Below, piece by piece: positions 1 to 58,251 of a stretch of DNA of 58,251 nucleotides. The notes below the pieces were generated by a model. The model was not told the origin of the DNA and ran no database searches. It was given only the letters and a program-made list of their open reading frames with translations. The stretch is from Pseudomonadota bacterium (GTDB lineage Bacteria; Pseudomonadota; Gammaproteobacteria; Burkholderiales; Casimicrobiaceae): the NCBI GenBank assembly GCA_018241765.1, contig JAFEDD010000003.1, positions 40,073 through 98,323 of the forward strand. Direction: 5' to 3'. The position numbers and the translations under genes are program-made. Numbering within the stretch: position 1 is the first letter of the stretch; every line of letters begins with the position of its first letter.

Positions 1-19
1 GAAGAGCGAAACACTGCAC

Positions 20-25
20 TAGAAT
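20..25 (+). promoter_or_regulatory. possible -10 box upstream of ptsN
   Basis: The hexamer TAGAAT resembles a sigma-70 -10 box and recurs, in a similar sequence context, upstream of the tRNA-Ser at the other end of the window. The -35 position falls at the window edge and cannot be judged. It could equally belong to the end of an upstream gene. Confidence 0.22.
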
Positions 26-83
26 CGCCACCATCTGCCGCCAATCACGGGCCGTGCCCGGTGGTGTGGTCGCCTTACCTCTT

Positions 84-115
84 CGACCCGGCGCCCGCCG
101 CCGGGTCGCGCTTTT
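84..115 (+). terminator. intrinsic-terminator-like hairpin directly before ptsN
   Basis: A perfect 10-bp stem (CGACCCGGCG, 84-93, with CGCCGGGTCG, 99-108) closes a 5-nt loop and is followed within three bases by TTTT. This is the layout of a Rho-independent terminator, with a short T run. It ends only a few bases before the ptsN start codon at 119, so it could terminate an upstream gene or act as a leader attenuator that also covers the place where a ribosome binding site should be. Confidence 0.6.
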
Positions 116-118
116 CGG

Positions 119-583
119 ATGCCGATGCCCGTGAGCCGCCTCGCCGACCTGCTGACACCAGAGAACGTACTGCTCGATATCGATGCCGGCAACAAGCGAA
201 GGCTGTTCGAGCGCATCGCGCTCGAATCCGAACTGCGCTATGACCTCGCGCCGACGGTGACCGTCGACAGCCTGCTCGCGCGCGAGCGCCTCGGCTCGAC
301 CGGGCTCGGGCAGGGCATCGCCATTCCGCATGGCCGCATCCGTGGGCTCGACCGGGCGATCGGGTTTTTCGTGCGACCGCGGCACCCCATCCCCTTCGAG
401 GCGCCGGACAATCAACCGGTGCGCGATGTATTCGTGCTGCTCGTGCCGGAGGCGGCGACCGACGAGCACCTGCAGATCCTGTCCGAACTCGCGCAGCGCT
501 TTTCCAACCGCGCCTTCCGTGACACGCTGACGGCCACCCGCGACCCGGCCGCCATCTACGCGCTGTTCAGCGCGCCGCATTAG
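119..583 (+). CDS. ptsN: nitrogen-regulatory PTS enzyme IIA (PtsN, EIIA-Ntr)
   Basis: A 154-residue cytoplasmic protein of the PTS EIIA type-2 (fructose/mannitol) fold. The phosphorylation site is seen as GIAIPHGRI, with the active-site histidine at residue 71. The length matches PtsN, and the gene leads a ptsN-hprK-rapZ cluster, an order known from beta- and gammaproteobacteria, where it usually follows rpoN and hpf (outside this window). PtsN carries phosphate from the nitrogen PTS and regulates potassium and nitrogen physiology rather than transporting sugar. ATG at 119 is used; ATG at 125 and GTG at 131 are alternatives, and none has a clear Shine-Dalgarno because a hairpin (84-108) sits just upstream. 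Confidence 0.93.
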   Translation: MPMPVSRLADLLTPENVLLDIDAGNKRRLFERIALESELRYDLAPTVTVDSLLARERLGSTGLGQGIAIPHGRIRGLDRAIGFFVRPRHPIPFEAPDNQPVRDVFVLLVPEAATDEHLQILSELAQRFSNRAFRDTLTATRDPAAIYALFSAPH

Positions 584-608
584 CCTGGAGCGGCAGCGCC
601 ATCGGCCC

Positions 609-1547
609 ATGCGCACCGTCGAAATCTCTCGTCTGTTTGCCGACAACCGCGAGCGGCTCGATCTCGAATGGATCGCCGGGCGTGACGGCGGTGGCCGCTC
701 ACTGTCGCGCGACACCACGGCGCAGATCGATGTCGGCCTCGTCGGGCACATGAACTTCATCCATCCGTTCCGGGTGCAGTTGATCGGCGCCGCCGAGCAC
801 GCCTATCTGGACGCGCTGCCGCTGACCGAGCAGCAGGCGACGTTCGACAAGTTGCTGGTCGATGAACTGGGTGCAATTTTCTTCTGTGGCATCGGCGCGC
901 CGCCCTCCTACATGATCGAGCACTGCAACGCGCGGCACGTGCCGCTCATGCAGTCGACACACCCGAGCCCGCATGTCGCCGACGTTCTGCGGCTCTATCT
1001 GTCGCGCATGCTGGCGGCCAACGCGACGCTGCACGGCGTGTTCCTCGATGTGCTCGAAATGGGTGTGCTGATCACCGGCGCCTCGGCGATTGGCAAGAGC
1101 GAGCTTGCGCTCGAGCTCATCACGCGCGGCCACGGGTTGATCGCCGACGACATCGTCGAGGTCTATCGCGTCTCGCCGGAACTGATCGAGGGGCGCTGCC
1201 CCGATGTGCTGCGCGATTTCCTGGAGGTCCGCGGTATCGGCATCTTGAACATCCGCACCACGTTCGGCGAGACGGCGGTGCGTCCGCGCAAGTCGCTGAA
1301 GCTCATCGTGCATCTGGAAGACCACACCGATGAGCAGTTCAAGCGGCTCGATCGCATGAGTGTCAACGCGAGCTTTCAGGAGGTGCTCGGCGTGCCGATC
1401 CGCAAGGTGGTGATTCCGGTGGCAGCCGGACGCAACCTCGCGGTGCTGGTGGAGACCGCGGTGCGCAACTTCGTGCTCAACCTGCGCGGCATCGATTCCA
1501 CACGCGAATTCATCGAACGCCAGGCGAAGCTGATGGAGGAGGGCTGA
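609..1547 (+). CDS. hprK: HPr kinase/phosphorylase
   Basis: This 312-residue protein has the two-domain HprK layout: an N-terminal domain (about 1-130) and a P-loop catalytic domain with Walker A GASAIGKS (157-164). The upstream HGVFLDV segment (142-148), the acidic pair D180-D181 and the HprK signature around RGIGILNIR (208-216) are all present, so it should be active. It phosphorylates, and by phosphorolysis dephosphorylates, a regulatory serine of HPr. HPr itself is not encoded in the window; enzyme I is, at 32708-34477. The gene lies 25 bases after ptsN and 13 before rapZ, and is probably cotranscribed with both. Confidence 0.95.
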   Translation: MRTVEISRLFADNRERLDLEWIAGRDGGGRSLSRDTTAQIDVGLVGHMNFIHPFRVQLIGAAEHAYLDALPLTEQQATFDKLLVDELGAIFFCGIGAPPSYMIEHCNARHVPLMQSTHPSPHVADVLRLYLSRMLAANATLHGVFLDVLEMGVLITGASAIGKSELALELITRGHGLIADDIVEVYRVSPELIEGRCPDVLRDFLEVRGIGILNIRTTFGETAVRPRKSLKLIVHLEDHTDEQFKRLDRMSVNASFQEVLGVPIRKVVIPVAAGRNLAVLVETAVRNFVLNLRGIDSTREFIERQAKLMEEG

Positions 1548-1560
1548 TCCCCCGCCCGCG

Positions 1561-2424
1561 ATGACGCCGCAGATCATCCTCGTCCTCGGCGTGTCGGGCG
1601 CCGGCAAGAACGTCGCCCTTGGCGCGCTCGAGGATCTCGGCTTTGCCATCGTCAACAATCTGCCGGCGGCGCTCTTGGTGGATACCGTGAACGCCATGCT
1701 GGCCACGCACGTGCAGCCGCTGGGCGTGAGCCTCAATGCCCGAGCCGATTCCTTCGTGGATGATTTCGTCCGCGCCGTCGCCGCCATTCGCGCCCAGCAT
1801 CCCGCGCTCGCGGTGCGCATCATCCGGCTCGACGCCAGCGACGAGACGCTGACGCGGCGCTTCAGCGAAACGCGCCGCCGTCACCCGTTCGCCGGCGACG
1901 ATCGCACGCTGCTCGAAGCCATCCGCATCGAGCGGGAACGGTTGCGCGCGGCGGCGACGGACGTCCACGCCATCGACACCAGCGCCAGCAGCACGCATCT
2001 GCTGCGCCAGCGCGTGCGCCGCTTCGCCGAGGCCGTCGGCGGCGAGCCCGCGTTGCCGCTCGTCGAGCTGTCTTCCTTTGCCTATCGGCAGGGCATTCCG
2101 GCCGATGCCGATCTCGTGTTCGACGCGCGCATCCTGCCCAATCCCTTCTATGAGCCGGGGCTTGCCGCCTTGACCGGGCGCGACGCGCCGGTCATCGCCT
2201 ACCTCGCGGCGCAACCGGAGAGCGCGTGCCTGATCGCCGCCATCGCCGCCTACGTGCGCGAAACGCTGCCCGGGTTCGTCGCCGACAACCGCAGCCGCGT
2301 GCACGTGGCGATCGGCTGCACCGGCGGCAAGCATCGTTCGGTGTACGTCGCCAGCGCGCTCGGCGCGGAACTGGCCGATGTCGCGCGCGTGTTGCGTCAC
2401 GACCGCGAGCATCCCGAACCCTGA
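1561..2424 (+). CDS. rapZ: RapZ family RNase adapter / nucleotide-binding protein with altered Walker A
   Basis: A 287-residue protein of the RapZ (YhbJ) family. The C-terminal half carries the conserved blocks SFAYRQGIP and IGCTGGKHRSVY, the region that in E. coli binds the small RNA GlmZ and glucosamine-6-phosphate. The N-terminal P-loop reads GVSGAGKN (10-17): the Ser/Thr that normally follows the lysine and helps bind magnesium is Asn17. ATP binding or hydrolysis may be changed. The gene lies third in the ptsN-hprK-rapZ cluster. The family assignment is firm; whether the protein regulates GlmS in this lineage is unknown. Confidence 0.93.
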   Translation: MTPQIILVLGVSGAGKNVALGALEDLGFAIVNNLPAALLVDTVNAMLATHVQPLGVSLNARADSFVDDFVRAVAAIRAQHPALAVRIIRLDASDETLTRRFSETRRRHPFAGDDRTLLEAIRIERERLRAAATDVHAIDTSASSTHLLRQRVRRFAEAVGGEPALPLVELSSFAYRQGIPADADLVFDARILPNPFYEPGLAALTGRDAPVIAYLAAQPESACLIAAIAAYVRETLPGFVADNRSRVHVAIGCTGGKHRSVYVASALGAELADVARVLRHDREHPEP

Positions 2425-2434
2425 GCAGCTCGCC

Positions 2435-3082
2435 ATGCCGCCGCTCATCGCCATGTGGTCGTTGTTCGATCGTCGTCGCGCGCCACGCCGCTCGGCGGTC
2501 TTGTCGTTGCTGCCGCTCGACGCGACGCTGTTTCCCGGCGGCCGCCTCGCGCTGCGCGTCAGCGAGCCGCGCCTCATCGCGCTGGCGCAGGCGCGGGTCG
2601 ACGATGGCGCGCGTTTCGGGGTCGTCACGCGGACGGCGACGGATGCCGCGGGGCGCGGCTTTGCGGCGGTCGGCACGGCCGCGCGCATCCGCGCGCACGA
2701 AGTGGCTTCCGACGGGGCCTGGCAGCTCGATGTCGTTGGCGAGGATCGCTTCGAGATCGTGCGCTCGTCGCTCGGCCGCAGCGGTTTGCACCACGCCGGC
2801 GTGCGCTGGATTCGGCCGGAACCGCGCCTGACGCTGCCGGTCGAGTATCGCGAACTGGGACGATTGTTGGCGCGCCTCGTCGAGCAGCATCCGTCGCGTT
2901 TCGCCGAACCCATTGCGCTCGACGACGCCGGATGGGTCGGGTCGCGTCTCGCCGAAGTGCTGCAAATCCCCATCGCCATCAAGCAGGGCATGCTCGAAAT
3001 CAACGACGCGGCGCTGCGCCTGAAGACCATCGCCGAGCTGCTTGGCCGTGGTCACGGCGCGGGCGCGCTCGACGCTCCGTAA
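2435..3082 (+). CDS. LON substrate-binding-domain protein
   Basis: A 215-residue protein resembling a free-standing Lon N-terminal (LON/PUA-like) domain. It shows LPLDATLFPGGRLALRV near the start, the FGVVTR strand, and a C-terminal helical region ending in LQIPIAIKQGMLEINDAALR. There is no AAA+ or protease domain, so this is not Lon protease. ATG at 2435 is chosen because it lies 10 bases after the rapZ stop and just before the domain begins. Such small LON-domain proteins are common in proteobacteria and have no settled function; a role in recognising protein substrates is an inference from the domain only. Confidence 0.8.
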   Translation: MPPLIAMWSLFDRRRAPRRSAVLSLLPLDATLFPGGRLALRVSEPRLIALAQARVDDGARFGVVTRTATDAAGRGFAAVGTAARIRAHEVASDGAWQLDVVGEDRFEIVRSSLGRSGLHHAGVRWIRPEPRLTLPVEYRELGRLLARLVEQHPSRFAEPIALDDAGWVGSRLAEVLQIPIAIKQGMLEINDAALRLKTIAELLGRGHGAGALDAP

Positions 3083-3085
3083 AAT
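3080..3085 (+). promoter_or_regulatory. possible -10 box upstream of yebC
   Basis: TAAAAT overlaps the stop codon of the LON-domain gene, 51 bases before the yebC start. The same TAAAAT form occurs upstream of yajC and ffh. No convincing -35 box was seen at 16-18 bases. Confidence 0.25.
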
Positions 3086-3136
3086 CGGCGTTTTCGACAC
3101 TGCGAACGGGCGCGCGGCACGCGCCCCCCATGCACC

Positions 3137-3862
3137 ATGGCCGGTCACAGCAAATGGGCGAACATCCAGCACCGCAAGGGGCGGCAGGACGCCAAGCGGG
3201 GCAAGATCTCGACGCGCCTCATCAAGGAAATCACCGTCGCCGCCAAGCTCGGCGGCAGCTCGCTCGAGGGCAATCCGCGTCTTCGCCTCGCGGTCGACCG
3301 CGCCTTCGACAATAACTTGGCCAAGGACACCGTCGAGCGTGCCATCAAGCGCGGTGCCGGCGAAATGGAAGGTGTGAACTACGAGGAAATCCGCTACGAG
3401 GGCTACGGCATCAACGGCGCCGCGATCATCGTCGACTGTCTCACCGACAACCGCCAGCGAACGGTCAGTGAAGTACGCCATGCCTTCAACAAGTTCGGCG
3501 GCAACCTCGGCACCGACGGCTCGGTGGCGTATCTGTTCAAGCATTGCGGTTCGCTGCTGTTCGCGCCGGGCACCGATGAGGGCAAGCTGATGGAGGCGGC
3601 CCTCGAGGCGGGCGCCGAGGACGTCATCGGCAATGACGATGGCTCGATCGAGGTGGTCACCGGCCCCTACGACTTCGTCACCATCAAGGACGCGCTCGCC
3701 GGCGCCGGGTTCGTCACCGACATGGGCGAGGTCACGATGCGGGCGCAGAACGAGGTCGTGTTCACCGGCGAGGACGCCGTGCGAATGCAGAAGCTGCTCG
3801 ACGCCTTCGATGCCGTGGACGATGTGCAAAACGTCTACACCTCGGCGGTGATCGAGGACTGA
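3137..3862 (+). CDS. yebC: YebC/PmpR family DNA- or ribosome-associated regulator
   Basis: A 241-residue protein with the characteristic N-terminus [20 protein letters not shown] and the family blocks [15 protein letters not shown]-like (41-55 region) and [12 protein letters not shown]. Length and sequence are full and undisturbed. Members have been described as transcriptional regulators, and some as translation factors that relieve stalling at proline stretches; which applies here cannot be told. YebC upstream of the ruv genes is a common proteobacterial arrangement, here interrupted by a YbjQ-family gene. Confidence 0.94.
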
Positions 3863-3916
3863 TCGGCGGCCTCACACGCCCCGAGCCAACGAACACGAGC
3901 ACAGGAGCGCCTGACG

Positions 3917-4261
3917 ATGGGCTGGTTCAGCAAACGCGACGAGGGATTCTTTCTTGCAACGACGACGCCGCCCGGCATCGAGCGCACGCAATACCTCGGC
4001 GTCGTCAACGGTGAAGCCATCATCGGCGCCAATATCTTTCGTGACCTGTTCTCGTCCGTGCGCGACGTCGTCGGCGGTCGCGCCGGCGGCTACGAGCGTG
4101 CGCTGGCGGGCGCGCGCAACGCCGCGCTCGACGAGATGATCGCGGCGGCGAAGGAACTCGGCGCCACCGGCGTCATCGGCATCGACTTCGACTACGAAGT
4201 GCTGGGCGAGACCAACGGCATGATGATGGTCGCCGTCAGCGGTACCGCGGTGGCGCTGTGA
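3917..4261 (+). CDS. YbjQ/UPF0145 family protein
   Basis: This 114-residue protein has the YbjQ-type sequence: a [20 protein letters not shown] strand start, [20 protein letters not shown], and the ending [12 protein letters not shown]. The family forms small, probably pentameric, barrel-like proteins annotated as putative heavy-metal-binding domains, without a proven function. A Shine-Dalgarno-like AGGAGCG lies just upstream. It sits between yebC and ruvC and may be part of that transcription unit; in many relatives those two genes are direct neighbours. Confidence 0.85.
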
Positions 4262-4292
4262 GGGCAGGGGCGGTCGCGGCCGCAGCCAGCGA

Positions 4293-4841
4293 TTGAACGA
4301 GCTGCGCCTCATCCTCGGCATCGATCCCGGGCTGCGCAGCACCGGCTTCGGCCTCATCGAGCAGACCGGCACCCGGCTCGCCTGGGTCGCCAGTGGCTGC
4401 ATTCGCACCGATGACGCCGGCACGCTGCCCGAGCGCTTGTCGACCATTGCCGCGGACGTGCAGCGCATCATCGCGCAGCACCGACCGCACGACGTCGCCG
4501 TGGAGAAGGTGTTCGTCAACGTCAACCCGCAGTCGACGCTGCTGCTCGGCCAGGCGCGCGGCGCCGCGATCACGGCGGCCGTGCTCGCCGGCGCCACGGT
4601 GCACGAATACACCGCGCTGCAAGTCAAGCAGGCCGTGGTCGGGCACGGCAAGGCCGCCAAGACCCAGGTGCAGGAAATGGTGCGGCGACTGCTCGGGCTC
4701 GATCACGCACCGCAGGCGGACGCCGCCGACGCGCTCGCCACCGCCATCACGCACGCGCATTCGCGTCAGGGCTATGGCGCGCTGGCGACCGAATTGCTTG
4801 CGCGACGCCGCACCGGGCTGCGCGGCGGGCGCATCATCTGA
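4293..4841 (+). CDS. ruvC: RuvC, Holliday junction resolvase
   Basis: A 182-residue RuvC endonuclease that cuts Holliday junctions during recombinational repair. The RNase-H-like catalytic acids are visible: D11 in ILGIDPG, E71 in VAVEKVF, and D143 and D146 in [13 protein letters not shown] start at 4293 is chosen because no ATG or GTG lies at the right distance before ILGIDPG and family members start four to six residues ahead of that motif. ruvA follows only after an 812-base repeat-filled gap, and ruvB is not adjacent. Confidence 0.95.
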
Positions 4842-4850
4842 GCTGAAGAG

Positions 4851-4962
4851 CAACAACTTTTTGCTGAAAACCGCATCCACGACGGGCTTGGCGCTCGATA
4901 TTGCGACAAGTCGACTTTATGCCGAATCGCGCTGCAGGCCCATCATGGACGCCATTTCCGCA
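4851..4962. repeat. dispersed palindromic element, copy 1 (degraded)
   Basis: It begins 10 bases after the ruvC stop. The left arm is well preserved (CAACAACTTTTTGCTG, then CCGCATCCACGACGGGCTTG), as is the central palindrome AAGTCGACTTT near 4908-4918. The right arm (from about 4935) has drifted, with the core reading CAGGCCCATCATGGACGCC. The other copies are at 20646-20771, 34538-34660 and 38757-38882. Confidence 0.8.
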
Positions 4963-4985
4963 TTGAGGTGGCCACCGAAGAGGGG

Positions 4986-4997
4986 GTCGTTGACTCA
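4986..4997 (+). repeat. left member of a 12-bp direct repeat bordering the tandem array
   Basis: GTCGTTGACTCA here matches GTCGTTGATTCA at 5469-5480 in 11 of 12 bases. The two sit just outside, or at the edge of, the first and last units of the 93-bp array, as a target-site duplication or a recombination scar would. Chance cannot be excluded. Confidence 0.45.
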
Positions 4998-5002
4998 CAA
5001 AT

Positions 5003-5470
5003 GGTAGGCGACGGCTTGACGTCGCTTGCGTGCCGTCGATCATCGCCCACGGTCATCGAACGCAGCCAAGCGCGGTCAAGCCCGCGCCTACAAGTTGTAG
5101 GCGACGGCTTGACGTCGCTTTGGTGGGGTTGATCATCGTGGGCGGCCGTCGAACGCAGCCAAGCGCGGTCGAGCCCGCGCCTACCGGTAGTAGGCGACGG
5201 CTTGACGTCGCTTTGGTGGGGTTGGTCATCGCCACCGGTCGTCGAATGCAGCCAAGCGCGGTCAAGCCCGCGCCTACCGGTTGTAGGCGACGGCTTGACG
5301 TCGCTTTGGTGCGGTTGATCATCGTGGGCGGCCGTCGAACGCAGCCAAGCGCGGTCGAGCCCGCGCCTACCGGTTGTCGGCGACGGCTTGACGTCGCTTT
5401 GGTGCGGTTGATCATCGCCACCGGTCGTCGAATGCAGCCAAGCGCGGTCGAGCCCGCGCCTACCTGTCGT
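5003..5470. repeat. five-unit 93-bp tandem array of paired REP-like hairpins
   Basis: Units start at about 5003, 5096, 5189, 5282 and 5375; TAGGCG-type starts at 5005, 5098, 5191, 5284 and 5377 give an exact period of 93 bases. Each unit holds a forward motif GTAG followed by GCGACGGCTTGACGTCGC and, near its end, the reverse complement of GTAG followed by GCGCGGGCTTGACCGCGC. Both fold as 6-bp stems with the same GCTTGA loop. The stems differ by compensating changes, as in REP sequences. Units 2 and 4 share one inner spacer type and units 3 and 5 another, so the array probably grew by duplicating a 186-bp dimer. Because 93 is a multiple of three, both strands stay open through it by chance; those repetitive reading frames are not called as genes. 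Confidence 0.9.
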
Positions 5471-5480
5471 CGTTGATTCA

Positions 5481-5653
5481 TCACGACACGTCACTACGCG
5501 TTTCGGGGCTCTGCTATCCTGAGTCAACGATGCCCCTTCGGTGCACTTGCATTTTGAGTCACTGCGTTTGGCGCAAAGGTTGAATCGCGATTCGATGCCC
5601 GTGAACGCCGATGGCGTCGATGCGGGCAAACGGGTCACCAGGAAGGAGAGACG
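5481..5653 (+). promoter_or_regulatory. ruvA upstream region with TGAGTCA pair and -10-like box
   Basis: This stretch holds a -10-like TATCCT (5515-5520) and two TGAGTCA heptamers (5520-5526 and 5555-5561), 35 bases apart. A Shine-Dalgarno AAGGAGAG (5642-5649) precedes ruvA. No strong -35 box is apparent. It is the only plausible place for a ruvA promoter after the repeat block. Confidence 0.35.
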
Positions 5654-6238
5654 ATGATTGCACGACTCAGCGGCCAGCTCGTGGCCAAACACCCGCCGCA
5701 AATCGTCATCGATGTCGGCGGCGTCGGCTACGAGCTCGACGTGCCGATGAGCACGTTCTACGCGCTGCCGGCCACCGGCGAGGCGGTGCGGCTGCTCACG
5801 CATCAGGTCGTGCGTGAGGACGCGCACCTGCTCTTTGGCTTTGCGACCGAGGACGAGCGCAGCGCTTTCCGCCAGTTGATTCGCGTGACCGGCATCGGCC
5901 CCAAGGTGGCGCTCGCCGTGCTGTCGGGGCTCTCGGTCGAGGAGCTGAATCAGGCCATCGTGTTGCAGGATGTGAAGCGCCTGACGCGCGTGCCCGGCAT
6001 CGGCAACAAGACCGCCGAGCGGCTGCTGCTCGAACTCAAGGGCAAGGTGGTCGCCAGCGCCGCGCCAGGACAGCCCGCCGTGGCGAGCGCGAACCGTGGC
6101 GGCGACGTCGTCAACGCGCTGCTCGCGCTCGGCTACGGCGAGAAAGAGGCCGCTGCGGCGTGTCGCGAGCTGGCGCCGGAGCTGCCGCTCAACGACGCCA
6201 TCCGCCAGGCGCTCAGGCTCTTGTCGAAGACGAAGTAG
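5654..6238 (+). CDS. ruvA: RuvA, Holliday junction branch migration protein
   Basis: This 194-residue protein matches RuvA over its whole length: an N-terminal OB-fold (1-64), helix-hairpin-helix motifs around VTGIGPKVA (78-86) and [12 protein letters not shown] (113-124), and a C-terminal three-helix domain (about 145-194) that contacts RuvB. It binds four-way junctions and loads the RuvB motor. The start has a strong Shine-Dalgarno. The 3' end overlaps the convergent downstream gene by 26 bases, and ruvB does not follow. Confidence 0.96.
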
Positions 6239-7214
6239 GCGCCGCTGCTGCGGCGAAGCGGGCGGTCGCCTCGGCCAGATAGAACCACTCCTGATTCGCC
6301 TCGGCCATGGCGTTGGGAAACACGATGTAGCCGTCGGTCGGCGCCTCGACGACGCCGCCGTCGGCGCGCTCGCCGATCGTCTCGCCGGCGCGGACCGGAT
6401 CGAAGCTCTGCCACGGTCGAACGAAGCGATCCGCGCGGTCGAACTTGTCGATCACCGTCGTCAGCCGCAACCCCTCGACGTCGTGCGCCGGCAGTGGCGG
6501 CGGCGCGTCGACGAGCTCGAACAGCGCGAGCGTGTTGCGGATTGCGCGCCACGCCACCTCCGGCCCCGCCGGATCCTCGTGCTGCCCGCATTCGAGCGTC
6601 AGCGCCATGCCGCCGGTGCCGCGCATGTACTCGGTCGTGCCGACGCCGTACTTCGGGTCGAGATCGTGGCGACGGCCGGCCTGCGGCGCCTGTCGCTCGG
6701 CACGCGCGCGCCGCTCGGCGACGCCACGGGCATAGGTGTCGAGCCAGCCATCGACGGCGCGGCGCACACCGAGCCTGAGCGCCCAGTCACGTTCGTCGTC
6801 GCCGTGTACCGTTGGCTCCAGCGCCCCGGCGTTGCTCTCCGGCCCGACCATCACGAAGGCCTGGCCCGTCGCCTGGAACGAATGCAGATCGAGCAGCACC
6901 TCGTGCTCGGCCAAGAGCGGGCACAGCCAGTTGGCGATGTGATCCTCGAACTCGACCGGATTCGCCGTCGGAGCGAGATTGCGGTTCAGGTTGCGATCCC
7001 CGCTGCGGCGGCGCAGCGCGAAGGCCATGGGGTTGGTGATCGGCACGAAGGTCACGCGGCCACGACGCAGTTCAAGCTCCCCACGCTCGATCTCGCCGAT
7101 GATGCGACGAATGCCATGCGTGCCGGCGACCTCATTGCCGTGGACGGCGCCGGTGACGATCAGGCGGCGACCCGGCGCCACCGCAGAAAACGAAACGGAC
7201 TGGAAGGGAAGCAT
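6213..7214 (-). CDS. succinylglutamate desuccinylase/aspartoacylase family zinc hydrolase
   Basis: A 333-residue carboxypeptidase-like (M14-fold) enzyme. Zinc ligands are recognised in [10 protein letters not shown] (H25, E28) and LLDLHSF (H111), the substrate-binding arginine-asparagine pair in DRNLNRNL (73-80), and a probable catalytic glutamate in LTLECGQ. These enzymes hydrolyse N-acyl amino acids such as N-succinylglutamate or N-acetylaspartate; the substrate is not evident. No other arginine-succinyltransferase-pathway gene is nearby, so astE is not assigned. The ATG at 7214 is chosen because the family domain begins within the first 20 residues. Confidence 0.82.
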
Positions 7215-7420
7215 GCGGGAGAGGCGCACCGCGCGCGGTGCCGACGAAACGCTGACGGAGACAGATGTTAGAGCCTGTCGCCACCGTGACGTCGGCGCGG
7301 TTGCTGCGCCCGCGCCGTCGACGCGGCCATACGTTGTCGGGTAAACCCGCAGTACGCCTGCGACAGCGGCGAGACCGTGTAGCATCGGGTTCGCTGAAAG
7401 AAGAGGAGGCTGGCAGCGAC

Positions 7421-8200
7421 ATGAGCGGTACTTCCGAGACCATACTCGAAACGCGCAACCTGGGGAAGGAATTCAAGGGTTTCGCGGCCGTGAGTGACGT
7501 CAACCTGAGCGTGCGGCGCGGCGCGATCCACGCTCTGATCGGCCCCAACGGAGCGGGAAAGACCACCTGCTTCAACCTGCTCACGAAGTTTCTCGTGCCG
7601 ACCACGGGCAGCATCACCTTCAACGGCCGAGACATCACCCGCGAGCAGCCGGCGCAGATCGCGCGCCAGGGCATCATCCGGTCGTTCCAGATCTCCGCCG
7701 TGTTCCCGCACCTCACCGTGCTCGAAAACGTCCGCGTCGGCCTGCAACGCCGCCTCGGCACCGCCTTTCACTTCTGGAAGAGCGAACGCACGCTCTCCGC
7801 GCTCGACGAACGCGCGATGGCGCTCCTGGCCGAGGTCGGGCTCACCGACGTGGCGCGCGAAGTCACGGCCAACCTGCCCTACGGCCGCAAGCGGGCGCTC
7901 GAAATCGCCACCACGCTGGCCATGGAGCCCGAGCTGATGCTGCTCGACGAGCCAACGCAGGGCATGGGCCACGAAGACGTGCACCGCGTCACCGAACTGA
8001 TCCGCAAGGTTGCCGTCGGCCGCACCGTGCTGATGGTCGAACACAACATGAACGTCGTCGCCAGCATCGCCGACCGCATCACCGTCTTGCAGCGCGGCAG
8101 CGTGCTCGCCGAGGGCAGCTACGACGACGTCTCGAAGAACCCGGAAGTGATGCAGGCCTACATGGGCACCGTCGACGGCGAACTCGAAGGAGCGCACTGA
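7421..8200 (+). CDS. livG: branched-chain amino acid ABC transporter ATPase LivG
   Basis: A 259-residue ABC ATPase with Walker A GPNGAGKTT (41-49), the LivG-like ISAVFPHLTVLENVRVGLQ segment, a signature region LPYGRKRALEIA and Walker B LMLLDEPTQGM. The C-terminal sequence AEGSYDDVSKNPEVMQAYMG is typical of LivG. It energises uptake of branched-chain or related amino acids across the inner membrane. The ATG at 7421 follows the Shine-Dalgarno AAGAGGAGG. The ATPase genes come first in this operon, followed by livF, the binding protein, livH and livM. Confidence 0.94.
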   Translation: MSGTSETILETRNLGKEFKGFAAVSDVNLSVRRGAIHALIGPNGAGKTTCFNLLTKFLVPTTGSITFNGRDITREQPAQIARQGIIRSFQISAVFPHLTVLENVRVGLQRRLGTAFHFWKSERTLSALDERAMALLAEVGLTDVAREVTANLPYGRKRALEIATTLAMEPELMLLDEPTQGMGHEDVHRVTELIRKVAVGRTVLMVEHNMNVVASIADRITVLQRGSVLAEGSYDDVSKNPEVMQAYMGTVDGELEGAH

Positions 8201-8928
8201 TGGCGGCCACCCCCGTCGCGGGCACACCCGCATTGAGCATCCGCGATCTGCACGCCTGGTATGGCGAATCGCATGTGCTGCACGGCGTCGAGCTCGAAGT
8301 GCAGAAGGGCGAGGTCGTCACCCTTCTGGGGCGCAACGGGGCCGGTCGCACCTCCACGCTGCGCGCGATTCTCGGACTCACGGGCGAGCGCAAGGGCTCG
8401 ATTCGACTGAGCGGCGTCGAGACGATCCACCTCGCCACCCATCGCATCGCGCACCTCGGCGTCGGCTACTGCCCCGAAGAGCGCGGCATCTTCGCCAGTC
8501 TCTCGTGCGAGGAAAACCTGATGCTGCCACCGGCCATCCAGGGCGGCGACGGCGGCATGAGCATCGACGAAATCTACGCGATGTTCCCCAATCTGAAGGA
8601 GCGGCGCCATAGTCAAGGCACGCGGCTGTCTGGCGGTGAGCAGCAGATGCTCGCCGTGGCGCGCATCCTGCGCACCGGCGCCAACCTGCTGCTGCTCGAC
8701 GAAATCTCGGAAGGGCTCGCGCCGGTCATCGTGCACGCGCTCGCGCGCATGATCCGCACGCTGAAGGCGAAGGGCTACACCGTCGTCATGGTCGAGCAGA
8801 ATTTCCGCTTCGCCGCACCGCTGGCCGATCGCTTCTATGTCATGGAACATGGCCGCATCGTCGAACACTTCGCCGCCGGCGAATTGGAGGCGCGCATGCC
8901 GGTGCTGAACCAATTGCTCGGCGTATAG
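8200..8928 (+). CDS. livF: branched-chain amino acid ABC transporter ATPase LivF, Walker A Lys to Arg
   Basis: A 242-residue ABC ATPase. It has the LivF-type GYCPEERGIFASLSCEENL block, signature LSGGEQQML and Walker B LLLLDEISEGL. Walker A reads GRNGAGRT (44-51), so the usual lysine is Arg50 (codon 8347-8349). The partner LivG has an intact lysine, so the ATPase pair may be functionally asymmetric. The start overlaps the livG stop by one base (TGATG), indicating translational coupling. Confidence 0.93.
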   Translation: MAATPVAGTPALSIRDLHAWYGESHVLHGVELEVQKGEVVTLLGRNGAGRTSTLRAILGLTGERKGSIRLSGVETIHLATHRIAHLGVGYCPEERGIFASLSCEENLMLPPAIQGGDGGMSIDEIYAMFPNLKERRHSQGTRLSGGEQQMLAVARILRTGANLLLLDEISEGLAPVIVHALARMIRTLKAKGYTVVMVEQNFRFAAPLADRFYVMEHGRIVEHFAAGELEARMPVLNQLLGV

Positions 8929-9022
8929 TTGCCGCACCGGGCGCGCAAGCGCCCGCTTCCAGATCTTGATGTCCCCGATCGATTACCGGAATCGAACCCA
9001 AACCCGAAGGAGAGAAGACCCC

Positions 9023-10216
9023 ATGAAATTGACTCTGAAACCGCTGGCCATCGCGCTCGGCGTTGCGGCAATCGCCGTCAGCGCGCAAGCTCAGGAAAAA
9101 GTGAAGATCGGCTTCGTCACCGACATGTCGAGTCTGTACGCCGACGTCGAAGGCAAGCTTGGCGCTGCCGCCATCCAGATGGCGATCGATGACTTCGGTG
9201 GCAAGGCGCTCGGCCAGCCCATCGAACTGCTGACCGCGGACCACCAGAACAAGGCCGACATCGCGGCGTCGAAGGCGCGCGAATGGATCGACACCGCCGG
9301 CGTCACGATGGTCTTCGGCGGCACCAACTCGAGCACAGCGCTCGCCACCGCCAAGGTCGCGTTGGAGAAGAAGCGCGTCTACATCAACAACGGCGCGGCG
9401 TCCTCGGCGCTCACCAACGAACAGTGCAGCCCCTACACGGTTCACTATGCCTACGACACCGTGGCACTCGCCAAGGGCACCGGCGGCGCGGTCGTCGACA
9501 CCGGCGGCAAGACCTGGTTCTTCCTGACGGCTGACTACGCCTTCGGTCACGCGCTCGAGGCCGACACCAGCCGCATCGTCAAGGAGAAGGGCGGCACCGT
9601 GGTCGGCGCCGTGCGGCACCCGCTGAACGCCTCCGACTTCTCGTCGTTCCTGCTGCAGGCGCAGAACTCCAAGGCGCAGATCCTCGGCCTCGCCAACGCC
9701 GGTGGCGACACCATCAACTCGATCAAGGCCGCGAAGGAATTCGGCATCGACAAGACGATGAAGACCGCCGCGCTGCTGATCTTCCTGAGCGACATCCACA
9801 GCCTGACACTGAAAAACGCCGAGGGCCTGCTGCACACGACCAGCTGGTATTGGGACCTGAACGATGAGAGCCGCAAATGGGCCAACCGCTTCTACGAGAA
9901 GCACAAGCGGATGCCGACCGACATCCAGGCCGCGGATTACTCGGCGACGATGGCCTACCTGAAGGCCGTGCAGGCGGCGAAGACGACCGATGCCGACAAG
10001 GTCATGGAGCAGCTTCGCAAGACGCCGGTCAACGACTTCTACGCCAAGGGCACGCTGCGTCCGGATGGCCGCTTCGTGCACGACATGTACCTCGCACAGG
10101 TCAAGACCCCGGCGGAGTCGAAGAAGGCTTGGGACTACCTGAAGATCGTGAAGACGATTCCGGGCGACCAGGTGTTCACCACCAAGGCCGAATCGAAGTG
10201 CGCGCTCTGGAAGTAG
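9023..10216 (+). CDS. livK: periplasmic branched-chain amino acid-type substrate-binding protein
   Basis: This 397-residue type I periplasmic binding protein has a clear signal peptide, MKLTLKPLAIALGVAAIAVS, with likely cleavage after AQA before QEKVKIG. The ligand-binding Leu/Ile/Val-type fold follows (VKIGFVTDMSSLYADVEGKLG near the start of the mature protein). Members of this family bind amino acids, amides or aromatic acids, so the ligand is not certain. A strong Shine-Dalgarno AAGGAGAGAAG precedes the ATG. A long hairpin separates it from livH. Confidence 0.92.
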   Translation: MKLTLKPLAIALGVAAIAVSAQAQEKVKIGFVTDMSSLYADVEGKLGAAAIQMAIDDFGGKALGQPIELLTADHQNKADIAASKAREWIDTAGVTMVFGGTNSSTALATAKVALEKKRVYINNGAASSALTNEQCSPYTVHYAYDTVALAKGTGGAVVDTGGKTWFFLTADYAFGHALEADTSRIVKEKGGTVVGAVRHPLNASDFSSFLLQAQNSKAQILGLANAGGDTINSIKAAKEFGIDKTMKTAALLIFLSDIHSLTLKNAEGLLHTTSWYWDLNDESRKWANRFYEKHKRMPTDIQAADYSATMAYLKAVQAAKTTDADKVMEQLRKTPVNDFYAKGTLRPDGRFVHDMYLAQVKTPAESKKAWDYLKIVKTIPGDQVFTTKAESKCALWK

Positions 10217-10232
10217 CGCACCGCTGATTCAC

Positions 10233-10285
10233 GTCGCGCCTGCGTGGACGAGCGGCTTCGGCCGCTCTTCCGCGCAGCGCGCGAC
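10233..10285 (+). promoter_or_regulatory. long stem-loop between the binding-protein gene and livH
   Basis: The RNA would fold into a composite hairpin. The outer stem is GTCGCGC (10233-10239) with GCGCGAC (10279-10285), extended by CTGCG (10240-10244) with CGCAG (10273-10277). The inner stem is GAGCGGC (10250-10256) with GCCGCTC (10261-10267), capped by a UUCG-type tetraloop. There is no T run, so it is more likely an mRNA-stabilising or processing structure that sets the binding protein above the permeases than a terminator. Confidence 0.65.
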
Positions 10286-10372
10286 GTCGCCGTCGTCGAC
10301 TGCCTGTCGACCGCACCTTCCGCCCGGCATCTGCGACCGGTGCGGCGTCCGTAACCTTCCTGTCGGCATGCC

Positions 10373-11257
10373 ATGGAAATTTTCGGCAGACCTCTCCCCG
10401 CGATGCTCAGCCAACTGTTGCTCGGGCTGGTCAATGGGTCGTTCTACGCCATCCTGAGTCTCGGTCTCGCGGTCATCTTCGGCCTGCTGAACGTCATCAA
10501 CTTCGCCCATGGCGCCCTCTTCATGCTCGGTGCGGTGCTCGCATGGATGGGCATGGAGTATCTCGGCGTCAACTATTGGTTGATGCTGCTCTTGTCGCCG
10601 CTCATCGTCGGCGCGCTCGGCATCCTCATCGAGCGGGTGTTTCTGCGCCACATCTACAAGCTCGATCACCTCTACGGCCTCTTGCTGACGCTCGGCATCA
10701 CGCTCGTCATCGAGGGCGTGCTGCGTTCGTTCTACGGCGTGTCGGGGCTGCCCTACAGCCCGCCTGACGCGCTGGCCGGCGCCACCAACCTCGGCTTCAT
10801 GGTGCTGCCCAACTACCGCGCGTGGGTCGTCGTCGCCTCGCTCGCCGTCTGTTTTGCCACGTGGTACGTCATCGAACGCACCAAGCTGGGCGCCTACCTG
10901 CGTGCCGGCACCGAAAACCCGCGCCTGGTGGAGGCCTTTGGCGTCAATGTCCCGCTGATGGTCACGCTCACCTACGGCTTCGGCGTCGCGCTCGCGGCGT
11001 TCGCCGGCGTGCTGGCGGCGCCCGTCATCCAGGTGTCGCCGCTGATGGGGCAGCACCTCATCATCGTCGTCTTCGCCGTCGTCGTCATCGGCGGCATGGG
11101 TTCGATCATGGGTTCGATCCTCACCGGGCTCGGACTCGGCGTCATCGAAGGGTTCACCAAGGTCTTCTACCCCGAGGCTTCCTCCACCGTCGTCTTCGTG
11201 ATCATGGCGATCGTCCTCGTCGTGCGTCCGGCCGGCCTCTTCGGCAAAGAGAAATAG
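10373..11257 (+). CDS. livH: branched-chain amino acid ABC transporter permease LivH
   Basis: A 294-residue hydrophobic protein with eight or so membrane segments and the LivH-like opening GLVNGSFYAILSLGLAVIFG, followed by NVINFAHGALFMLGA. The C-terminal GGMGSIMGSILTGLGLGVIEG segment contains the conserved loop that couples to the ATPase. It pairs with LivM to form the membrane channel. livM follows after 10 bases. Confidence 0.95.
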   Translation: MEIFGRPLPAMLSQLLLGLVNGSFYAILSLGLAVIFGLLNVINFAHGALFMLGAVLAWMGMEYLGVNYWLMLLLSPLIVGALGILIERVFLRHIYKLDHLYGLLLTLGITLVIEGVLRSFYGVSGLPYSPPDALAGATNLGFMVLPNYRAWVVVASLAVCFATWYVIERTKLGAYLRAGTENPRLVEAFGVNVPLMVTLTYGFGVALAAFAGVLAAPVIQVSPLMGQHLIIVVFAVVVIGGMGSIMGSILTGLGLGVIEGFTKVFYPEASSTVVFVIMAIVLVVRPAGLFGKEK

Positions 11258-11267
11258 GACGCGCGCC

Positions 11268-12248
11268 ATGAACAAGACCCAGCTCGGCTACCTGCTGCTT
11301 CTGCTCGCCCTCGTCGCAGCGCCGTTCGTCGGGGCCTACCCGATCCTCGTCATCAAACTGCTCTGCTTCGCGCTGTTCGCCTCCGCGTTCAACCTGCTGC
11401 TTGGTTTCACCGGGCTCTTGTCGTTCGGCCACGCGGCGTTCTTCGGCGGCGCGGCGTACGCTGCCGGCCACGCGATGAAGCATTGGGGACTGACACCCGA
11501 ACTCGGGTTGCTGTTCGGTGCGCTGGCCGGTGGCGCCCTCGGTTTTCTGTTTGGACTGCTCGCGATCCGGCGGCAGGGCATCTACTTCGCGATGATCACG
11601 CTGGCGCTCGCGCAGATGGTCTTCTTCTTCAGCCTGCAGGCGCCGTTCACCGGTGGCGAGGACGGGCTGCAGGGCGTGCCGCGCGGCAAGCTCTTCGGCG
11701 TGCTCGACCTGAGCAACGACCTGACGATGTACTACGCCGGCCTAGCCATCATTGCGGCCGCCTTCCTGCTCATCGTGCGCACCGTCCATTCGCCCTTCGG
11801 CCAGGTGCTGAAAGCCATCAAGGAAAACGAACCGCGTGCCATTTCGCTGGGCTACGACACCGCCCGCTTCAAGCTGCTGGCGTTCGTGATTTCCGCCGCC
11901 ATCACCGGGCTCGCCGGCGCACTGAAGACCGAAGTGCTCGGCTTCGCCACACTCACCGATGTGCACTGGCTGATGTCGGGCAGCGTGATCCTGATGACGC
12001 TGGTCGGTGGCCTCGGCACCCTGTCGGGGCCGCTGGTCGGCGCTGCGATCGTCGTCGCCATCGAGAACAAGCTTGGCGAACTCGGCAACTGGATTGCCTC
12101 GGTCACCGGCATCGACTGGTTCAATTCGCTCGGCGAATCGGTGTCGCTCGTCACCGGGCTCATCTTCATCGTCTGCGTCATGGCGTTCCGCCGCGGCATC
12201 ATGGGCGAAATCATCGCCTTCATCGATCGTCGACGCGGCAAGGCCTGA
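11268..12248 (+). CDS. livM: branched-chain amino acid ABC transporter permease LivM
   Basis: A 326-residue polytopic permease with the LivM hallmarks NLLLGFTGLLSFGHAAFFG, RRQGIYFAMITLALAQM and the coupling-loop region AIKENEPRAISLGYD. It ends with a basic tail. It is the last gene of the liv operon and converges with rlmI 26 bases downstream, with no obvious terminator between them. Confidence 0.95.
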   Translation: MNKTQLGYLLLLLALVAAPFVGAYPILVIKLLCFALFASAFNLLLGFTGLLSFGHAAFFGGAAYAAGHAMKHWGLTPELGLLFGALAGGALGFLFGLLAIRRQGIYFAMITLALAQMVFFFSLQAPFTGGEDGLQGVPRGKLFGVLDLSNDLTMYYAGLAIIAAAFLLIVRTVHSPFGQVLKAIKENEPRAISLGYDTARFKLLAFVISAAITGLAGALKTEVLGFATLTDVHWLMSGSVILMTLVGGLGTLSGPLVGAAIVVAIENKLGELGNWIASVTGIDWFNSLGESVSLVTGLIFIVCVMAFRRGIMGEIIAFIDRRRGKA

Positions 12249-12273
12249 ACGGGGCGGCGCACCGACCCGGCCG

Positions 12274-13491
12274 CTACCAGACGCGGCAGAACACCGCCTT
12301 CAGATAGCGGCTCTCATTGACGTGGGCGAGCCACGGGTGATCGGGGCCGGCCCCGCGCACTTCGAGCACCTGCACTTCGCGCTTGGCGTAATACGCAGCG
12401 CGGCGGAGCATGTCGAGAAAGGGCTCTTCGCCGACGACGCCCGTACACGAGCAGGTCAGAAAGAGGCCACCGCGACGCACGGCGCCGAGCGCGAGGCGGT
12501 TCATGTCGAGGTACTTCTTGAGCGCGTCGATGACCTCGTCGCGTGAGCGCGTGAGTTTGGCCGGATCGAGCACCACCGCATCCCACGTCTTGCCGGCCAA
12601 CAGCGCTTCGCGCAGCCACGGAAAGATGTCGGCCTGCGTGACCTTGCCGTGCACGTCGTTCAGGCGCAGGTTGCGCGTCGCGTAGGCAACCGCCTCCTCG
12701 TCGAGATCGACGGCCGTCACGTCGGTGGCGCCGTTGCGCCCGGAGACGACCGCAAACCCCCCCGAGTTGCAGCACAGATCGAGCATGCGCGTGCTGCCGG
12801 TGGCGGCGACGAGTTCGCCCCAGTGCCGCCGATTGTCCCGCTGATCGCAGAAGAATCCGGTCTTGTGCTTGCCGCCGATCGGCACCTGAAAGCGCACACC
12901 GTGTTCGGTCACGATCACCGGACGCGGCGTCCTGGCGGGCGTCGCCTCGAACCCCTCCTGCCGCTCGGCGTTGTCGTCGCCGATCGCATGAATGCGGGCG
13001 CCGGGGAAATGTTCGAGCAGCGCCGCAAACACCCAGTCCTGGATGCGCCACATGCCGGCTGCGTGAAATACCACCACCAGCACGTCCTGGAAGCGATCGA
13101 CGATCAACCCCGACAGGCCGTCGCCTTCGGCATGCACGACGCGGTAGGTGTCGCCATGGGTGTCGAGGCGATAGATCGCATGGCGAAGATGCACGGCTTC
13201 GGCGATGCGCCGCGCGATGAACGCGGCGTCGATCGGCTCGTCTTCGCGTTCGCTCAACAGGCGCACCGCCATCGGCGCCTGAGCGTTGAAGAAGCCGCGA
13301 CCGATGAAGCCGCCGTCGACGCCGCGCACTTCGACCAGGCTGCCGGGCGCCAGCCGAGCCGACGGGCGCTCGACCATCTTCTGAAAGATCAACGGGTGGA
13401 CGTAGGTGCGTTCGCTCTTCAGGCGAACGATCGGCAACGCGCCGCCGCGAGGGGCCGCGCGCCGAGAAGGGTCGGCATTCATGGTGAGCAA
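12274..13491 (-). CDS. rlmI: 23S rRNA (cytosine-C5) methyltransferase RlmI-like
   Basis: A class I SAM-dependent methyltransferase of about 405 residues with an N-terminal PUA domain (IVRLKSERTYVHPLIF onward), a central EEHD-type segment and a Rossmann domain containing LDLCCNSGGFAVVSG. The catalytic motif region reads LTCSCTG, as in RlmI, which makes m5C1962 in 23S rRNA. The first ATG (13491) lies inside the preceding gene by 13 bases; the ATG three codons on (13482) is an alternative. It is the last gene of a three-gene minus-strand operon with the PRPP-synthetase-like and phosphorylase genes. Confidence 0.9.
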   Translation of the reverse strand: MLTMNADPSRRAAPRGGALPIVRLKSERTYVHPLIFQKMVERPSARLAPGSLVEVRGVDGGFIGRGFFNAQAPMAVRLLSEREDEPIDAAFIARRIAEAVHLRHAIYRLDTHGDTYRVVHAEGDGLSGLIVDRFQDVLVVVFHAAGMWRIQDWVFAALLEHFPGARIHAIGDDNAERQEGFEATPARTPRPVIVTEHGVRFQVPIGGKHKTGFFCDQRDNRRHWGELVAATGSTRMLDLCCNSGGFAVVSGRNGATDVTAVDLDEEAVAYATRNLRLNDVHGKVTQADIFPWLREALLAGKTWDAVVLDPAKLTRSRDEVIDALKKYLDMNRLALGAVRRGGLFLTCSCTGVVGEEPFLDMLRRAAYYAKREVQVLEVRGAGPDHPWLAHVNESRYLKAVFCRVW

Positions 13492-14375
13492 TGATAGAGC
13501 GCCGCGACGGCGGCCGCGAGGGCGTCCGCCATGGCCACGGCATTGCTCGGGTGCCGGATGCAGTCCGTGCTCCAGATCGGGCCGATGCCGGCCGAGCGCA
13601 TGACCGCCACGGCGTCATCGGCGAACAGTGCGTGCGTCACGGCAGCGGCGATGCGTCCGGCACCACGTGCGCGCAACGCCTCCGCGGCTCGGGCCAACGT
13701 GCGACCGGTGCTCGCCATGTCGTCGAGCAGCACCACGTCGCGTCCATGAAAGGCGAGATCGGGCAGCGTCACGCTGACCTCGCGGTCGCCTCGACGCGCC
13801 TTGGTGCAGACGCCGTAGTCGAAGCCGTGTCGCGCCGCGGCTTGCCGGACCCACTGCGCCGATTCGGCGTCCGGTCCGAGCAGCAGCGCGCCCGGCCATT
13901 CGCGCTCGATCAGGTCGGCGAGCACCGGCGCGGCACTGACGACGTTGGCGTGTTCGAGCGGCACCGCCTCGCGCAGCGTTGCGACGCGGTGCAAATGCGG
14001 ATCCACCGTCACCAGCGCGTCGACGAGGCCGGCCAGAAAGCGGCCGATGACGAGCTGGCTCACCACTTCGCCCGGATGGAAGGCGATGTCCTGCCGCATG
14101 TAGGCGAGATAGGGCGCGACCAGCGTCAACTGGCGCACGCCCGCCGCGCGTGCACCCTGCGCCGCGAGCAGCACCTCGATGAGCTTCTCGTTGGGCTGAT
14201 CGAGCGAGCGCAGCAGGATCACGTTCGCACCGAGCGAAGCCGGCAGCGTGAGCTTGAGTTCGCCGTCGGGAAAGCGATGGCGACCGATCGCGCGTGCGTC
14301 GATGCCGCAGGCTCGCGCGAGTCGCTGTCCGCTCTGCGTTTCGTCGTCGAAGTGAAGCAGCACCGCGTCCATCAA
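13479..14375 (-). CDS. ribose-phosphate pyrophosphokinase-like protein
   Basis: A 298-residue PRPP-synthetase/phosphoribosyltransferase-fold protein. It has FPDGE (35-39), the ATP-loop equivalent [18 protein letters not shown] in place of the usual DLH-type metal motif, and the PRPP-binding loop [14 protein letters not shown]. It is slightly shorter and more divergent than the housekeeping Prs (about 315 residues), closer in style to archaeal-type or secondary copies. Its start overlaps the stop of the AMP-phosphorylase-like gene by four bases, suggesting coupled synthesis and linked chemistry of ribose phosphates. The main prs gene is presumably elsewhere. Confidence 0.82.
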
Positions 14376-15958
14376 AACTCCACGAAGACTTCCGGTATTT
14401 CATCGGCGGTGCCGATCGTGAAACCGCTCGCGCGTTCGCTCGCCGCGCGGGCGAAGTCACGGTCGGCCGCATACGCGGCGTACACCCGATACAGCGGCTC
14501 GCCCGCCGCGACGGCGTCGCCCAGCTTGCGGCGCAGCTCGACACCGGCGCGCACGACCTTGGGGGCGCCGGCCAGGCGCGCGATGCGCGCGATCTGCAGG
14601 TTGTCGATGCCGGTGACGACACCACTGCGCGGGGCGCAGACCTCGAACGCGAGGGCGCCGAGCTCGACCCGGCGATGGTCGAAGTCGCGTCCGCCCTGGG
14701 CGGCGATGATCGCCCGCATGCGCGCCAGTGCGCGCCCGGAGTCGAGAATGTCGCGGGCGATCGCGAAGCCGTCGCCGCCGCGCACATCGGGGTCGGCCTC
14801 GATCATGCGACCGGCGAGCCGCAACGCCTTCTGGCGCAGATCGTTTGGCGCCAGCGGGTCGTTTTCGAGCACGCGCATCACATCGCGCGCCTCGAGCAAG
14901 GGCCCGATGCCGTCGCCGATTGGCTGACGGCCATCGGTGATCACGACGTCGAGCGTCAGGTGCATGCGCTGCGCGACGTATTCGAACAATCGGCGCAGGC
15001 GCTGCGCGTCGGGCATCGTGCGCACCTTGGCGCTCGGCCCGAGCGGCAGGTCGAGCACCAGATAGGTCGACCCGGCGGCGATCTTCTTCGACAGGATCGA
15101 GGCCACCATCTGCCCCGGCGAATCGATGGCCAGCGGGCGCTCGACCGAGATCAGCACGTCATCGGCGGGCGACAGATCGGCGGTGCCGCCCCACGCGAGG
15201 CAGCCGCGGTGCTCGCGCACGATCTCCGACAGGCGAGCGAAGGGAAGTTCGACGTCGGCCAGCACTTCCATCGTGTCGGCCGTGCCGGCGGGCGAGGTGA
15301 TGGCGCGTGACGAGGTCTTCGGGCACAGCAAGCCGTGCGCGGCGACGATCGGCACCACCAGCATCGACGTGCGGTTGCCCGGAATGCCGCCGATGCAGTG
15401 CTTGTCGACCACCAGCGGCTCGTGCCAGTCGAGGCGGCGCCCGCTCGCGACCATCGCTTCGGTCAGGAAATAGACCTCCTCGCGGTCGAGCTCATTGCGG
15501 TTGCAGGCGACGACGAACGCCGTCAGTTCGATCTTGGAATACCGGCGCTCGGCGATGTCGCGCACGATGGCGCGATACTCCTCGCGCCGCAGCCGTTCGC
15601 CTTCGATCTTGCGGAAGAGAGCGCCGATCGAGGCAGGCGGCTCAGCCTGAGAGATCGTCACCGACTGCCCTTCTTCGAGACCGAACTGGGCGAAGGCGTC
15701 TTCCGAGACGCCCAGCTCGTTGCAGGCAACGATGGTCGAGTCGCCGACCACGTTCAGCGTGGCGAGCAGCCGTTGGCCGTTGGCGCGCACCTCGACCTTC
15801 GCGAGCGCCTGAAAGCCCTCCGCACGGTAGAGATCGCAATCGCGGTTCAGGTAGACGACGTTTTCGCGCCAGGTGTCGATCGCCACCCGGCGCAGCGCAA
15901 GATGGTGACCATTGGCCTGATGCTGCGAAGTGGTTGCGGGCGTGGCGGACTCGTTCAT
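14372..15958 (-). CDS. archaeal-type AMP/thymidine phosphorylase family protein
   Basis: This 528-residue protein has an N-terminal domain of about 90 residues that ordinary DeoA lacks, then the nucleoside phosphorylase domains. The signature [20 protein letters not shown] with [20 protein letters not shown] closely follows the archaeal AMP phosphorylase pattern, where 'GIPGN' and 'SSRAIT' replace the motifs of true thymidine phosphorylase. AMP phosphorylases convert NMP and phosphate to ribose 1,5-bisphosphate and base. The ATG at 15958 is chosen because residues before it show no domain similarity. Operon with the PRPP-synthetase-like gene and rlmI; divergent from the P-type ATPase gene. 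Substrate not proven. Confidence 0.85.
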
Positions 15959-16048
15959 GGCGCGACTCGTGACGCGGTGGCGTGAATGCAACGCCTGCAA
16001 GGCTAACCGCACACCATGCGAGCGGGTGCTGACGCGCGTCAAGTTCTG

Positions 16049-16077
16049 GCGTGCCATGCGGTAGCAACATGGCACGC
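16049..16077. promoter_or_regulatory. perfect 10-bp inverted repeat at the start of the P-type ATPase gene
   Basis: GCGTGCCATG (16049-16058) and CATGGCACGC (16068-16077) form a perfect inverted repeat with a 9-base spacer. The repeat contains or overlaps the candidate start codons GTG 16051 and ATG 16069. It could be an operator in the divergent promoter region or an RNA hairpin that masks translation initiation. Confidence 0.55.
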
Positions 16078-18636
16078 TTCATGAACGACGCCTGCCCATC
16101 CTCCACCGCCGAAGTCGTCGGCCTCAGCGTGATCGAGGCCGAAGCGCGTTTGCGCGCGGTCGGCGAAAACCGGATCCAGACTGCCACGAGCAAGCATGTA
16201 CTGGTGCAACTCCTCGCGCGCTTTCGCAATCCGCTGGTGCTGGTGTTGCTGGCCGCTGCCATCGTGTCGGCGGCCACCGGCGAGGCGGCGAGCGCGCTGA
16301 TCATCGCCCTGATCGTGACCATCAGCGTGGTGCTCGATTTCGTGCAAGAGTTCCGAGCGGGGCAGGCAGCCGAACGGCTGGCGGCCCGCGTCGCCGTGCG
16401 CGCCACGGTGCTGCGCGATGGTGCGCCCTGTCGCGTGCCGGCGACGGCGGTGGTGCCGGGTGACGTGCTGCTGCTCGCGGCGGGGGACTTGATCGCGGCC
16501 GACGCCGTGTTGATCGAGGCGCATGACTTTTTCGTCAACCAGTCGCAATTGACCGGTGAGGCGTTTCCGGTCGAGCGACAGGCTGCGGTGCCGCCGCTCG
16601 CCGAGGATGCACCGATCGACACCGACCGCACCGACGCCGTGTTCATGGGAGGCTCGGTCGTCAGCGGCAGGGCTCGCGCGCTGGTGCGTCGCACCGGCGC
16701 GGCCACCGCGATCGGGCAGATCGCGGGCGCGCTCGGGCGCGACCCGCCGGCGACCGCATTCGAGCGCGGCACGCGTCAGTTCGGGTTCCTCATCATGCGC
16801 CTGACGTTCGCGCTGGTGCTGTTCGTGCTGCTGATCAACGCGGCCTTCCAGCGGCCGCTGATCGACTCGTTTCTATTCGCCGTCGCGCTGGCCGTCGGGC
16901 TGACCCCGGAGCTTCTGCCGATGGTGGTGTCGGTGACTCTGACGCGCGGCGCGCAACGCCTCGCGGCGGCAAAAGTCGTCGTCAAGCGGTTGTCGGCGAT
17001 CCAGGATCTCGGCGCGATGGACGTGCTGTGTACCGACAAGACCGGCACGCTGACCGAGGCCAGCATCCGACTGGAACAACACACCGACGGCAGTGGTCGG
17101 ACGAGTCGGCGCGTGCTCGAGCTGGTTTATCTGAACAGCCATTTCGAGACGGGCGTGTGCAGCGCACTCGACGATGCGATCGAGCAGCACGGCGGCGTCG
17201 ATGTGAGCGGCTGGGTGAAGCTCGACGAGGTGCCCTTCGATTTCGAACGCCGGCGCGTCTCGGTGCTGATCGAGCGCGACGGCGTTCGGCAGCTGGTGGT
17301 GAAGGGAGCGCCGGAGGACGTTTTGCGCCTGTGCACACATGTCGAGGAAGGCGGCGTCGTGCAGCCGCTCGACGCCGCTGCGCATGCGCGGTTGCAGGCG
17401 ACCTACGAGCGTCTGAGCGACGCCGGGCTGCGCCTGCTCGGTGTCGCGTGGCGCGAGGTGCCGCGCGAGCATGCGCACGCCGTGGTCGGTGATGAGAGCG
17501 AACTCGTGTTCGCCGGCTACGCGGCGTTTCTCGACCCACCGAAGGCGAGCGCGGCGGGGGCGCTCGCGGCACTTGCGCGCGACGGCGTGCGCGTCAAAGT
17601 CATCACCGGCGACAACGAGCGCGTCGCCCGTCATGTCTGCACGCAGATCGGCTTCGCGGTGCAAGGCGTGCTCACCGGCGCGCAGCTCGATGCGCTGAAC
17701 GACGAAGCGCTGCGCGCGCGCATGACGAAGGTCAATCTCGTCTGTCGGGCCAATCCGGCGCAGAAGAACCGGGTGCTGCTGGCGCTCAAGGCGCGCGGGC
17801 ACGTGGTCGGCTTTCTCGGCGACGGCATCAACGATGCACCGGCGCTGCATTCGGCCGACGTCGGCATCTCGGTCGATGGCGCTGTGGACGTCGCCAAGCA
17901 GGCGGCGGCGTTGATCCTCATGGAGCGCGACCTCGGCGTGCTGCACGCCGGCATTCGCGAAGGGCGCCGCACGTTCGGCAACGTGATGAAGTACATCATG
18001 ATGGCGACCAGTTCGAACTTCGGCAACATGTTCAGCATGGCGGCCGCGACGCTGGTGCTGCCATTTCTGCCCCTGCTGCCGCTGCAGATCCTGCTGAACA
18101 ACCTGCTCTACGACGTCTCGGAGCTCGCGCTGCCGCTCGACCGCGTCGATGACGAGGATCTCGCGCGGCCGCGCCATTGGGACATGGCGTTCATTCGCAA
18201 CTTCATGCTCAGCGTCGGGCCGCTCAGCTCGCTGTTCGATTTCCTGACCTTCTATCTGCTGCTGCACGTGCTCAGCGCCGGCGAGGTGCTGTTCCGCACT
18301 GGCTGGTTCGTCGAGTCGATCGCCACCCAGGTGCTGGTGATCTTCGTCATTCGCACCCGGCGCTCGCCGTGGGCGAGCCGTCCGCACCCGGCGCTGCTCG
18401 CGCTGGCGCTCGCCGTCGTGGCGGTGGCGATGGCGCTGCCGTTCACGCCGCTCGCCCCGGCGCTGGGCTTCGTGCCGCTGCCGGGCGAGTATTTCCTGCT
18501 GCTCGCGGTGCTGCTTCCTGCCTATCTGCTGGTGGTGGAGGCGGGCAAGCGCTTGTTCTACGCGCGGTTTGCGGCGCATCGGCGCGGCGGCGGCCGACGG
18601 CGCGGCTCAGCCGTGGCGGGCACCCCGGCAAAATAG
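16069..18636 (+). CDS. magnesium-type P-type ATPase (MgtA/MgtB-like)
   Basis: An 855-residue P-type ATPase. It has the phosphorylation motif DKTGTLT (Asp at codon 17035-17037), LTGEAFPVE in the actuator domain, GAPEDVL in the nucleotide domain and [20 protein letters not shown] at the hinge. [17 protein letters not shown] and [17 protein letters not shown] are typical of MgtA-type magnesium importers rather than of calcium or heavy-metal pumps. N-terminal metal-binding CXXC motifs are absent. The start is uncertain: GTG 16051, ATG 16069 or ATG 16081, all without a Shine-Dalgarno and all near a perfect inverted repeat. It is followed after five bases by yheS. Confidence 0.85.
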
Positions 18637-18641
18637 GGGGC

Positions 18642-20600
<1,959 letters not shown>

Positions 20601-20645
20601 GCCGCCCGCGCGCGTACGCCGTCGCGGAAATCGTTCATCGCGAGC

Positions 20646-20771
20646 CAACAACTTTTTGCTGAAATCCGCATCCACAACGGGCTTGCGGCTCGATTCGACG
20701 TAAAGCCGACTTTCCGGCTTTTCCGGCGCCAAGCCCGTTGTGGATGCGGCTTTCGCAAAAAAGCCGTATCG
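20646..20771. repeat. dispersed palindromic element, copy 2 (well preserved)
   Basis: It fills the gap between two convergent genes, yheS and the hydroxyacyl-CoA dehydrogenase. The left core CCGCATCCACAACGGGCTTG is an exact reverse complement of the right core CAAGCCCGTTGTGGATGCGG. The outer ends (CAACAACTTTTT and AAAAAAGCCGTATCG) also pair roughly. The centre has AAAGCCGACTTT, one base off the palindrome of copies 1 and 4. The RNA would make a stem of about 40 bp, which may serve as a two-way terminator here. Confidence 0.88.
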
Positions 20772-20820
20772 ACCGCGACGCTTCGTCGCGGCCACCCGCG
20801 TCGGCGGTGCGGCCGGCGCC

Positions 20821-21672
20821 TCAGCCGTAGCGGTAGAAGCCGCGCCCGGTCTTGCGGCCCAGATAGCCGGCCGCGACCATTTCCTTCAGCAGCGGCGCCG
20901 GGCGGTATTTCGGGTCGTTGAAGCCTTCGTAGAACACGTTCATGACGGCGATCATGACGTCGAGCCCGATCATGTCGGCCAGCGCGAGCGGGCCGATGGG
21001 TTGGTTGGTGCCGAGTTTCATGCCTTGGTCGATGTCCTCGGCGGTGGCGAGCCCTTCCTGCAGGCAAAAGATGGCCTCGTTGATCATCGGGCAGAGAATG
21101 CGGTTGACCACGAAGCCCGGCGAGTTCCTGACGGTGATCGGCGTCTTGCCCAGCGCCGTGGCGAGCGCCTGTGCGGTGGCGAGCGTGGCGTCGCTGGTGG
21201 CGAGGCCGCGGATCAATTCGACCAGCGCCATCATCGGCACCGGGTTGAAGAAATGCATGCCGATCACGCGGTCGGCTCGCGTGGTGGCGGCCGCGAGCTG
21301 GGTGATCGAGATCGACGAGGTGTTGGTCGCGATGATGGTGTCGGCCGGCAAGAGCGCGTCGAGATCTTTCAGGATCTTGACCTTCAGCGGCTCGTTCTCG
21401 GTGGCCGCTTCGATGACATAGTTGCAGCTGGCGAGCGCGGCCATCGTGCCGGAGGTCTTGATGCGCGCCATCGCGGCGGCCTTTTGTTCGGCGGTGATTT
21501 TTTCTTTCTTCAGCAGACGGTCGAGGCTGCCGCTGATGGTGGTGACGCCACGTTCGAGCGCGGCGGCGTTGATGTCGACCATCAGTGCGTCGATGCCTGC
21601 CACGGCGCAGGCCTGCGCGATGCCGTTGCCCATGGTGCCGGCACCGATGATGCCTACCGTTTTGATCGTCAT
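20821..21672 (-). CDS. 3-hydroxybutyryl-CoA dehydrogenase
   Basis: A 283-residue NAD-dependent 3-hydroxyacyl-CoA dehydrogenase of the short, single-function type. The Rossmann motif GAGTMGNGIAQ is near the N-terminus, followed by ATNTSSISIT, the catalytic-histidine block GMHFFNPVPMMALVE and NSPGFVVNRI, with the helical C-terminal dimer domain complete. It oxidises 3-hydroxyacyl-CoA (or reduces acetoacetyl-CoA) in butyrate, polyhydroxybutyrate or aromatic-acid metabolism; no other pathway gene adjoins it, so paaH or hbd cannot be chosen. Confidence 0.92.
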   Translation of the reverse strand: MTIKTVGIIGAGTMGNGIAQACAVAGIDALMVDINAAALERGVTTISGSLDRLLKKEKITAEQKAAAMARIKTSGTMAALASCNYVIEAATENEPLKVKILKDLDALLPADTIIATNTSSISITQLAAATTRADRVIGMHFFNPVPMMALVELIRGLATSDATLATAQALATALGKTPITVRNSPGFVVNRILCPMINEAIFCLQEGLATAEDIDQGMKLGTNQPIGPLALADMIGLDVMIAVMNVFYEGFNDPKYRPAPLLKEMVAAGYLGRKTGRGFYRYG

Positions 21673-21735
21673 GTGAATGCTCCGTGTCGGTCGAGAAGGG
21701 GTTGGCTGCGATTTTACGAAGGCGTGTCGGGCAAA

Positions 21736-22797
21736 ATGAGGCCGATGCCCGCCTCGTCCGCCTCCCCCGATTCGACGGCCGTCGCGACACCGCATCCAGA
21801 GCATCTCACGGTCGGTGTCGGCGCGGCGCTGGCGGCGGGCCTGCTTTGGGGGCTCGTATTCGTGGTGCCCTTGCTGCTGCCCGAGTATCCGGCCACGCTG
21901 TTGTCGTTCGGTCGCTATTTCGCGTTCGGGCTGGTGACGCTGCCGATCGCGTGGTGGCAGCGCCGCGCGCTGCGGCGACTGACGCGGGCCGACTGGTGGC
22001 TGGCGGCGCGGCTCTCCATCGTCGGCAATTTCATCTACTACCTCGCGCTCTCGGCGGCCATCCAACTGGCCGGCGCACCGCTGCCCACGTTGATCATCGG
22101 CACGCTGCCGGTGGTGATCGCCGTGGTGGCGAATCAGGGCAGTCACGCCGCGCACCGCATTTCGTGGGCGCGGCTCGCGCCCTCGCTGGTGTTGATCTCG
22201 GCTGGGCTGCTGTTCGTCAACGCCGATCAGGTGGCGCGGCTGCATGCGAGCGGCGCGCTGCCCGCCTACCTCGGTGGCGCCGCGCTGGCCATCGTCGCCA
22301 ACGCCGCGTGGACGTGGTATCCAATCCACAACGCCCGCTGGCTGCATGCCCATCGTGAGCACACCTCGACCACATGGGCGACGGCGCAGGGCATCACCAC
22401 GCTGCCGATGGCGGCGCTGGGGCTCGCGCTTTCACTGGCGTGGCTGCGCGGCACCGGCGACGCCCGCTTCGCGCAGTCGCTGTCGGGGCCGGAGCCGATG
22501 ACATTCTGGCTGCTGATGACGGTGGTTGGTTTTGGCGCATCGTGGCTCGGCACGCTGCTGTGGAACATCGCCAGCAAGAACACCCCGACGGCGCTGACCG
22601 GGCAACTGATCGTGTTCGAAACGCTCGCTGCGCTGGCGTATGCGTATCTGGTGTACCAGCGTTCGCCGAGTGGCTTCGAAATCGCCGGCATTGCGCTCTT
22701 GGTGCTCGGCGTGCTGGTCGGCGTGCGAGCGCTGGCCAATCCCGCTCAGACCCGCACGCGGCCACGATCGTCGGCGCGCGATGACGGCTTGGCTTGA
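21736..22797 (+). CDS. EamA/DMT-family membrane transporter
   Basis: A protein of about 353 residues with ten predicted membrane segments in two repeats, beginning VGVGAALAAGLLWGLVFVVP. Sequence such as TWYPIHNARWLHAH in the middle and FETLAALAYAYLVYQ near the end fit the drug/metabolite transporter superfamily. The substrate is unknown; such proteins typically export amino acids or metabolites. Starts at ATG 21736 or 21745 cannot be separated, and neither has a clear Shine-Dalgarno. It is divergent from the dehydrogenase gene. Confidence 0.85.
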   Translation: MRPMPASSASPDSTAVATPHPEHLTVGVGAALAAGLLWGLVFVVPLLLPEYPATLLSFGRYFAFGLVTLPIAWWQRRALRRLTRADWWLAARLSIVGNFIYYLALSAAIQLAGAPLPTLIIGTLPVVIAVVANQGSHAAHRISWARLAPSLVLISAGLLFVNADQVARLHASGALPAYLGGAALAIVANAAWTWYPIHNARWLHAHREHTSTTWATAQGITTLPMAALGLALSLAWLRGTGDARFAQSLSGPEPMTFWLLMTVVGFGASWLGTLLWNIASKNTPTALTGQLIVFETLAALAYAYLVYQRSPSGFEIAGIALLVLGVLVGVRALANPAQTRTRPRSSARDDGLA

Positions 22798-22825
22798 TCG
22801 ACGGCGCGCGAGCGACGTCGAGGGG

Positions 22826-23905
22826 TCACGCGCCCAGCCGCCAGCCGAGCGCTCGCCCTTGCGTCAGCGGCACGATGGTTTCCTGGCCGAACGCAAAGGC
22901 GTCCGGCGGCGACCATGTTTCGCGCCGCAGCGTGATCGTGCCGGCGTTGCGCGGCAGACCGTAGAAGCGTGCACCGAAGCGGCTGGCGAAGGCGTCGAGC
23001 TTGTCGAGAGCGCCGACGGCGTCGAACGCCTCGGCGTACAGTTCCATCGCGGCGTGCGACGTGAAGCATCCCGCCGCGCCGCAGCAGGTCTCCTTGCTGT
23101 TGCGCGAATGCGGCGCGCTGTCGGTGCCGAGGAAGAACTTGGGTGAGCCCGACGTGGCAGCGGCGAGCAGGCGCTGGCGGTGGCTCTCGCGCTTCAGGAT
23201 CGGCAGGCAATAGAGATGCGGTCGAATGCCGCCGCTGAAGATCGACGTGCGGTTGAAGAGCAGATGCTGCGGCGTGATGGTGGCACCGACGTTGGCGGCT
23301 GCCGCGTCGACGAAGTCCGCCGCCTCGCGCGTGGTGATGTGCTCGACGACGACCTTCAGCGCCGGAAAATCGCGCACGATCTGCGTCAGCGAGTGCTCGA
23401 CGAAGATCGCCTCGCGGTCGAACACGTCGGTGGCCGGATCGGTGGTTTCGCCGTGAATGCACAGCACCACACCATGTTGCTGCATCGCGGCGAGCACCGG
23501 GTAGACGTTCTTCAGTGCCGTGACGCCGGAGTCGGAATGGGTCGTGGCCCCCGCCGGGTAATACTTGAACGCCTTGATGAAACCCGATTCGGCGACCCGC
23601 GCTACCTCGTCCGCCGTCGTGTGATCGGTCAGATAGAGCGTCATCAACGGTTCGAACGTGGCGTCCGCCGGGCACGCCCGCAGGATGCGCTCGCGGTACG
23701 CCGCCGCCATCGCCACCGTGGTCACCGGCGGCTTCAGGTTCGGCATGACCAGAGCGCGGCCGAACTGCCGTGCCGTGAACGGCAACACGCTCTCCAGCGC
23801 AGCGCCGTCGCGCAGGTGCAGATGAAAATCATCGGGTCGACCCAGCCGAAGTTCGGTCACCGCGGCGAAGGGGGGCGAGGCAGAGGCGCCGGATTCGTTG
23901 GACAC
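22826..23905 (-). CDS. pyrC: dihydroorotase PyrC
   Basis: A type II dihydroorotase that cyclises N-carbamoyl-aspartate in pyrimidine synthesis. The binuclear zinc site is complete: DDFHLHLRDG, the carboxylated lysine in GFIKAFKYYPAGATT, CIHGE, VEHITT and the aspartate in GTDSAPH. No ATG is available near the expected start. GTG 23905 (359 residues) is given; GTG 23860 (344 residues) would agree better with the E. coli length of 348. Neither has an evident Shine-Dalgarno. Confidence 0.93.
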   Translation of the reverse strand: MSNESGASASPPFAAVTELRLGRPDDFHLHLRDGAALESVLPFTARQFGRALVMPNLKPPVTTVAMAAAYRERILRACPADATFEPLMTLYLTDHTTADEVARVAESGFIKAFKYYPAGATTHSDSGVTALKNVYPVLAAMQQHGVVLCIHGETTDPATDVFDREAIFVEHSLTQIVRDFPALKVVVEHITTREAADFVDAAAANVGATITPQHLLFNRTSIFSGGIRPHLYCLPILKRESHRQRLLAAATSGSPKFFLGTDSAPHSRNSKETCCGAAGCFTSHAAMELYAEAFDAVGALDKLDAFASRFGARFYGLPRNAGTITLRRETWSPPDAFAFGQETIVPLTQGRALGWRLGA

Positions 23906-23989
23906 GTTGGACAGGCGGGCGCGCGAAGGCGGAGACCCGGCATTATCGCCGCAGGCGACGGTGTGCCGTCGGGCCGGTCGGGGCGTCGC

Positions 23990-23995
23990 TATAAT
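23990..23995 (+). promoter_or_regulatory. possible dksA -10 box
   Basis: A perfect TATAAT lies 100 bases before the dksA start, and a second -10-like TACAAT sits at 24011-24016. No good -35 hexamer was found 16-18 bases upstream of either. Confidence 0.35.
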
Positions 23996-24094
23996 CCGGC
24001 GCCGCGCGGTTACAATACCGGGTTTGGCGCGGCAACGCTGATAGAAGCGACAGACGCACCGATCGACGTCCGACACGAGGCAACAGACACAGAC

Positions 24095-24643
24095 ATGGCG
24101 ACCACGACCAAGGCGAAGACTGCCCCGACCGCAAAGAAGGCGGCCCCGGCTCCGGCCGCGGGCAAAGCCAGCAAAGCCGGCAAGGTGGCGACGGCACCGG
24201 CGAGCGCCGTGGCCAGCTCCGGCGCCAAGGCTTGGGCCGGTCTGACCGAAGCGCAAATCCTCGCGCAGCCGGAATCCGAATACATGAGCAAGGCGCAACT
24301 CGCGTTCTTTCGCGAGAAGCTGGTCGAGCTGCGCGCCAACATTCTGACCAACGCGACCGACACCGGCGAGCACCTCCGCGACACCGAAGTGGCCACCGAC
24401 CCATCCGACCGCGCGACGCAGGAAGAGGAATACACGCTCGAGCTGCGCACTCGCGACCGCGAGCGCAAGCTGCTGAAAAAAGTCGACAAGTCGCTGCGCA
24501 TGGTCGACGACGGCAGTTTCGGGTGGTGCGAGGAGACCGGCGAGCCGATCGGCGTCGCGCGCCTCATCGCGCGGCCGACCGCCACGCTGTCGATCGAGGC
24601 GCAGGAGCGCCGCGAGCGCATGCAAAAGCTCTACGGCGATTGA
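24095..24643 (+). CDS. dksA: DksA, RNA polymerase-binding transcription factor
   Basis: A 182-residue DksA. The coiled-coil carries the tip residues in a DPSDRATQEEE segment (Asp-Ala-type tip, here D then ASDRA-like DPSDRA), which reach into the RNA polymerase secondary channel with ppGpp. The zinc-finger region reads GWCEETGEPIGVARLIARP and later LSIEAQERRE, so only one of four cysteines is left; this form is common outside the enterics. The first 50 residues are almost all Ala, Lys, Thr and Pro, a low-complexity extension not needed for the fold. It is divergent from pyrC. Confidence 0.93.
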   Translation: MATTTKAKTAPTAKKAAPAPAAGKASKAGKVATAPASAVASSGAKAWAGLTEAQILAQPESEYMSKAQLAFFREKLVELRANILTNATDTGEHLRDTEVATDPSDRATQEEEYTLELRTRDRERKLLKKVDKSLRMVDDGSFGWCEETGEPIGVARLIARPTATLSIEAQERRERMQKLYGD

Positions 24644-24817
24644 TGCGCTGCGCCGCAACCGCCCCGCTGCGCCGGGGAGGCGCGATAATTGACACTTCGT
24701 TGATTGACTCGCTGCCGTCGCTTCGATGACGGGCGATGCCTTTGCGCATTGCGGTGGTGACGCCGCGCGCGGCACACCTGACGAGTCAGCACGCTGTTTT
24801 CATTGAAAGGAAATGCC

Positions 24818-25420
24818 ATGAGTGCCCCGTTCTCCCTGCCGCCGCTTCCGTACGCCGACCGCGCGCTCGAACCGCTGATCTCCGCGCATACGCTGTCGTT
24901 TCACTACGGCAAGCATCACAAGGCGTACGTCGACAACCTGAACAAGCTGGTCGAAGGCAAGGATCTCGCCAAACTCTCGCTCGAAGCGATCATCAAGCAG
25001 TCGGCCGGCAACGCCGAACTCGCGGGCGTGTTCAACAACGCGGCGCAAGTCTGGAACCACACGTTCTACTGGAACAGCCTGAAACCCAACGGCGGTGGCA
25101 AGCCGACCGGGGCGATTGCCGCCGCGATCGAGCGCGACCTTGGTGGCTACGACAAGTTCAAGGCCGACTTCGCCAATGCGGCCGTCACGCAGTTCGGTTC
25201 CGGCTGGGCCTGGCTGGTGGCCGACGCTGGCGTGCTGAAGATCGTCAAGACCGGCAATGCCGAGACGCCGCTGACCCGTGGCCAAAAGCCGCTGCTCACC
25301 ATCGACGTATGGGAGCATGCCTATTACCTCGACTACCAGAACCTTCGCGCCAAGTACGTCGAAGCGCTGATCGACAAACTCCTGAACTGGGATTTCGCCA
25401 ACGCGAACCTCGCCGCCTGA
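24818..25420 (+). CDS. sodB: iron superoxide dismutase
   Basis: A 200-residue Fe/Mn-type superoxide dismutase with metal ligands in [17 protein letters not shown] and DVWEHAYY. The glutamine in [11 protein letters not shown] and the FGSGWAWL stretch point to the iron form. There is no signal peptide, so it is cytoplasmic. The ATG at 24818 is chosen because the Shine-Dalgarno GAAAGG (24805-24810) is correctly spaced. Confidence 0.95.
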
Positions 25421-25587
25421 GCGCGGAATCCGTGCCTGTATGACGCGGGCATGGTGTGTCGCCGTCGGAACTGCTAATATCCCCCTCCCACGGGAGAAAG
25501 AGGACCTCGAACCGGCGCTGAATGAGCGCACACACGGCGCGCGGCGGAGCAACCGCCGCGCGGGTGACGACGAGAGGGAGCACCGTC

Positions 25588-26817
25588 ATGGCTTTCAAGA
25601 TCTTTCCGAAATCGCCACGCCCCGACACCCAGAAGCTCGAGCTTGAACCCATCGAGCACGCCGGCGGCAAGGGCGGAGCGGCGCGACCGACGAGTGGTCC
25701 GCACACCACCACCCCCGGTTTTCAGCCGGGCGAGACGGGTTTCAACAACTGGTCACCCAAGGCCGCCCGGATCGAGGTCGAGGAAGCGGGCGCGCTCGGG
25801 CCTTCGCTCGAAAACGCGGGCCTGATGTTTGCCCACGGCAATGCTTCCGCCGCGACTGCGGCACTGGTGCATGCGCTCGATACCGCGGAGCGCGCCCAGC
25901 CCCTGGTCTGGATGTGTCTGTTCGACCTCTACGCACGCGCCGATGAGCGCGCTTCGTTCGAGGAGCTCGCGCTTCGCTTCGTCGTGCAGTTCGAGCGCTC
26001 GGCGCCCTCGTGGGACGAGATGGCCGTGGGCAGCAACGCGGCCAACAAACCAGCGGCCACCGCCTCGGTGCGCGCCAAGCCGAAATCGCTGCTGCGCGGC
26101 GACCTCACCGACCCGCATGCGCCGGTCATCGCGGCGCTCAGCGAAGCCGCCAAGCGCAAGGAGACGAACGCGACGCCGCAGCGCTTCGATCTCGACATCG
26201 CCGAATTGCATGGGGTCAACGATGTCTGCGGCATGCTGCTCGCAGCGGCACTGGCCGGGCTTCGCCGCAAGGGCGCCGTCATCGCATTCCGCGCACTCGA
26301 GGGCACGATCCGGCGCCTCGCCGCCCCGCTGAAGGCCGGTGAGCGGACGCGCAAGGGCCAGTGGTATCTGGTGCTCGAATTGTTGCAGTGGGCCGGGCAG
26401 ACGGAAGCCTTCGAGGATCGCGCGGTCGACTTCGCGGTGACGTTCGAAATTTCGCCGCCATCGCCGGAAGCGCTGACGCCGTTGCAGCGCAGCGTGCTCA
26501 CCACGCAGGCTTCGGATGCCGCCGAGGAGGACACCGCGCTGGTCGATGATCGCATCATCTGGCTCGGCGAATTGAAAGGCGCGAACGATGCCTGCATCGC
26601 AACGCTCGCGCCCGATCGCGTGACGAGCAACCCGGTCGTCGTTGACATGCGCCAGGTGTTGCGCATCGATTTCGTCTGCGGCGGCTCGATCGCCAACGCG
26701 TTCACGCGGCTGATGGCGCAGGCCATCGACGTGCGGGTGCTCGGAGCGTCGCCGATCATTCAGGTGCTGCTGCAACTCACCGGCACCCCGGCCACGCTGT
26801 TCGTCAAGACCGTTTGA
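25588..26817 (+). CDS. internally duplicated protein with STAS-like domains, unknown function
   Basis: A 409-residue soluble protein. After a flexible, Pro/Gly-rich start (1-60), two similar modules follow. Segment 108-145 ([20 protein letters not shown] and on) parallels 259-296 ([20 protein letters not shown] and on). The motif ELHGVNDVC (206-214) parallels ELKGANDAC (328-336), each leading a STAS-like alpha/beta stretch. STAS domains often bind nucleotides or anchor regulators, but no specific role is visible. A Shine-Dalgarno GAGAGGGAG supports the start. hslV follows 49 bases downstream. Confidence 0.7.
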
Positions 26818-26866
26818 TCCGCCGCGCACGGCGCGCTTTTTTCAGCCGCTTCGACGGCGCTTTGGC

Positions 26867-27415
26867 ATGGATTCCACTCTCGATTTTCACGGCACCACCA
26901 TTCTCTCGGTGCGGCGCGGCAACACGGTTGCCCTGGGCGGCGATGGCCAGGTCACGCTCGGCAACATGGTCATCAAGGCGACGGCGCGCAAGGTGCGGCG
27001 GCTCTATCACGATCGCATCCTCGCGGGCTTCGCCGGTGCCACCGCCGACGCGTTCACACTCTTCGAACGCTTCGAGGGCAAGCTCGAAAAGCATCAGGGG
27101 CATCTGACCCGTGCGGCCGTCGAACTGGCGAAGGATTGGCGTCAGGACCGCGTGCTGCGGCGTCTCGAAGCCATGCTCGCCGTGGCCGACGCCAGCGCTT
27201 CGCTGATCATCACCGGCAACGGCGATGTGCTCGAACCCGAACACGGCATCGTCGCCATCGGTTCCGGCGGCGGCTTCGCGCAGGCGGCGGCGCGTGCGCT
27301 CAGCGAGCACAGCGCGCTGTCGGCGCACGACATCGTCGCCCAGTCGTTGAAGATCGCTGGCGAGATCTGCATCTACACCAACCAGCATCACGTCATCGAA
27401 GAGTTGTCGTGGTAG
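26867..27415 (+). CDS. hslV: HslV (ClpQ), proteasome-like peptidase
   Basis: This 182-residue protein is the peptidase of the HslVU protease. It has a nine-residue propeptide (MDSTLDFHG) before the catalytic threonine of [10 protein letters not shown], then GDGQVTLGN and [15 protein letters not shown], typical of the family. The ATPase partner HslU, normally encoded immediately downstream, is absent: the next gene starts five bases later and is a hydroxylase. Either hslU is elsewhere, or HslV uses another partner. Confidence 0.95.
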
Positions 27416-27419
27416 CGCC

Positions 27420-28625
27420 ATGAGTCGCGTGCACTTCGACGTGCTCGTGGTCGGCGGTGGGCCGGTCGGTTGGGCGTGTGCGCTCGCTGCGCGGCAGGGG
27501 CTGGGCGCGACGGCGCGCGTCGGCGTGCTCGAACGCAGCGCGTTGCCGCCCGAAGCGCCCACCGACGCACCGCCGGCTGCTCGCGTCTACACCGTGGCGG
27601 TCGGCAATCTGCGGGCACTCGCGGAGGCGGGCGTCCGCATCCGCGGCGAGCGCGCGGCCGATGTGACCGCGATGCGTGTCTTCGGTCGCGACGGCGCGCT
27701 TGCGCTCGATGTGAGTGCCGATGACGGCGGCGACGACATCCTCGCTCGGGTCATCGAACACGATGCGCTCACGCACGCCATCGCGCGCGCCGCCATGGCG
27801 CAGGGCGTGACGCTGCGAATCGGGGTCGCGACCGAACTGCACGATGGCGAAGGCGCGGCGAGGAAGCTCGTCGAACTCGACGATCGAACGCTGCTCGATG
27901 CGCGCGTCGTGCTCATTGCCGACGGCGCGGGCTCGACGCTGCGCGCGGCCGCAGGCCTCGATGCCCGTCATCACGCCTACCCGCAATGCGGTGTCGTCGC
28001 CAACTTCGCGCTGCGCGAGGCGCATCGCGGCACGGCACACCAGTGGTTTCTGGCGGACGGTTCGATCCTCGCCTTGCTGCCGCTGCCCGAGGTGCGCGGC
28101 GAGCCGGCGGTGTCGATGGTCTGGTCGTGTCCGCCGACGCAGGCGCAAGCGCTTTGCGCGATGTCGGATGCGGCGCTCGTCGCCGCCGTCCGGGCCGCAA
28201 GCGCGGACGCGCTGTCGCTGTGCGCGGTGGTGGGCGGCGCGCGCAGCTTTCCTCTTCAGTTGCTGCGTCTGCCCGATCCGGTCGGGGCGCGGGTGCTGGC
28301 GGTGGGAGACGCCGCCCATGCGATGCACCCTCTGGCCGGGCAGGGCGTCAATGTCGGGCTCGCCGACGCTCGGACGTTGCGCGATCTGTGGCGTGACGAC
28401 GCGCCGCGCGTGGGCGGCGATGCCGGCCACCCGCTGCTGCTCGGTCGCTATCGTCGGCAACGCTATGCGCCGACGGTCGCGATGCAACTGGCGACCGACG
28501 GTCTTTTCCGGCTCTACAATGCCACGGAACATCCCCTCCTGATGGCGGCTGGCGACGCGGGAATGCGTCTTTTCGGCCAGCTGCCCGCGTTTCGTCGCAT
28601 GCTGCTTTCCGCCGCCATGCAATGA
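27420..28625 (+). CDS. UbiH/UbiF/COQ6-family FAD-dependent hydroxylase
   Basis: A 401-residue flavoprotein monooxygenase with the dinucleotide motif VVGGGPVG (10-17) and the FAD-ribityl motif VGDAAHAMHPLAGQGVNVGLAD, which is typical of ubiquinone-ring hydroxylases. Which ring position it modifies cannot be decided, since UbiH, UbiF, UbiI and UbiM look alike at this level. It follows hslV by five bases and its stop overlaps an upstream ATG of the dsbC reading frame; linkage of a Ubi hydroxylase with dsbC is found in related bacteria. Confidence 0.88.
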   Translation: MSRVHFDVLVVGGGPVGWACALAARQGLGATARVGVLERSALPPEAPTDAPPAARVYTVAVGNLRALAEAGVRIRGERAADVTAMRVFGRDGALALDVSADDGGDDILARVIEHDALTHAIARAAMAQGVTLRIGVATELHDGEGAARKLVELDDRTLLDARVVLIADGAGSTLRAAAGLDARHHAYPQCGVVANFALREAHRGTAHQWFLADGSILALLPLPEVRGEPAVSMVWSCPPTQAQALCAMSDAALVAAVRAASADALSLCAVVGGARSFPLQLLRLPDPVGARVLAVGDAAHAMHPLAGQGVNVGLADARTLRDLWRDDAPRVGGDAGHPLLLGRYRRQRYAPTVAMQLATDGLFRLYNATEHPLLMAAGDAGMRLFGQLPAFRRMLLSAAMQ

Positions 28626-28660
28626 ACGCTCCAATTCGTGCCTCTGAAGGATCTGACCGA

Positions 28661-29461
28661 ATGAAACATCTCGTCGCCGCCGTGTTCGCCACCGGCCTCC
28701 TGCTCACGGCCTGCAACGCGCAGCAGCCGCCTGCTGCGGCCGCGGCCAAACCGAGCGTAGCCGCGCCCGCTGCGAGCGCTGCCACCTCCGACCAACTGGC
28801 GGCCGTCAAGGCGACGCTCGAAACACGCTTCAAGGGCGCCCCGATCAAGGGCCTTCGTGCCTCGGTGCTGCCGGGGCTGTACGAGGCGATGGTCGGTGAC
28901 GATCTCATCTATTTCGATGACAAGCTCACGCACTTTCTGGTCGGCAACCTCATCGAGACGGCGACCATGACCAACAAGACCGAGGAGCGCAGCGCCGAGC
29001 TCAACGCGATCGATGTCAAGACGCTGCCGCTCGCGGACGCCATCAAGTTCGTCCGTGGCAAGGGCGAGCGCGTGATGTATGTGTTCACTGACGTCGATTG
29101 CCCGTTCTGCACACGCCTCGAGCAGTCGTTGCAGGACATGGACAACGTGACGGTCTACAACTTCATGTATCCGATCGATTCCCTGCACCCGGCCGCGCGC
29201 CAGAAGCAAAAGGGGATCTGGTGCTCGAAGGACCGCCTCGCGGCGTGGCAGGATGGCGTGCTGCGCAAGAAATTCGACGCCAGCGCGAAGGGCGATTGCC
29301 CGAACCCGGTCGACGCCACCGTCGCTCTGGGCCAGAAGCTCGGTGTTCGCGCGACCCCCACATTCTTTCTGTCTGACGGCCGCATGGTTGCTGGCGCCAT
29401 CCCGCGCGAGCAACTGGAAGCGCGCCTGAACGCCGCGCAGGCAAAAGTTGCGGCGAAATAG
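28661..29461 (+). CDS. dsbC: DsbC-family disulfide isomerase, apparently a lipoprotein
   Basis: A 266-residue thioredoxin-fold protein with an N-terminal dimerisation domain (about 45-110) and the active site DCPFCTRL (CPFC instead of the CGYC of E. coli DsbC). A cis-proline follows in ATPTFFLSDG. The signal sequence MKHLVAAVFATGLLLTAC ends in a lipobox LTAC (15-18), so the mature protein should begin with a lipid-modified Cys18 and an Ala/Pro/Gln-rich linker. It would isomerise wrong disulfides in the periplasm while membrane-anchored. ATG 28661 is chosen because an upstream ATG (28622) would add 13 residues ahead of the signal peptide. Confidence 0.9.
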   Translation: MKHLVAAVFATGLLLTACNAQQPPAAAAAKPSVAAPAASAATSDQLAAVKATLETRFKGAPIKGLRASVLPGLYEAMVGDDLIYFDDKLTHFLVGNLIETATMTNKTEERSAELNAIDVKTLPLADAIKFVRGKGERVMYVFTDVDCPFCTRLEQSLQDMDNVTVYNFMYPIDSLHPAARQKQKGIWCSKDRLAAWQDGVLRKKFDASAKGDCPNPVDATVALGQKLGVRATPTFFLSDGRMVAGAIPREQLEARLNAAQAKVAAK

Positions 29462-29510
29462 CCGCGCACCGTCCCCGTCACTCGTCACTCGACCATAGGG
29501 AGAACATGCA

Positions 29511-30641
29511 ATGGGTCTGATGGATTTCATCAAGGGCGAATTAATCGAGATCATCGATTGGCAGGATGACTCGCGCGACACGCTCTCCTATCGCTGGCCG
29601 GACAACGATCACCAGATCAAGAACAACGCGCAGCTCATCGTGCGCGAAAGCCAGGTTGCGCAGTTCGTCTACCTCGGCCAGTACGCCGACACGCTCGGCC
29701 CCGGCAAGCACACGCTGTCGACGCAGAACATTCCGGTGCTGTCGACGTTGCTCGGCTGGAAATATGGCTTCGAGACGCCGTTCAAGGCCGACGTCTACTT
29801 CGTCACGACGCGCGTGTTCCCCGGCAACAAATGGGGCACGGCCAACCCGATCATGCTGCGCGACCAGGACTTCGGCGTCGTGCGTCTGCGCGCCTTCGGG
29901 CAATACGACTTCAAGATCGTCAACCCGCCGCTGTTCCTGAAAGAGGTCGCCGGCACCGACAATCATTTCCGGCTCGACGAATTCGCCGACGTCATGCGCT
30001 CGAAGATCGTCACCGTCTTCACCGAGGCGATCGCCAATGCCAAGGTGCCCGCGCTCGATGTTGCGGCACGCTACAGCGAGATCGGCGCGGCGTTGCTGCC
30101 CGCCATCAATCCGGTCACGACGGCGAAGTACGGCATCGAAGTGACGACGTTCAACATCGAGAACGTGTCGCTGCCGCCGGAAGTCGAGCAGGCGATCGAC
30201 AAGCGCGGCGCGATGACCACCATCGGCGACATGGGCGAGTACATCCGCTACAACATGGCCAACGCCGTGGCCGAGGGCAAGGCCGGCACCATGGGCTTTG
30301 GCGCGGAGTTCGCCGTGGCGATGGGCGTCGGCCAGCAGATGATCAACCAGCCCGGCGGCACGGTTGGGGCGAATCCGAACGCGCCGCGCGGCATGTTGCC
30401 ACCCACCATGGCGGCGCCCGCGGCGGCCGCGACCGGCGCGGCGCCGGCCACCGTTGCGGCGGCTGCAGCCGCCGCTGCCCCGGCGATGGAGCTGATGAAT
30501 CCGGCACAGGTTGGGCAACTGCTGGGCGTCAGCGAGGCGGACGTGCTCGCGGAGCTCGACGCGGGCAACCTGAAGGGCCGCAAGATCGGCTCGCAGTGGC
30601 GGGTGACGAAGGAAGCGGTGGATGCCTTCCTGAAGGGCTGA
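29511..30641 (+). CDS. SPFH-domain protein with C-terminal excisionase-type HTH
   Basis: A 376-residue protein. Residues 1-270 resemble the SPFH/virion-core-like family (MGLMDFIKGELIEIIDW at the start, then QLIVRESQVAQFVYLGQYAD). An Ala/Pro-rich linker (about 290-325) leads to a small helix-turn-helix of the excisionase (MerR-like) type: NPAQVGQLLGVSEADVLAEL and GRKIGSQWRVTKEAVDAFL. SPFH proteins form membrane-bound ring assemblies, and no transmembrane helix is evident here. It is followed by a twin zinc-ribbon membrane protein, a pairing that suggests a common but unknown role. Confidence 0.85.
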   Translation: MGLMDFIKGELIEIIDWQDDSRDTLSYRWPDNDHQIKNNAQLIVRESQVAQFVYLGQYADTLGPGKHTLSTQNIPVLSTLLGWKYGFETPFKADVYFVTTRVFPGNKWGTANPIMLRDQDFGVVRLRAFGQYDFKIVNPPLFLKEVAGTDNHFRLDEFADVMRSKIVTVFTEAIANAKVPALDVAARYSEIGAALLPAINPVTTAKYGIEVTTFNIENVSLPPEVEQAIDKRGAMTTIGDMGEYIRYNMANAVAEGKAGTMGFGAEFAVAMGVGQQMINQPGGTVGANPNAPRGMLPPTMAAPAAAATGAAPATVAAAAAAAAPAMELMNPAQVGQLLGVSEADVLAELDAGNLKGRKIGSQWRVTKEAVDAFLKG

Positions 30642-30717
30642 TCGCTCGGCATGTGGCGGCAGGCTACGTCCGGCCGCCCGCGTTCATGCTGGTTGACACC
30701 GACGCACCGATTGCGCG

Positions 30718-31887
30718 ATGAACCCTCCGACCGCCACCCATAGCGACGCCACGGCGCCCGAGAAGCAGGCGCGCAGCAAATACAGTTGCGTTGCCTGCGG
30801 TGGCGAGGCGGTGTGGAACCCGGCCAAGCAAAAGCTCGTCTGCGCGTTCTGCGGCACCGAGATGCCGTTGCCGCCCGCCAGCGAGGCGATGCCGGGGCTG
30901 CAATCGACCGACATCGTCGAGCACGATCTCGTCGCCGCGCTGCGTGACTTGAGTGGCGAAGCGCGCGGGTGGGCGCGCACGACGCGCATGATCAAGTGCC
31001 GGCAGTGCCAGGCGATCAGCGTGTTCGATGCGACCAAGCAGGCGAAGGCCTGCGAGTTCTGCGGCGCATCCGCCATCGTCGATTACGACGAGACGGGCGA
31101 CGTCATCCGACCCGAGGCGATCCTGCCGATTCAGGTCAGCGAATCGCAGGCGCGCGATCGTTTGCGTGCGTGGTATGGCAAGCTCTGGTGGGCGCCCAAC
31201 GCGCTGAAGAAAAAGGCGATGGCCGACCGCGTGAGCGGGCTCTATCTGCCGTATTGGACGTTCGACGCGATGGTCGACGCGCGCTGGCAGGCCGAGGCGG
31301 GCTACTACTACTACGAAACCGAGACGTATTTCGAGAACGGAGAGCAGCGCAGCCGCCAGGTGCAGCGCGTGCGCTGGGAATACGCCTCGGGCAGTCTCAA
31401 CCACTTCTTCGATGACACGCTGGTGTGTGGGTCGCGCGGTGTGCGCGAGGCGCTGCTGCGCAACATCGAGCCTTTCCCTACCACCGAGAAGGGCACGGGG
31501 GCGCTGAAACCCTATGACCCGGCGTACGTCAGTGGCTGGACGGTGGAGCGCTATCAGATCGACCTGATCGCAGCGGCCAAGCTGAGCCGCGAGCGCATGC
31601 TCGGCGAAACGCGTGGCTTGTGTTCGCAACAGGTGCCGGGCGACACGCAGCGCAACTTGCAGGTCGACGCCAATTTCTCGCGGCAAACGTTCAAGCACAT
31701 CCTCGCGCCGGTGTGGCTTTTGACCTACGTCTACGCCAACAAGGACTATCAGGTCGTCATGAACGCCGTGACCGGCAAGCTCGATGGCGAATATCCGAAG
31801 AGCTGGGTGAAGATCACGCTCGCCGTGATCGTCGTGCTGATCGTGCTGTTCGTCGTGTTCGCCGGTGGTGGTGGCCGTCACCGCTGA
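30718..31887 (+). CDS. twin zinc-ribbon membrane protein
   Basis: A 389-residue protein with two N-terminal zinc ribbons: C24/C27 with C42/C45, and C94/C97 with C112/C115. A middle domain is rich in aromatic residues (LYLPYWTFDAMVDARWQAEA and YYYYETETYFENGEQ). A single C-terminal membrane helix, ITLAVIVVLIVLFVVF, is followed by GGGGRHR. The protein probably faces the cytoplasm with its zinc ribbons and sits beside the SPFH protein encoded just upstream (76 bases). No catalytic motif was recognised. Confidence 0.8.
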   Translation: MNPPTATHSDATAPEKQARSKYSCVACGGEAVWNPAKQKLVCAFCGTEMPLPPASEAMPGLQSTDIVEHDLVAALRDLSGEARGWARTTRMIKCRQCQAISVFDATKQAKACEFCGASAIVDYDETGDVIRPEAILPIQVSESQARDRLRAWYGKLWWAPNALKKKAMADRVSGLYLPYWTFDAMVDARWQAEAGYYYYETETYFENGEQRSRQVQRVRWEYASGSLNHFFDDTLVCGSRGVREALLRNIEPFPTTEKGTGALKPYDPAYVSGWTVERYQIDLIAAAKLSRERMLGETRGLCSQQVPGDTQRNLQVDANFSRQTFKHILAPVWLLTYVYANKDYQVVMNAVTGKLDGEYPKSWVKITLAVIVVLIVLFVVFAGGGGRHR

Positions 31888-32668
31888 GCCACGGCTGCCC
31901 GCCGTCGCGGGCGTTGCGCTGGCCGCGATTCCACCGGCCCTGGCCGAGCATCCGGCGTTCGCGCCGTACGCTCCCCTGTCGGCGGATGGGGCCGCCGCCG
32001 ACGCCGGCATGGCTTCGTTGATGCCGCGTCTCGTGGCGCCACCCACGCGCGCCCTCGGCGCACTGGAATTCGAGCGACGCCTGGTTGACGCGAACGAGCT
32101 CATCGTGCGTCCCAACGATCTGCATGACACCTTGAACGCGCTCGTTTGGCGCCGCTTTCCACGCATGAAGCGCGCGATCAGCGAACTGCACGTCGCGCTC
32201 GGTGCGGCCGCCACGGCCAACGCGCGTCCGCGCCGACGCGATGTGCTGACGCTCTTCGATGAGGCGGGCGCGCTGTTGCTGAGTGAGCGCACCGATTTGC
32301 CCGCGCTGCATGCGGCGCACGCGTGGCGAGCGCTGTTCGTGGATCGGCGCGCGGCGTTCGCACGCGATGTGCGGGTGATTCTCTTCGGTCACGGCGCGCT
32401 CGAGCAGCTCGCGGGCAACGCGCATCGCGGGTTGACCGTGAAGGCGCTGTGGGTGGCGTATCCGGGCACGATCGGGTTGCCCGCGCTCGACGCGGCGCTC
32501 GCCGCGCAGATCACGGCGGGCACGCTGCTCGCTGCCGATGAGCCGCGCCTGCCGTTGCCGCTCCTTGGTGTGCCGGGCTGGTTTGCCGAAAACGAGGATC
32601 CACGCTGTTACGACGATGCGAGCGTGTTCCGGCCGAGGCGCACGGAGCGCGGCGCGGCTTCGTCGTAG
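31865..32668 (+). CDS. DUF3025 family protein
   Basis: A protein of 267 residues with the DUF3025 hallmark VRPNDLHDTLNALVWRRFPRMK and a later LFGHGALEQLAGN. The function is unknown. The ATG at 31865 overlaps the end of the preceding gene by 23 bases; GTG 31871 is another possible start. Convergent with ptsI, which ends 39 bases further on. Confidence 0.8.
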   Translation: MVVAVTAEPRLPAVAGVALAAIPPALAEHPAFAPYAPLSADGAAADAGMASLMPRLVAPPTRALGALEFERRLVDANELIVRPNDLHDTLNALVWRRFPRMKRAISELHVALGAAATANARPRRRDVLTLFDEAGALLLSERTDLPALHAAHAWRALFVDRRAAFARDVRVILFGHGALEQLAGNAHRGLTVKALWVAYPGTIGLPALDAALAAQITAGTLLAADEPRLPLPLLGVPGWFAENEDPRCYDDASVFRPRRTERGAASS

Positions 32669-32707
32669 CGACTGCGGGAGCTCGGCGTCGCGCCGGCGCG
32701 CTGTGGC

Positions 32708-34477
<1,770 letters not shown>

Positions 34478-34537
34478 GGGGCAATGCTAGCAACTGCCCG
34501 TCGCACCCCGTTGCAACGGGGAAGATGACACAATGCC

Positions 34538-34660
34538 CGATACAACTTTTTTCGCTAAGGCGCATCCACAACGGGCTTGCGGCGCCAAATGTGCAAAAGT
34601 CGATATTGGGCAAAACCAAGTCGCAAGCCCGTTGTGAGCGCCATTTGCACGAAAAGCCAT
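34538..34660. repeat. dispersed palindromic element, copy 3, in the ptsI-yajC divergent region
   Basis: Left end CGATACAACTTTTTTCGC, left core GCGCATCCACAACGGGCTTG, centre AAAGTCGATATT and right core CAAGCCCGTTGTGAGCGCC. The right outer end (GAAAAGCC) is truncated. Unlike copies 2 and 4, this one sits between divergent genes, where it would lie in the 5' regions of both and could affect expression. Confidence 0.85.
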
Positions 34661-34716
34661 TGACATCGCTGCGGCAGGTGCGGTCGTCGGCAAGGCGGCC
34701 GACACGCGGCGCCGAC

Positions 34717-34722
34717 TAAAAT
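34717..34722 (+). promoter_or_regulatory. possible -10 box of the yajC-sec operon
   Basis: TAAAAT, 38 bases before the yajC start, at the same kind of site as boxes ahead of yebC and ffh. The -35 region at 34694-34699 (GGCGGC) is not a match. Confidence 0.3.
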
Positions 34723-34759
34723 GAAAGGTTGACTCCATGATTTTCCGAGGGTTTCTTCC

Positions 34760-35083
34760 ATGATTGGCACGGCATACGCGCAGGCGGCCGGCGGCGCGGC
34801 GGGCGGCAGTGAACTGCTGTCGTTCCTGCCGATGATCGGCATTTTCGTCATCTTCTATTTCCTTCTGATCCGGCCGCAACAAAAGCGCGCCAAGGAGCAA
34901 AAGGCGATGCTCGAGGCGCTGCAGAAGGGGGATGAGGTGGTCACCGCCGGAGGCGTCGTTGGTCGGGTTACCAAGCTCGACGACAACTACGTGACGCTCG
35001 CCGTCGGCGGCGGCACCGAAATCGGCTTCCAGCGCAACGCGGTCACGGCGTTGCTGCCCAAGGGCTCGCTCAAACAACTCTGA
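34760..35083 (+). CDS. yajC: YajC, preprotein translocase auxiliary subunit
   Basis: A 107-residue protein with one N-terminal membrane helix (LLSFLPMIGIFVIFYFLLIR) followed by PQQKRAKEQKAMLEALQKGD and the GGVVGRVTKL strand region of YajC. It associates with SecD and SecF in the Sec holotranslocon, and its gene precedes secD as usual. The tgt and queA genes that commonly lie upstream are not present. Confidence 0.95.
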   Translation: MIGTAYAQAAGGAAGGSELLSFLPMIGIFVIFYFLLIRPQQKRAKEQKAMLEALQKGDEVVTAGGVVGRVTKLDDNYVTLAVGGGTEIGFQRNAVTALLPKGSLKQL

Positions 35084-35159
35084 GCCACGCCGACCGTCGC
35101 GACTTGCGTTGCGACGGCACAGCCCAACCTCCGTTCAATCTCCCCGGCAGGCTCAGCCC

Positions 35160-37082
35160 ATGAACCGCTATCCCCTGTGGAAATACCTGATCATGATCGT
35201 CGCGGTCGTGATCGGTCTTTTCTATACGCTGCCCAACATCTTCCCGCAGGTCCCCGCGGTGCAGGTGTCGACCAACAAGACGGCGGTTCGCCTCGACGCC
35301 GCACTGCTCGATCGGGTCGAGAAGACGCTGAAGAGCGCTGGCATCCCGACGACCACGGCCGGGCTCGATCCTGACAACGGCGTGCACATCCGCTTCGTGA
35401 AGGGCGACACCGAGAACCAGGCGAAGGCCAAGGAGGTGCTGATCAAGGAGCTCAACGGAGGCGTCGCCGACGGCACCGGCAACTACATCGTCGCGCTGAC
35501 CAGCGAATCGACCACGCCGCGCTGGATGCAGGAGCTGAACGCCAAACCGATGGCGCTGGGGCTCGACCTCCGCGGCGGCGTGCACTTCCTGATGCAAGTC
35601 GACATGAAGGGCGCGCTCGATCGCGCCGCCGACCGCAACGCGGCCGACATCCGCACGCTGCTGCGCGAGAAGAAAATTGCCTATGGCGGCGTGGACAAGG
35701 CGGGCGCCATCATCAACGTCAAATTCAGCGATGCCGCCGAGCGGCAGAAGGCCGAGCTCGCCATCAGCGACTCCAACAAGGATCTGCTGCTGAAGGAGGA
35801 CGGCGCGGGGCAGGATCTGCGCCTGCTCGTCACGCTGAAGGATGAGGCGAAGAAAAAGCTCGCCGACTCCGCGATCGAACAGAACCAGAAGGTGCTGGGC
35901 AACCGCATCAACGCGCTCGGACTCACCGAGCCGATCATCCAGCGTCAGGGCGCCGATCGCATCGTGATCCAGGTGCCGGGCGCCTCCGACCCGGCGCGCC
36001 TGAAGGACGTGATCGGCCGCACCGGCACGCTGGAGCTGCGCATGGTCGATGCCGACGGCCAGAAGAACACGGCCGCGCTGCAGGCCGCACAGGCCGGCAA
36101 CGTGCCCTTCGGCACCGAACTGATGAACGATCGCGACGGCGGCCAAATTCTCGTCAAGAAGCAGTACGTGATCACCGGCGAGCGCATCAACGGCGCCGAG
36201 CCCGCGTTCGATGGCCAGAGCAACCAGCCGATCGTGCGCGTGACCACCGACGGGCAGGGTGCACGCGTGCTGCGCGACGTCACCTCGCAGAACATCGGCA
36301 ACCGCATGGCGATCGTGCTGATCGAAAAGGGCAAACCGGAAGTCATCACGGCGCCGGTCATCCAGGGTGAACTCGGCAGCAACTTCCAGATCAGCGGCCG
36401 CATGACGACGCGCGAGACGAGCGACATCGCGCTCCTGATCCGCTCCGGCTCGATCGCCGCGCCAATGGAGATCATCGAAGAGCGCACCGTCGGCCCGAGC
36501 CTGGGTGCCGAGAACATCGATCGCGGCTTCCACTCCGTGCTCTGGGGCTACCTCGTGCTGGCGACCTTCATCTGCATCTACTACATGGTGATGGGGCTCA
36601 TCTCGACGCTCGCGCTGAGCGTGAACCTGCTCCTGCTGATCGCCGTGCTCTCGATGCTGCAGGCCACGCTGACGTTGCCGGGCATTGCCGCCATCGCGCT
36701 GACGCTCGGCATGGCGATCGACGCCAACGTGCTGATCAACGAACGCATCCGCGAAGAACTGCGCGCCGGCGCCAAGGCGCAAGAGGCGATCTCGGCGGGC
36801 TTCGAGCACGCCTGGCGCACGATTCTCGACTCCAACATCACCACGCTGATCGCCGGCCTCGCGCTCTTCGTGTTCGGCACCGGGCCGGTCAAGGGCTTTG
36901 CCGTCGTGCACTGCCTGGGCATCCTCACTTCGATGTTCTCCGCCGTGTTCTTCTCGCGCGGTGTGGTCAACCTGGTCTACGGCAGCCGCAAGAAACTCGA
37001 GAAGGTGTCGATCGGCACCGTCTGGCGACCGCCATCGGTCAGCACCAACGCCGCCGTCACGGCGAGCGTGGACGCGAAATAA
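35160..37082 (+). CDS. secD: SecD, protein translocase subunit
   Basis: A 640-residue membrane protein with a first helix in MNRYPLWKYLIMIVAVVIGL, a large periplasmic region containing the ALGLDLRGGVHFLMQVD motif, and five further helices near the C-terminus with GMAIDANVLINERIREEL, the conserved part of the proton channel. With SecF it uses proton flow to pull exported proteins across the inner membrane. ATG 35160 gives the family N-terminus. Confidence 0.96.
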   Translation: MNRYPLWKYLIMIVAVVIGLFYTLPNIFPQVPAVQVSTNKTAVRLDAALLDRVEKTLKSAGIPTTTAGLDPDNGVHIRFVKGDTENQAKAKEVLIKELNGGVADGTGNYIVALTSESTTPRWMQELNAKPMALGLDLRGGVHFLMQVDMKGALDRAADRNAADIRTLLREKKIAYGGVDKAGAIINVKFSDAAERQKAELAISDSNKDLLLKEDGAGQDLRLLVTLKDEAKKKLADSAIEQNQKVLGNRINALGLTEPIIQRQGADRIVIQVPGASDPARLKDVIGRTGTLELRMVDADGQKNTAALQAAQAGNVPFGTELMNDRDGGQILVKKQYVITGERINGAEPAFDGQSNQPIVRVTTDGQGARVLRDVTSQNIGNRMAIVLIEKGKPEVITAPVIQGELGSNFQISGRMTTRETSDIALLIRSGSIAAPMEIIEERTVGPSLGAENIDRGFHSVLWGYLVLATFICIYYMVMGLISTLALSVNLLLLIAVLSMLQATLTLPGIAAIALTLGMAIDANVLINERIREELRAGAKAQEAISAGFEHAWRTILDSNITTLIAGLALFVFGTGPVKGFAVVHCLGILTSMFSAVFFSRGVVNLVYGSRKKLEKVSIGTVWRPPSVSTNAAVTASVDAK

Positions 37083-37108
37083 CCGTCGGGCCCCGGCAGG
37101 AGAACACC

Positions 37109-38095
37109 ATGGAATTTTTCCGCTTCTCGCGCGACATCCCGTTCATGAAGTACGCCGTGTACTTCAACGTGATTTCGCTGCTCACTTTCCTCATCGCCGT
37201 CGGCGCGCTCGCCACCAAAGGGCTGCACTACGGCATTGACTTCACCGGCGGCACCGTGGCCGAGCTGCGCTACGCCCAGCCCGCCGACATGACGCAGGCG
37301 CGCGCCGCCATCGAATCGCTGAAAACCGGCGAAGCGGTGGTGCAGCACTTCGGCACGCCGCAGGATGTATTGGTGCGGCTGCCGCTGGTGCCCGGCGTCA
37401 CCAACGCGCAGATGAGCGACAACCTGTTCAAGGCGGTGTGCGGCACGCGCACCCTCGCCGACAGCAAGAACGCCTGCGGCGAGGGCGCCGAGCGCATCGA
37501 ACTCAAGCGCGTGGAATTCGTCGGCCCGCAGGTCGGTCGCGAGCTGTTTGAAAACGGCGCGCTCGCGCTGCTCTTGGTGGTGGCGGGCATCATGATCTAC
37601 CTCGCCGTGCGCTTCGAATGGCGCTTCGCGGTGTCGGCGATCATCGCCAACCTGCACGACATCATCATCATTCTCGGGCTGTTCGCCATCTTCGGGTGGG
37701 AGTTCAATCTGCCGGTGCTCGCTGGCGTGCTCGCCATTCTGGGCTATTCGGTCAACGAGTCGGTCGTCATCGCCGACCGGGTGCGCGAGAACTTCCACAA
37801 GATGCGCAAGGCGAGCGTCGATCACGTCATCGACAACGCGATCACCAGCACCATCAGCCGCACCATCATCACCCACGGCTCCACGCAGATCATGGTGCTC
37901 TCGATGCTCTTCTTCGGTGGCGAGACGCTGCACTACTTCGCGCTCGCGCTGACCATCGGCATCCTGTTCGGCATCTACTCCTCCGTGCTGGTCATGGCGC
38001 CGCTCGTGCGCTGGCTCGGCACCTCGCGCGAGAACCTCGTGCACGCCACCGAGAAGCCGAAGGACGCGCTGGAAGCCGAGAAGATCCTGCCGTGA
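37109..38095 (+). CDS. secF: SecF, protein translocase subunit
   Basis: A 328-residue partner of SecD. It shows the first helix (YAVYFNVISLLTFLIAVGAL), GIDFTGGTVAELRY in the periplasmic domain and the C-terminal block GYSVNESVVIADRVRENF. It follows secD after 26 bases. Its stop codon overlaps the GTG start of a dedA-type gene. Confidence 0.96.
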   Translation: MEFFRFSRDIPFMKYAVYFNVISLLTFLIAVGALATKGLHYGIDFTGGTVAELRYAQPADMTQARAAIESLKTGEAVVQHFGTPQDVLVRLPLVPGVTNAQMSDNLFKAVCGTRTLADSKNACGEGAERIELKRVEFVGPQVGRELFENGALALLLVVAGIMIYLAVRFEWRFAVSAIIANLHDIIIILGLFAIFGWEFNLPVLAGVLAILGYSVNESVVIADRVRENFHKMRKASVDHVIDNAITSTISRTIITHGSTQIMVLSMLFFGGETLHYFALALTIGILFGIYSSVLVMAPLVRWLGTSRENLVHATEKPKDALEAEKILP

Positions 38096-38742
38096 TCGCC
38101 GAGATCATCGGGTTCTTCACCTCGCTCGACGCCCATCTCACCACGCTGGCGCAGAGCTCGCCCGGGCTCTTCTTCGGCGTGCTCGCCGCCATCATCTTCG
38201 TCGAGGCGGGCGTCGTGCTGTGGCCGTTCCTGCCCGGCGACTCGATGCTGTTCGTGGCCGGCGCCATCGTGGCGCTGGCCGGGCTCCATGTGCACGCGCT
38301 GGTCGCGCTGCTGATCGCCGCGGCCATTCTCGGCAACCTCGTCAACTACGCCGCCGGTCGCTACGTTGGCGAGCGCGCCTTCGCCAACCCGGACTCGCGC
38401 ATCTTCCGCCCGATCTACCTGCAACGCACGCGCGAGTTCTATGAGCGCTACGGGCCGATGTCGATCATCCTTGGCCGTTTCGTGCCGATCGTGCGTACCT
38501 TCGTGCCGTTTCTGGCCGGCGTCGCGCCGATGCGCTATGCGACGTTCCTCCTCAACAACGTCATCGGCGCCGTGCTCTGGATCGGCTCGCTCGTCTACGC
38601 GGGCCATGCGTTTGGCAACGTGCCGTGGGTGAAGCAAAACCTCACGCTGATCATCGTCGCCATCCTGATCGTCTCGGTGCTTCCGATCGCGATCAAGCTG
38701 GCGCAGGAATACCGCCGTTCACGACGCGCGTCGCTGCCGTAG
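38092..38742 (+). CDS. DedA-family membrane protein
   Basis: A 216-residue SNARE-associated (DedA) family protein. The family motif E-A-G...F-L-P-G-D-S is seen in FVEAGVVLWPFLPGDSMLFV, and the second in GRFVPIVRTFVPFLAGVAPM, where the conserved arginines support transport of lipid carriers (undecaprenyl phosphate or phospholipid flipping) in other members. The GTG start at 38092 overlaps the secF stop as GTGA, so translation is coupled to the sec operon. It is followed by palindromic element copy 4. Confidence 0.9.
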   Translation: MIAEIIGFFTSLDAHLTTLAQSSPGLFFGVLAAIIFVEAGVVLWPFLPGDSMLFVAGAIVALAGLHVHALVALLIAAAILGNLVNYAAGRYVGERAFANPDSRIFRPIYLQRTREFYERYGPMSIILGRFVPIVRTFVPFLAGVAPMRYATFLLNNVIGAVLWIGSLVYAGHAFGNVPWVKQNLTLIIVAILIVSVLPIAIKLAQEYRRSRRASLP

Positions 38743-38756
38743 GCACGAAATTTTCA

Positions 38757-38882
38757 ATACAACTTTCGGCCGGAAGCCGCATCCATAGCGGGCTTGCAGC
38801 AACAAATACCCGAAAGTCGACTTTTCATGATATTGGCCGCCAAGCCCGTTATGGATGCGGCTTTCAGAGAAAAGTTGTATCG
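38757..38882. repeat. dispersed palindromic element, copy 4 (best terminal inverted repeats)
   Basis: Both outer ends are intact: ATACAACTTT at the left and AAAGTTGTAT at the right are perfect inverted repeats. The left core is CCGCATCCATAGCGGGCTTG and the right core CAAGCCCGTTATGGATGCGG, with one base unpaired, and the centre is AAAGTCGACTTT, a perfect palindrome. It lies between the convergent dedA and Na/Pi cotransporter genes. Confidence 0.9.
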
Positions 38883-38916
38883 AGATGTCCGGGCGAATGG
38901 CGCGCCCGTCGCTGCG

Positions 38917-40608
38917 CTACACGCGCTGCCGTCCGCCACCGGTGATGGTGACGTCGCTGCGCTCGTGCTCCACGGCGCGCAGGCGGCTCTCGGAGAGCGC
39001 ACCGGCGGCCTCCAGAATCGGGTAGGCCACCGAGCAGAAGTGCGAGTTGATGCGCTTCAGGTCACGGATCAGGTCGAGGTGCAGCGAACTCGTCTCGATA
39101 CTCTGCACCGTGTTGTCGGCGAGCCGCGCGAGGTGCTTGTCGTAGTTTTCCATCTCGAGCTCGCGGAATTTGACCTTTTCGGCAAGCAGCTTCTCGGCGT
39201 CGCCCACGTCGTTGTTCATGAACACGTTCATCGCCAGGCGCAGATTGGCGAGCAGCCGCGCGTGCAGATCGGCGAGCTCGGCGCGGCCGGCGTCCGAGAA
39301 ACTCCGGCTGCGCTCGATGTTCTTCGTCACCACGTCGTTGGCGGCCTTTTCGATGATGTCGCCGACCTGCTCGAGGTTGATGGTGACCGAGATGATGTCC
39401 GTCCACTTGCGGCTGTCGCGCTCGACCATGGGCGTGCGGCTGACCTGCGTCAGATAGAACTTGACCTGCTTGTACAGGGAATCGACGACGTCATCGAGGC
39501 GACGGATTTCCTCGGCCGATGCGCGATGACCGTCCTGCATCAGACGCCCCAGTGCCAAGAGCATCTGCTCGACGTAATCGCCAATGCGCAGCGCCTCGCG
39601 CGACGCGCAGGAGAACGCGAGCGACGGTGTCGCCAGCGCGTGCGGGTCGAGGTGGCGCGCGCGCGCCTCGTCCTGCGTGGCGGGTGCCGCCGGAATCAGC
39701 TTTACCGTGAGTGCGGCCACGCGTTCGATCAGCGCCACACAGATCGCACCGAGCACGATGTTGAACACGAGGTGGAAACCGATGACGACCTGCGCCGGTT
39801 CGAATCCGGATTCGCCCGCGATGTTGGCGAGCCCCTGCACGAAGGGCAAGGCCAGTAACGAGCCGCCGACCTTGAAGAAGAGGTTGCCCAGTGGCACGCG
39901 GCGCACTTCGGCGGGGGATTTCAGCGTCATCAGCACGGCGAGCGCGCCGCTGCCGATGTTGGCGCCCAGCACCAGCGGCAGCGCGGAGTCGAGCCCGATC
40001 ACGTGGGAGCCGGTGAGCGTGGCGACCAGCAGCACGACCGCCAGGCTCGAATAGGCGAGCAGCGTGATGGCGGCCGCCAGCACCAGATCGAGCAGTGGGT
40101 CGCCCGAGAGCGTCGTGAAGATCGCCTTGACGCCCACCGTCTGCGTGAGCGGCCGCGCCGCCGACACGATCAGGTGCAGCGCGAGCATCATGAGCCCGAG
40201 CCCGATGGCGACGCCGCCGATATGCTCGGCCGTGCTGCGTTGCTTCGACAAGAAGAGCACCACACCGAAGAAAATCAGCAACGGCCACAGCCAGCTCAGG
40301 TCGCGCGACAGAAACACCGCCGCGAGCGCGGTGCCGATGTCCGCGCCGAGCATGATCGCCAGCGCCGGCGCCGTGGCGATGAGTCCGCTGCCGGCAAAGG
40401 AGGTGGTCAGCAGCGCCGTGGCCGTCGAGCTTTGCAGCAGCGTGGTCACACCGAGGCCGGCCAACACCGCCATGAAGCGGTTGCTGACGTTGACCGACAG
40501 GAAGCGCCGCAGCTGCGCGCCGAACGCGCGCAGCATGCTGGTGCGCACGAGGTAAGTCCCCCACACCAGCAGCGCGATGCCGGCGAGGATGTTGAGCAAC
40601 GTCAGCAT
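38917..40608 (-). CDS. Na/Pi cotransporter with PhoU-like domain
   Basis: A 563-residue membrane protein of the Na/Pi-II (NptA) family. The hallmark QSSTAT (59-64) is present in the first repeat, with a partner region GANIGSGALAVLMTL in the second. About eight helices precede a C-terminal soluble PhoU-like helical domain (from about residue 340). The protein takes up phosphate with sodium; the PhoU part probably regulates it. ATG 40608 lies at the start of the first membrane helix. Confidence 0.9.
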   Translation of the reverse strand: MLTLLNILAGIALLVWGTYLVRTSMLRAFGAQLRRFLSVNVSNRFMAVLAGLGVTTLLQSSTATALLTTSFAGSGLIATAPALAIMLGADIGTALAAVFLSRDLSWLWPLLIFFGVVLFLSKQRSTAEHIGGVAIGLGLMMLALHLIVSAARPLTQTVGVKAIFTTLSGDPLLDLVLAAAITLLAYSSLAVVLLVATLTGSHVIGLDSALPLVLGANIGSGALAVLMTLKSPAEVRRVPLGNLFFKVGGSLLALPFVQGLANIAGESGFEPAQVVIGFHLVFNIVLGAICVALIERVAALTVKLIPAAPATQDEARARHLDPHALATPSLAFSCASREALRIGDYVEQMLLALGRLMQDGHRASAEEIRRLDDVVDSLYKQVKFYLTQVSRTPMVERDSRKWTDIISVTINLEQVGDIIEKAANDVVTKNIERSRSFSDAGRAELADLHARLLANLRLAMNVFMNNDVGDAEKLLAEKVKFRELEMENYDKHLARLADNTVQSIETSSLHLDLIRDLKRINSHFCSVAYPILEAAGALSESRLRAVEHERSDVTITGGGRQRV

Positions 40609-40818
40609 GCCGCGCTCAGCGCAGCGCGAGCGCGCGACGCACGGTGGCGAGTGGGGAATCGTTCGAGGTCGGAGCGGAGGACGCGGGACGGAACGGCGAT
40701 GGAGCAGGAAGACAGCACGGACATGGGGCGATGATACGCCCCAGATGCACCGGTGCGAAGGTCATGTGCCGATTTGCGCTGCGAACGATGGAAGCGGCCG
40801 CCGAGCCCATGGCGTCAG

Positions 40819-41673
40819 TCAGGCATGGCTGCGGGCCGCTGCGCGCGGCGCGACGTCGTCGGGCAGTGCGCGATACCAGTATTCGTAGACCGCTTGAAAG
40901 CCGAGCCGCTCATAGAGTCGGCGTGCCGGATTGTCGGTGGCGACCTGCAGATAGGCGACGCGTGCGCCCTGGGCTTGCGCGCAATCGAGATGCGTACGCA
41001 GCAGCGCCTCGGCGATACCGCGGCCGCGCCATGCGGCAGCGGTCGCCACCTCGAAGAGTCCGACGTATTCGCCGTCGCGAATGCCTACGGCGCTTGCGAT
41101 GCACACGCGGTGCGCGGCATCCTCGCCCGCCGCGCTCAGGCTGGCGAAGGCAAAGCGCGCATCGATGTGTGTGGCCGACATCAGCCACCGCGCTGCCAGG
41201 CCGCGCATTTCGGCCTCACCATCGCCGCGAAGGCTCGCGACACGGGCGGCCGCGCGCGCGAGGTCAGCCTCCTGCGCCAAGCGCACGTCGCCGCGTGCCG
41301 CAGGTGGCGACGGCGCGTCGTTCGGCGCGAGCGCGCGGGCCATGACCAGCGCGGCATCGAAGCGGACGTAGCCCAGTGCGTCGAGGCGCGCATCGAGCTC
41401 CGGGTCGCTGACGAAGGGCGTCAGGCGGAACACGCACGGCAGTCCGGCGCCGCGATACGCCTCGCGCGCGTCCGCGAGGTTCACGGCGAACGGGCGCCGC
41501 GAAGGGTAGAACGCGTTGATCGCACGTGAGCGCTTGGCGACCCCGGCCGACAGACCCACGCTCCACCCGTCGATCATCACGCCGCGCTCGGGGCGCGACG
41601 CGTTTTGCGACACCTCCTCCAGTCGGCACAGATCGAAGAGCTCCGACTTCGCGCGAGCGTGGGCGACGGACAT
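40819..41673 (-). CDS. GNAT-family N-acetyltransferase
   Basis: A 284-residue protein. The C-terminal domain (about 130-284) is a typical GNAT fold with the acetyl-CoA-binding motif TAAAWRGRGIAEALLRTHL and LQVATDNPARRLYERLGFQ. The N-terminal half (1-120, including GVMIDGWSVGLSAGVAKRSR) resembles the first domain of two-domain GNAT proteins but lacks a recognisable CoA motif. Substrate unknown. The start overlaps the stop of the preceding heme-binding protein gene. Confidence 0.82.
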   Translation of the reverse strand: MSVAHARAKSELFDLCRLEEVSQNASRPERGVMIDGWSVGLSAGVAKRSRAINAFYPSRRPFAVNLADAREAYRGAGLPCVFRLTPFVSDPELDARLDALGYVRFDAALVMARALAPNDAPSPPAARGDVRLAQEADLARAAARVASLRGDGEAEMRGLAARWLMSATHIDARFAFASLSAAGEDAAHRVCIASAVGIRDGEYVGLFEVATAAAWRGRGIAEALLRTHLDCAQAQGARVAYLQVATDNPARRLYERLGFQAVYEYWYRALPDDVAPRAAARSHA

Positions 41674-42317
41674 CAGCGCGCCCGCGCGAGTGGATTCGGC
41701 GTCGCCTCGCCGATCTTCGTCAACGTGTTGCGATCGGTATGGTGGAAGGGCTCGCTCTGCCCCTCGATGCTGAGCACGGTGTCCTGCGCGTAGCTCCAGC
41801 GGCCGTCGTCGTGGATGGTCACCTCGATGCGGAAGGCATCGGTGCGGAAGGCTCGCTCCAGAAACGGATTGGAGCAGATGCCATTGACCGTCGAGCCGCG
41901 CCGCGCTTCGAGTTCGAAACGGCGCGCGTCGGCCGTCGCGTGGCCCGTCGCGAGCGCGGTCTGCCCACGCGGGATCGTCAGCGTGTGGATGAGCGTGCCG
42001 GTGGCTGGTTCCCACAGCCAGTAACCGACCTGGCTGTGATAGGTCTCGACGTCGTCGGGCTTGGTGATGTGCACGTGGTAGAGCAGGCCGTAGAAGAGCT
42101 GCGGCCCGTTCGACTGCGGATCGATCGGTTGCAGCTCGATGCGCTCGACATAGCGCTGCTCGGCGGGCCCGTCGGCCTCGGGCTTCACATCGTGTCCGCG
42201 CAACCCCTGCCAGATGCCGGCCATCGGGCGCAGCGGGCCGAGGTTGGCCAGTGTGTCGACGTCGATGTCCTCGCCTTCGCTGAAGATGTCGTCGGGGTAG
42301 GTGTGTCCTGCGCCCAT
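41673..42317 (-). CDS. heme-binding beta-barrel (nitrobindin-like) protein
   Basis: A 214-residue protein resembling the nitrobindin/FABP-like heme-binding family: the early MAGIWQGLRGHD block replaces the family's GxWxGxG, and LFYGLLYHVHI and HSQVGYWLWEPATGTLIHT supply beta strands. The residue that would ligate heme cannot be fixed from the sequence. ATG 42317 is preceded by GGAGAAGC. It overlaps the acetyltransferase gene by one base. Confidence 0.7.
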   Translation of the reverse strand: MGAGHTYPDDIFSEGEDIDVDTLANLGPLRPMAGIWQGLRGHDVKPEADGPAEQRYVERIELQPIDPQSNGPQLFYGLLYHVHITKPDDVETYHSQVGYWLWEPATGTLIHTLTIPRGQTALATGHATADARRFELEARRGSTVNGICSNPFLERAFRTDAFRIEVTIHDDGRWSYAQDTVLSIEGQSEPFHHTDRNTLTKIGEATPNPLARAR

Positions 42318-42433
42318 GCTGCTTCTCCGTCCCGTGTGCGGCAAGCCCGTAGGCTACCCGATGGCGCGTCGGCGCGCTGCGGCAATGGCAGAGAATACGG
42401 ACTCGATCCGCCTTTCATTGAAATGACCCCATC

Positions 42434-43309
42434 GTGTCGCTGGTTCACCTGCAATATGCACTGCCGAAACGGCTGATGACCGAGGCGGCGGGCGCGTTTG
42501 CCCGCGCTCGCTGCGGCGCATTGACGACGTTCGCCATTCGCCGTTTCATCCGCCGCTACGGCGTCGCGATGGACGAGGCGTTGCAACCGGATCCGACCGC
42601 CTACCCGACCTTCAACGACTTTTTCACGCGGGCTTTGCGCGCCGATGCGCGGCCGCTCGCCGCCACGGAGTTTCTGTGTCCGGTCGACGGCGCGATCAGT
42701 CAGCTCGGCGCCATCGAGGCCGGCGAGATCGTGCAGGCGAAGGGCCGGCGCTATACGGTGGCCGAGCTGCTCGGCGCGGATGCGGCGGCTGCCGACTCGT
42801 TTCGCGACGGCTCGTTTGCAACGCTCTATCTGAGCCCCAAGGACTATCACCGCATCCACATGCCCTGCGCCGGCACGCTGCGCCGCATGGTGCACGTGCC
42901 GGGTGACCTGTTCTCGGTCAATCCCGCCACCGCGCGTGCCGTGCCGCGCCTGTTTGCACGCAACGAGCGCGTGGTCTGCCACTTTGATGGTGAACACGGG
43001 CCGTTCGTGCTGGTGCTGGTCGGCGCCACCATCGTCGGCAGCATCGCGACGGTGTGGCATGGGGTCGTCACGCCGCCGCGACGCAGCGCGCCGTTGCGGC
43101 TCGACTACCCGGCCGACGGCGCGCAAGCCGTGACGCTCGCGCGTGGGGCCGAAATGGGCCGCTTTCTGCTCGGTTCGACGGTAGTGCTGCTGTGGCCGCG
43201 CGGCGTCATCGAGTGGAACGGCGCGTGGCAGCCCGGCGGCTCGATTCGCATGGGCGAGGCCATGGGGCGCTTCGCCGCCGCACCCGACGCGCGTTCGGAG
43301 CAGGCATAA
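42434..43309 (+). CDS. psd: phosphatidylserine decarboxylase proenzyme
   Basis: A 291-residue membrane-associated enzyme that makes phosphatidylethanolamine. The self-cleavage site is LGST (246-249), where Ser248 becomes the pyruvoyl group. The processing triad D85 (PVDG) and H142 (YHRIHMP) matches the E. coli spacing. The start is GTG 42434. sufB begins 12 bases after the stop. Confidence 0.95.
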   Translation: MSLVHLQYALPKRLMTEAAGAFARARCGALTTFAIRRFIRRYGVAMDEALQPDPTAYPTFNDFFTRALRADARPLAATEFLCPVDGAISQLGAIEAGEIVQAKGRRYTVAELLGADAAAADSFRDGSFATLYLSPKDYHRIHMPCAGTLRRMVHVPGDLFSVNPATARAVPRLFARNERVVCHFDGEHGPFVLVLVGATIVGSIATVWHGVVTPPRRSAPLRLDYPADGAQAVTLARGAEMGRFLLGSTVVLLWPRGVIEWNGAWQPGGSIRMGEAMGRFAAAPDARSEQA

Positions 43310-43310
43310 G

Positions 43311-43321
43311 ATGCACGTATA

Positions 43322-43327
<6 letters not shown>
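43311..43327. promoter_or_regulatory. inverted repeat over a perfect -10 box before sufB
   Basis: ATGCA and TGCAT form an inverted repeat with seven bases between them and overlap TATAAT (43318-43323). A promoter here would begin transcription near 43330, next to the second sufB ATG (43331), making a leaderless mRNA. No -35 box is evident. Confidence 0.4.
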
Positions 43328-44827
<1,500 letters not shown>

Positions 44828-44857
44828 CACCAGGCGCTCAACGAACGGAACGAGACC

Positions 44858-45628
44858 ATGAACGATACGCAACCCATTCTCGACGTCGACGCGCTGCACG
44901 TCGCCATCGGTGAACGCGAAATCCTGCGCGGCGCCACGCTGGCGCTGAGGCCCGGTTCGCTCGCCGTGCTGATGGGCGCCAACGGCAGCGGCAAGAGCAC
45001 GCTTGGCCTGGCGCTCGCCGGCCACCCCCGCTACCGTGTCGTGGGTGGCGCGGCCCGCCTGGGTGGCGCCGACCTGCTCGCGATGAGTGTCGAAGCGCGT
45101 GCGCGGGCCGGACTCTTTCTGTCGTTCCAGGCGCCACCGGATATCCCCGGCGTCAAGAACAACCTCTTCATCCGCACCGCGCTCAACGCGGTTCGCGAAT
45201 CGCGCGGTGAGGCGCCGCTGGATGCCTATGACTTTCTCGGGCAGGCGCGCGCCGCCGGCAAATCCATCGGACTTCCGGACAGCATGCTGGGGCGGCCCGT
45301 CAACGATGGCTTCTCGGGGGGCGAGCGCAAGCGCAACGAGTTGCTGCAGCTCGCGCTGCTCAAACCGAAAGTGGCCGTTCTCGATGAGATCGACTCCGGC
45401 ATGGACGTCGATGGCGTGCGCGCCGTGGTCGAGCTGATCACCCGCCTGCGCGCCGAGGGCACTGCGTTTCTCATCGTGTCGCACTATCTGCAGATGATCG
45501 AGTCGCTTTCTCCGGATGTCGTGTTGCGCCTGGCCGATGGGCGCATCGCGGAACAGGGCGGCATTGCGCTCGCGCACGAGATCGCGCGCACCGGCTACGC
45601 ACGCGCGGCGCAGGTGGTGGGGGTCTGA
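44858..45628 (+). CDS. sufC: SufC, Fe-S assembly ATPase
   Basis: A 256-residue ABC-type ATPase with Walker A GANGSGKST, the SufC-specific LSFQAPPDIPGVKNNLFIR, signature FSGGERKRNE and Walker B VAVLDEIDSGMD. It drives SufB-SufD conformational change and is soluble. It lies 30 bases after sufB and two before sufD. Confidence 0.96.
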   Translation: MNDTQPILDVDALHVAIGEREILRGATLALRPGSLAVLMGANGSGKSTLGLALAGHPRYRVVGGAARLGGADLLAMSVEARARAGLFLSFQAPPDIPGVKNNLFIRTALNAVRESRGEAPLDAYDFLGQARAAGKSIGLPDSMLGRPVNDGFSGGERKRNELLQLALLKPKVAVLDEIDSGMDVDGVRAVVELITRLRAEGTAFLIVSHYLQMIESLSPDVVLRLADGRIAEQGGIALAHEIARTGYARAAQVVGV

Positions 45629-45630
45629 CC

Positions 45631-46830
45631 ATGGCGGTTGACACGGCCACGGGCGACGCGCTCGCGGCGCGCCACACTCTCGCCACCGGTGGCTGGATCG
45701 CCCGCAAGAGCGAGTCCTTTCGCCACCTGCCACCGCCAGCGGTTGACGTCTGGTTGGGTGGAGAGTCCGAGCATGCGACGCTTGCGCATGAGGATGGCTG
45801 GCAGTTGGCCACGGTATCGGGTACGCCACCCGACGCCGTCATCGCGCAGCGGCTCGATGCGACCGACCCCGCCGAGCGCGCGACGCTCCTTGCGGGCTGC
45901 GACGTGGTCGAAGGCGATGAGGCGGCGGCGTTCGTTTGGGCTCACCGTGCGCTGCTCCGTCGTGGCTTGAGACTCGCGATTGGTGCCGGCGAGAGCTTCG
46001 TCAGGCTCGATCGAGTGGCGCTTTGCCGGGTCGAAGCTCCGTTGCTGGTGCTCGACGTGGCGGAGGGCGCGCACTGCGTTCTCCACGAGGCGCATGCGCT
46101 CGCGCACGCGGCTGCAACGGTGCAAAATCTGCACGTCCACATCCGTCTTGCCCGTGGTGCTCGCCTGCAGCATCTGCGGCACGTCCCTGCGGCTGCCGAC
46201 GGGCAGATCGCGCACCACGTGCACGTCACGCTTGCCGAGGATGCGCACTATGCGCAAGCCCTGCTGGCAGTCGGCGGCCGCTATCACTTGCAGCGACATG
46301 TCGTTCGCCTCGAAGGTGCGCGTGCGGCAGCTCGCATCGATGGAGTGTTGCTCGCGAGCGGACAGGATGCGATCGAGCAACAAGTGCTCTCCCATCACCG
46401 CGCCGCGCATACCAGAAGCGGTGCCGAAGTGCTCGCGCTCGCTGCGGACGCCTCGCGTGTCGTGGGCAACGCCTGGACGCAGATCGCCGAGCGCTGTGAT
46501 GAGGCTGATGCACGCCAGAAATTGGTCGGCATTCCGGTGTCGGGGCACCCTCGTCTCGTGCTGCGCCCGCATCTGGAAATCCATCACGATCAGGTGCAGG
46601 CGGCACACGGCGCGACGGTGGGTTCGTTGCCGGAAGAGGCAATTTTCTTTGCCCGGCAGCGGGGACTCGATGCATCGGCGGCCAAGGCGCTGATCCTCAC
46701 GGGTATGGCGCGGGCGGCCCTGAGCCGCGGCGTGGACGACGAGGCGCTGCCGGACATGCTGCGGCTCGATGCGGCGCTCGCGGATGCCGTCGGCAGCCAC
46801 CTCGCGATTGGCGAGGACGCACATGGCTGA
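45631..46830 (+). CDS. sufD: SufD, Fe-S assembly subunit
   Basis: A 399-residue paralogue of SufB forming the SufBC2D complex. It keeps the core motifs (RHVPAADGQIAHHVHVTLAE and HHRAAHTRSGAEVLALAADA) and the C-terminal FARQRGLDASAAKALILTG. Less conserved than SufB, as usual. Its end overlaps the sufS start by eight bases. Confidence 0.93.
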   Translation: MAVDTATGDALAARHTLATGGWIARKSESFRHLPPPAVDVWLGGESEHATLAHEDGWQLATVSGTPPDAVIAQRLDATDPAERATLLAGCDVVEGDEAAAFVWAHRALLRRGLRLAIGAGESFVRLDRVALCRVEAPLLVLDVAEGAHCVLHEAHALAHAAATVQNLHVHIRLARGARLQHLRHVPAAADGQIAHHVHVTLAEDAHYAQALLAVGGRYHLQRHVVRLEGARAAARIDGVLLASGQDAIEQQVLSHHRAAHTRSGAEVLALAADASRVVGNAWTQIAERCDEADARQKLVGIPVSGHPRLVLRPHLEIHHDQVQAAHGATVGSLPEEAIFFARQRGLDASAAKALILTGMARAALSRGVDDEALPDMLRLDAALADAVGSHLAIGEDAHG

Positions 46831-48058
46831 CTCGGCGATCGATTTCGCGCGCGACTTTCCCGGGCTCGCGCAGGACGTGCATGGCGTGCGACTCGCGTAT
46901 CTCGATAACGCGGCCACCACGCACATGCCGAACGAGGTGCTCGACGCGGTGCGCGACTTCGAGACGACCAGCCGTGCCAACATCCACCGCGGCGTCCACA
47001 CGCTGAGCCAGCGCGCGACCGACGCGTTCGATGGCGCGCGTGAGCAGCTCAAGCGTTTCGTCGGCGCCGGTCCCGCGCACGAACTCGTGTTCACGTCGGG
47101 CACGACGGAGGCGCTTAACCTGGTTGCACACGGCTTGTCCGACGCGGGGCTTGGGCGCCCCGTACTGGCCGCGGGCGACGAGATCATCGTGACCGCGCTC
47201 GAGCATCATGCCAATTTCGTGCCGTGGCAAGCGGCCGCGCGCCGCAGCGGCGCGGTGTTGCGCGTGTTGCGCCCCGATCCCGAAGGACGGCTCCACACCG
47301 AAGCTTTGGCGCGACTGCTCGGGCCGCGCACCCGTGTCTTCGCGGTCACGGCGGGGGCCAATGCCAGTGGTGAGCGCCCGCCGTTCGAGGCGTTGCTGAA
47401 GATGGCGGCGGACGCGGGCGCGATGACCGTGCTCGATGCCGCGCAGGCGGTTGGCCATGAGGTGCCTGATCTCTCGTCGCTGGCTTGTGATTTCATGGCG
47501 TTCTCCGGTCACAAGATGTATGGACCGATGGGCATCGGCGCTCTCGTCGGGCGTCGCGAGAGGCTCGAGCGACTCGCCCCGCTGCGCCTCGGCGGCGACA
47601 TGGTCGAGTGGGTCACCGAGCAGCACACCACGTTCGCGGAATTGCCTGCGCGACTCGAGGGCGGCACCCCCAACGTGGGCGGTGCCGTCGGTATGGCGGC
47701 CGCGGCGAAGTTCATCGAACGCGTCGGGCGTGACACCATCGACGGTCACGTGTGCGCGCTGCGTCGATACGCCGTCGATCGGCTGTCGGAACTGCCCGGG
47801 GTGCGCGTGCTGTCGGCTGACTCGCCGCGCACTGCCATTGCGTCGTTCCTCACCGAGGACGCGCATCCGCACGATCTGGGCACACTGCTCGACCACCGCG
47901 GCATCGCGGTGCGCACGGGCAATCACTGCGCGCAGCCGCTGCTCGACTGCCTTGGCATCGGGCCGACGACGCGTGCCTCGTTTGCCATCTACAACACGCG
48001 CGCCGAGGTCGATCGTCTCGCCGCAGCCGTGGCCGAAGCGTTGCGGGCACTGCGATGA
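46823..48058 (+). CDS. sufS: SufS, cysteine desulfurase
   Basis: A 411-residue pyridoxal-phosphate enzyme releasing sulfur from cysteine for cluster assembly. Features include LDNAATTHMPNEV at the N-terminus, the internal-aldimine lysine in FSGHKMYGPMGIG, and the persulfide cysteine region RTGNHCAQPLLDCLG. It probably passes sulfur to SufU, whose gene follows with a four-base overlap. Confidence 0.95.
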   Translation: MADSAIDFARDFPGLAQDVHGVRLAYLDNAATTHMPNEVLDAVRDFETTSRANIHRGVHTLSQRATDAFDGAREQLKRFVGAGPAHELVFTSGTTEALNLVAHGLSDAGLGRPVLAAGDEIIVTALEHHANFVPWQAAARRSGAVLRVLRPDPEGRLHTEALARLLGPRTRVFAVTAGANASGERPPFEALLKMAADAGAMTVLDAAQAVGHEVPDLSSLACDFMAFSGHKMYGPMGIGALVGRRERLERLAPLRLGGDMVEWVTEQHTTFAELPARLEGGTPNVGGAVGMAAAAKFIERVGRDTIDGHVCALRRYAVDRLSELPGVRVLSADSPRTAIASFLTEDAHPHDLGTLLDHRGIAVRTGNHCAQPLLDCLGIGPTTRASFAIYNTRAEVDRLAAAVAEALRALR

Positions 48059-48525
48059 ACGAACCGATCGAGGATCTCTATCAGGATTTGGTGCTGGAGC
48101 ACAAGCGCGCGCCGCGCCATTTCGGCAAGCTGGCGGCGCCGACGCACGAAGCTCGTGGCCGCAACCCGAGTTGTGGCGATGACATCTCGGTGCAACTCCG
48201 TATCGCGGAGGGAGAGCTTGCGGAGATCGGATTCGTCGGGCAGGGCTGCGCCATCTGCATCGCCTCCACCTCGATGATGGCGGAGGCGCTCTATGGCAAG
48301 CCGTTGGCGGCTGCGGATGCCTTGCGAAATCGCTTTCGTGCGGTGCTGACCGGTGATGGCGACCCGGATGACGCCGCGCTTGGCAAGCTGGTCAGTCTGG
48401 CCGGCGTCCGGCGCTACCCCAATCGCATCAAGTGCGCGTTGCTCGGCTGGCATGCCCTGGCGCACGCCATGCAGCAACCGATCGGCGGTACCGCGGCACC
48501 CACCATCGAGGAGCCGGAAGCATGA
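48055..48525 (+). CDS. sufU: SufU, zinc-dependent sulfurtransferase / IscU-like protein
   Basis: A 156-residue SufU with ligands C40 and D42 (NPSCGDD), C65 (GQGCAIC) and C127 (RIKCALLGWHAL), matching the SufU zinc site. In Gram-positive systems SufU accepts persulfide from SufS. It overlaps sufS and sufT by ATGA-type junctions. No SufE or SufA is encoded in the window. Confidence 0.94.
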   Translation: MNEPIEDLYQDLVLEHKRAPRHFGKLAAPTHEARGRNPSCGDDISVQLRIAEGELAEIGFVGQGCAICIASTSMMAEALYGKPLAAADALRNRFRAVLTGDGDPDDAALGKLVSLAGVRRYPNRIKCALLGWHALAHAMQQPIGGTAAPTIEEPEA

Positions 48526-49064
48526 GAGGCACGCGCGAAAACGTGATCATCCGGCGGCCGGTGCAGGTCGAGTTGGTACCGTCCGGCACTCCGGTCGAAC
48601 TCGAACTCGGAATGATCGGTCAGATCACGCAGGCGTTGGGCGGCAACTATACGCTCGTCATCGATGGTCAGATGGTGCGCCTGAAGGGGAGCGATGCCGA
48701 CGCCATTGGCAAGGAGCCGCCGCCGGTCGAGGCAGCGGCGTCCGATGACGACGCGGATCTGAAAACGCGGGTGTGGCGCACGCTTGCGACTTGCTACGAC
48801 CCGGAAATTCCGGTCGACATCGTCGAGCTGGGCCTGATCTACGCACTCCATATCGAGACCTTGGCGGACGGCCGTCACGACATCGATGTGCAGATGACAC
48901 TGACGGCACCGGGATGCGGCATGGGCGACGTCATCGCCAACGAAGTGGCGGACAAATTGCGTGCGCTCGACGGTGTCGCCGACGTGCGCGTCGATGTGGT
49001 GTTCGACCCGCCGTGGGATCGCTCGCGGATGTCGGAGGCGGCACGCTTGACACTCGGGCTTTGA
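48522..49064 (+). CDS. sufT: SufT, putative Fe-S maturation factor
   Basis: A 180-residue protein with the SufT/DUF59 (MIP18-like) domain: LATCYDPEIPVDIVELGLIY and LTAPGCGMGDVIANEVADKL, preceded by a shorter domain of about 75 residues starting at the ATG 48522. The conserved cysteine of the DUF59 fold is in APGCGMG. It ends the suf operon; convergent with yacG 18 bases later. Confidence 0.92.
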   Translation: MRGTRENVIIRRPVQVELVPSGTPVELELGMIGQITQALGGNYTLVIDGQMVRLKGSDADAIGKEPPPVEAAASDDDADLKTRVWRTLATCYDPEIPVDIVELGLIYALHIETLADGRHDIDVQMTLTAPGCGMGDVIANEVADKLRALDGVADVRVDVVFDPPWDRSRMSEAARLTLGL

Positions 49065-49082
49065 GCGGCAGCCAGCGCGGCT

Positions 49083-49268
49083 TCAGTTCGCTTCGGTCGG
49101 TGGTGTCGCGTCGTAGTCCGGTGGCCCCGCGTGTGCAACGCGGTATTCATCGTTGGCCCAGGCGCCGAGGTCGAGCGTCTTGCAGCGTTGCGAACAAAAC
49201 GGCCGGAACGGGCTGTCGGCCCCCCAAGGCACGGCCGTTTGGCAGCGAGGACAGGCTACCGTCTTCAT
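49083..49268 (-). CDS. yacG: YacG, DNA gyrase inhibitor
   Basis: A 61-residue zinc protein: C6/C9 and C25/C29, with the typical [20 protein letters not shown] stretch. It binds and inhibits gyrase in E. coli. It follows zapD, as in many beta- and gammaproteobacteria. The ATG at 49268 gives the expected N-terminus. Confidence 0.93.
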
Positions 49269-49308
49269 TGATACCAACGCGTTGCGACGTGGCGGCTCCG
49301 ACGTGTGT

Positions 49309-50100
49309 TCATAGCGTACACAGTGCCAGCCGGAACGGAATGCTGCGCCCCGTGGCGCTGGCGCGGCCACTGGGTTGCGAATGCCCTCCGTGATCGAGGA
49401 AGCGGACATTGACCGTGTACTTGTTCGCACTCACCTCAGGCACGACACCAAGGTGAGCGCCAACCGTAACGCGCGCCAGCAAGGGGGGGCGAGCACTGGT
49501 CAGGGCGCGATGAAAGTTGCCGTGTGGTGCGATCTCTGTCGTTGTCTGTCCCGTTTCGCGCAACAGGCGCAGCACCAACAGCACCGCTTCCTCCAGTGGC
49601 GTCAGCGGGTCGAGCCAGCGCTGCAAGCCATCGCGGCGCTCGTGCTCCGCTTGTTCGAGCCAGCTTTGCAGCATCGGCAGTTCGAAGGCACAGGCGCCAC
49701 CGGGGCTCGTCGCTCGTTGGCGCACCGTCTGCAACCACTCGCTCTCGCGAAGATGCGCCCCGATCTTCCCGATCTGAGCATGCAAGTCATGGATGACTGC
49801 GTCCATGTCGGCAAGGAATTCGGTCAGCGCTTCGCGCGCCACGTCGGGGTGGTCGAGTTGCGCATTCCAGATCGTGCGCTGGCGATCGAGTTCCTGCAGC
49901 AAGTCGCTTTTCAGGTCGTTGCGACTGGTCGTGTCGACGATGTCGAAGAGCGTCAACAGAGCGGTTCGATGGTCGATCGCATCGTGGCGCGTGATGAGTG
50001 CGCGTGCACGCGAGAAGAGTTCCTCGAGTCGCAGCCACGTCCGCACCCGCTCGCTGAGTGGGCATTCGAAGGTGAGCGTAGAGACGGTCGGATCGCTCAC
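49309..50100 (-). CDS. zapD: ZapD, FtsZ-associated cell division protein
   Basis: A 263-residue protein of the ZapD (DUF1342) family: [20 protein letters not shown] at the start and [10 protein letters not shown] with [12 protein letters not shown] near the end. In E. coli it cross-links FtsZ filaments at midcell. The GTG start (50100) overlaps the coaE stop by four bases. Confidence 0.92.
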
Positions 50101-50765
50101 GTGTGCCCCTCGTCGAACGTACGAAAGCGTCGCTGTGCATTGGCGCAAAAGGTCGCGTGCAGCGGCGTGATTTGCCGACCAAGGTTGTCTGGGTCGCCGT
50201 TGTTGTCGATGATGAATTGGGTGCGGCGCAGGCGATCGCCGCGCGGCATCTGTGCCGCGATGATTTGGCGCACGGCTTCGGGCGCGATGCCACGCGTGCT
50301 GCTGACGCGCGCGACCTGTGTGGCCTCGTCCACGTCCACGACGACGGCGCAGTCGATGCGTGCGACGTGGCCTGCCGCCTCGAACAGCAGCGGCACCATG
50401 TGCACGACGTAGGGTGCCGCCCGCGCGGCAGCGCTTTCCAGCGCGCGTTCGCTGGCGCTGCGCACCAGCGGATGCACGATCGCTTCGAGCCGGCGACGCT
50501 GAACGGGGTCGGCGAACACCTGCTCGCGCAGCTTCGCGCGATCGAGAGCACCTGCCTGAACGGTGCCGGGGAACGCCCGGTCGATTGCCGCGATGGCAAC
50601 GCCGTGTGGTGCGGTGACTTCGTGCGCCAGTGCATCGGCGTCGATGACGAACGCGCCGAGAGCGGCAAAGTGTGTGGCGGCACTCGACTTTCCGGAGCCG
50701 ATGCCACCCGTGAGACCGACGACGAACGGGCGAGCCTCGTCCCTTGCGGAGCGCGTCAGATCCAT
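50097..50765 (-). CDS. coaE: CoaE, dephospho-CoA kinase
   Basis: A 222-residue P-loop kinase for the last step of CoA synthesis. The Walker A GLTGGIGSGKSS (17-28), FVIDADALAHEV and the LID-type region are present. It overlaps both neighbours, pilD by ten bases and zapD by four. Confidence 0.95.
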   Translation of the reverse strand: MDLTRSARDEARPFVVGLTGGIGSGKSSAATHFAALGAFVIDADALAHEVTAPHGVAIAAIDRAFPGTVQAGALDRAKLREQVFADPVQRRRLEAIVHPLVRSASERALESAAARAAPYVVHMVPLLFEAAGHVARIDCAVVVDVDEATQVARVSSTRGIAPEAVRQIIAAQMPRGDRLRRTQFIIDNNGDPDNLGRQITPLHATFCANAQRRFRTFDEGHT

Positions 50766-51598
50766 TGGCGCAACTGGGGACCGAAGAACAGCGTGATGAC
50801 GCCGGCGATGGCCAGATACGGGCCGAAGGCGATCGCGGTGTGCCGCCCCTTGCGCTGCACGACGAGGATCGCGATGCCGAGGATCGCGCCGACCACGGAG
50901 GACACGAGCAGCAACAGCGGCAGCGCTTGCCATCCGAACCACGCTCCGAGCGCAGCGAGGAGCTTGAAGTCGCCGTATCCCATGCCCTCGCGGCCGGTGA
51001 CGAGTTTGAACAGCCAGTACACGCTCCAGAGCACGAGGTAGCCGGCCGCTGCGCCGATCACGGCGTCCGGCAAGCGGGCGAACATGGCACCAAGGTTCAC
51101 GAGCAGGCCGAGCCAGAGCAACGGCAACGTCAACTGATCGGGCAGCAGTTGCGTGTCGAGATCGATGCCTGTCAGCGCCACCAGAGTGGCGCAGAACGCC
51201 ATGGCGGCGATGGCCGCCGCACCGGGCCCGAATTGCCAGGCGCAGCCGACGAAAAGCGCCGCAGTCAGGGCCTCGATGAGCGGGTAACGAATCGCGATGG
51301 TGCCGCGACAGGCGCTGCAACGCCCGCGCAACGCAAGCCACGAGATGATCGGAATGTTCTCGAAGGCGCCGATCGCGTGGCCGCAATGAGGGCAGCGCGA
51401 GCGCGGCACCAGCAGATTGAAGCGCTCCCGCTGCGCTGGCTCCTTGTCCTGCGCGTCGGCAAGTTCGTCCTGCCATGCATGCTCCATCATGATGGGCAGG
51501 CGATGAATGACGACGTTGAGAAAGCTGCCGACCAGCGCGCCCAGCACGCCCGCGGCGCACAGGAACAAGATCGGTTGCTGCGTGAACAGTTCCTGCAA
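50756..51598 (-). CDS. pilD: PilD, type IV prepilin peptidase
   Basis: A 280-residue membrane protease and N-methylase. Four cysteines (RCPHCGHA and RCSACRG) form the zinc loop, and the two catalytic aspartates lie in TGIDLDTQLLPD and GMGYGDFK. It processes prepilins of the type IV pilus made by the PilB and PilC proteins of the same cluster. Confidence 0.95.
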   Translation of the reverse strand: MQELFTQQPILFLCAAGVLGALVGSFLNVVIHRLPIMMEHAWQDELADAQDKEPAQRERFNLLVPRSRCPHCGHAIGAFENIPIISWLALRGRCSACRGTIAIRYPLIEALTAALFVGCAWQFGPGAAAIAAMAFCATLVALTGIDLDTQLLPDQLTLPLLWLGLLVNLGAMFARLPDAVIGAAAGYLVLWSVYWLFKLVTGREGMGYGDFKLLAALGAWFGWQALPLLLLVSSVVGAILGIAILVVQRKGRHTAIAFGPYLAIAGVITLFFGPQLRQWI

Positions 51599-51613
51599 GC
51601 GTTCGCCCCGAAG

Positions 51614-52861
51614 CTATACGACCTGGCCCAGCTTGAAGATGGGCAGATACATGGCGACGACGATCGTTCCGATGACGACACCCAGAAAGACGATCATGAT
51701 CGGCTCGATCAGCGAGGAGAGAGCGCTGACCGCGTCGTCGACTTCCCGCTCGTAGAAGTCGGCGACTTTCGACAGCATGCTGTCGAGCGCACCGGTTTCC
51801 TCGCCGATGCGCGTCATCTGCAGCGCCATCGTCGGAAATACTGCGGTGTCCTCCATCGCCACGGTGAGCGCGGTGCCGGTGGATACATTGTTCTGGATGC
51901 GCTTCGTGGCGTCGGCGAAGACCTGATTGCCTGACGCGCCACCAACGGCCGTCAACGCATCCACCAGCGGGACACCCGCGGCGAACATGGTCGCCAACGT
52001 CCGTGTCCAGCGCGCCACGGCCGCCTTTTCCAGAATTTCGCCGAGCACCGGAAGTTTGAGGGAAATGCGATCCACCCACCGCTTGATGCCCGGGAAGCGT
52101 TTCCAGAGGTACGCCAGCAGCATGAACGCGGCAACGGGAACCAGCACGACGATGTACCAGAACTGCACGAACCAGTCGGACATCGCGACCACGACGTTGG
52201 TCAGCCAAGGCAAATCGGCGCCGAAACTGGAGAACACCTGCTTGAACGAAGGAATCACGAACCACATGATGATGGAGACGACCACCACCGCGATGACGAT
52301 GACGATCGCGGGATAGAAGAGCGCGCTTTTGATCTTGCCCTTCAGGGCGAGAATCTTTTCCTTGTAGGTTGCGAGTCGATCGAGGATGGAGTCGAGAATA
52401 CCGGCTTGCTCGCCGGCGCCAACCAGGTTGCAGTAGAGCTCGTCGAACTGCACCGGATGCCGCCGGAACGATGTCGACAACGAGTTGCCGGACTCGATGT
52501 CAGCCTTCACTTCGAGCAGCAGGCGTGAAAGGCGGTTGTTGCCGGTGCTGCGTGCTGCAATGTCGAACGCCTGCAGCAGCGGCACGCCGGCCCGCGTCAT
52601 GGTCGCCAGTTGCCGCGTGAAGAGCGCGATCTCCTTCTCCTTGACGCTGCCTCCGCCTTTGAACGATTGCTTCTTGATCTTGTCGACCTTGAAGCCTTGA
52701 CGGCGCAGCGCGTTGGAGACGACGGCCTCCGATGCGGCGCGCATCTCGCCGCGCACCTTCTTGCCGGCGCGATCGGTGCCTTCCCACGTATACAGGTTGG
52801 CCTTAACTTCCGAGCGCGTCGGGCGGACATTCCGGGCCGGGGTTTGCGCGGCGGCTGCCAT
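51614..52861 (-). CDS. pilC: PilC, type IV pilus inner-membrane platform protein
   Basis: A 415-residue inner-membrane protein with paired GspF-type domains: FTRQLATMTRAGVPLLQAFD in the first and ATMFAAGVPLVDALTAVGG in the second, with three membrane helices. It acts as the base on which PilB assembles the pilus. It lies between pilB (43 bases upstream) and pilD. Confidence 0.95.
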   Translation of the reverse strand: MAAAAQTPARNVRPTRSEVKANLYTWEGTDRAGKKVRGEMRAASEAVVSNALRRQGFKVDKIKKQSFKGGGSVKEKEIALFTRQLATMTRAGVPLLQAFDIAARSTGNNRLSRLLLEVKADIESGNSLSTSFRRHPVQFDELYCNLVGAGEQAGILDSILDRLATYKEKILALKGKIKSALFYPAIVIVIAVVVVSIIMWFVIPSFKQVFSSFGADLPWLTNVVVAMSDWFVQFWYIVVLVPVAAFMLLAYLWKRFPGIKRWVDRISLKLPVLGEILEKAAVARWTRTLATMFAAGVPLVDALTAVGGASGNQVFADATKRIQNNVSTGTALTVAMEDTAVFPTMALQMTRIGEETGALDSMLSKVADFYEREVDDAVSALSSLIEPIMIVFLGVVIGTIVVAMYLPIFKLGQVV

Positions 52862-52904
52862 AAATCAGTTCCTCTTCATCGTTGCTCGGGCACGGTTCGC
52901 TCGA

Positions 52905-54620
52905 TCAGGCATTGGTGACTGCCTCGATCTCCTCCAGCGATGTGATGCCCTGTTTCACTTTGAGCAGTCCGGATTCTCGCAGGTTGCGTACCCCTTCGCG
53001 TTTGGCCTGCGCGGCAATGTCAAGCGTGTTGCCATTGCTCATGATGATCCGTTGCGTCTCTTCACTGATCGGCATGACTTCATAGATGCCGACCCGTCCC
53101 TTGTATCCCGAGCCTTTGCAGATATCGCACCCGACCGGTCGGTAGGGTGCCCAGGTGCCGTCGATGTCAGACTCTTTGAAGCCAGCCGTGAGCAGCACTT
53201 CGACGGGAATGTCGGCGGGTTGCTTGCATGCGACACAAAGCCTTCGCGCAAGGCGCTGCGCCGTGATCAGCAGCACGCTCGAGGCGATGTTGAACGCGGC
53301 GACCCCCATGTTCGAGAGTCGTACCAGAGTCGCGGGTGCGTCATTGGTGTGCAGCGTCGACAGCACGAGGTGCCCCGTCTGCGCCGCTTTGATCGCGATC
53401 TCCGCCGTCTCGAGATCACGAATCTCACCCACCATGATGATGTCAGGGTCCTGCCGCAGGAAGGACTTCAGCGCCGCAGCGAAGGTGAGGCCGGCCTTGT
53501 CGTTGACGTTGACCTGGTTGACGCCGGGCAGGTTGATCTCGGCAGGATCTTCCGCGGTCGAGATGTTGATGCCCGGCTTGTTGAGCAACCCCAGGCAGGT
53601 GTAGAGCGAAATCGTCTTGCCGGACCCCGTCGGGCCGGTGACGAGAATCATGCCGTAGGGGCGGCCGATCGCGGCGAGCAACGCCTCTTTCTGGTCGGGA
53701 TCGTAGCCGAGAGCGTCGATGCCGAGCATGGCGTTCGACGAGTCGAGAATACGCATCACGATCTTCTCGCCATAGAGCGTCGGCAGGGTGCTGACACGGA
53801 AGTCAATCGACCGGTTCTTGGTCAATTGCAGCTTCATGCGACCGTCCTGCGGGATGCGTTTCTCCGAAATGTCGAGTTTCGAGATCACCTTGATGCGCGA
53901 GGCGATCTTGTCCTTGATCACCAGGGGCGGTTTGGCCACTTCCACCAAAACCCCATCGAGACGGTAGCGGATGCGATAGAACTTCTCGTAGGGCTCGAAG
54001 TGGATGTCGGAGACGCTCGAGTTGATGGCGTCGATCAGGATTTTCTGGATATAGCGGACAACCGGCGCGTCGTCGACGTCTCCGCTTTCTTCTTCCTGTG
54101 GCTGCCCGTCGTCAGCCTTGATGTCGAGGTCGATATCGTCGCCGACATCGAGCGAGGCGAGGGTCTTGTCGTTGCGTTCCGCAACGGTTGCGATGGCTCG
54201 TGCGAGCTTGTCGTCCTCGACGACGATCGGCTCGGCGATCAGGCTGGTCTTGAAGCGGAACTCTTCCAGCGCCTGCAGGTTGGTCGGGTCGGATACCGCG
54301 ACGAACAGTCGGTTGCCACGCTTGTGCAGCGGCAGCGCCCGACGCGCGGCGATGAGCTTGACGTCGATCCAATCCTGATGAATGGTCGTCGTGTCGAACG
54401 CCGAGAGATCGAAGAGCGGCACCCCGAAGGTGTGCGCCGCGAACTCCGCGAGCTTGGTGGCGGTAATCCGCTTTGAACTGATCAATTCCTCGACAAAACT
54501 GACCGAGGTTGCGTTGGCGTGCGTTTGCACCTGCTCGGCGTCTTGCTGGCGCAGCAGGTCGTGTTGGACGAGCGCGCGCCCAAGCCCGGACAGCAATATG
54601 GAGGCGGACGAAGTAGCCAC
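52905..54620 (-). CDS. pilB: PilB, type IV pilus assembly ATPase
   Basis: A 571-residue ATPase with an N-terminal MshEN domain and a catalytic part: Walker A GPTGSGKTISLYTCL, FLRQDPDIIMVGEIRD (Asp box) and TGHLVLSTLHTNDA (His box). The zinc-binding cysteines are in CVACKQ and GCDICKGSGYKG. It powers pilus extension. It is divergent from ffh. The pilin gene and PilT are outside the window. Confidence 0.95.
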   Translation of the reverse strand: MATSSASILLSGLGRALVQHDLLRQQDAEQVQTHANATSVSFVEELISSKRITATKLAEFAAHTFGVPLFDLSAFDTTTIHQDWIDVKLIAARRALPLHKRGNRLFVAVSDPTNLQALEEFRFKTSLIAEPIVVEDDKLARAIATVAERNDKTLASLDVGDDIDLDIKADDGQPQEEESGDVDDAPVVRYIQKILIDAINSSVSDIHFEPYEKFYRIRYRLDGVLVEVAKPPLVIKDKIASRIKVISKLDISEKRIPQDGRMKLQLTKNRSIDFRVSTLPTLYGEKIVMRILDSSNAMLGIDALGYDPDQKEALLAAIGRPYGMILVTGPTGSGKTISLYTCLGLLNKPGINISTAEDPAEINLPGVNQVNVNDKAGLTFAAALKSFLRQDPDIIMVGEIRDLETAEIAIKAAQTGHLVLSTLHTNDAPATLVRLSNMGVAAFNIASSVLLITAQRLARRLCVACKQPADIPVEVLLTAGFKESDIDGTWAPYRPVGCDICKGSGYKGRVGIYEVMPISEETQRIIMSNGNTLDIAAQAKREGVRNLRESGLLKVKQGITSLEEIEAVTNA

Positions 54621-54737
54621 GGGTCAACGCAAATTCAGGTAAGTTCGTCAGTGTGCCGCGCAAGCACTTGGTTGTAAAGAGGATTTTGCCCTATTGTGGG
54701 GCGACTGTCGCAAAACGCCTCGGTTCCGAGGGTTGCC

Positions 54738-54743
54738 TAAAAT
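54738..54743 (+). promoter_or_regulatory. possible ffh -10 box
   Basis: TAAAAT lies 47 bases before the ffh start in the 164-base pilB-ffh gap. No convincing -35 was identified. Confidence 0.3.
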
Positions 54744-54784
54744 TGCAGGTCAATCACCGTCGGGCCAGCGGCCCGCCCCATGTC

Positions 54785-56182
54785 ATGTCGAATCAGCTCA
54801 CCGAACGCTTTCATCGCTTGGTCAAGACCGTTCGCGGCGAGGCGCGTCTGACCGAGACCAATATTCAGGACGCCCTGCGCGAGGTGCGCCTGGCGCTGAT
54901 CGAAGCCGACGTGGCACTGCCGGTGGTCAAGGCCTTCGTCGAGCGCGTGAAGCTGGCGGCGCTCGGCGCGGAGGTCGCCACGTCGCTGACACCCGGCCAG
55001 GCGTTTGTCGGCATCGTGCACCGCGAGCTGGTCGCTCTCATGAGCCCGCCCCCGGGCCAGGACCCCGCGAAAGCGGGCGGCCTCAACCTTGCCGTCACAC
55101 CGCCGGCGGTGATCCTGCTGGCCGGCCTGCAGGGCGCCGGGAAAACGACGACGGCTGGCAAGCTGGCGCTGAAGCTGCGAACCGAGCAAAAAAAGAAAGT
55201 GCTGCTGGTGCCGTGCGACGTGTACCGCCCGGCCGCCACCGAGCAATTGAAGACGCTGGCGGGGCAGGTCGAGGTGGACTGCTACGCGCCGGAGGCTGCC
55301 GCCAGCACCAACCCGGTGGCGATTGCGGCGCAGGCGATCGACTGGGCGCGGCCGCGCTACTACGACGTGGTGATCGTCGATACCGCGGGTCGTCTTGCCA
55401 TCGATGAGGCGATGATGGCCGAGGCCGCCGCCATCAGCGCGGCGGTCAAGCCGGCCGAAACGCTGTTCGTCGTCGACGCCATGCTCGGCCAGGACGCGGT
55501 CAACACGGCCAAGGCCTTCAATGAACGCTTGACGCTGACCGGCGTCATCCTCACCAAACTCGACGGCGACTCGCGCGGCGGCGCGGCGCTCTCGGTGCGC
55601 GAAATCACGGGCGTGCCGATCAAATTCGCGGGCGTCAGCGAGAAGCTCGACGGCCTGGAAACCTTCCGCGCCGAACAGATGGCCGGCCGCATCCTCGGCA
55701 TGGGCGACGTCGTCTCGCTCGTGGAGGCGACAGCCAAAGCGGTCGACATGGAAGCGGCGCAGAAACTCGCCGCCAAGGTCAAGAGCGGCAAGGGCTTCGA
55801 CCTTGAAGACTTCAAGGCGCAGATCGGACAGATGAAGAAGATGGGCGGCCTCTCGGGCCTGCTCGACAAAATGCCGCTCGAATTGCAGCAGGCGGCCGCC
55901 AGGTCCGGTGGTGTCGACGAAAAGCAGGTCGCGCGCATGGAGGGCATCATCAATTCGATGACGCCGCTGGAGCGGCGAAAGCCGGATCTCATCAAGGCCT
56001 CGCGCAAGCGCCGCATCGCCGCAGGCGCCGGCGTGCATGTGCAAGAGGTCAACCGGCTGCTCAATCAATTCGAGCAGACGCAGACGATGATGAAGAAGTT
56101 TTCTCAGGGCGGCATGGGCAAGCTCATGCGCGGACTGGGCGGTTTGCCTGGCATGAAGGGGCGGATTCCTGGCATGCGCTGA
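54785..56182 (+). CDS. ffh: Ffh, signal recognition particle GTPase
   Basis: A 465-residue SRP54-type protein. The N and G domains include GLQGAGKTTT (114-123) and DTAGRLAIDEAMM; the C-terminal methionine-rich M domain (from about 330) has GGMGKLMRGLGGLPGMKGRI. It binds signal peptides and 4.5S RNA to target membrane proteins. The ATG at 54785 gives the canonical N-terminus. Confidence 0.96.
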   Translation: MSNQLTERFHRLVKTVRGEARLTETNIQDALREVRLALIEADVALPVVKAFVERVKLAALGAEVATSLTPGQAFVGIVHRELVALMSPPPGQDPAKAGGLNLAVTPPAVILLAGLQGAGKTTTAGKLALKLRTEQKKKVLLVPCDVYRPAATEQLKTLAGQVEVDCYAPEAAASTNPVAIAAQAIDWARPRYYDVVIVDTAGRLAIDEAMMAEAAAISAAVKPAETLFVVDAMLGQDAVNTAKAFNERLTLTGVILTKLDGDSRGGAALSVREITGVPIKFAGVSEKLDGLETFRAEQMAGRILGMGDVVSLVEATAKAVDMEAAQKLAAKVKSGKGFDLEDFKAQIGQMKKMGGLSGLLDKMPLELQQAAARSGGVDEKQVARMEGIINSMTPLERRKPDLIKASRKRRIAAGAGVHVQEVNRLLNQFEQTQTMMKKFSQGGMGKLMRGLGGLPGMKGRIPGMR

Positions 56183-56293
56183 CCGGGGTGGATCGCTTAT
56201 TCGTCTACGACTCGTTGCTTATGACGTTTGACGCTACTCGATAGAGGTCGGGCCGCGGGAGACTACCCCGCTACACCGTTGCTCACCACGTTC

Positions 56294-57112
56294 ATGCATC
56301 GTCCCGTCTCGGCTATCCCGCAATCCCACCCACACGCGCGCGCGTTTCCTCCCGGCAAGGTCTACCTGATCGGCGCCGGCCCCGGTGACGTGGATCTGTT
56401 GACACTGAAAGCCGCGCGCTTGATCGAGCAGGCGGAGGTCGTGCTCGTCGATGACTTGGTAGGCGCCGATGTGCTGGCGCTATGCCCCGCCGCCCGCGTG
56501 ATCGCGGTGGGAAAGCGCGGCGGTGCGCGCAGCACGTCCCAACACTTCATCGATCGCCTTCTGGTGCGCGAGGCACGGGCGGGGCGCCGTGTCGTGCGAC
56601 TGAAAGGGGGTGATGTCTCGCTGTTCGGTCGCGCGGCAGAGGAGATCGCCGCGCTTCAGGCCGCAGCGATCGACTTCGAAGTCGTCCCCGGTGTCACGGC
56701 CGGCTTGGCAGCGGCCGCCGCCGCACAATGCTCGCTCACCCATCGCCAACACGCGCATGGGGTCGCCTTCATCACGGCGCAGGGCAGCGACGGGGTCGAC
56801 GTGGCGTGGCCTGCGCTTGCCGCCGTCGCGCGCGATGCGCTGACGCTCGTGGTCTACATGGCGGTGGCGCGCGTCACCGCGTTGCGCGAATCCCTGTTGG
56901 CGGGCGGTTTGCCCGGCCACACTCCGGTACTGGCGGTGGAGAACGCGTCGCGCCCCGATCAGCGAATCGTCGCCACCCATCTGGCCGCCATGGCCGATGA
57001 CTTCGCCGCGCGGCGCCTGCTCAGTCCGGCCGTGTTGCTGATCGGCGGCGCCATGAAGGCGTATGCGAACCCTGTGCTGGCAGCGGCGGCCGCCGCCGAG
57101 GCGACGGGGTGA
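56294..57112 (+). CDS. cobA: uroporphyrinogen-III C-methyltransferase
   Basis: A 272-residue SUMT. The hallmarks are YLIGAGPGDVDLLTLKA, VVRLKGGDVSLFGRAAEE and VPGVTAGLAAAAAAQ. It makes precorrin-2 on the way to siroheme or cobalamin. It lacks the dehydrogenase/ferrochelatase part of CysG; cbiX follows. ATG 56294 is chosen because the domain starts soon after it; an earlier start at 56228 is possible. Confidence 0.93.
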   Translation: MHRPVSAIPQSHPHARAFPPGKVYLIGAGPGDVDLLTLKAARLIEQAEVVLVDDLVGADVLALCPAARVIAVGKRGGARSTSQHFIDRLLVREARAGRRVVRLKGGDVSLFGRAAEEIAALQAAAIDFEVVPGVTAGLAAAAAAQCSLTHRQHAHGVAFITAQGSDGVDVAWPALAAVARDALTLVVYMAVARVTALRESLLAGGLPGHTPVLAVENASRPDQRIVATHLAAMADDFAARRLLSPAVLLIGGAMKAYANPVLAAAAAAEATG

Positions 57113-57200
57113 CCACTTCGGTCGCGCGGAGCAGCGTGAAACGCCGAAACGCGCTACGCTCGCGCCTTCCGCACCGCGGGTGAGCGCAGGGTTTTCGCGA

Positions 57201-57569
57201 GTGAGCAACACGGCCATTCTCTTCATCGCGCACGGGTCGCGCGACGCCAATTGGCGGCGTCCGCTCGACGCCATCGTCGACGATTTCCGTGGCATGCACG
57301 CCGCCAAGCTTGCCGCGCTGGCGTTCCTCGAATTCATGACACCGGACGTCGCGACCGCAGCGCGCGAACTTGTGGCGCAGGGCGCGACGCGCATCCGTGT
57401 CGTCTCGCTGTTTCTCGCCGAAGGTGGGCATATCCGGCGCGACGTCGCGGCGCTGGTCGAGGCCGCGCGCGCCGCGCATCCGGGCGTCGCGTTCAGCGTC
57501 TCTCCGCCGCTGGGCGAAATCGACTCGATCCGCTCGGCGATTTCGAGCTGGGTGGCGACTCAGCTATGA
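57201..57569 (+). CDS. cbiX: short CbiX-type sirohydrochlorin chelatase
   Basis: A 122-residue protein equal to one half of a typical CbiX/SirB: LFIAHGSRDANW carries H11 and AEGGHIRRD carries H77, the two metal-binding histidines. The size fits a CbiX-S-type protein that acts as a homodimer. Its product, sirohydrochlorin with Fe or Co, suits its position after cobA. The start GTG (57201) has no clear Shine-Dalgarno. Confidence 0.88.
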   Translation: MSNTAILFIAHGSRDANWRRPLDAIVDDFRGMHAAKLAALAFLEFMTPDVATAARELVAQGATRIRVVSLFLAEGGHIRRDVAALVEAARAAHPGVAFSVSPPLGEIDSIRSAISSWVATQL

Positions 57570-57634
57570 CTCAGGCGTCGCGCCAGCGCTCGCATGCGCG
57601 GGGCAAACGCCGGCATGGCGCGGCGATGCCCGAC

Positions 57635-57640
57635 TAGAAT
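57635..57640 (+). promoter_or_regulatory. possible tRNA-Ser -10 box
   Basis: TAGAAT lies 10 bases before the tRNA 5' end. The -35 (57612-57617, GGCATG) is weak. Confidence 0.35.
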
Positions 57641-57650
57641 CAAGCGTTCT

Positions 57651-57740
57651 GGAGGCGTGGCCGAGCGGTTTAAGGCACCGGTCTTGAAAACCGGCGATAG
57701 CGCAAGCTATCCGTGAGTTCGAATCTCACCGCCTCCGCCA
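57651..57740 (+). tRNA. tRNA-Ser(UGA)
   Basis: A 90-nt tRNA with encoded CCA. The acceptor stem GGAGGCG pairs with CGCCTCC, the discriminator is G, and the anticodon loop CTTGAAA gives anticodon TGA for UCA and related serine codons. The long variable arm (GATAGCGCAAGCTATC) is typical of serine tRNAs, and the T arm has GTTCGAATC. Confidence 0.97.
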
Positions 57741-57774
57741 AGAACCGCATCCAGATGCGGGTTGCGGCCCGATC
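57741..57774 (+). repeat. decayed half of the palindromic element, next to the tRNA
   Basis: AACCGCATCCAGATGCGGG followed by TTGCGGCCCGAT resembles the left arm of copy 2, with CCGCATCCA identical and most of the rest matching after one insertion and one deletion. No right arm follows. Its position directly at the tRNA 3' end is notable; the match may partly be chance. Confidence 0.4.
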
Positions 57775-58251
57775 AGGCGATCTACCTGCCAACCGATCCG
57801 CCTTTATGCTGTGCGATCGAAATGGCATCTCGGGCGGTGTTGCATCGATCTGCAATTCCCGTTCGCCACCCGCCGACGAACGTTGGCGTGCGGGTGATGA
57901 GTGCCTCGCGAATCGTTGCACCAAGCCCGGCGCGCGCGGCATGAATACGGAACCCGGATTCAGCGGTGATTCGGTCTGACCGACAGCGACCCGTTCGAAC
58001 CGGTAACCGCGCTGATGAATCGATGCGCACCTCGCCGTGCAACGGATTGGCGTGAATTGCATTACCGTCGCGCCCGGCTTTGCGGCTTCGTCGCGCACTA
58101 GCGATTCGGCGCGGTCATCGGCAAATGCCGTCAGCGCCGAAACCGCTGCGATCGAGAACGCCAGCACGGTGGTGCCCACCCTGTTTCATCAAATTGCTCA
58201 TGAGTTTCCCGGCGTTCTCGATGACGGTACGTTGCGGTAGCGGTGATTTAG
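57775..58251. other. no supported gene; possible broken secreted-protein gene on the minus strand
   Basis: On the minus strand, a stretch starting near 58179 (GTG) encodes VGTTVLAFSIAAVSALTAFA, then DDRAES, which looks like the hydrophobic core and cleavage site of a signal peptide. The natural start, ATG 58189 with MKQ, is in a different frame, one base away. The rest has no coding pattern and one frame runs into the tRNA, so a decayed or frameshifted gene is the best reading. Nothing else was identified. Confidence 0.25.

What the first reader, a model, noticed from the sequence alone, without database searches (positions are those of the whole stretch)
4851..38882. A family of ~125-bp dispersed palindromic elements with a central SalI-like palindrome
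Seen directly: four intergenic copies (4851-4962, 20646-20771, 34538-34660, 38757-38882) share arms with the core CCGCATCCACAACGGGCTTG and its complement, outer ends ATACAACTTT/AAAGTTGTAT and a central AAAGTCGACTTT. Copies range from near perfect to decayed, which suggests mobility or gene conversion followed by drift. Two copies lie between convergent genes, one between divergent genes, one after ruvC. The size and long terminal inverted repeats resemble a MITE or a REPIN, but the design (two terminal arms around a third palindrome) is not one I recognise.
Basis: partly seen in the sequence, partly recalled or inferred. Interest (0 to 1): 0.75.

Follow-up and report, generated by a model that had tools for sequence, protein, structure and literature searches.

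The report
Evenly spaced 124-bp chromosomal palindromes
Roughly two hundred 124-letter mirror-symmetric DNA elements lie between the genes of this betaproteobacterium, and a related species carries them evenly spaced, at matching places and in a partly different spelling, which suggests fixed docking sites for an unknown DNA-wrapping protein complex more than jumping DNA.

Summary
The four copies are real and belong to a family of about 200 per genome (74 found in a 1.2-Mb sample, extrapolated). Each element is 124 bp, two-fold symmetric and rarely changed in length. A/T and G/C blocks alternate about every 9.7-9.9 bp in register with the dyad. The halves of a copy do not show the pairing covariation of an RNA hairpin or cruciform. 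In congener G005 (103 elements in 1.2 Mb) spacing is strikingly regular: mean 11.7 kb, CV 0.54 against 0.95 by chance, smallest 3.16 kb. All 13 elements that could be tested in gene pairs conserved between the two species have an element at the same place in G005. Yet arm spelling differs genome-wide between species, and a third species (G007) uses another dialect (GGGCGA arms) on the same ruler. The dialects searched for were found only in this genus. Mobility (MITE/REPIN) does not readily explain evenly spaced, inherited sites. Best explanation: docking sites for an unidentified, co-evolving, DNA-wrapping complex that organises the chromosome. Geometry, positions, spacing and dialects are shown; the protein and the function are inferred.

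The parts
4851..4974 (.). Element copy 1 (dyad 4912/4913), between ruvC and ruvA, tandem
   Evidence: element at the same place in G005, L130 and L131, and in another dialect in L133
20646..20769 (.). Element copy 2 (dyad 20707/20708), between convergent genes for an ABC-F-type ATPase and a 3-hydroxyacyl-CoA dehydrogenase
34540..34663 (.). Element copy 3 (dyad 34601/34602), between divergent genes for a PEP-utilising enzyme (ptsI-like) and YajC
38757..38880 (.). Element copy 4 (dyad 38818/38819), best-scoring of the four, between convergent genes for a VTT-domain protein and a Na/Pi cotransporter
   Evidence: element at the same place in G005
38777..38796 (+). Left arm of copy 4 (CCGCATCCATAGCGGGCTTG)
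38813..38824 (.). Central palindrome AAAGTCGACTTT of copy 4
38841..38860 (-). Right arm of copy 4 (inverted)
4293..4841 (+). ruvC, upstream neighbour of copy 1; anchor used in relatives
5654..6238 (+). ruvA, downstream neighbour of copy 1

Best explanation
The element is a docking site for a two-fold symmetric protein complex that wraps about 124 bp of DNA. Two 62-bp half-sites face each other across a TCGA dyad. Base-specific contacts are made at GGGC and the adjoining arm bases, and shape is read at A/T runs placed every 9.7-9.9 bp. About 200 (this species) to about 380 (G005) sites, both extrapolated, are placed between genes at mean intervals of 16 and 12 kb and kept at the same places during speciation. 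Arm spelling follows the changing recognition surface of the complex, which gives species dialects. Most likely the complex organises the chromosome (nucleoid domains, supercoiling or segregation). Shown: geometry, symmetry, phasing, number, even spacing (clear in G005, weaker in G000), positional conservation, dialects, lack of hairpin covariation. Inferred: that a protein binds, that DNA is wrapped, that the protein co-evolves, and the architectural role.
For: 74 elements in 1.205 Mb of G000; in the last round the best shuffled score is -34 against a threshold of +12. Intergenic: of 103 G005 elements 87 overlap no predicted gene, 15 overlap one partly, 1 lies inside (6.5% of random places overlap none); of 74 G000 elements 55, 15 and 4. 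Half-site geometry fixed in 68 of 74. A/T period 9.76 (G000) and 9.72 (G005) over the half; positions +-13 are ~100% A/T but A or T at will. Half types combine at random (AA 26, AB 29, BB 12; expected 24.5, 32.0, 10.5). No within-copy pairing covariation (z 0.4 in 67 G000 copies, 0.7 in 99 G005 copies). G005: 103 elements in 1.2 Mb; spacing CV 0.54, null mean 0.95, lowest of 2000 0.717; smallest spacing 3160 bp, highest null 1520. Conserved gene pairs: 13 of 13 against 6 of 78 (Fisher 1.4e-11). Orthologues more alike than non-orthologues at variable columns (0.42 against 0.35, P 0.001). Another dialect on the same ruler in G007.
Against: No binding protein was found; HU/IHF number and GyrA show nothing special. 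Summed information (about 130 bits, oriented and uncorrected, in G000; 72, symmetrised, in G005) is far above what specific binding alone needs. Even spacing is weaker in G000 (CV 0.76, P 0.017; 5 of 66 spacings under 3 kb against 8.6 expected). Copies are slightly but clearly more alike than column shuffling gives. In G005 convergent gene pairs are favoured (23 against 13.4 expected) and divergent ones avoided (19 against 29.9; P 0.004), though not in G000 (P 0.91), which hints at a tie to transcription. The exact geometry pattern is missing from four R1-positive congeners (G003, G008, G009, G013). One-sided and possibly mobile relatives exist. The family was seen in one genus only, odd for a basic chromosome function.
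Confidence: 0.55

Rival explanations
1. The elements are built-in strong DNA gyrase sites, like Mu SGS or BIME-2, placed at intervals to spread supercoiling; the TCGA dyad would be the cleavage centre and the arms would wrap the GyrA C-terminal domains.
For: The E. coli gyrase motif is 130 bp, symmetric about the cleavage site, with periodic GC in both flanks (PMC6379681, passages read). Size, symmetry, phasing, intergenic place and ~12-kb spacing fit; the preference for convergent gene ends in G005 would suit gyrase.
Against: Period 9.7-9.9 bp in the flank against 10.75 bp reported, though a sinusoid explains only 14-30% of the A/T profile and other fitting ranges give 9.36-9.80. Base-specific arms that differ by species are not expected of a degenerate motif. 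GyrA has no residue separating R1-positive (7) from R1-negative (5) genomes; that split proved at least partly one of dialect, so this test is weak.
Confidence: 0.15
2. Relic of a miniature transposon (MITE/REPIN) that spread before the genus diversified; copies were since fixed and homogenised by gene conversion.
For: High copy number, inverted repeats, intergenic place; small excess similarity among copies; L009/L010 share a central stretch with different flanks; one-sided copies 68-89% alike over the aligned stretches.
Against: Even spacing; strongly uneven conservation along the element; steady length; no near-identical pair among 67 (best 0.66 at variable columns; shuffles reach 0.67); 13 of 13 positional conservation. 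No exact pattern match in viral contigs and no match of copy 4 in plasmids or phages at E 0.001.
Confidence: 0.12
3. A DNA uptake signal: sites are kept by biased uptake and recombination in a naturally competent genus, and dialects follow the uptake receptor, as with Neisseriaceae DUS.
For: Species-specific spelling with a shared core resembles DUS dialects (PMC3630211, passages read); inherited positions; drive could favour one site per fragment and so even spacing (inference).
Against: DUS are 10-12-mers present in about 1,500-3,800 copies; a 124-bp two-fold ruler with helical phasing has no precedent that I know of. Competence was not tested.
Confidence: 0.08
4. A transcribed hairpin: bidirectional terminator, mRNA stabiliser or small RNA.
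For: Arms are complementary; in G005 convergent pairs are favoured and divergent ones avoided (23 against 13.4 and 19 against 29.9 expected, P 0.004).
Against: No compensatory pairing (the G000 outer zone alone is 1.9 SD up); orientation bias absent in G000 (P 0.91); many copies between divergent genes (17 of 70 and 19 of 103); copy 1 lies between ruvC and ruvA; the only Rfam match in the window is a tRNA.
Confidence: 0.03

Closest known systems
E. coli DNA gyrase motif, Mu SGS, BIME-2 (PMC6379681, passages read)
   Same: About 130 bp, symmetric about a centre, A/T-G/C alternation in both flanks
   Different: Degenerate, not dialectal as far as I saw; period 10.75 bp against 9.7-9.9 bp here; nothing comparable to the fixed GGGC/TCGA
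REP/BIME and REPIN elements with RAYT transposases (PMC3733652 abstract and outline; PMC2817692 listing)
   Same: Extragenic, palindromic, often more than 100 copies
   Different: REPs are 20-40 bp, mostly with GTAG/CGTC tags, often close together; here 124 bp singletons, no hairpin covariation, evenly spaced
ERIC/IRU, about 127 bp (PMC2759123 listing; rest recalled)
   Same: Nearly the same length, intergenic, imperfect palindrome
   Different: Described as small mobile sequences; even spacing, dialects and a phased half-site ruler are not, to my recollection, known for them
DUS dialects of Neisseriaceae (PMC3630211, passages read)
   Same: Whole-genome difference of spelling between species round a constant core
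   Different: 10-12 bp, thousands of copies, no dyad ruler
Nucleosome positioning DNA (recalled)
   Same: A/T steps near half-integer turns from the dyad, G/C in antiphase, about 120 bp of contact
   Different: No histone was looked for or found; here base-specific arms as well
Dispersed chromosome sites matS, parS, SlmA and Noc sites (recalled)
   Same: Palindromic, several to many copies, chromosome biology
   Different: About 12-16 bp, regionally clustered; not a 124-bp unit

Membership tests
REP / REPIN (RAYT-associated) | Each unit a 20-40 bp hairpin, mostly with a GTAG or CGTC tag | tested here: not met
   The possible AAGCC/GGCTT stem in the arm is not conserved (columns -42 and -41 at 0.48 and 0.51), and no such tag stands out in the consensus
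REP / REPIN (RAYT-associated) | Linked RAYT transposase | not tested
   No family search for such transposases was made
MITE | Target site duplication at the ends | tested here: inconclusive
   Best case 6 of 67 copies (3-mer at offset 72, 4.5 times expectation) in a scan of many sizes and offsets without formal correction; old duplications would have decayed
MITE | Recent near-identical copies | tested here: not met
   124-bp form, 67 copies: best pair 0.66 at variable columns, shuffles reach 0.67; nearest-neighbour mean 0.571 against 0.529 (null SD 0.004), a small real excess. L009/L010, outside this sample, are a closer pair
MITE | Insertion polymorphism with clean boundary at orthologous places | tested here: inconclusive
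   0 G000-only and 6 G005-only sites among 199 conserved gene pairs; boundaries were not examined
Strong gyrase site | About 130-bp symmetric motif with phased GC | tested here: met
   against passages of PMC6379681
Strong gyrase site | Period 10.75 bp in the flanks | tested here: not met
   9.70 (G000) and 9.92 (G005) for positions 16-62, bootstrap 9.60-9.78 and 9.86-10.00; 9.36 and 9.80 for 20-66
Strong gyrase site | Gyrase cleavage at the centre | not testable with these tools
   Needs cleavage mapping
DNA uptake sequence | Species dialects of a shared core | tested here: met
DNA uptake sequence | Enhances uptake through a dedicated receptor | not testable with these tools
   No competence data
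Structured RNA / terminator | Compensatory base changes in the stem | tested here: not met
   z 0.4 (67 copies) and 0.7 (99 copies); an earlier version on fitted orientations gave +2.2 SD

The most novel reading that the evidence does not exclude
A bacterial counterpart of a positioned nucleosome: a dedicated sequence-specific complex wraps 124 bp (a period under 10.5 bp suits a left-handed wrap) at roughly regular 12-16-kb intervals and marks the chromosome with an inherited, dialect-bearing ruler of domain boundaries or segregation points.
Probability: 0.3. Interest if true: 0.95.

Novelty: categorically new. Interest (0 to 1): 0.85.

Why it matters
If right, these bacteria carry a spaced, inherited set of large DNA-wrapping sites whose spelling differs genome-wide in at least three dialects within one genus. 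That would make testable how bacteria place domain boundaries, how hundreds of sites co-evolve with one recogniser, and whether sequence-positioned wrapping exists in bacteria. The set of dialects is a natural experiment for finding the protein by co-variation.

Tried and rejected
MITE/REPIN: rejected as main reading. RNA hairpin: no covariation. Gyrase: size and symmetry fit, period does not. Extra HU/IHF paralogue: 2-4 matches in each of 17 congeners, no pattern. 'Six congeners lack the element' was my first reading; it was wrong at least for G007, which has another dialect, so the presence/absence comparison of GyrA and HU lost most of its force. GyrA used 12 of 17 genomes: four had cut-off genes, and one row (G012) was a wrong reading frame and was left out (7 against 5, 0 fixed differences). 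The consensus mixed loci L095-L102 of other species with G005; the G005 results rest on the 1.2-Mb G005 stretch, although the starting matrix used the G005 loci only. Exact two-arm pattern in genome contigs: nothing. Viral contigs, plasmids, phages: nothing. Genes between close pairs of elements, looked at by eye only, gave no candidate binder. Tandem repeats and Rfam in the region of one-sided copies: nothing. The titles listed by paper searches (top rows only, open-licence papers only) show no description of this family.
Full report
Observation. The four copies exist and share one frame of 124 bp. Arm starts are 62 bp apart in the two-armed copies listed. The arm has 7 matches in the window against 0.10 expected, and 216 matches at <=2 mismatches in the 3.24-Mb genome G000 against 0 for the reversed control. 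The genome has 76 contigs and is 90% complete. The nearest named relatives found through RuvC are betaproteobacterial MAGs.

Family in G000. 1.205 Mb (37% of the genome, window included) was taken as long stretches of seven contigs, all of them known to hold matches. An iterated weight matrix finds 74 elements there; in the last round the best shuffled score is -34 and the threshold +12. This extrapolates to about 200 per genome. By a home-made gene caller, 55 of 74 overlap no predicted gene, 15 overlap one partly and 4 lie inside one (an earlier, laxer gene set gave 54, 16 and 4). Neighbours of the other 70 are tandem 40, divergent 17, convergent 13, as intergenic length predicts (39.8, 18.3, 11.9). 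In G005 the figures are 87, 15 and 1 of 103 (6.5% of random places overlap no gene), but orientation is biased: tandem 61, divergent 19, convergent 23 against 59.7, 29.9, 13.4 (P 0.004).

Anatomy. From 67 of the 74 (score over 60, no N, full context): outer AACAACTTTT, then AAA, then CCGCATCCA[T/C][A/G]ACGGGCTTG, then a run of four A/T, then AAAGTCGACTTT at the dyad, and the mirror image. A/T blocks lie near +-4.5, 13.5, 24.5, 32, 44.5 and 53.5, with G/C blocks between. The best-fitting period over the half is 9.76 bp (G000, 67 copies) and 9.72 (G005, 99 of 103 copies); for positions 16-62 it is 9.70 and 9.92, for 20-66 9.36 and 9.80. The sinusoid explains 14-30% of the profile. Positions +-13 are practically always A or T, but either will do, the mark of shape readout. 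Each half comes in two spellings of its outer part (ATGCGGnTTT or ACGYCATTT; in the alignment the latter is one base shorter), and the two combine at random (26, 29, 12 against 24.5, 32.0, 10.5). In 68 of 74 there is no length change between halves.

Hairpin and genealogy tests. At variable positions the halves of one copy pair no better than halves of different copies (z 0.4 in 67 G000 copies, 0.7 in 99 G005 copies). Against this, an earlier version on fitted orientations gave 0.593 against 0.576 (2.2 SD), strongest at the outer ends, and the outer zone of G000 is 1.9 SD up; fitting orientations may have caused the former. Copies show little genealogy, but not none: nearest-neighbour identity 0.571 against 0.529 (null SD 0.004), spread 0.089 against 0.063, best pair 0.66 where shuffles reach 0.67. 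Column linkage lies mainly within 20 bp, among neighbours and the A/B half types, with -13/+13 (z 11.7) an exception. No consistent target duplication was seen (best 6 of 67).

Relatives. The arm pattern at <=1 mismatch is absent from the 16 congeners; 4 of 149 genomes (own included) have any match. A sequence profile (R1, from 61 copies) finds the element in 11 of 17 genomes of the genus, own included, with 19 to 150 matches (150 is the cap, and strands count apart), and in 0 of 47 genomes of the six other genera of the family (stricter filters). In G005, one complete 4.47-Mb chromosome, 1.2 Mb (2.9-4.1 Mb) holds 103 elements (best shuffled score -8.4, threshold +10). The arms differ (roughly -TT--AA--GGGCT), the ruler and the centre AAAGTCGACTTT are the same.

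Even spacing. In G005 the spacings have CV 0.54; 2000 random placements into intergenic gaps, one per gap, give 0.95 on average and never below 0.717. The smallest spacing is 3160 bp (highest null value 1520), and none is under 3 kb where 20.9 are expected. G000 shows the same trend more weakly (CV 0.76 against 0.95, P 0.017; 5 of 66 spacings under 3 kb against 8.6 expected).

Positions are inherited. Reciprocal best hits between the two samples (322, median 75% identity) give 199 conserved neighbouring gene pairs. Only 13 of the 74 G000 elements fall in such a pair; all 13 have an element at the same place in G005. Of 78 long-gap pairs without one in G000, 6 have one in G005; of 108 short-gap pairs, 0 in either. 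G000-only: 0 (Fisher 1.4e-11). The 13 orthologous pairs are more alike at columns variable in both species than mismatched pairs (0.42 against 0.35, permutation P 0.001). Copy 1 beside ruvC is found at the same place in G005 and in the named contigs JAPUER010000073.1 and JANXNI010000055.1 (L130, L131; 42 and 26 bits). L133 has there a copy of the G007 dialect, identical to G007:C12:361426-361484; it is an imperfect member (57-bp span, centre ACGA). L132 and L134, the next relatives, show none there by R1.

Dialects. R1 finds nothing in G007, but G007 carries 43 exact copies of TGGGCGA-N{40,52}-TCGCCCA and none of the reversed control. 36 of the 43 have the 58-bp GGGC-to-GCCC span of G000, 4 are one base shorter and 3 one longer. 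Ten of them with flanks show A/T-rich centres round TCGA, A/T runs at +-13 and outer CAAC as in G000. G002 has 3 such matches (control 0), G011 1 (control 1), G010, G014 and G016 none. A geometry-only pattern (GGGC, W4, TCGA, W4, GCCC at fixed spacing) gives 49 (G000), 70 (G005), 72 (G006), 69 (G012), 33 (G007), 4 (G001), one each in G004, G010, G011 and G015, none in the other 54 of 64 family genomes, and 0 controls. R1-positive G003, G008, G009 and G013 are among the zeros, so their spelling departs from this pattern. In 369 genomes of the class only G000 has it. In 399 of the order the GTCGAC-centred pattern gives 59 (G000), 103 (G005), 5 (G009) and single matches in 12 others, against single control matches in 10. 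A dialect unlike those searched for could exist elsewhere.

Mechanism. Two-fold geometry, helical phasing, interchangeable A and T, free combination of half-sites, lack of pairing constraint, conservation confined to spaced blocks and genome-wide difference of spelling are what a site wrapped round a two-fold symmetric protein complex would show (inference). Regular spacing and inherited position point to chromosome organisation. Gyrase is the obvious known wrapper with a 130-bp symmetric phased motif (PMC6379681, passages read), but its reported period is 10.75 bp. The shorter period here would suit a left-handed wrap (inference from general knowledge). The protein was not identified.

One-sided copies. 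G000 also has about ten solo half-sites in the sample (8 to 11 by threshold). Of eleven inspected, eight have an IHF-consensus site (consensus recalled) 57-58 bp past the dyad, where the second half would end, and continue into a shared sequence; two others (C2:120830, 122588) form a pair of their own. The aligned stretches are 68-90% alike, so these spread more recently. None of this kind was seen in 1.2 Mb of G005: its four solo hits at the laxest threshold lack the IHF site. A DNA-bending protein taking the place of the second half would fit a bent or wrapped complex, but this is speculation, and a mobile origin of these copies is as likely.

Limits. Assemblies are MAGs apart from the single-contig G005; gene calls are home-made; only two genomes were sampled in bulk; matrices were built from the copies they score; decayed copies are missed; the function rests on pattern alone.

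Mended against the calls: gene overlap counts, the orientation bias in G005, the small similarity excess, the target-duplication verdict (now inconclusive), span counts in G007, and the congeners missed by the geometry pattern.

Noticed in passing
G000:C2:3083, 5497, 131150; C22:54078, 202013, 202760; C44:19769; C6:79258: One-sided variants: a half-site followed by a shared sequence with an IHF-consensus site 57-58 bp past the dyad and, in some copies, a short basic reading frame (58 aa at C2:5580-5756).
   Followed up: partly
L009 and L010 (G000:C21), 1968 bp apart: Two elements share a nearly identical central stretch but have different flanks, as after gene conversion or duplication.
   Followed up: no
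G000:C22 and C2 near the one-sided copies: A second palindromic repeat around CCTCGATTCCACTTCGTTGCATCGAGG recurs in both orientations.
   Followed up: no
window 4997-5098: An imperfect inverted repeat (49-nt arms, 76% complementary, 4-nt loop) lies just downstream of copy 1, in the longer ruvC-ruvA gap of G000 (812 bp against 142 bp in G005).
   Followed up: no
G000 and G005 elements: Halves occur in two outer spellings; words of both kinds are visible in both species in the paired alignments, so they may predate the split; counted only in G000.
   Followed up: partly
G005, 2.9-4.1 Mb: Elements favour convergent and avoid divergent gene pairs here (P 0.004) but not in G000 (P 0.91).
   Followed up: no
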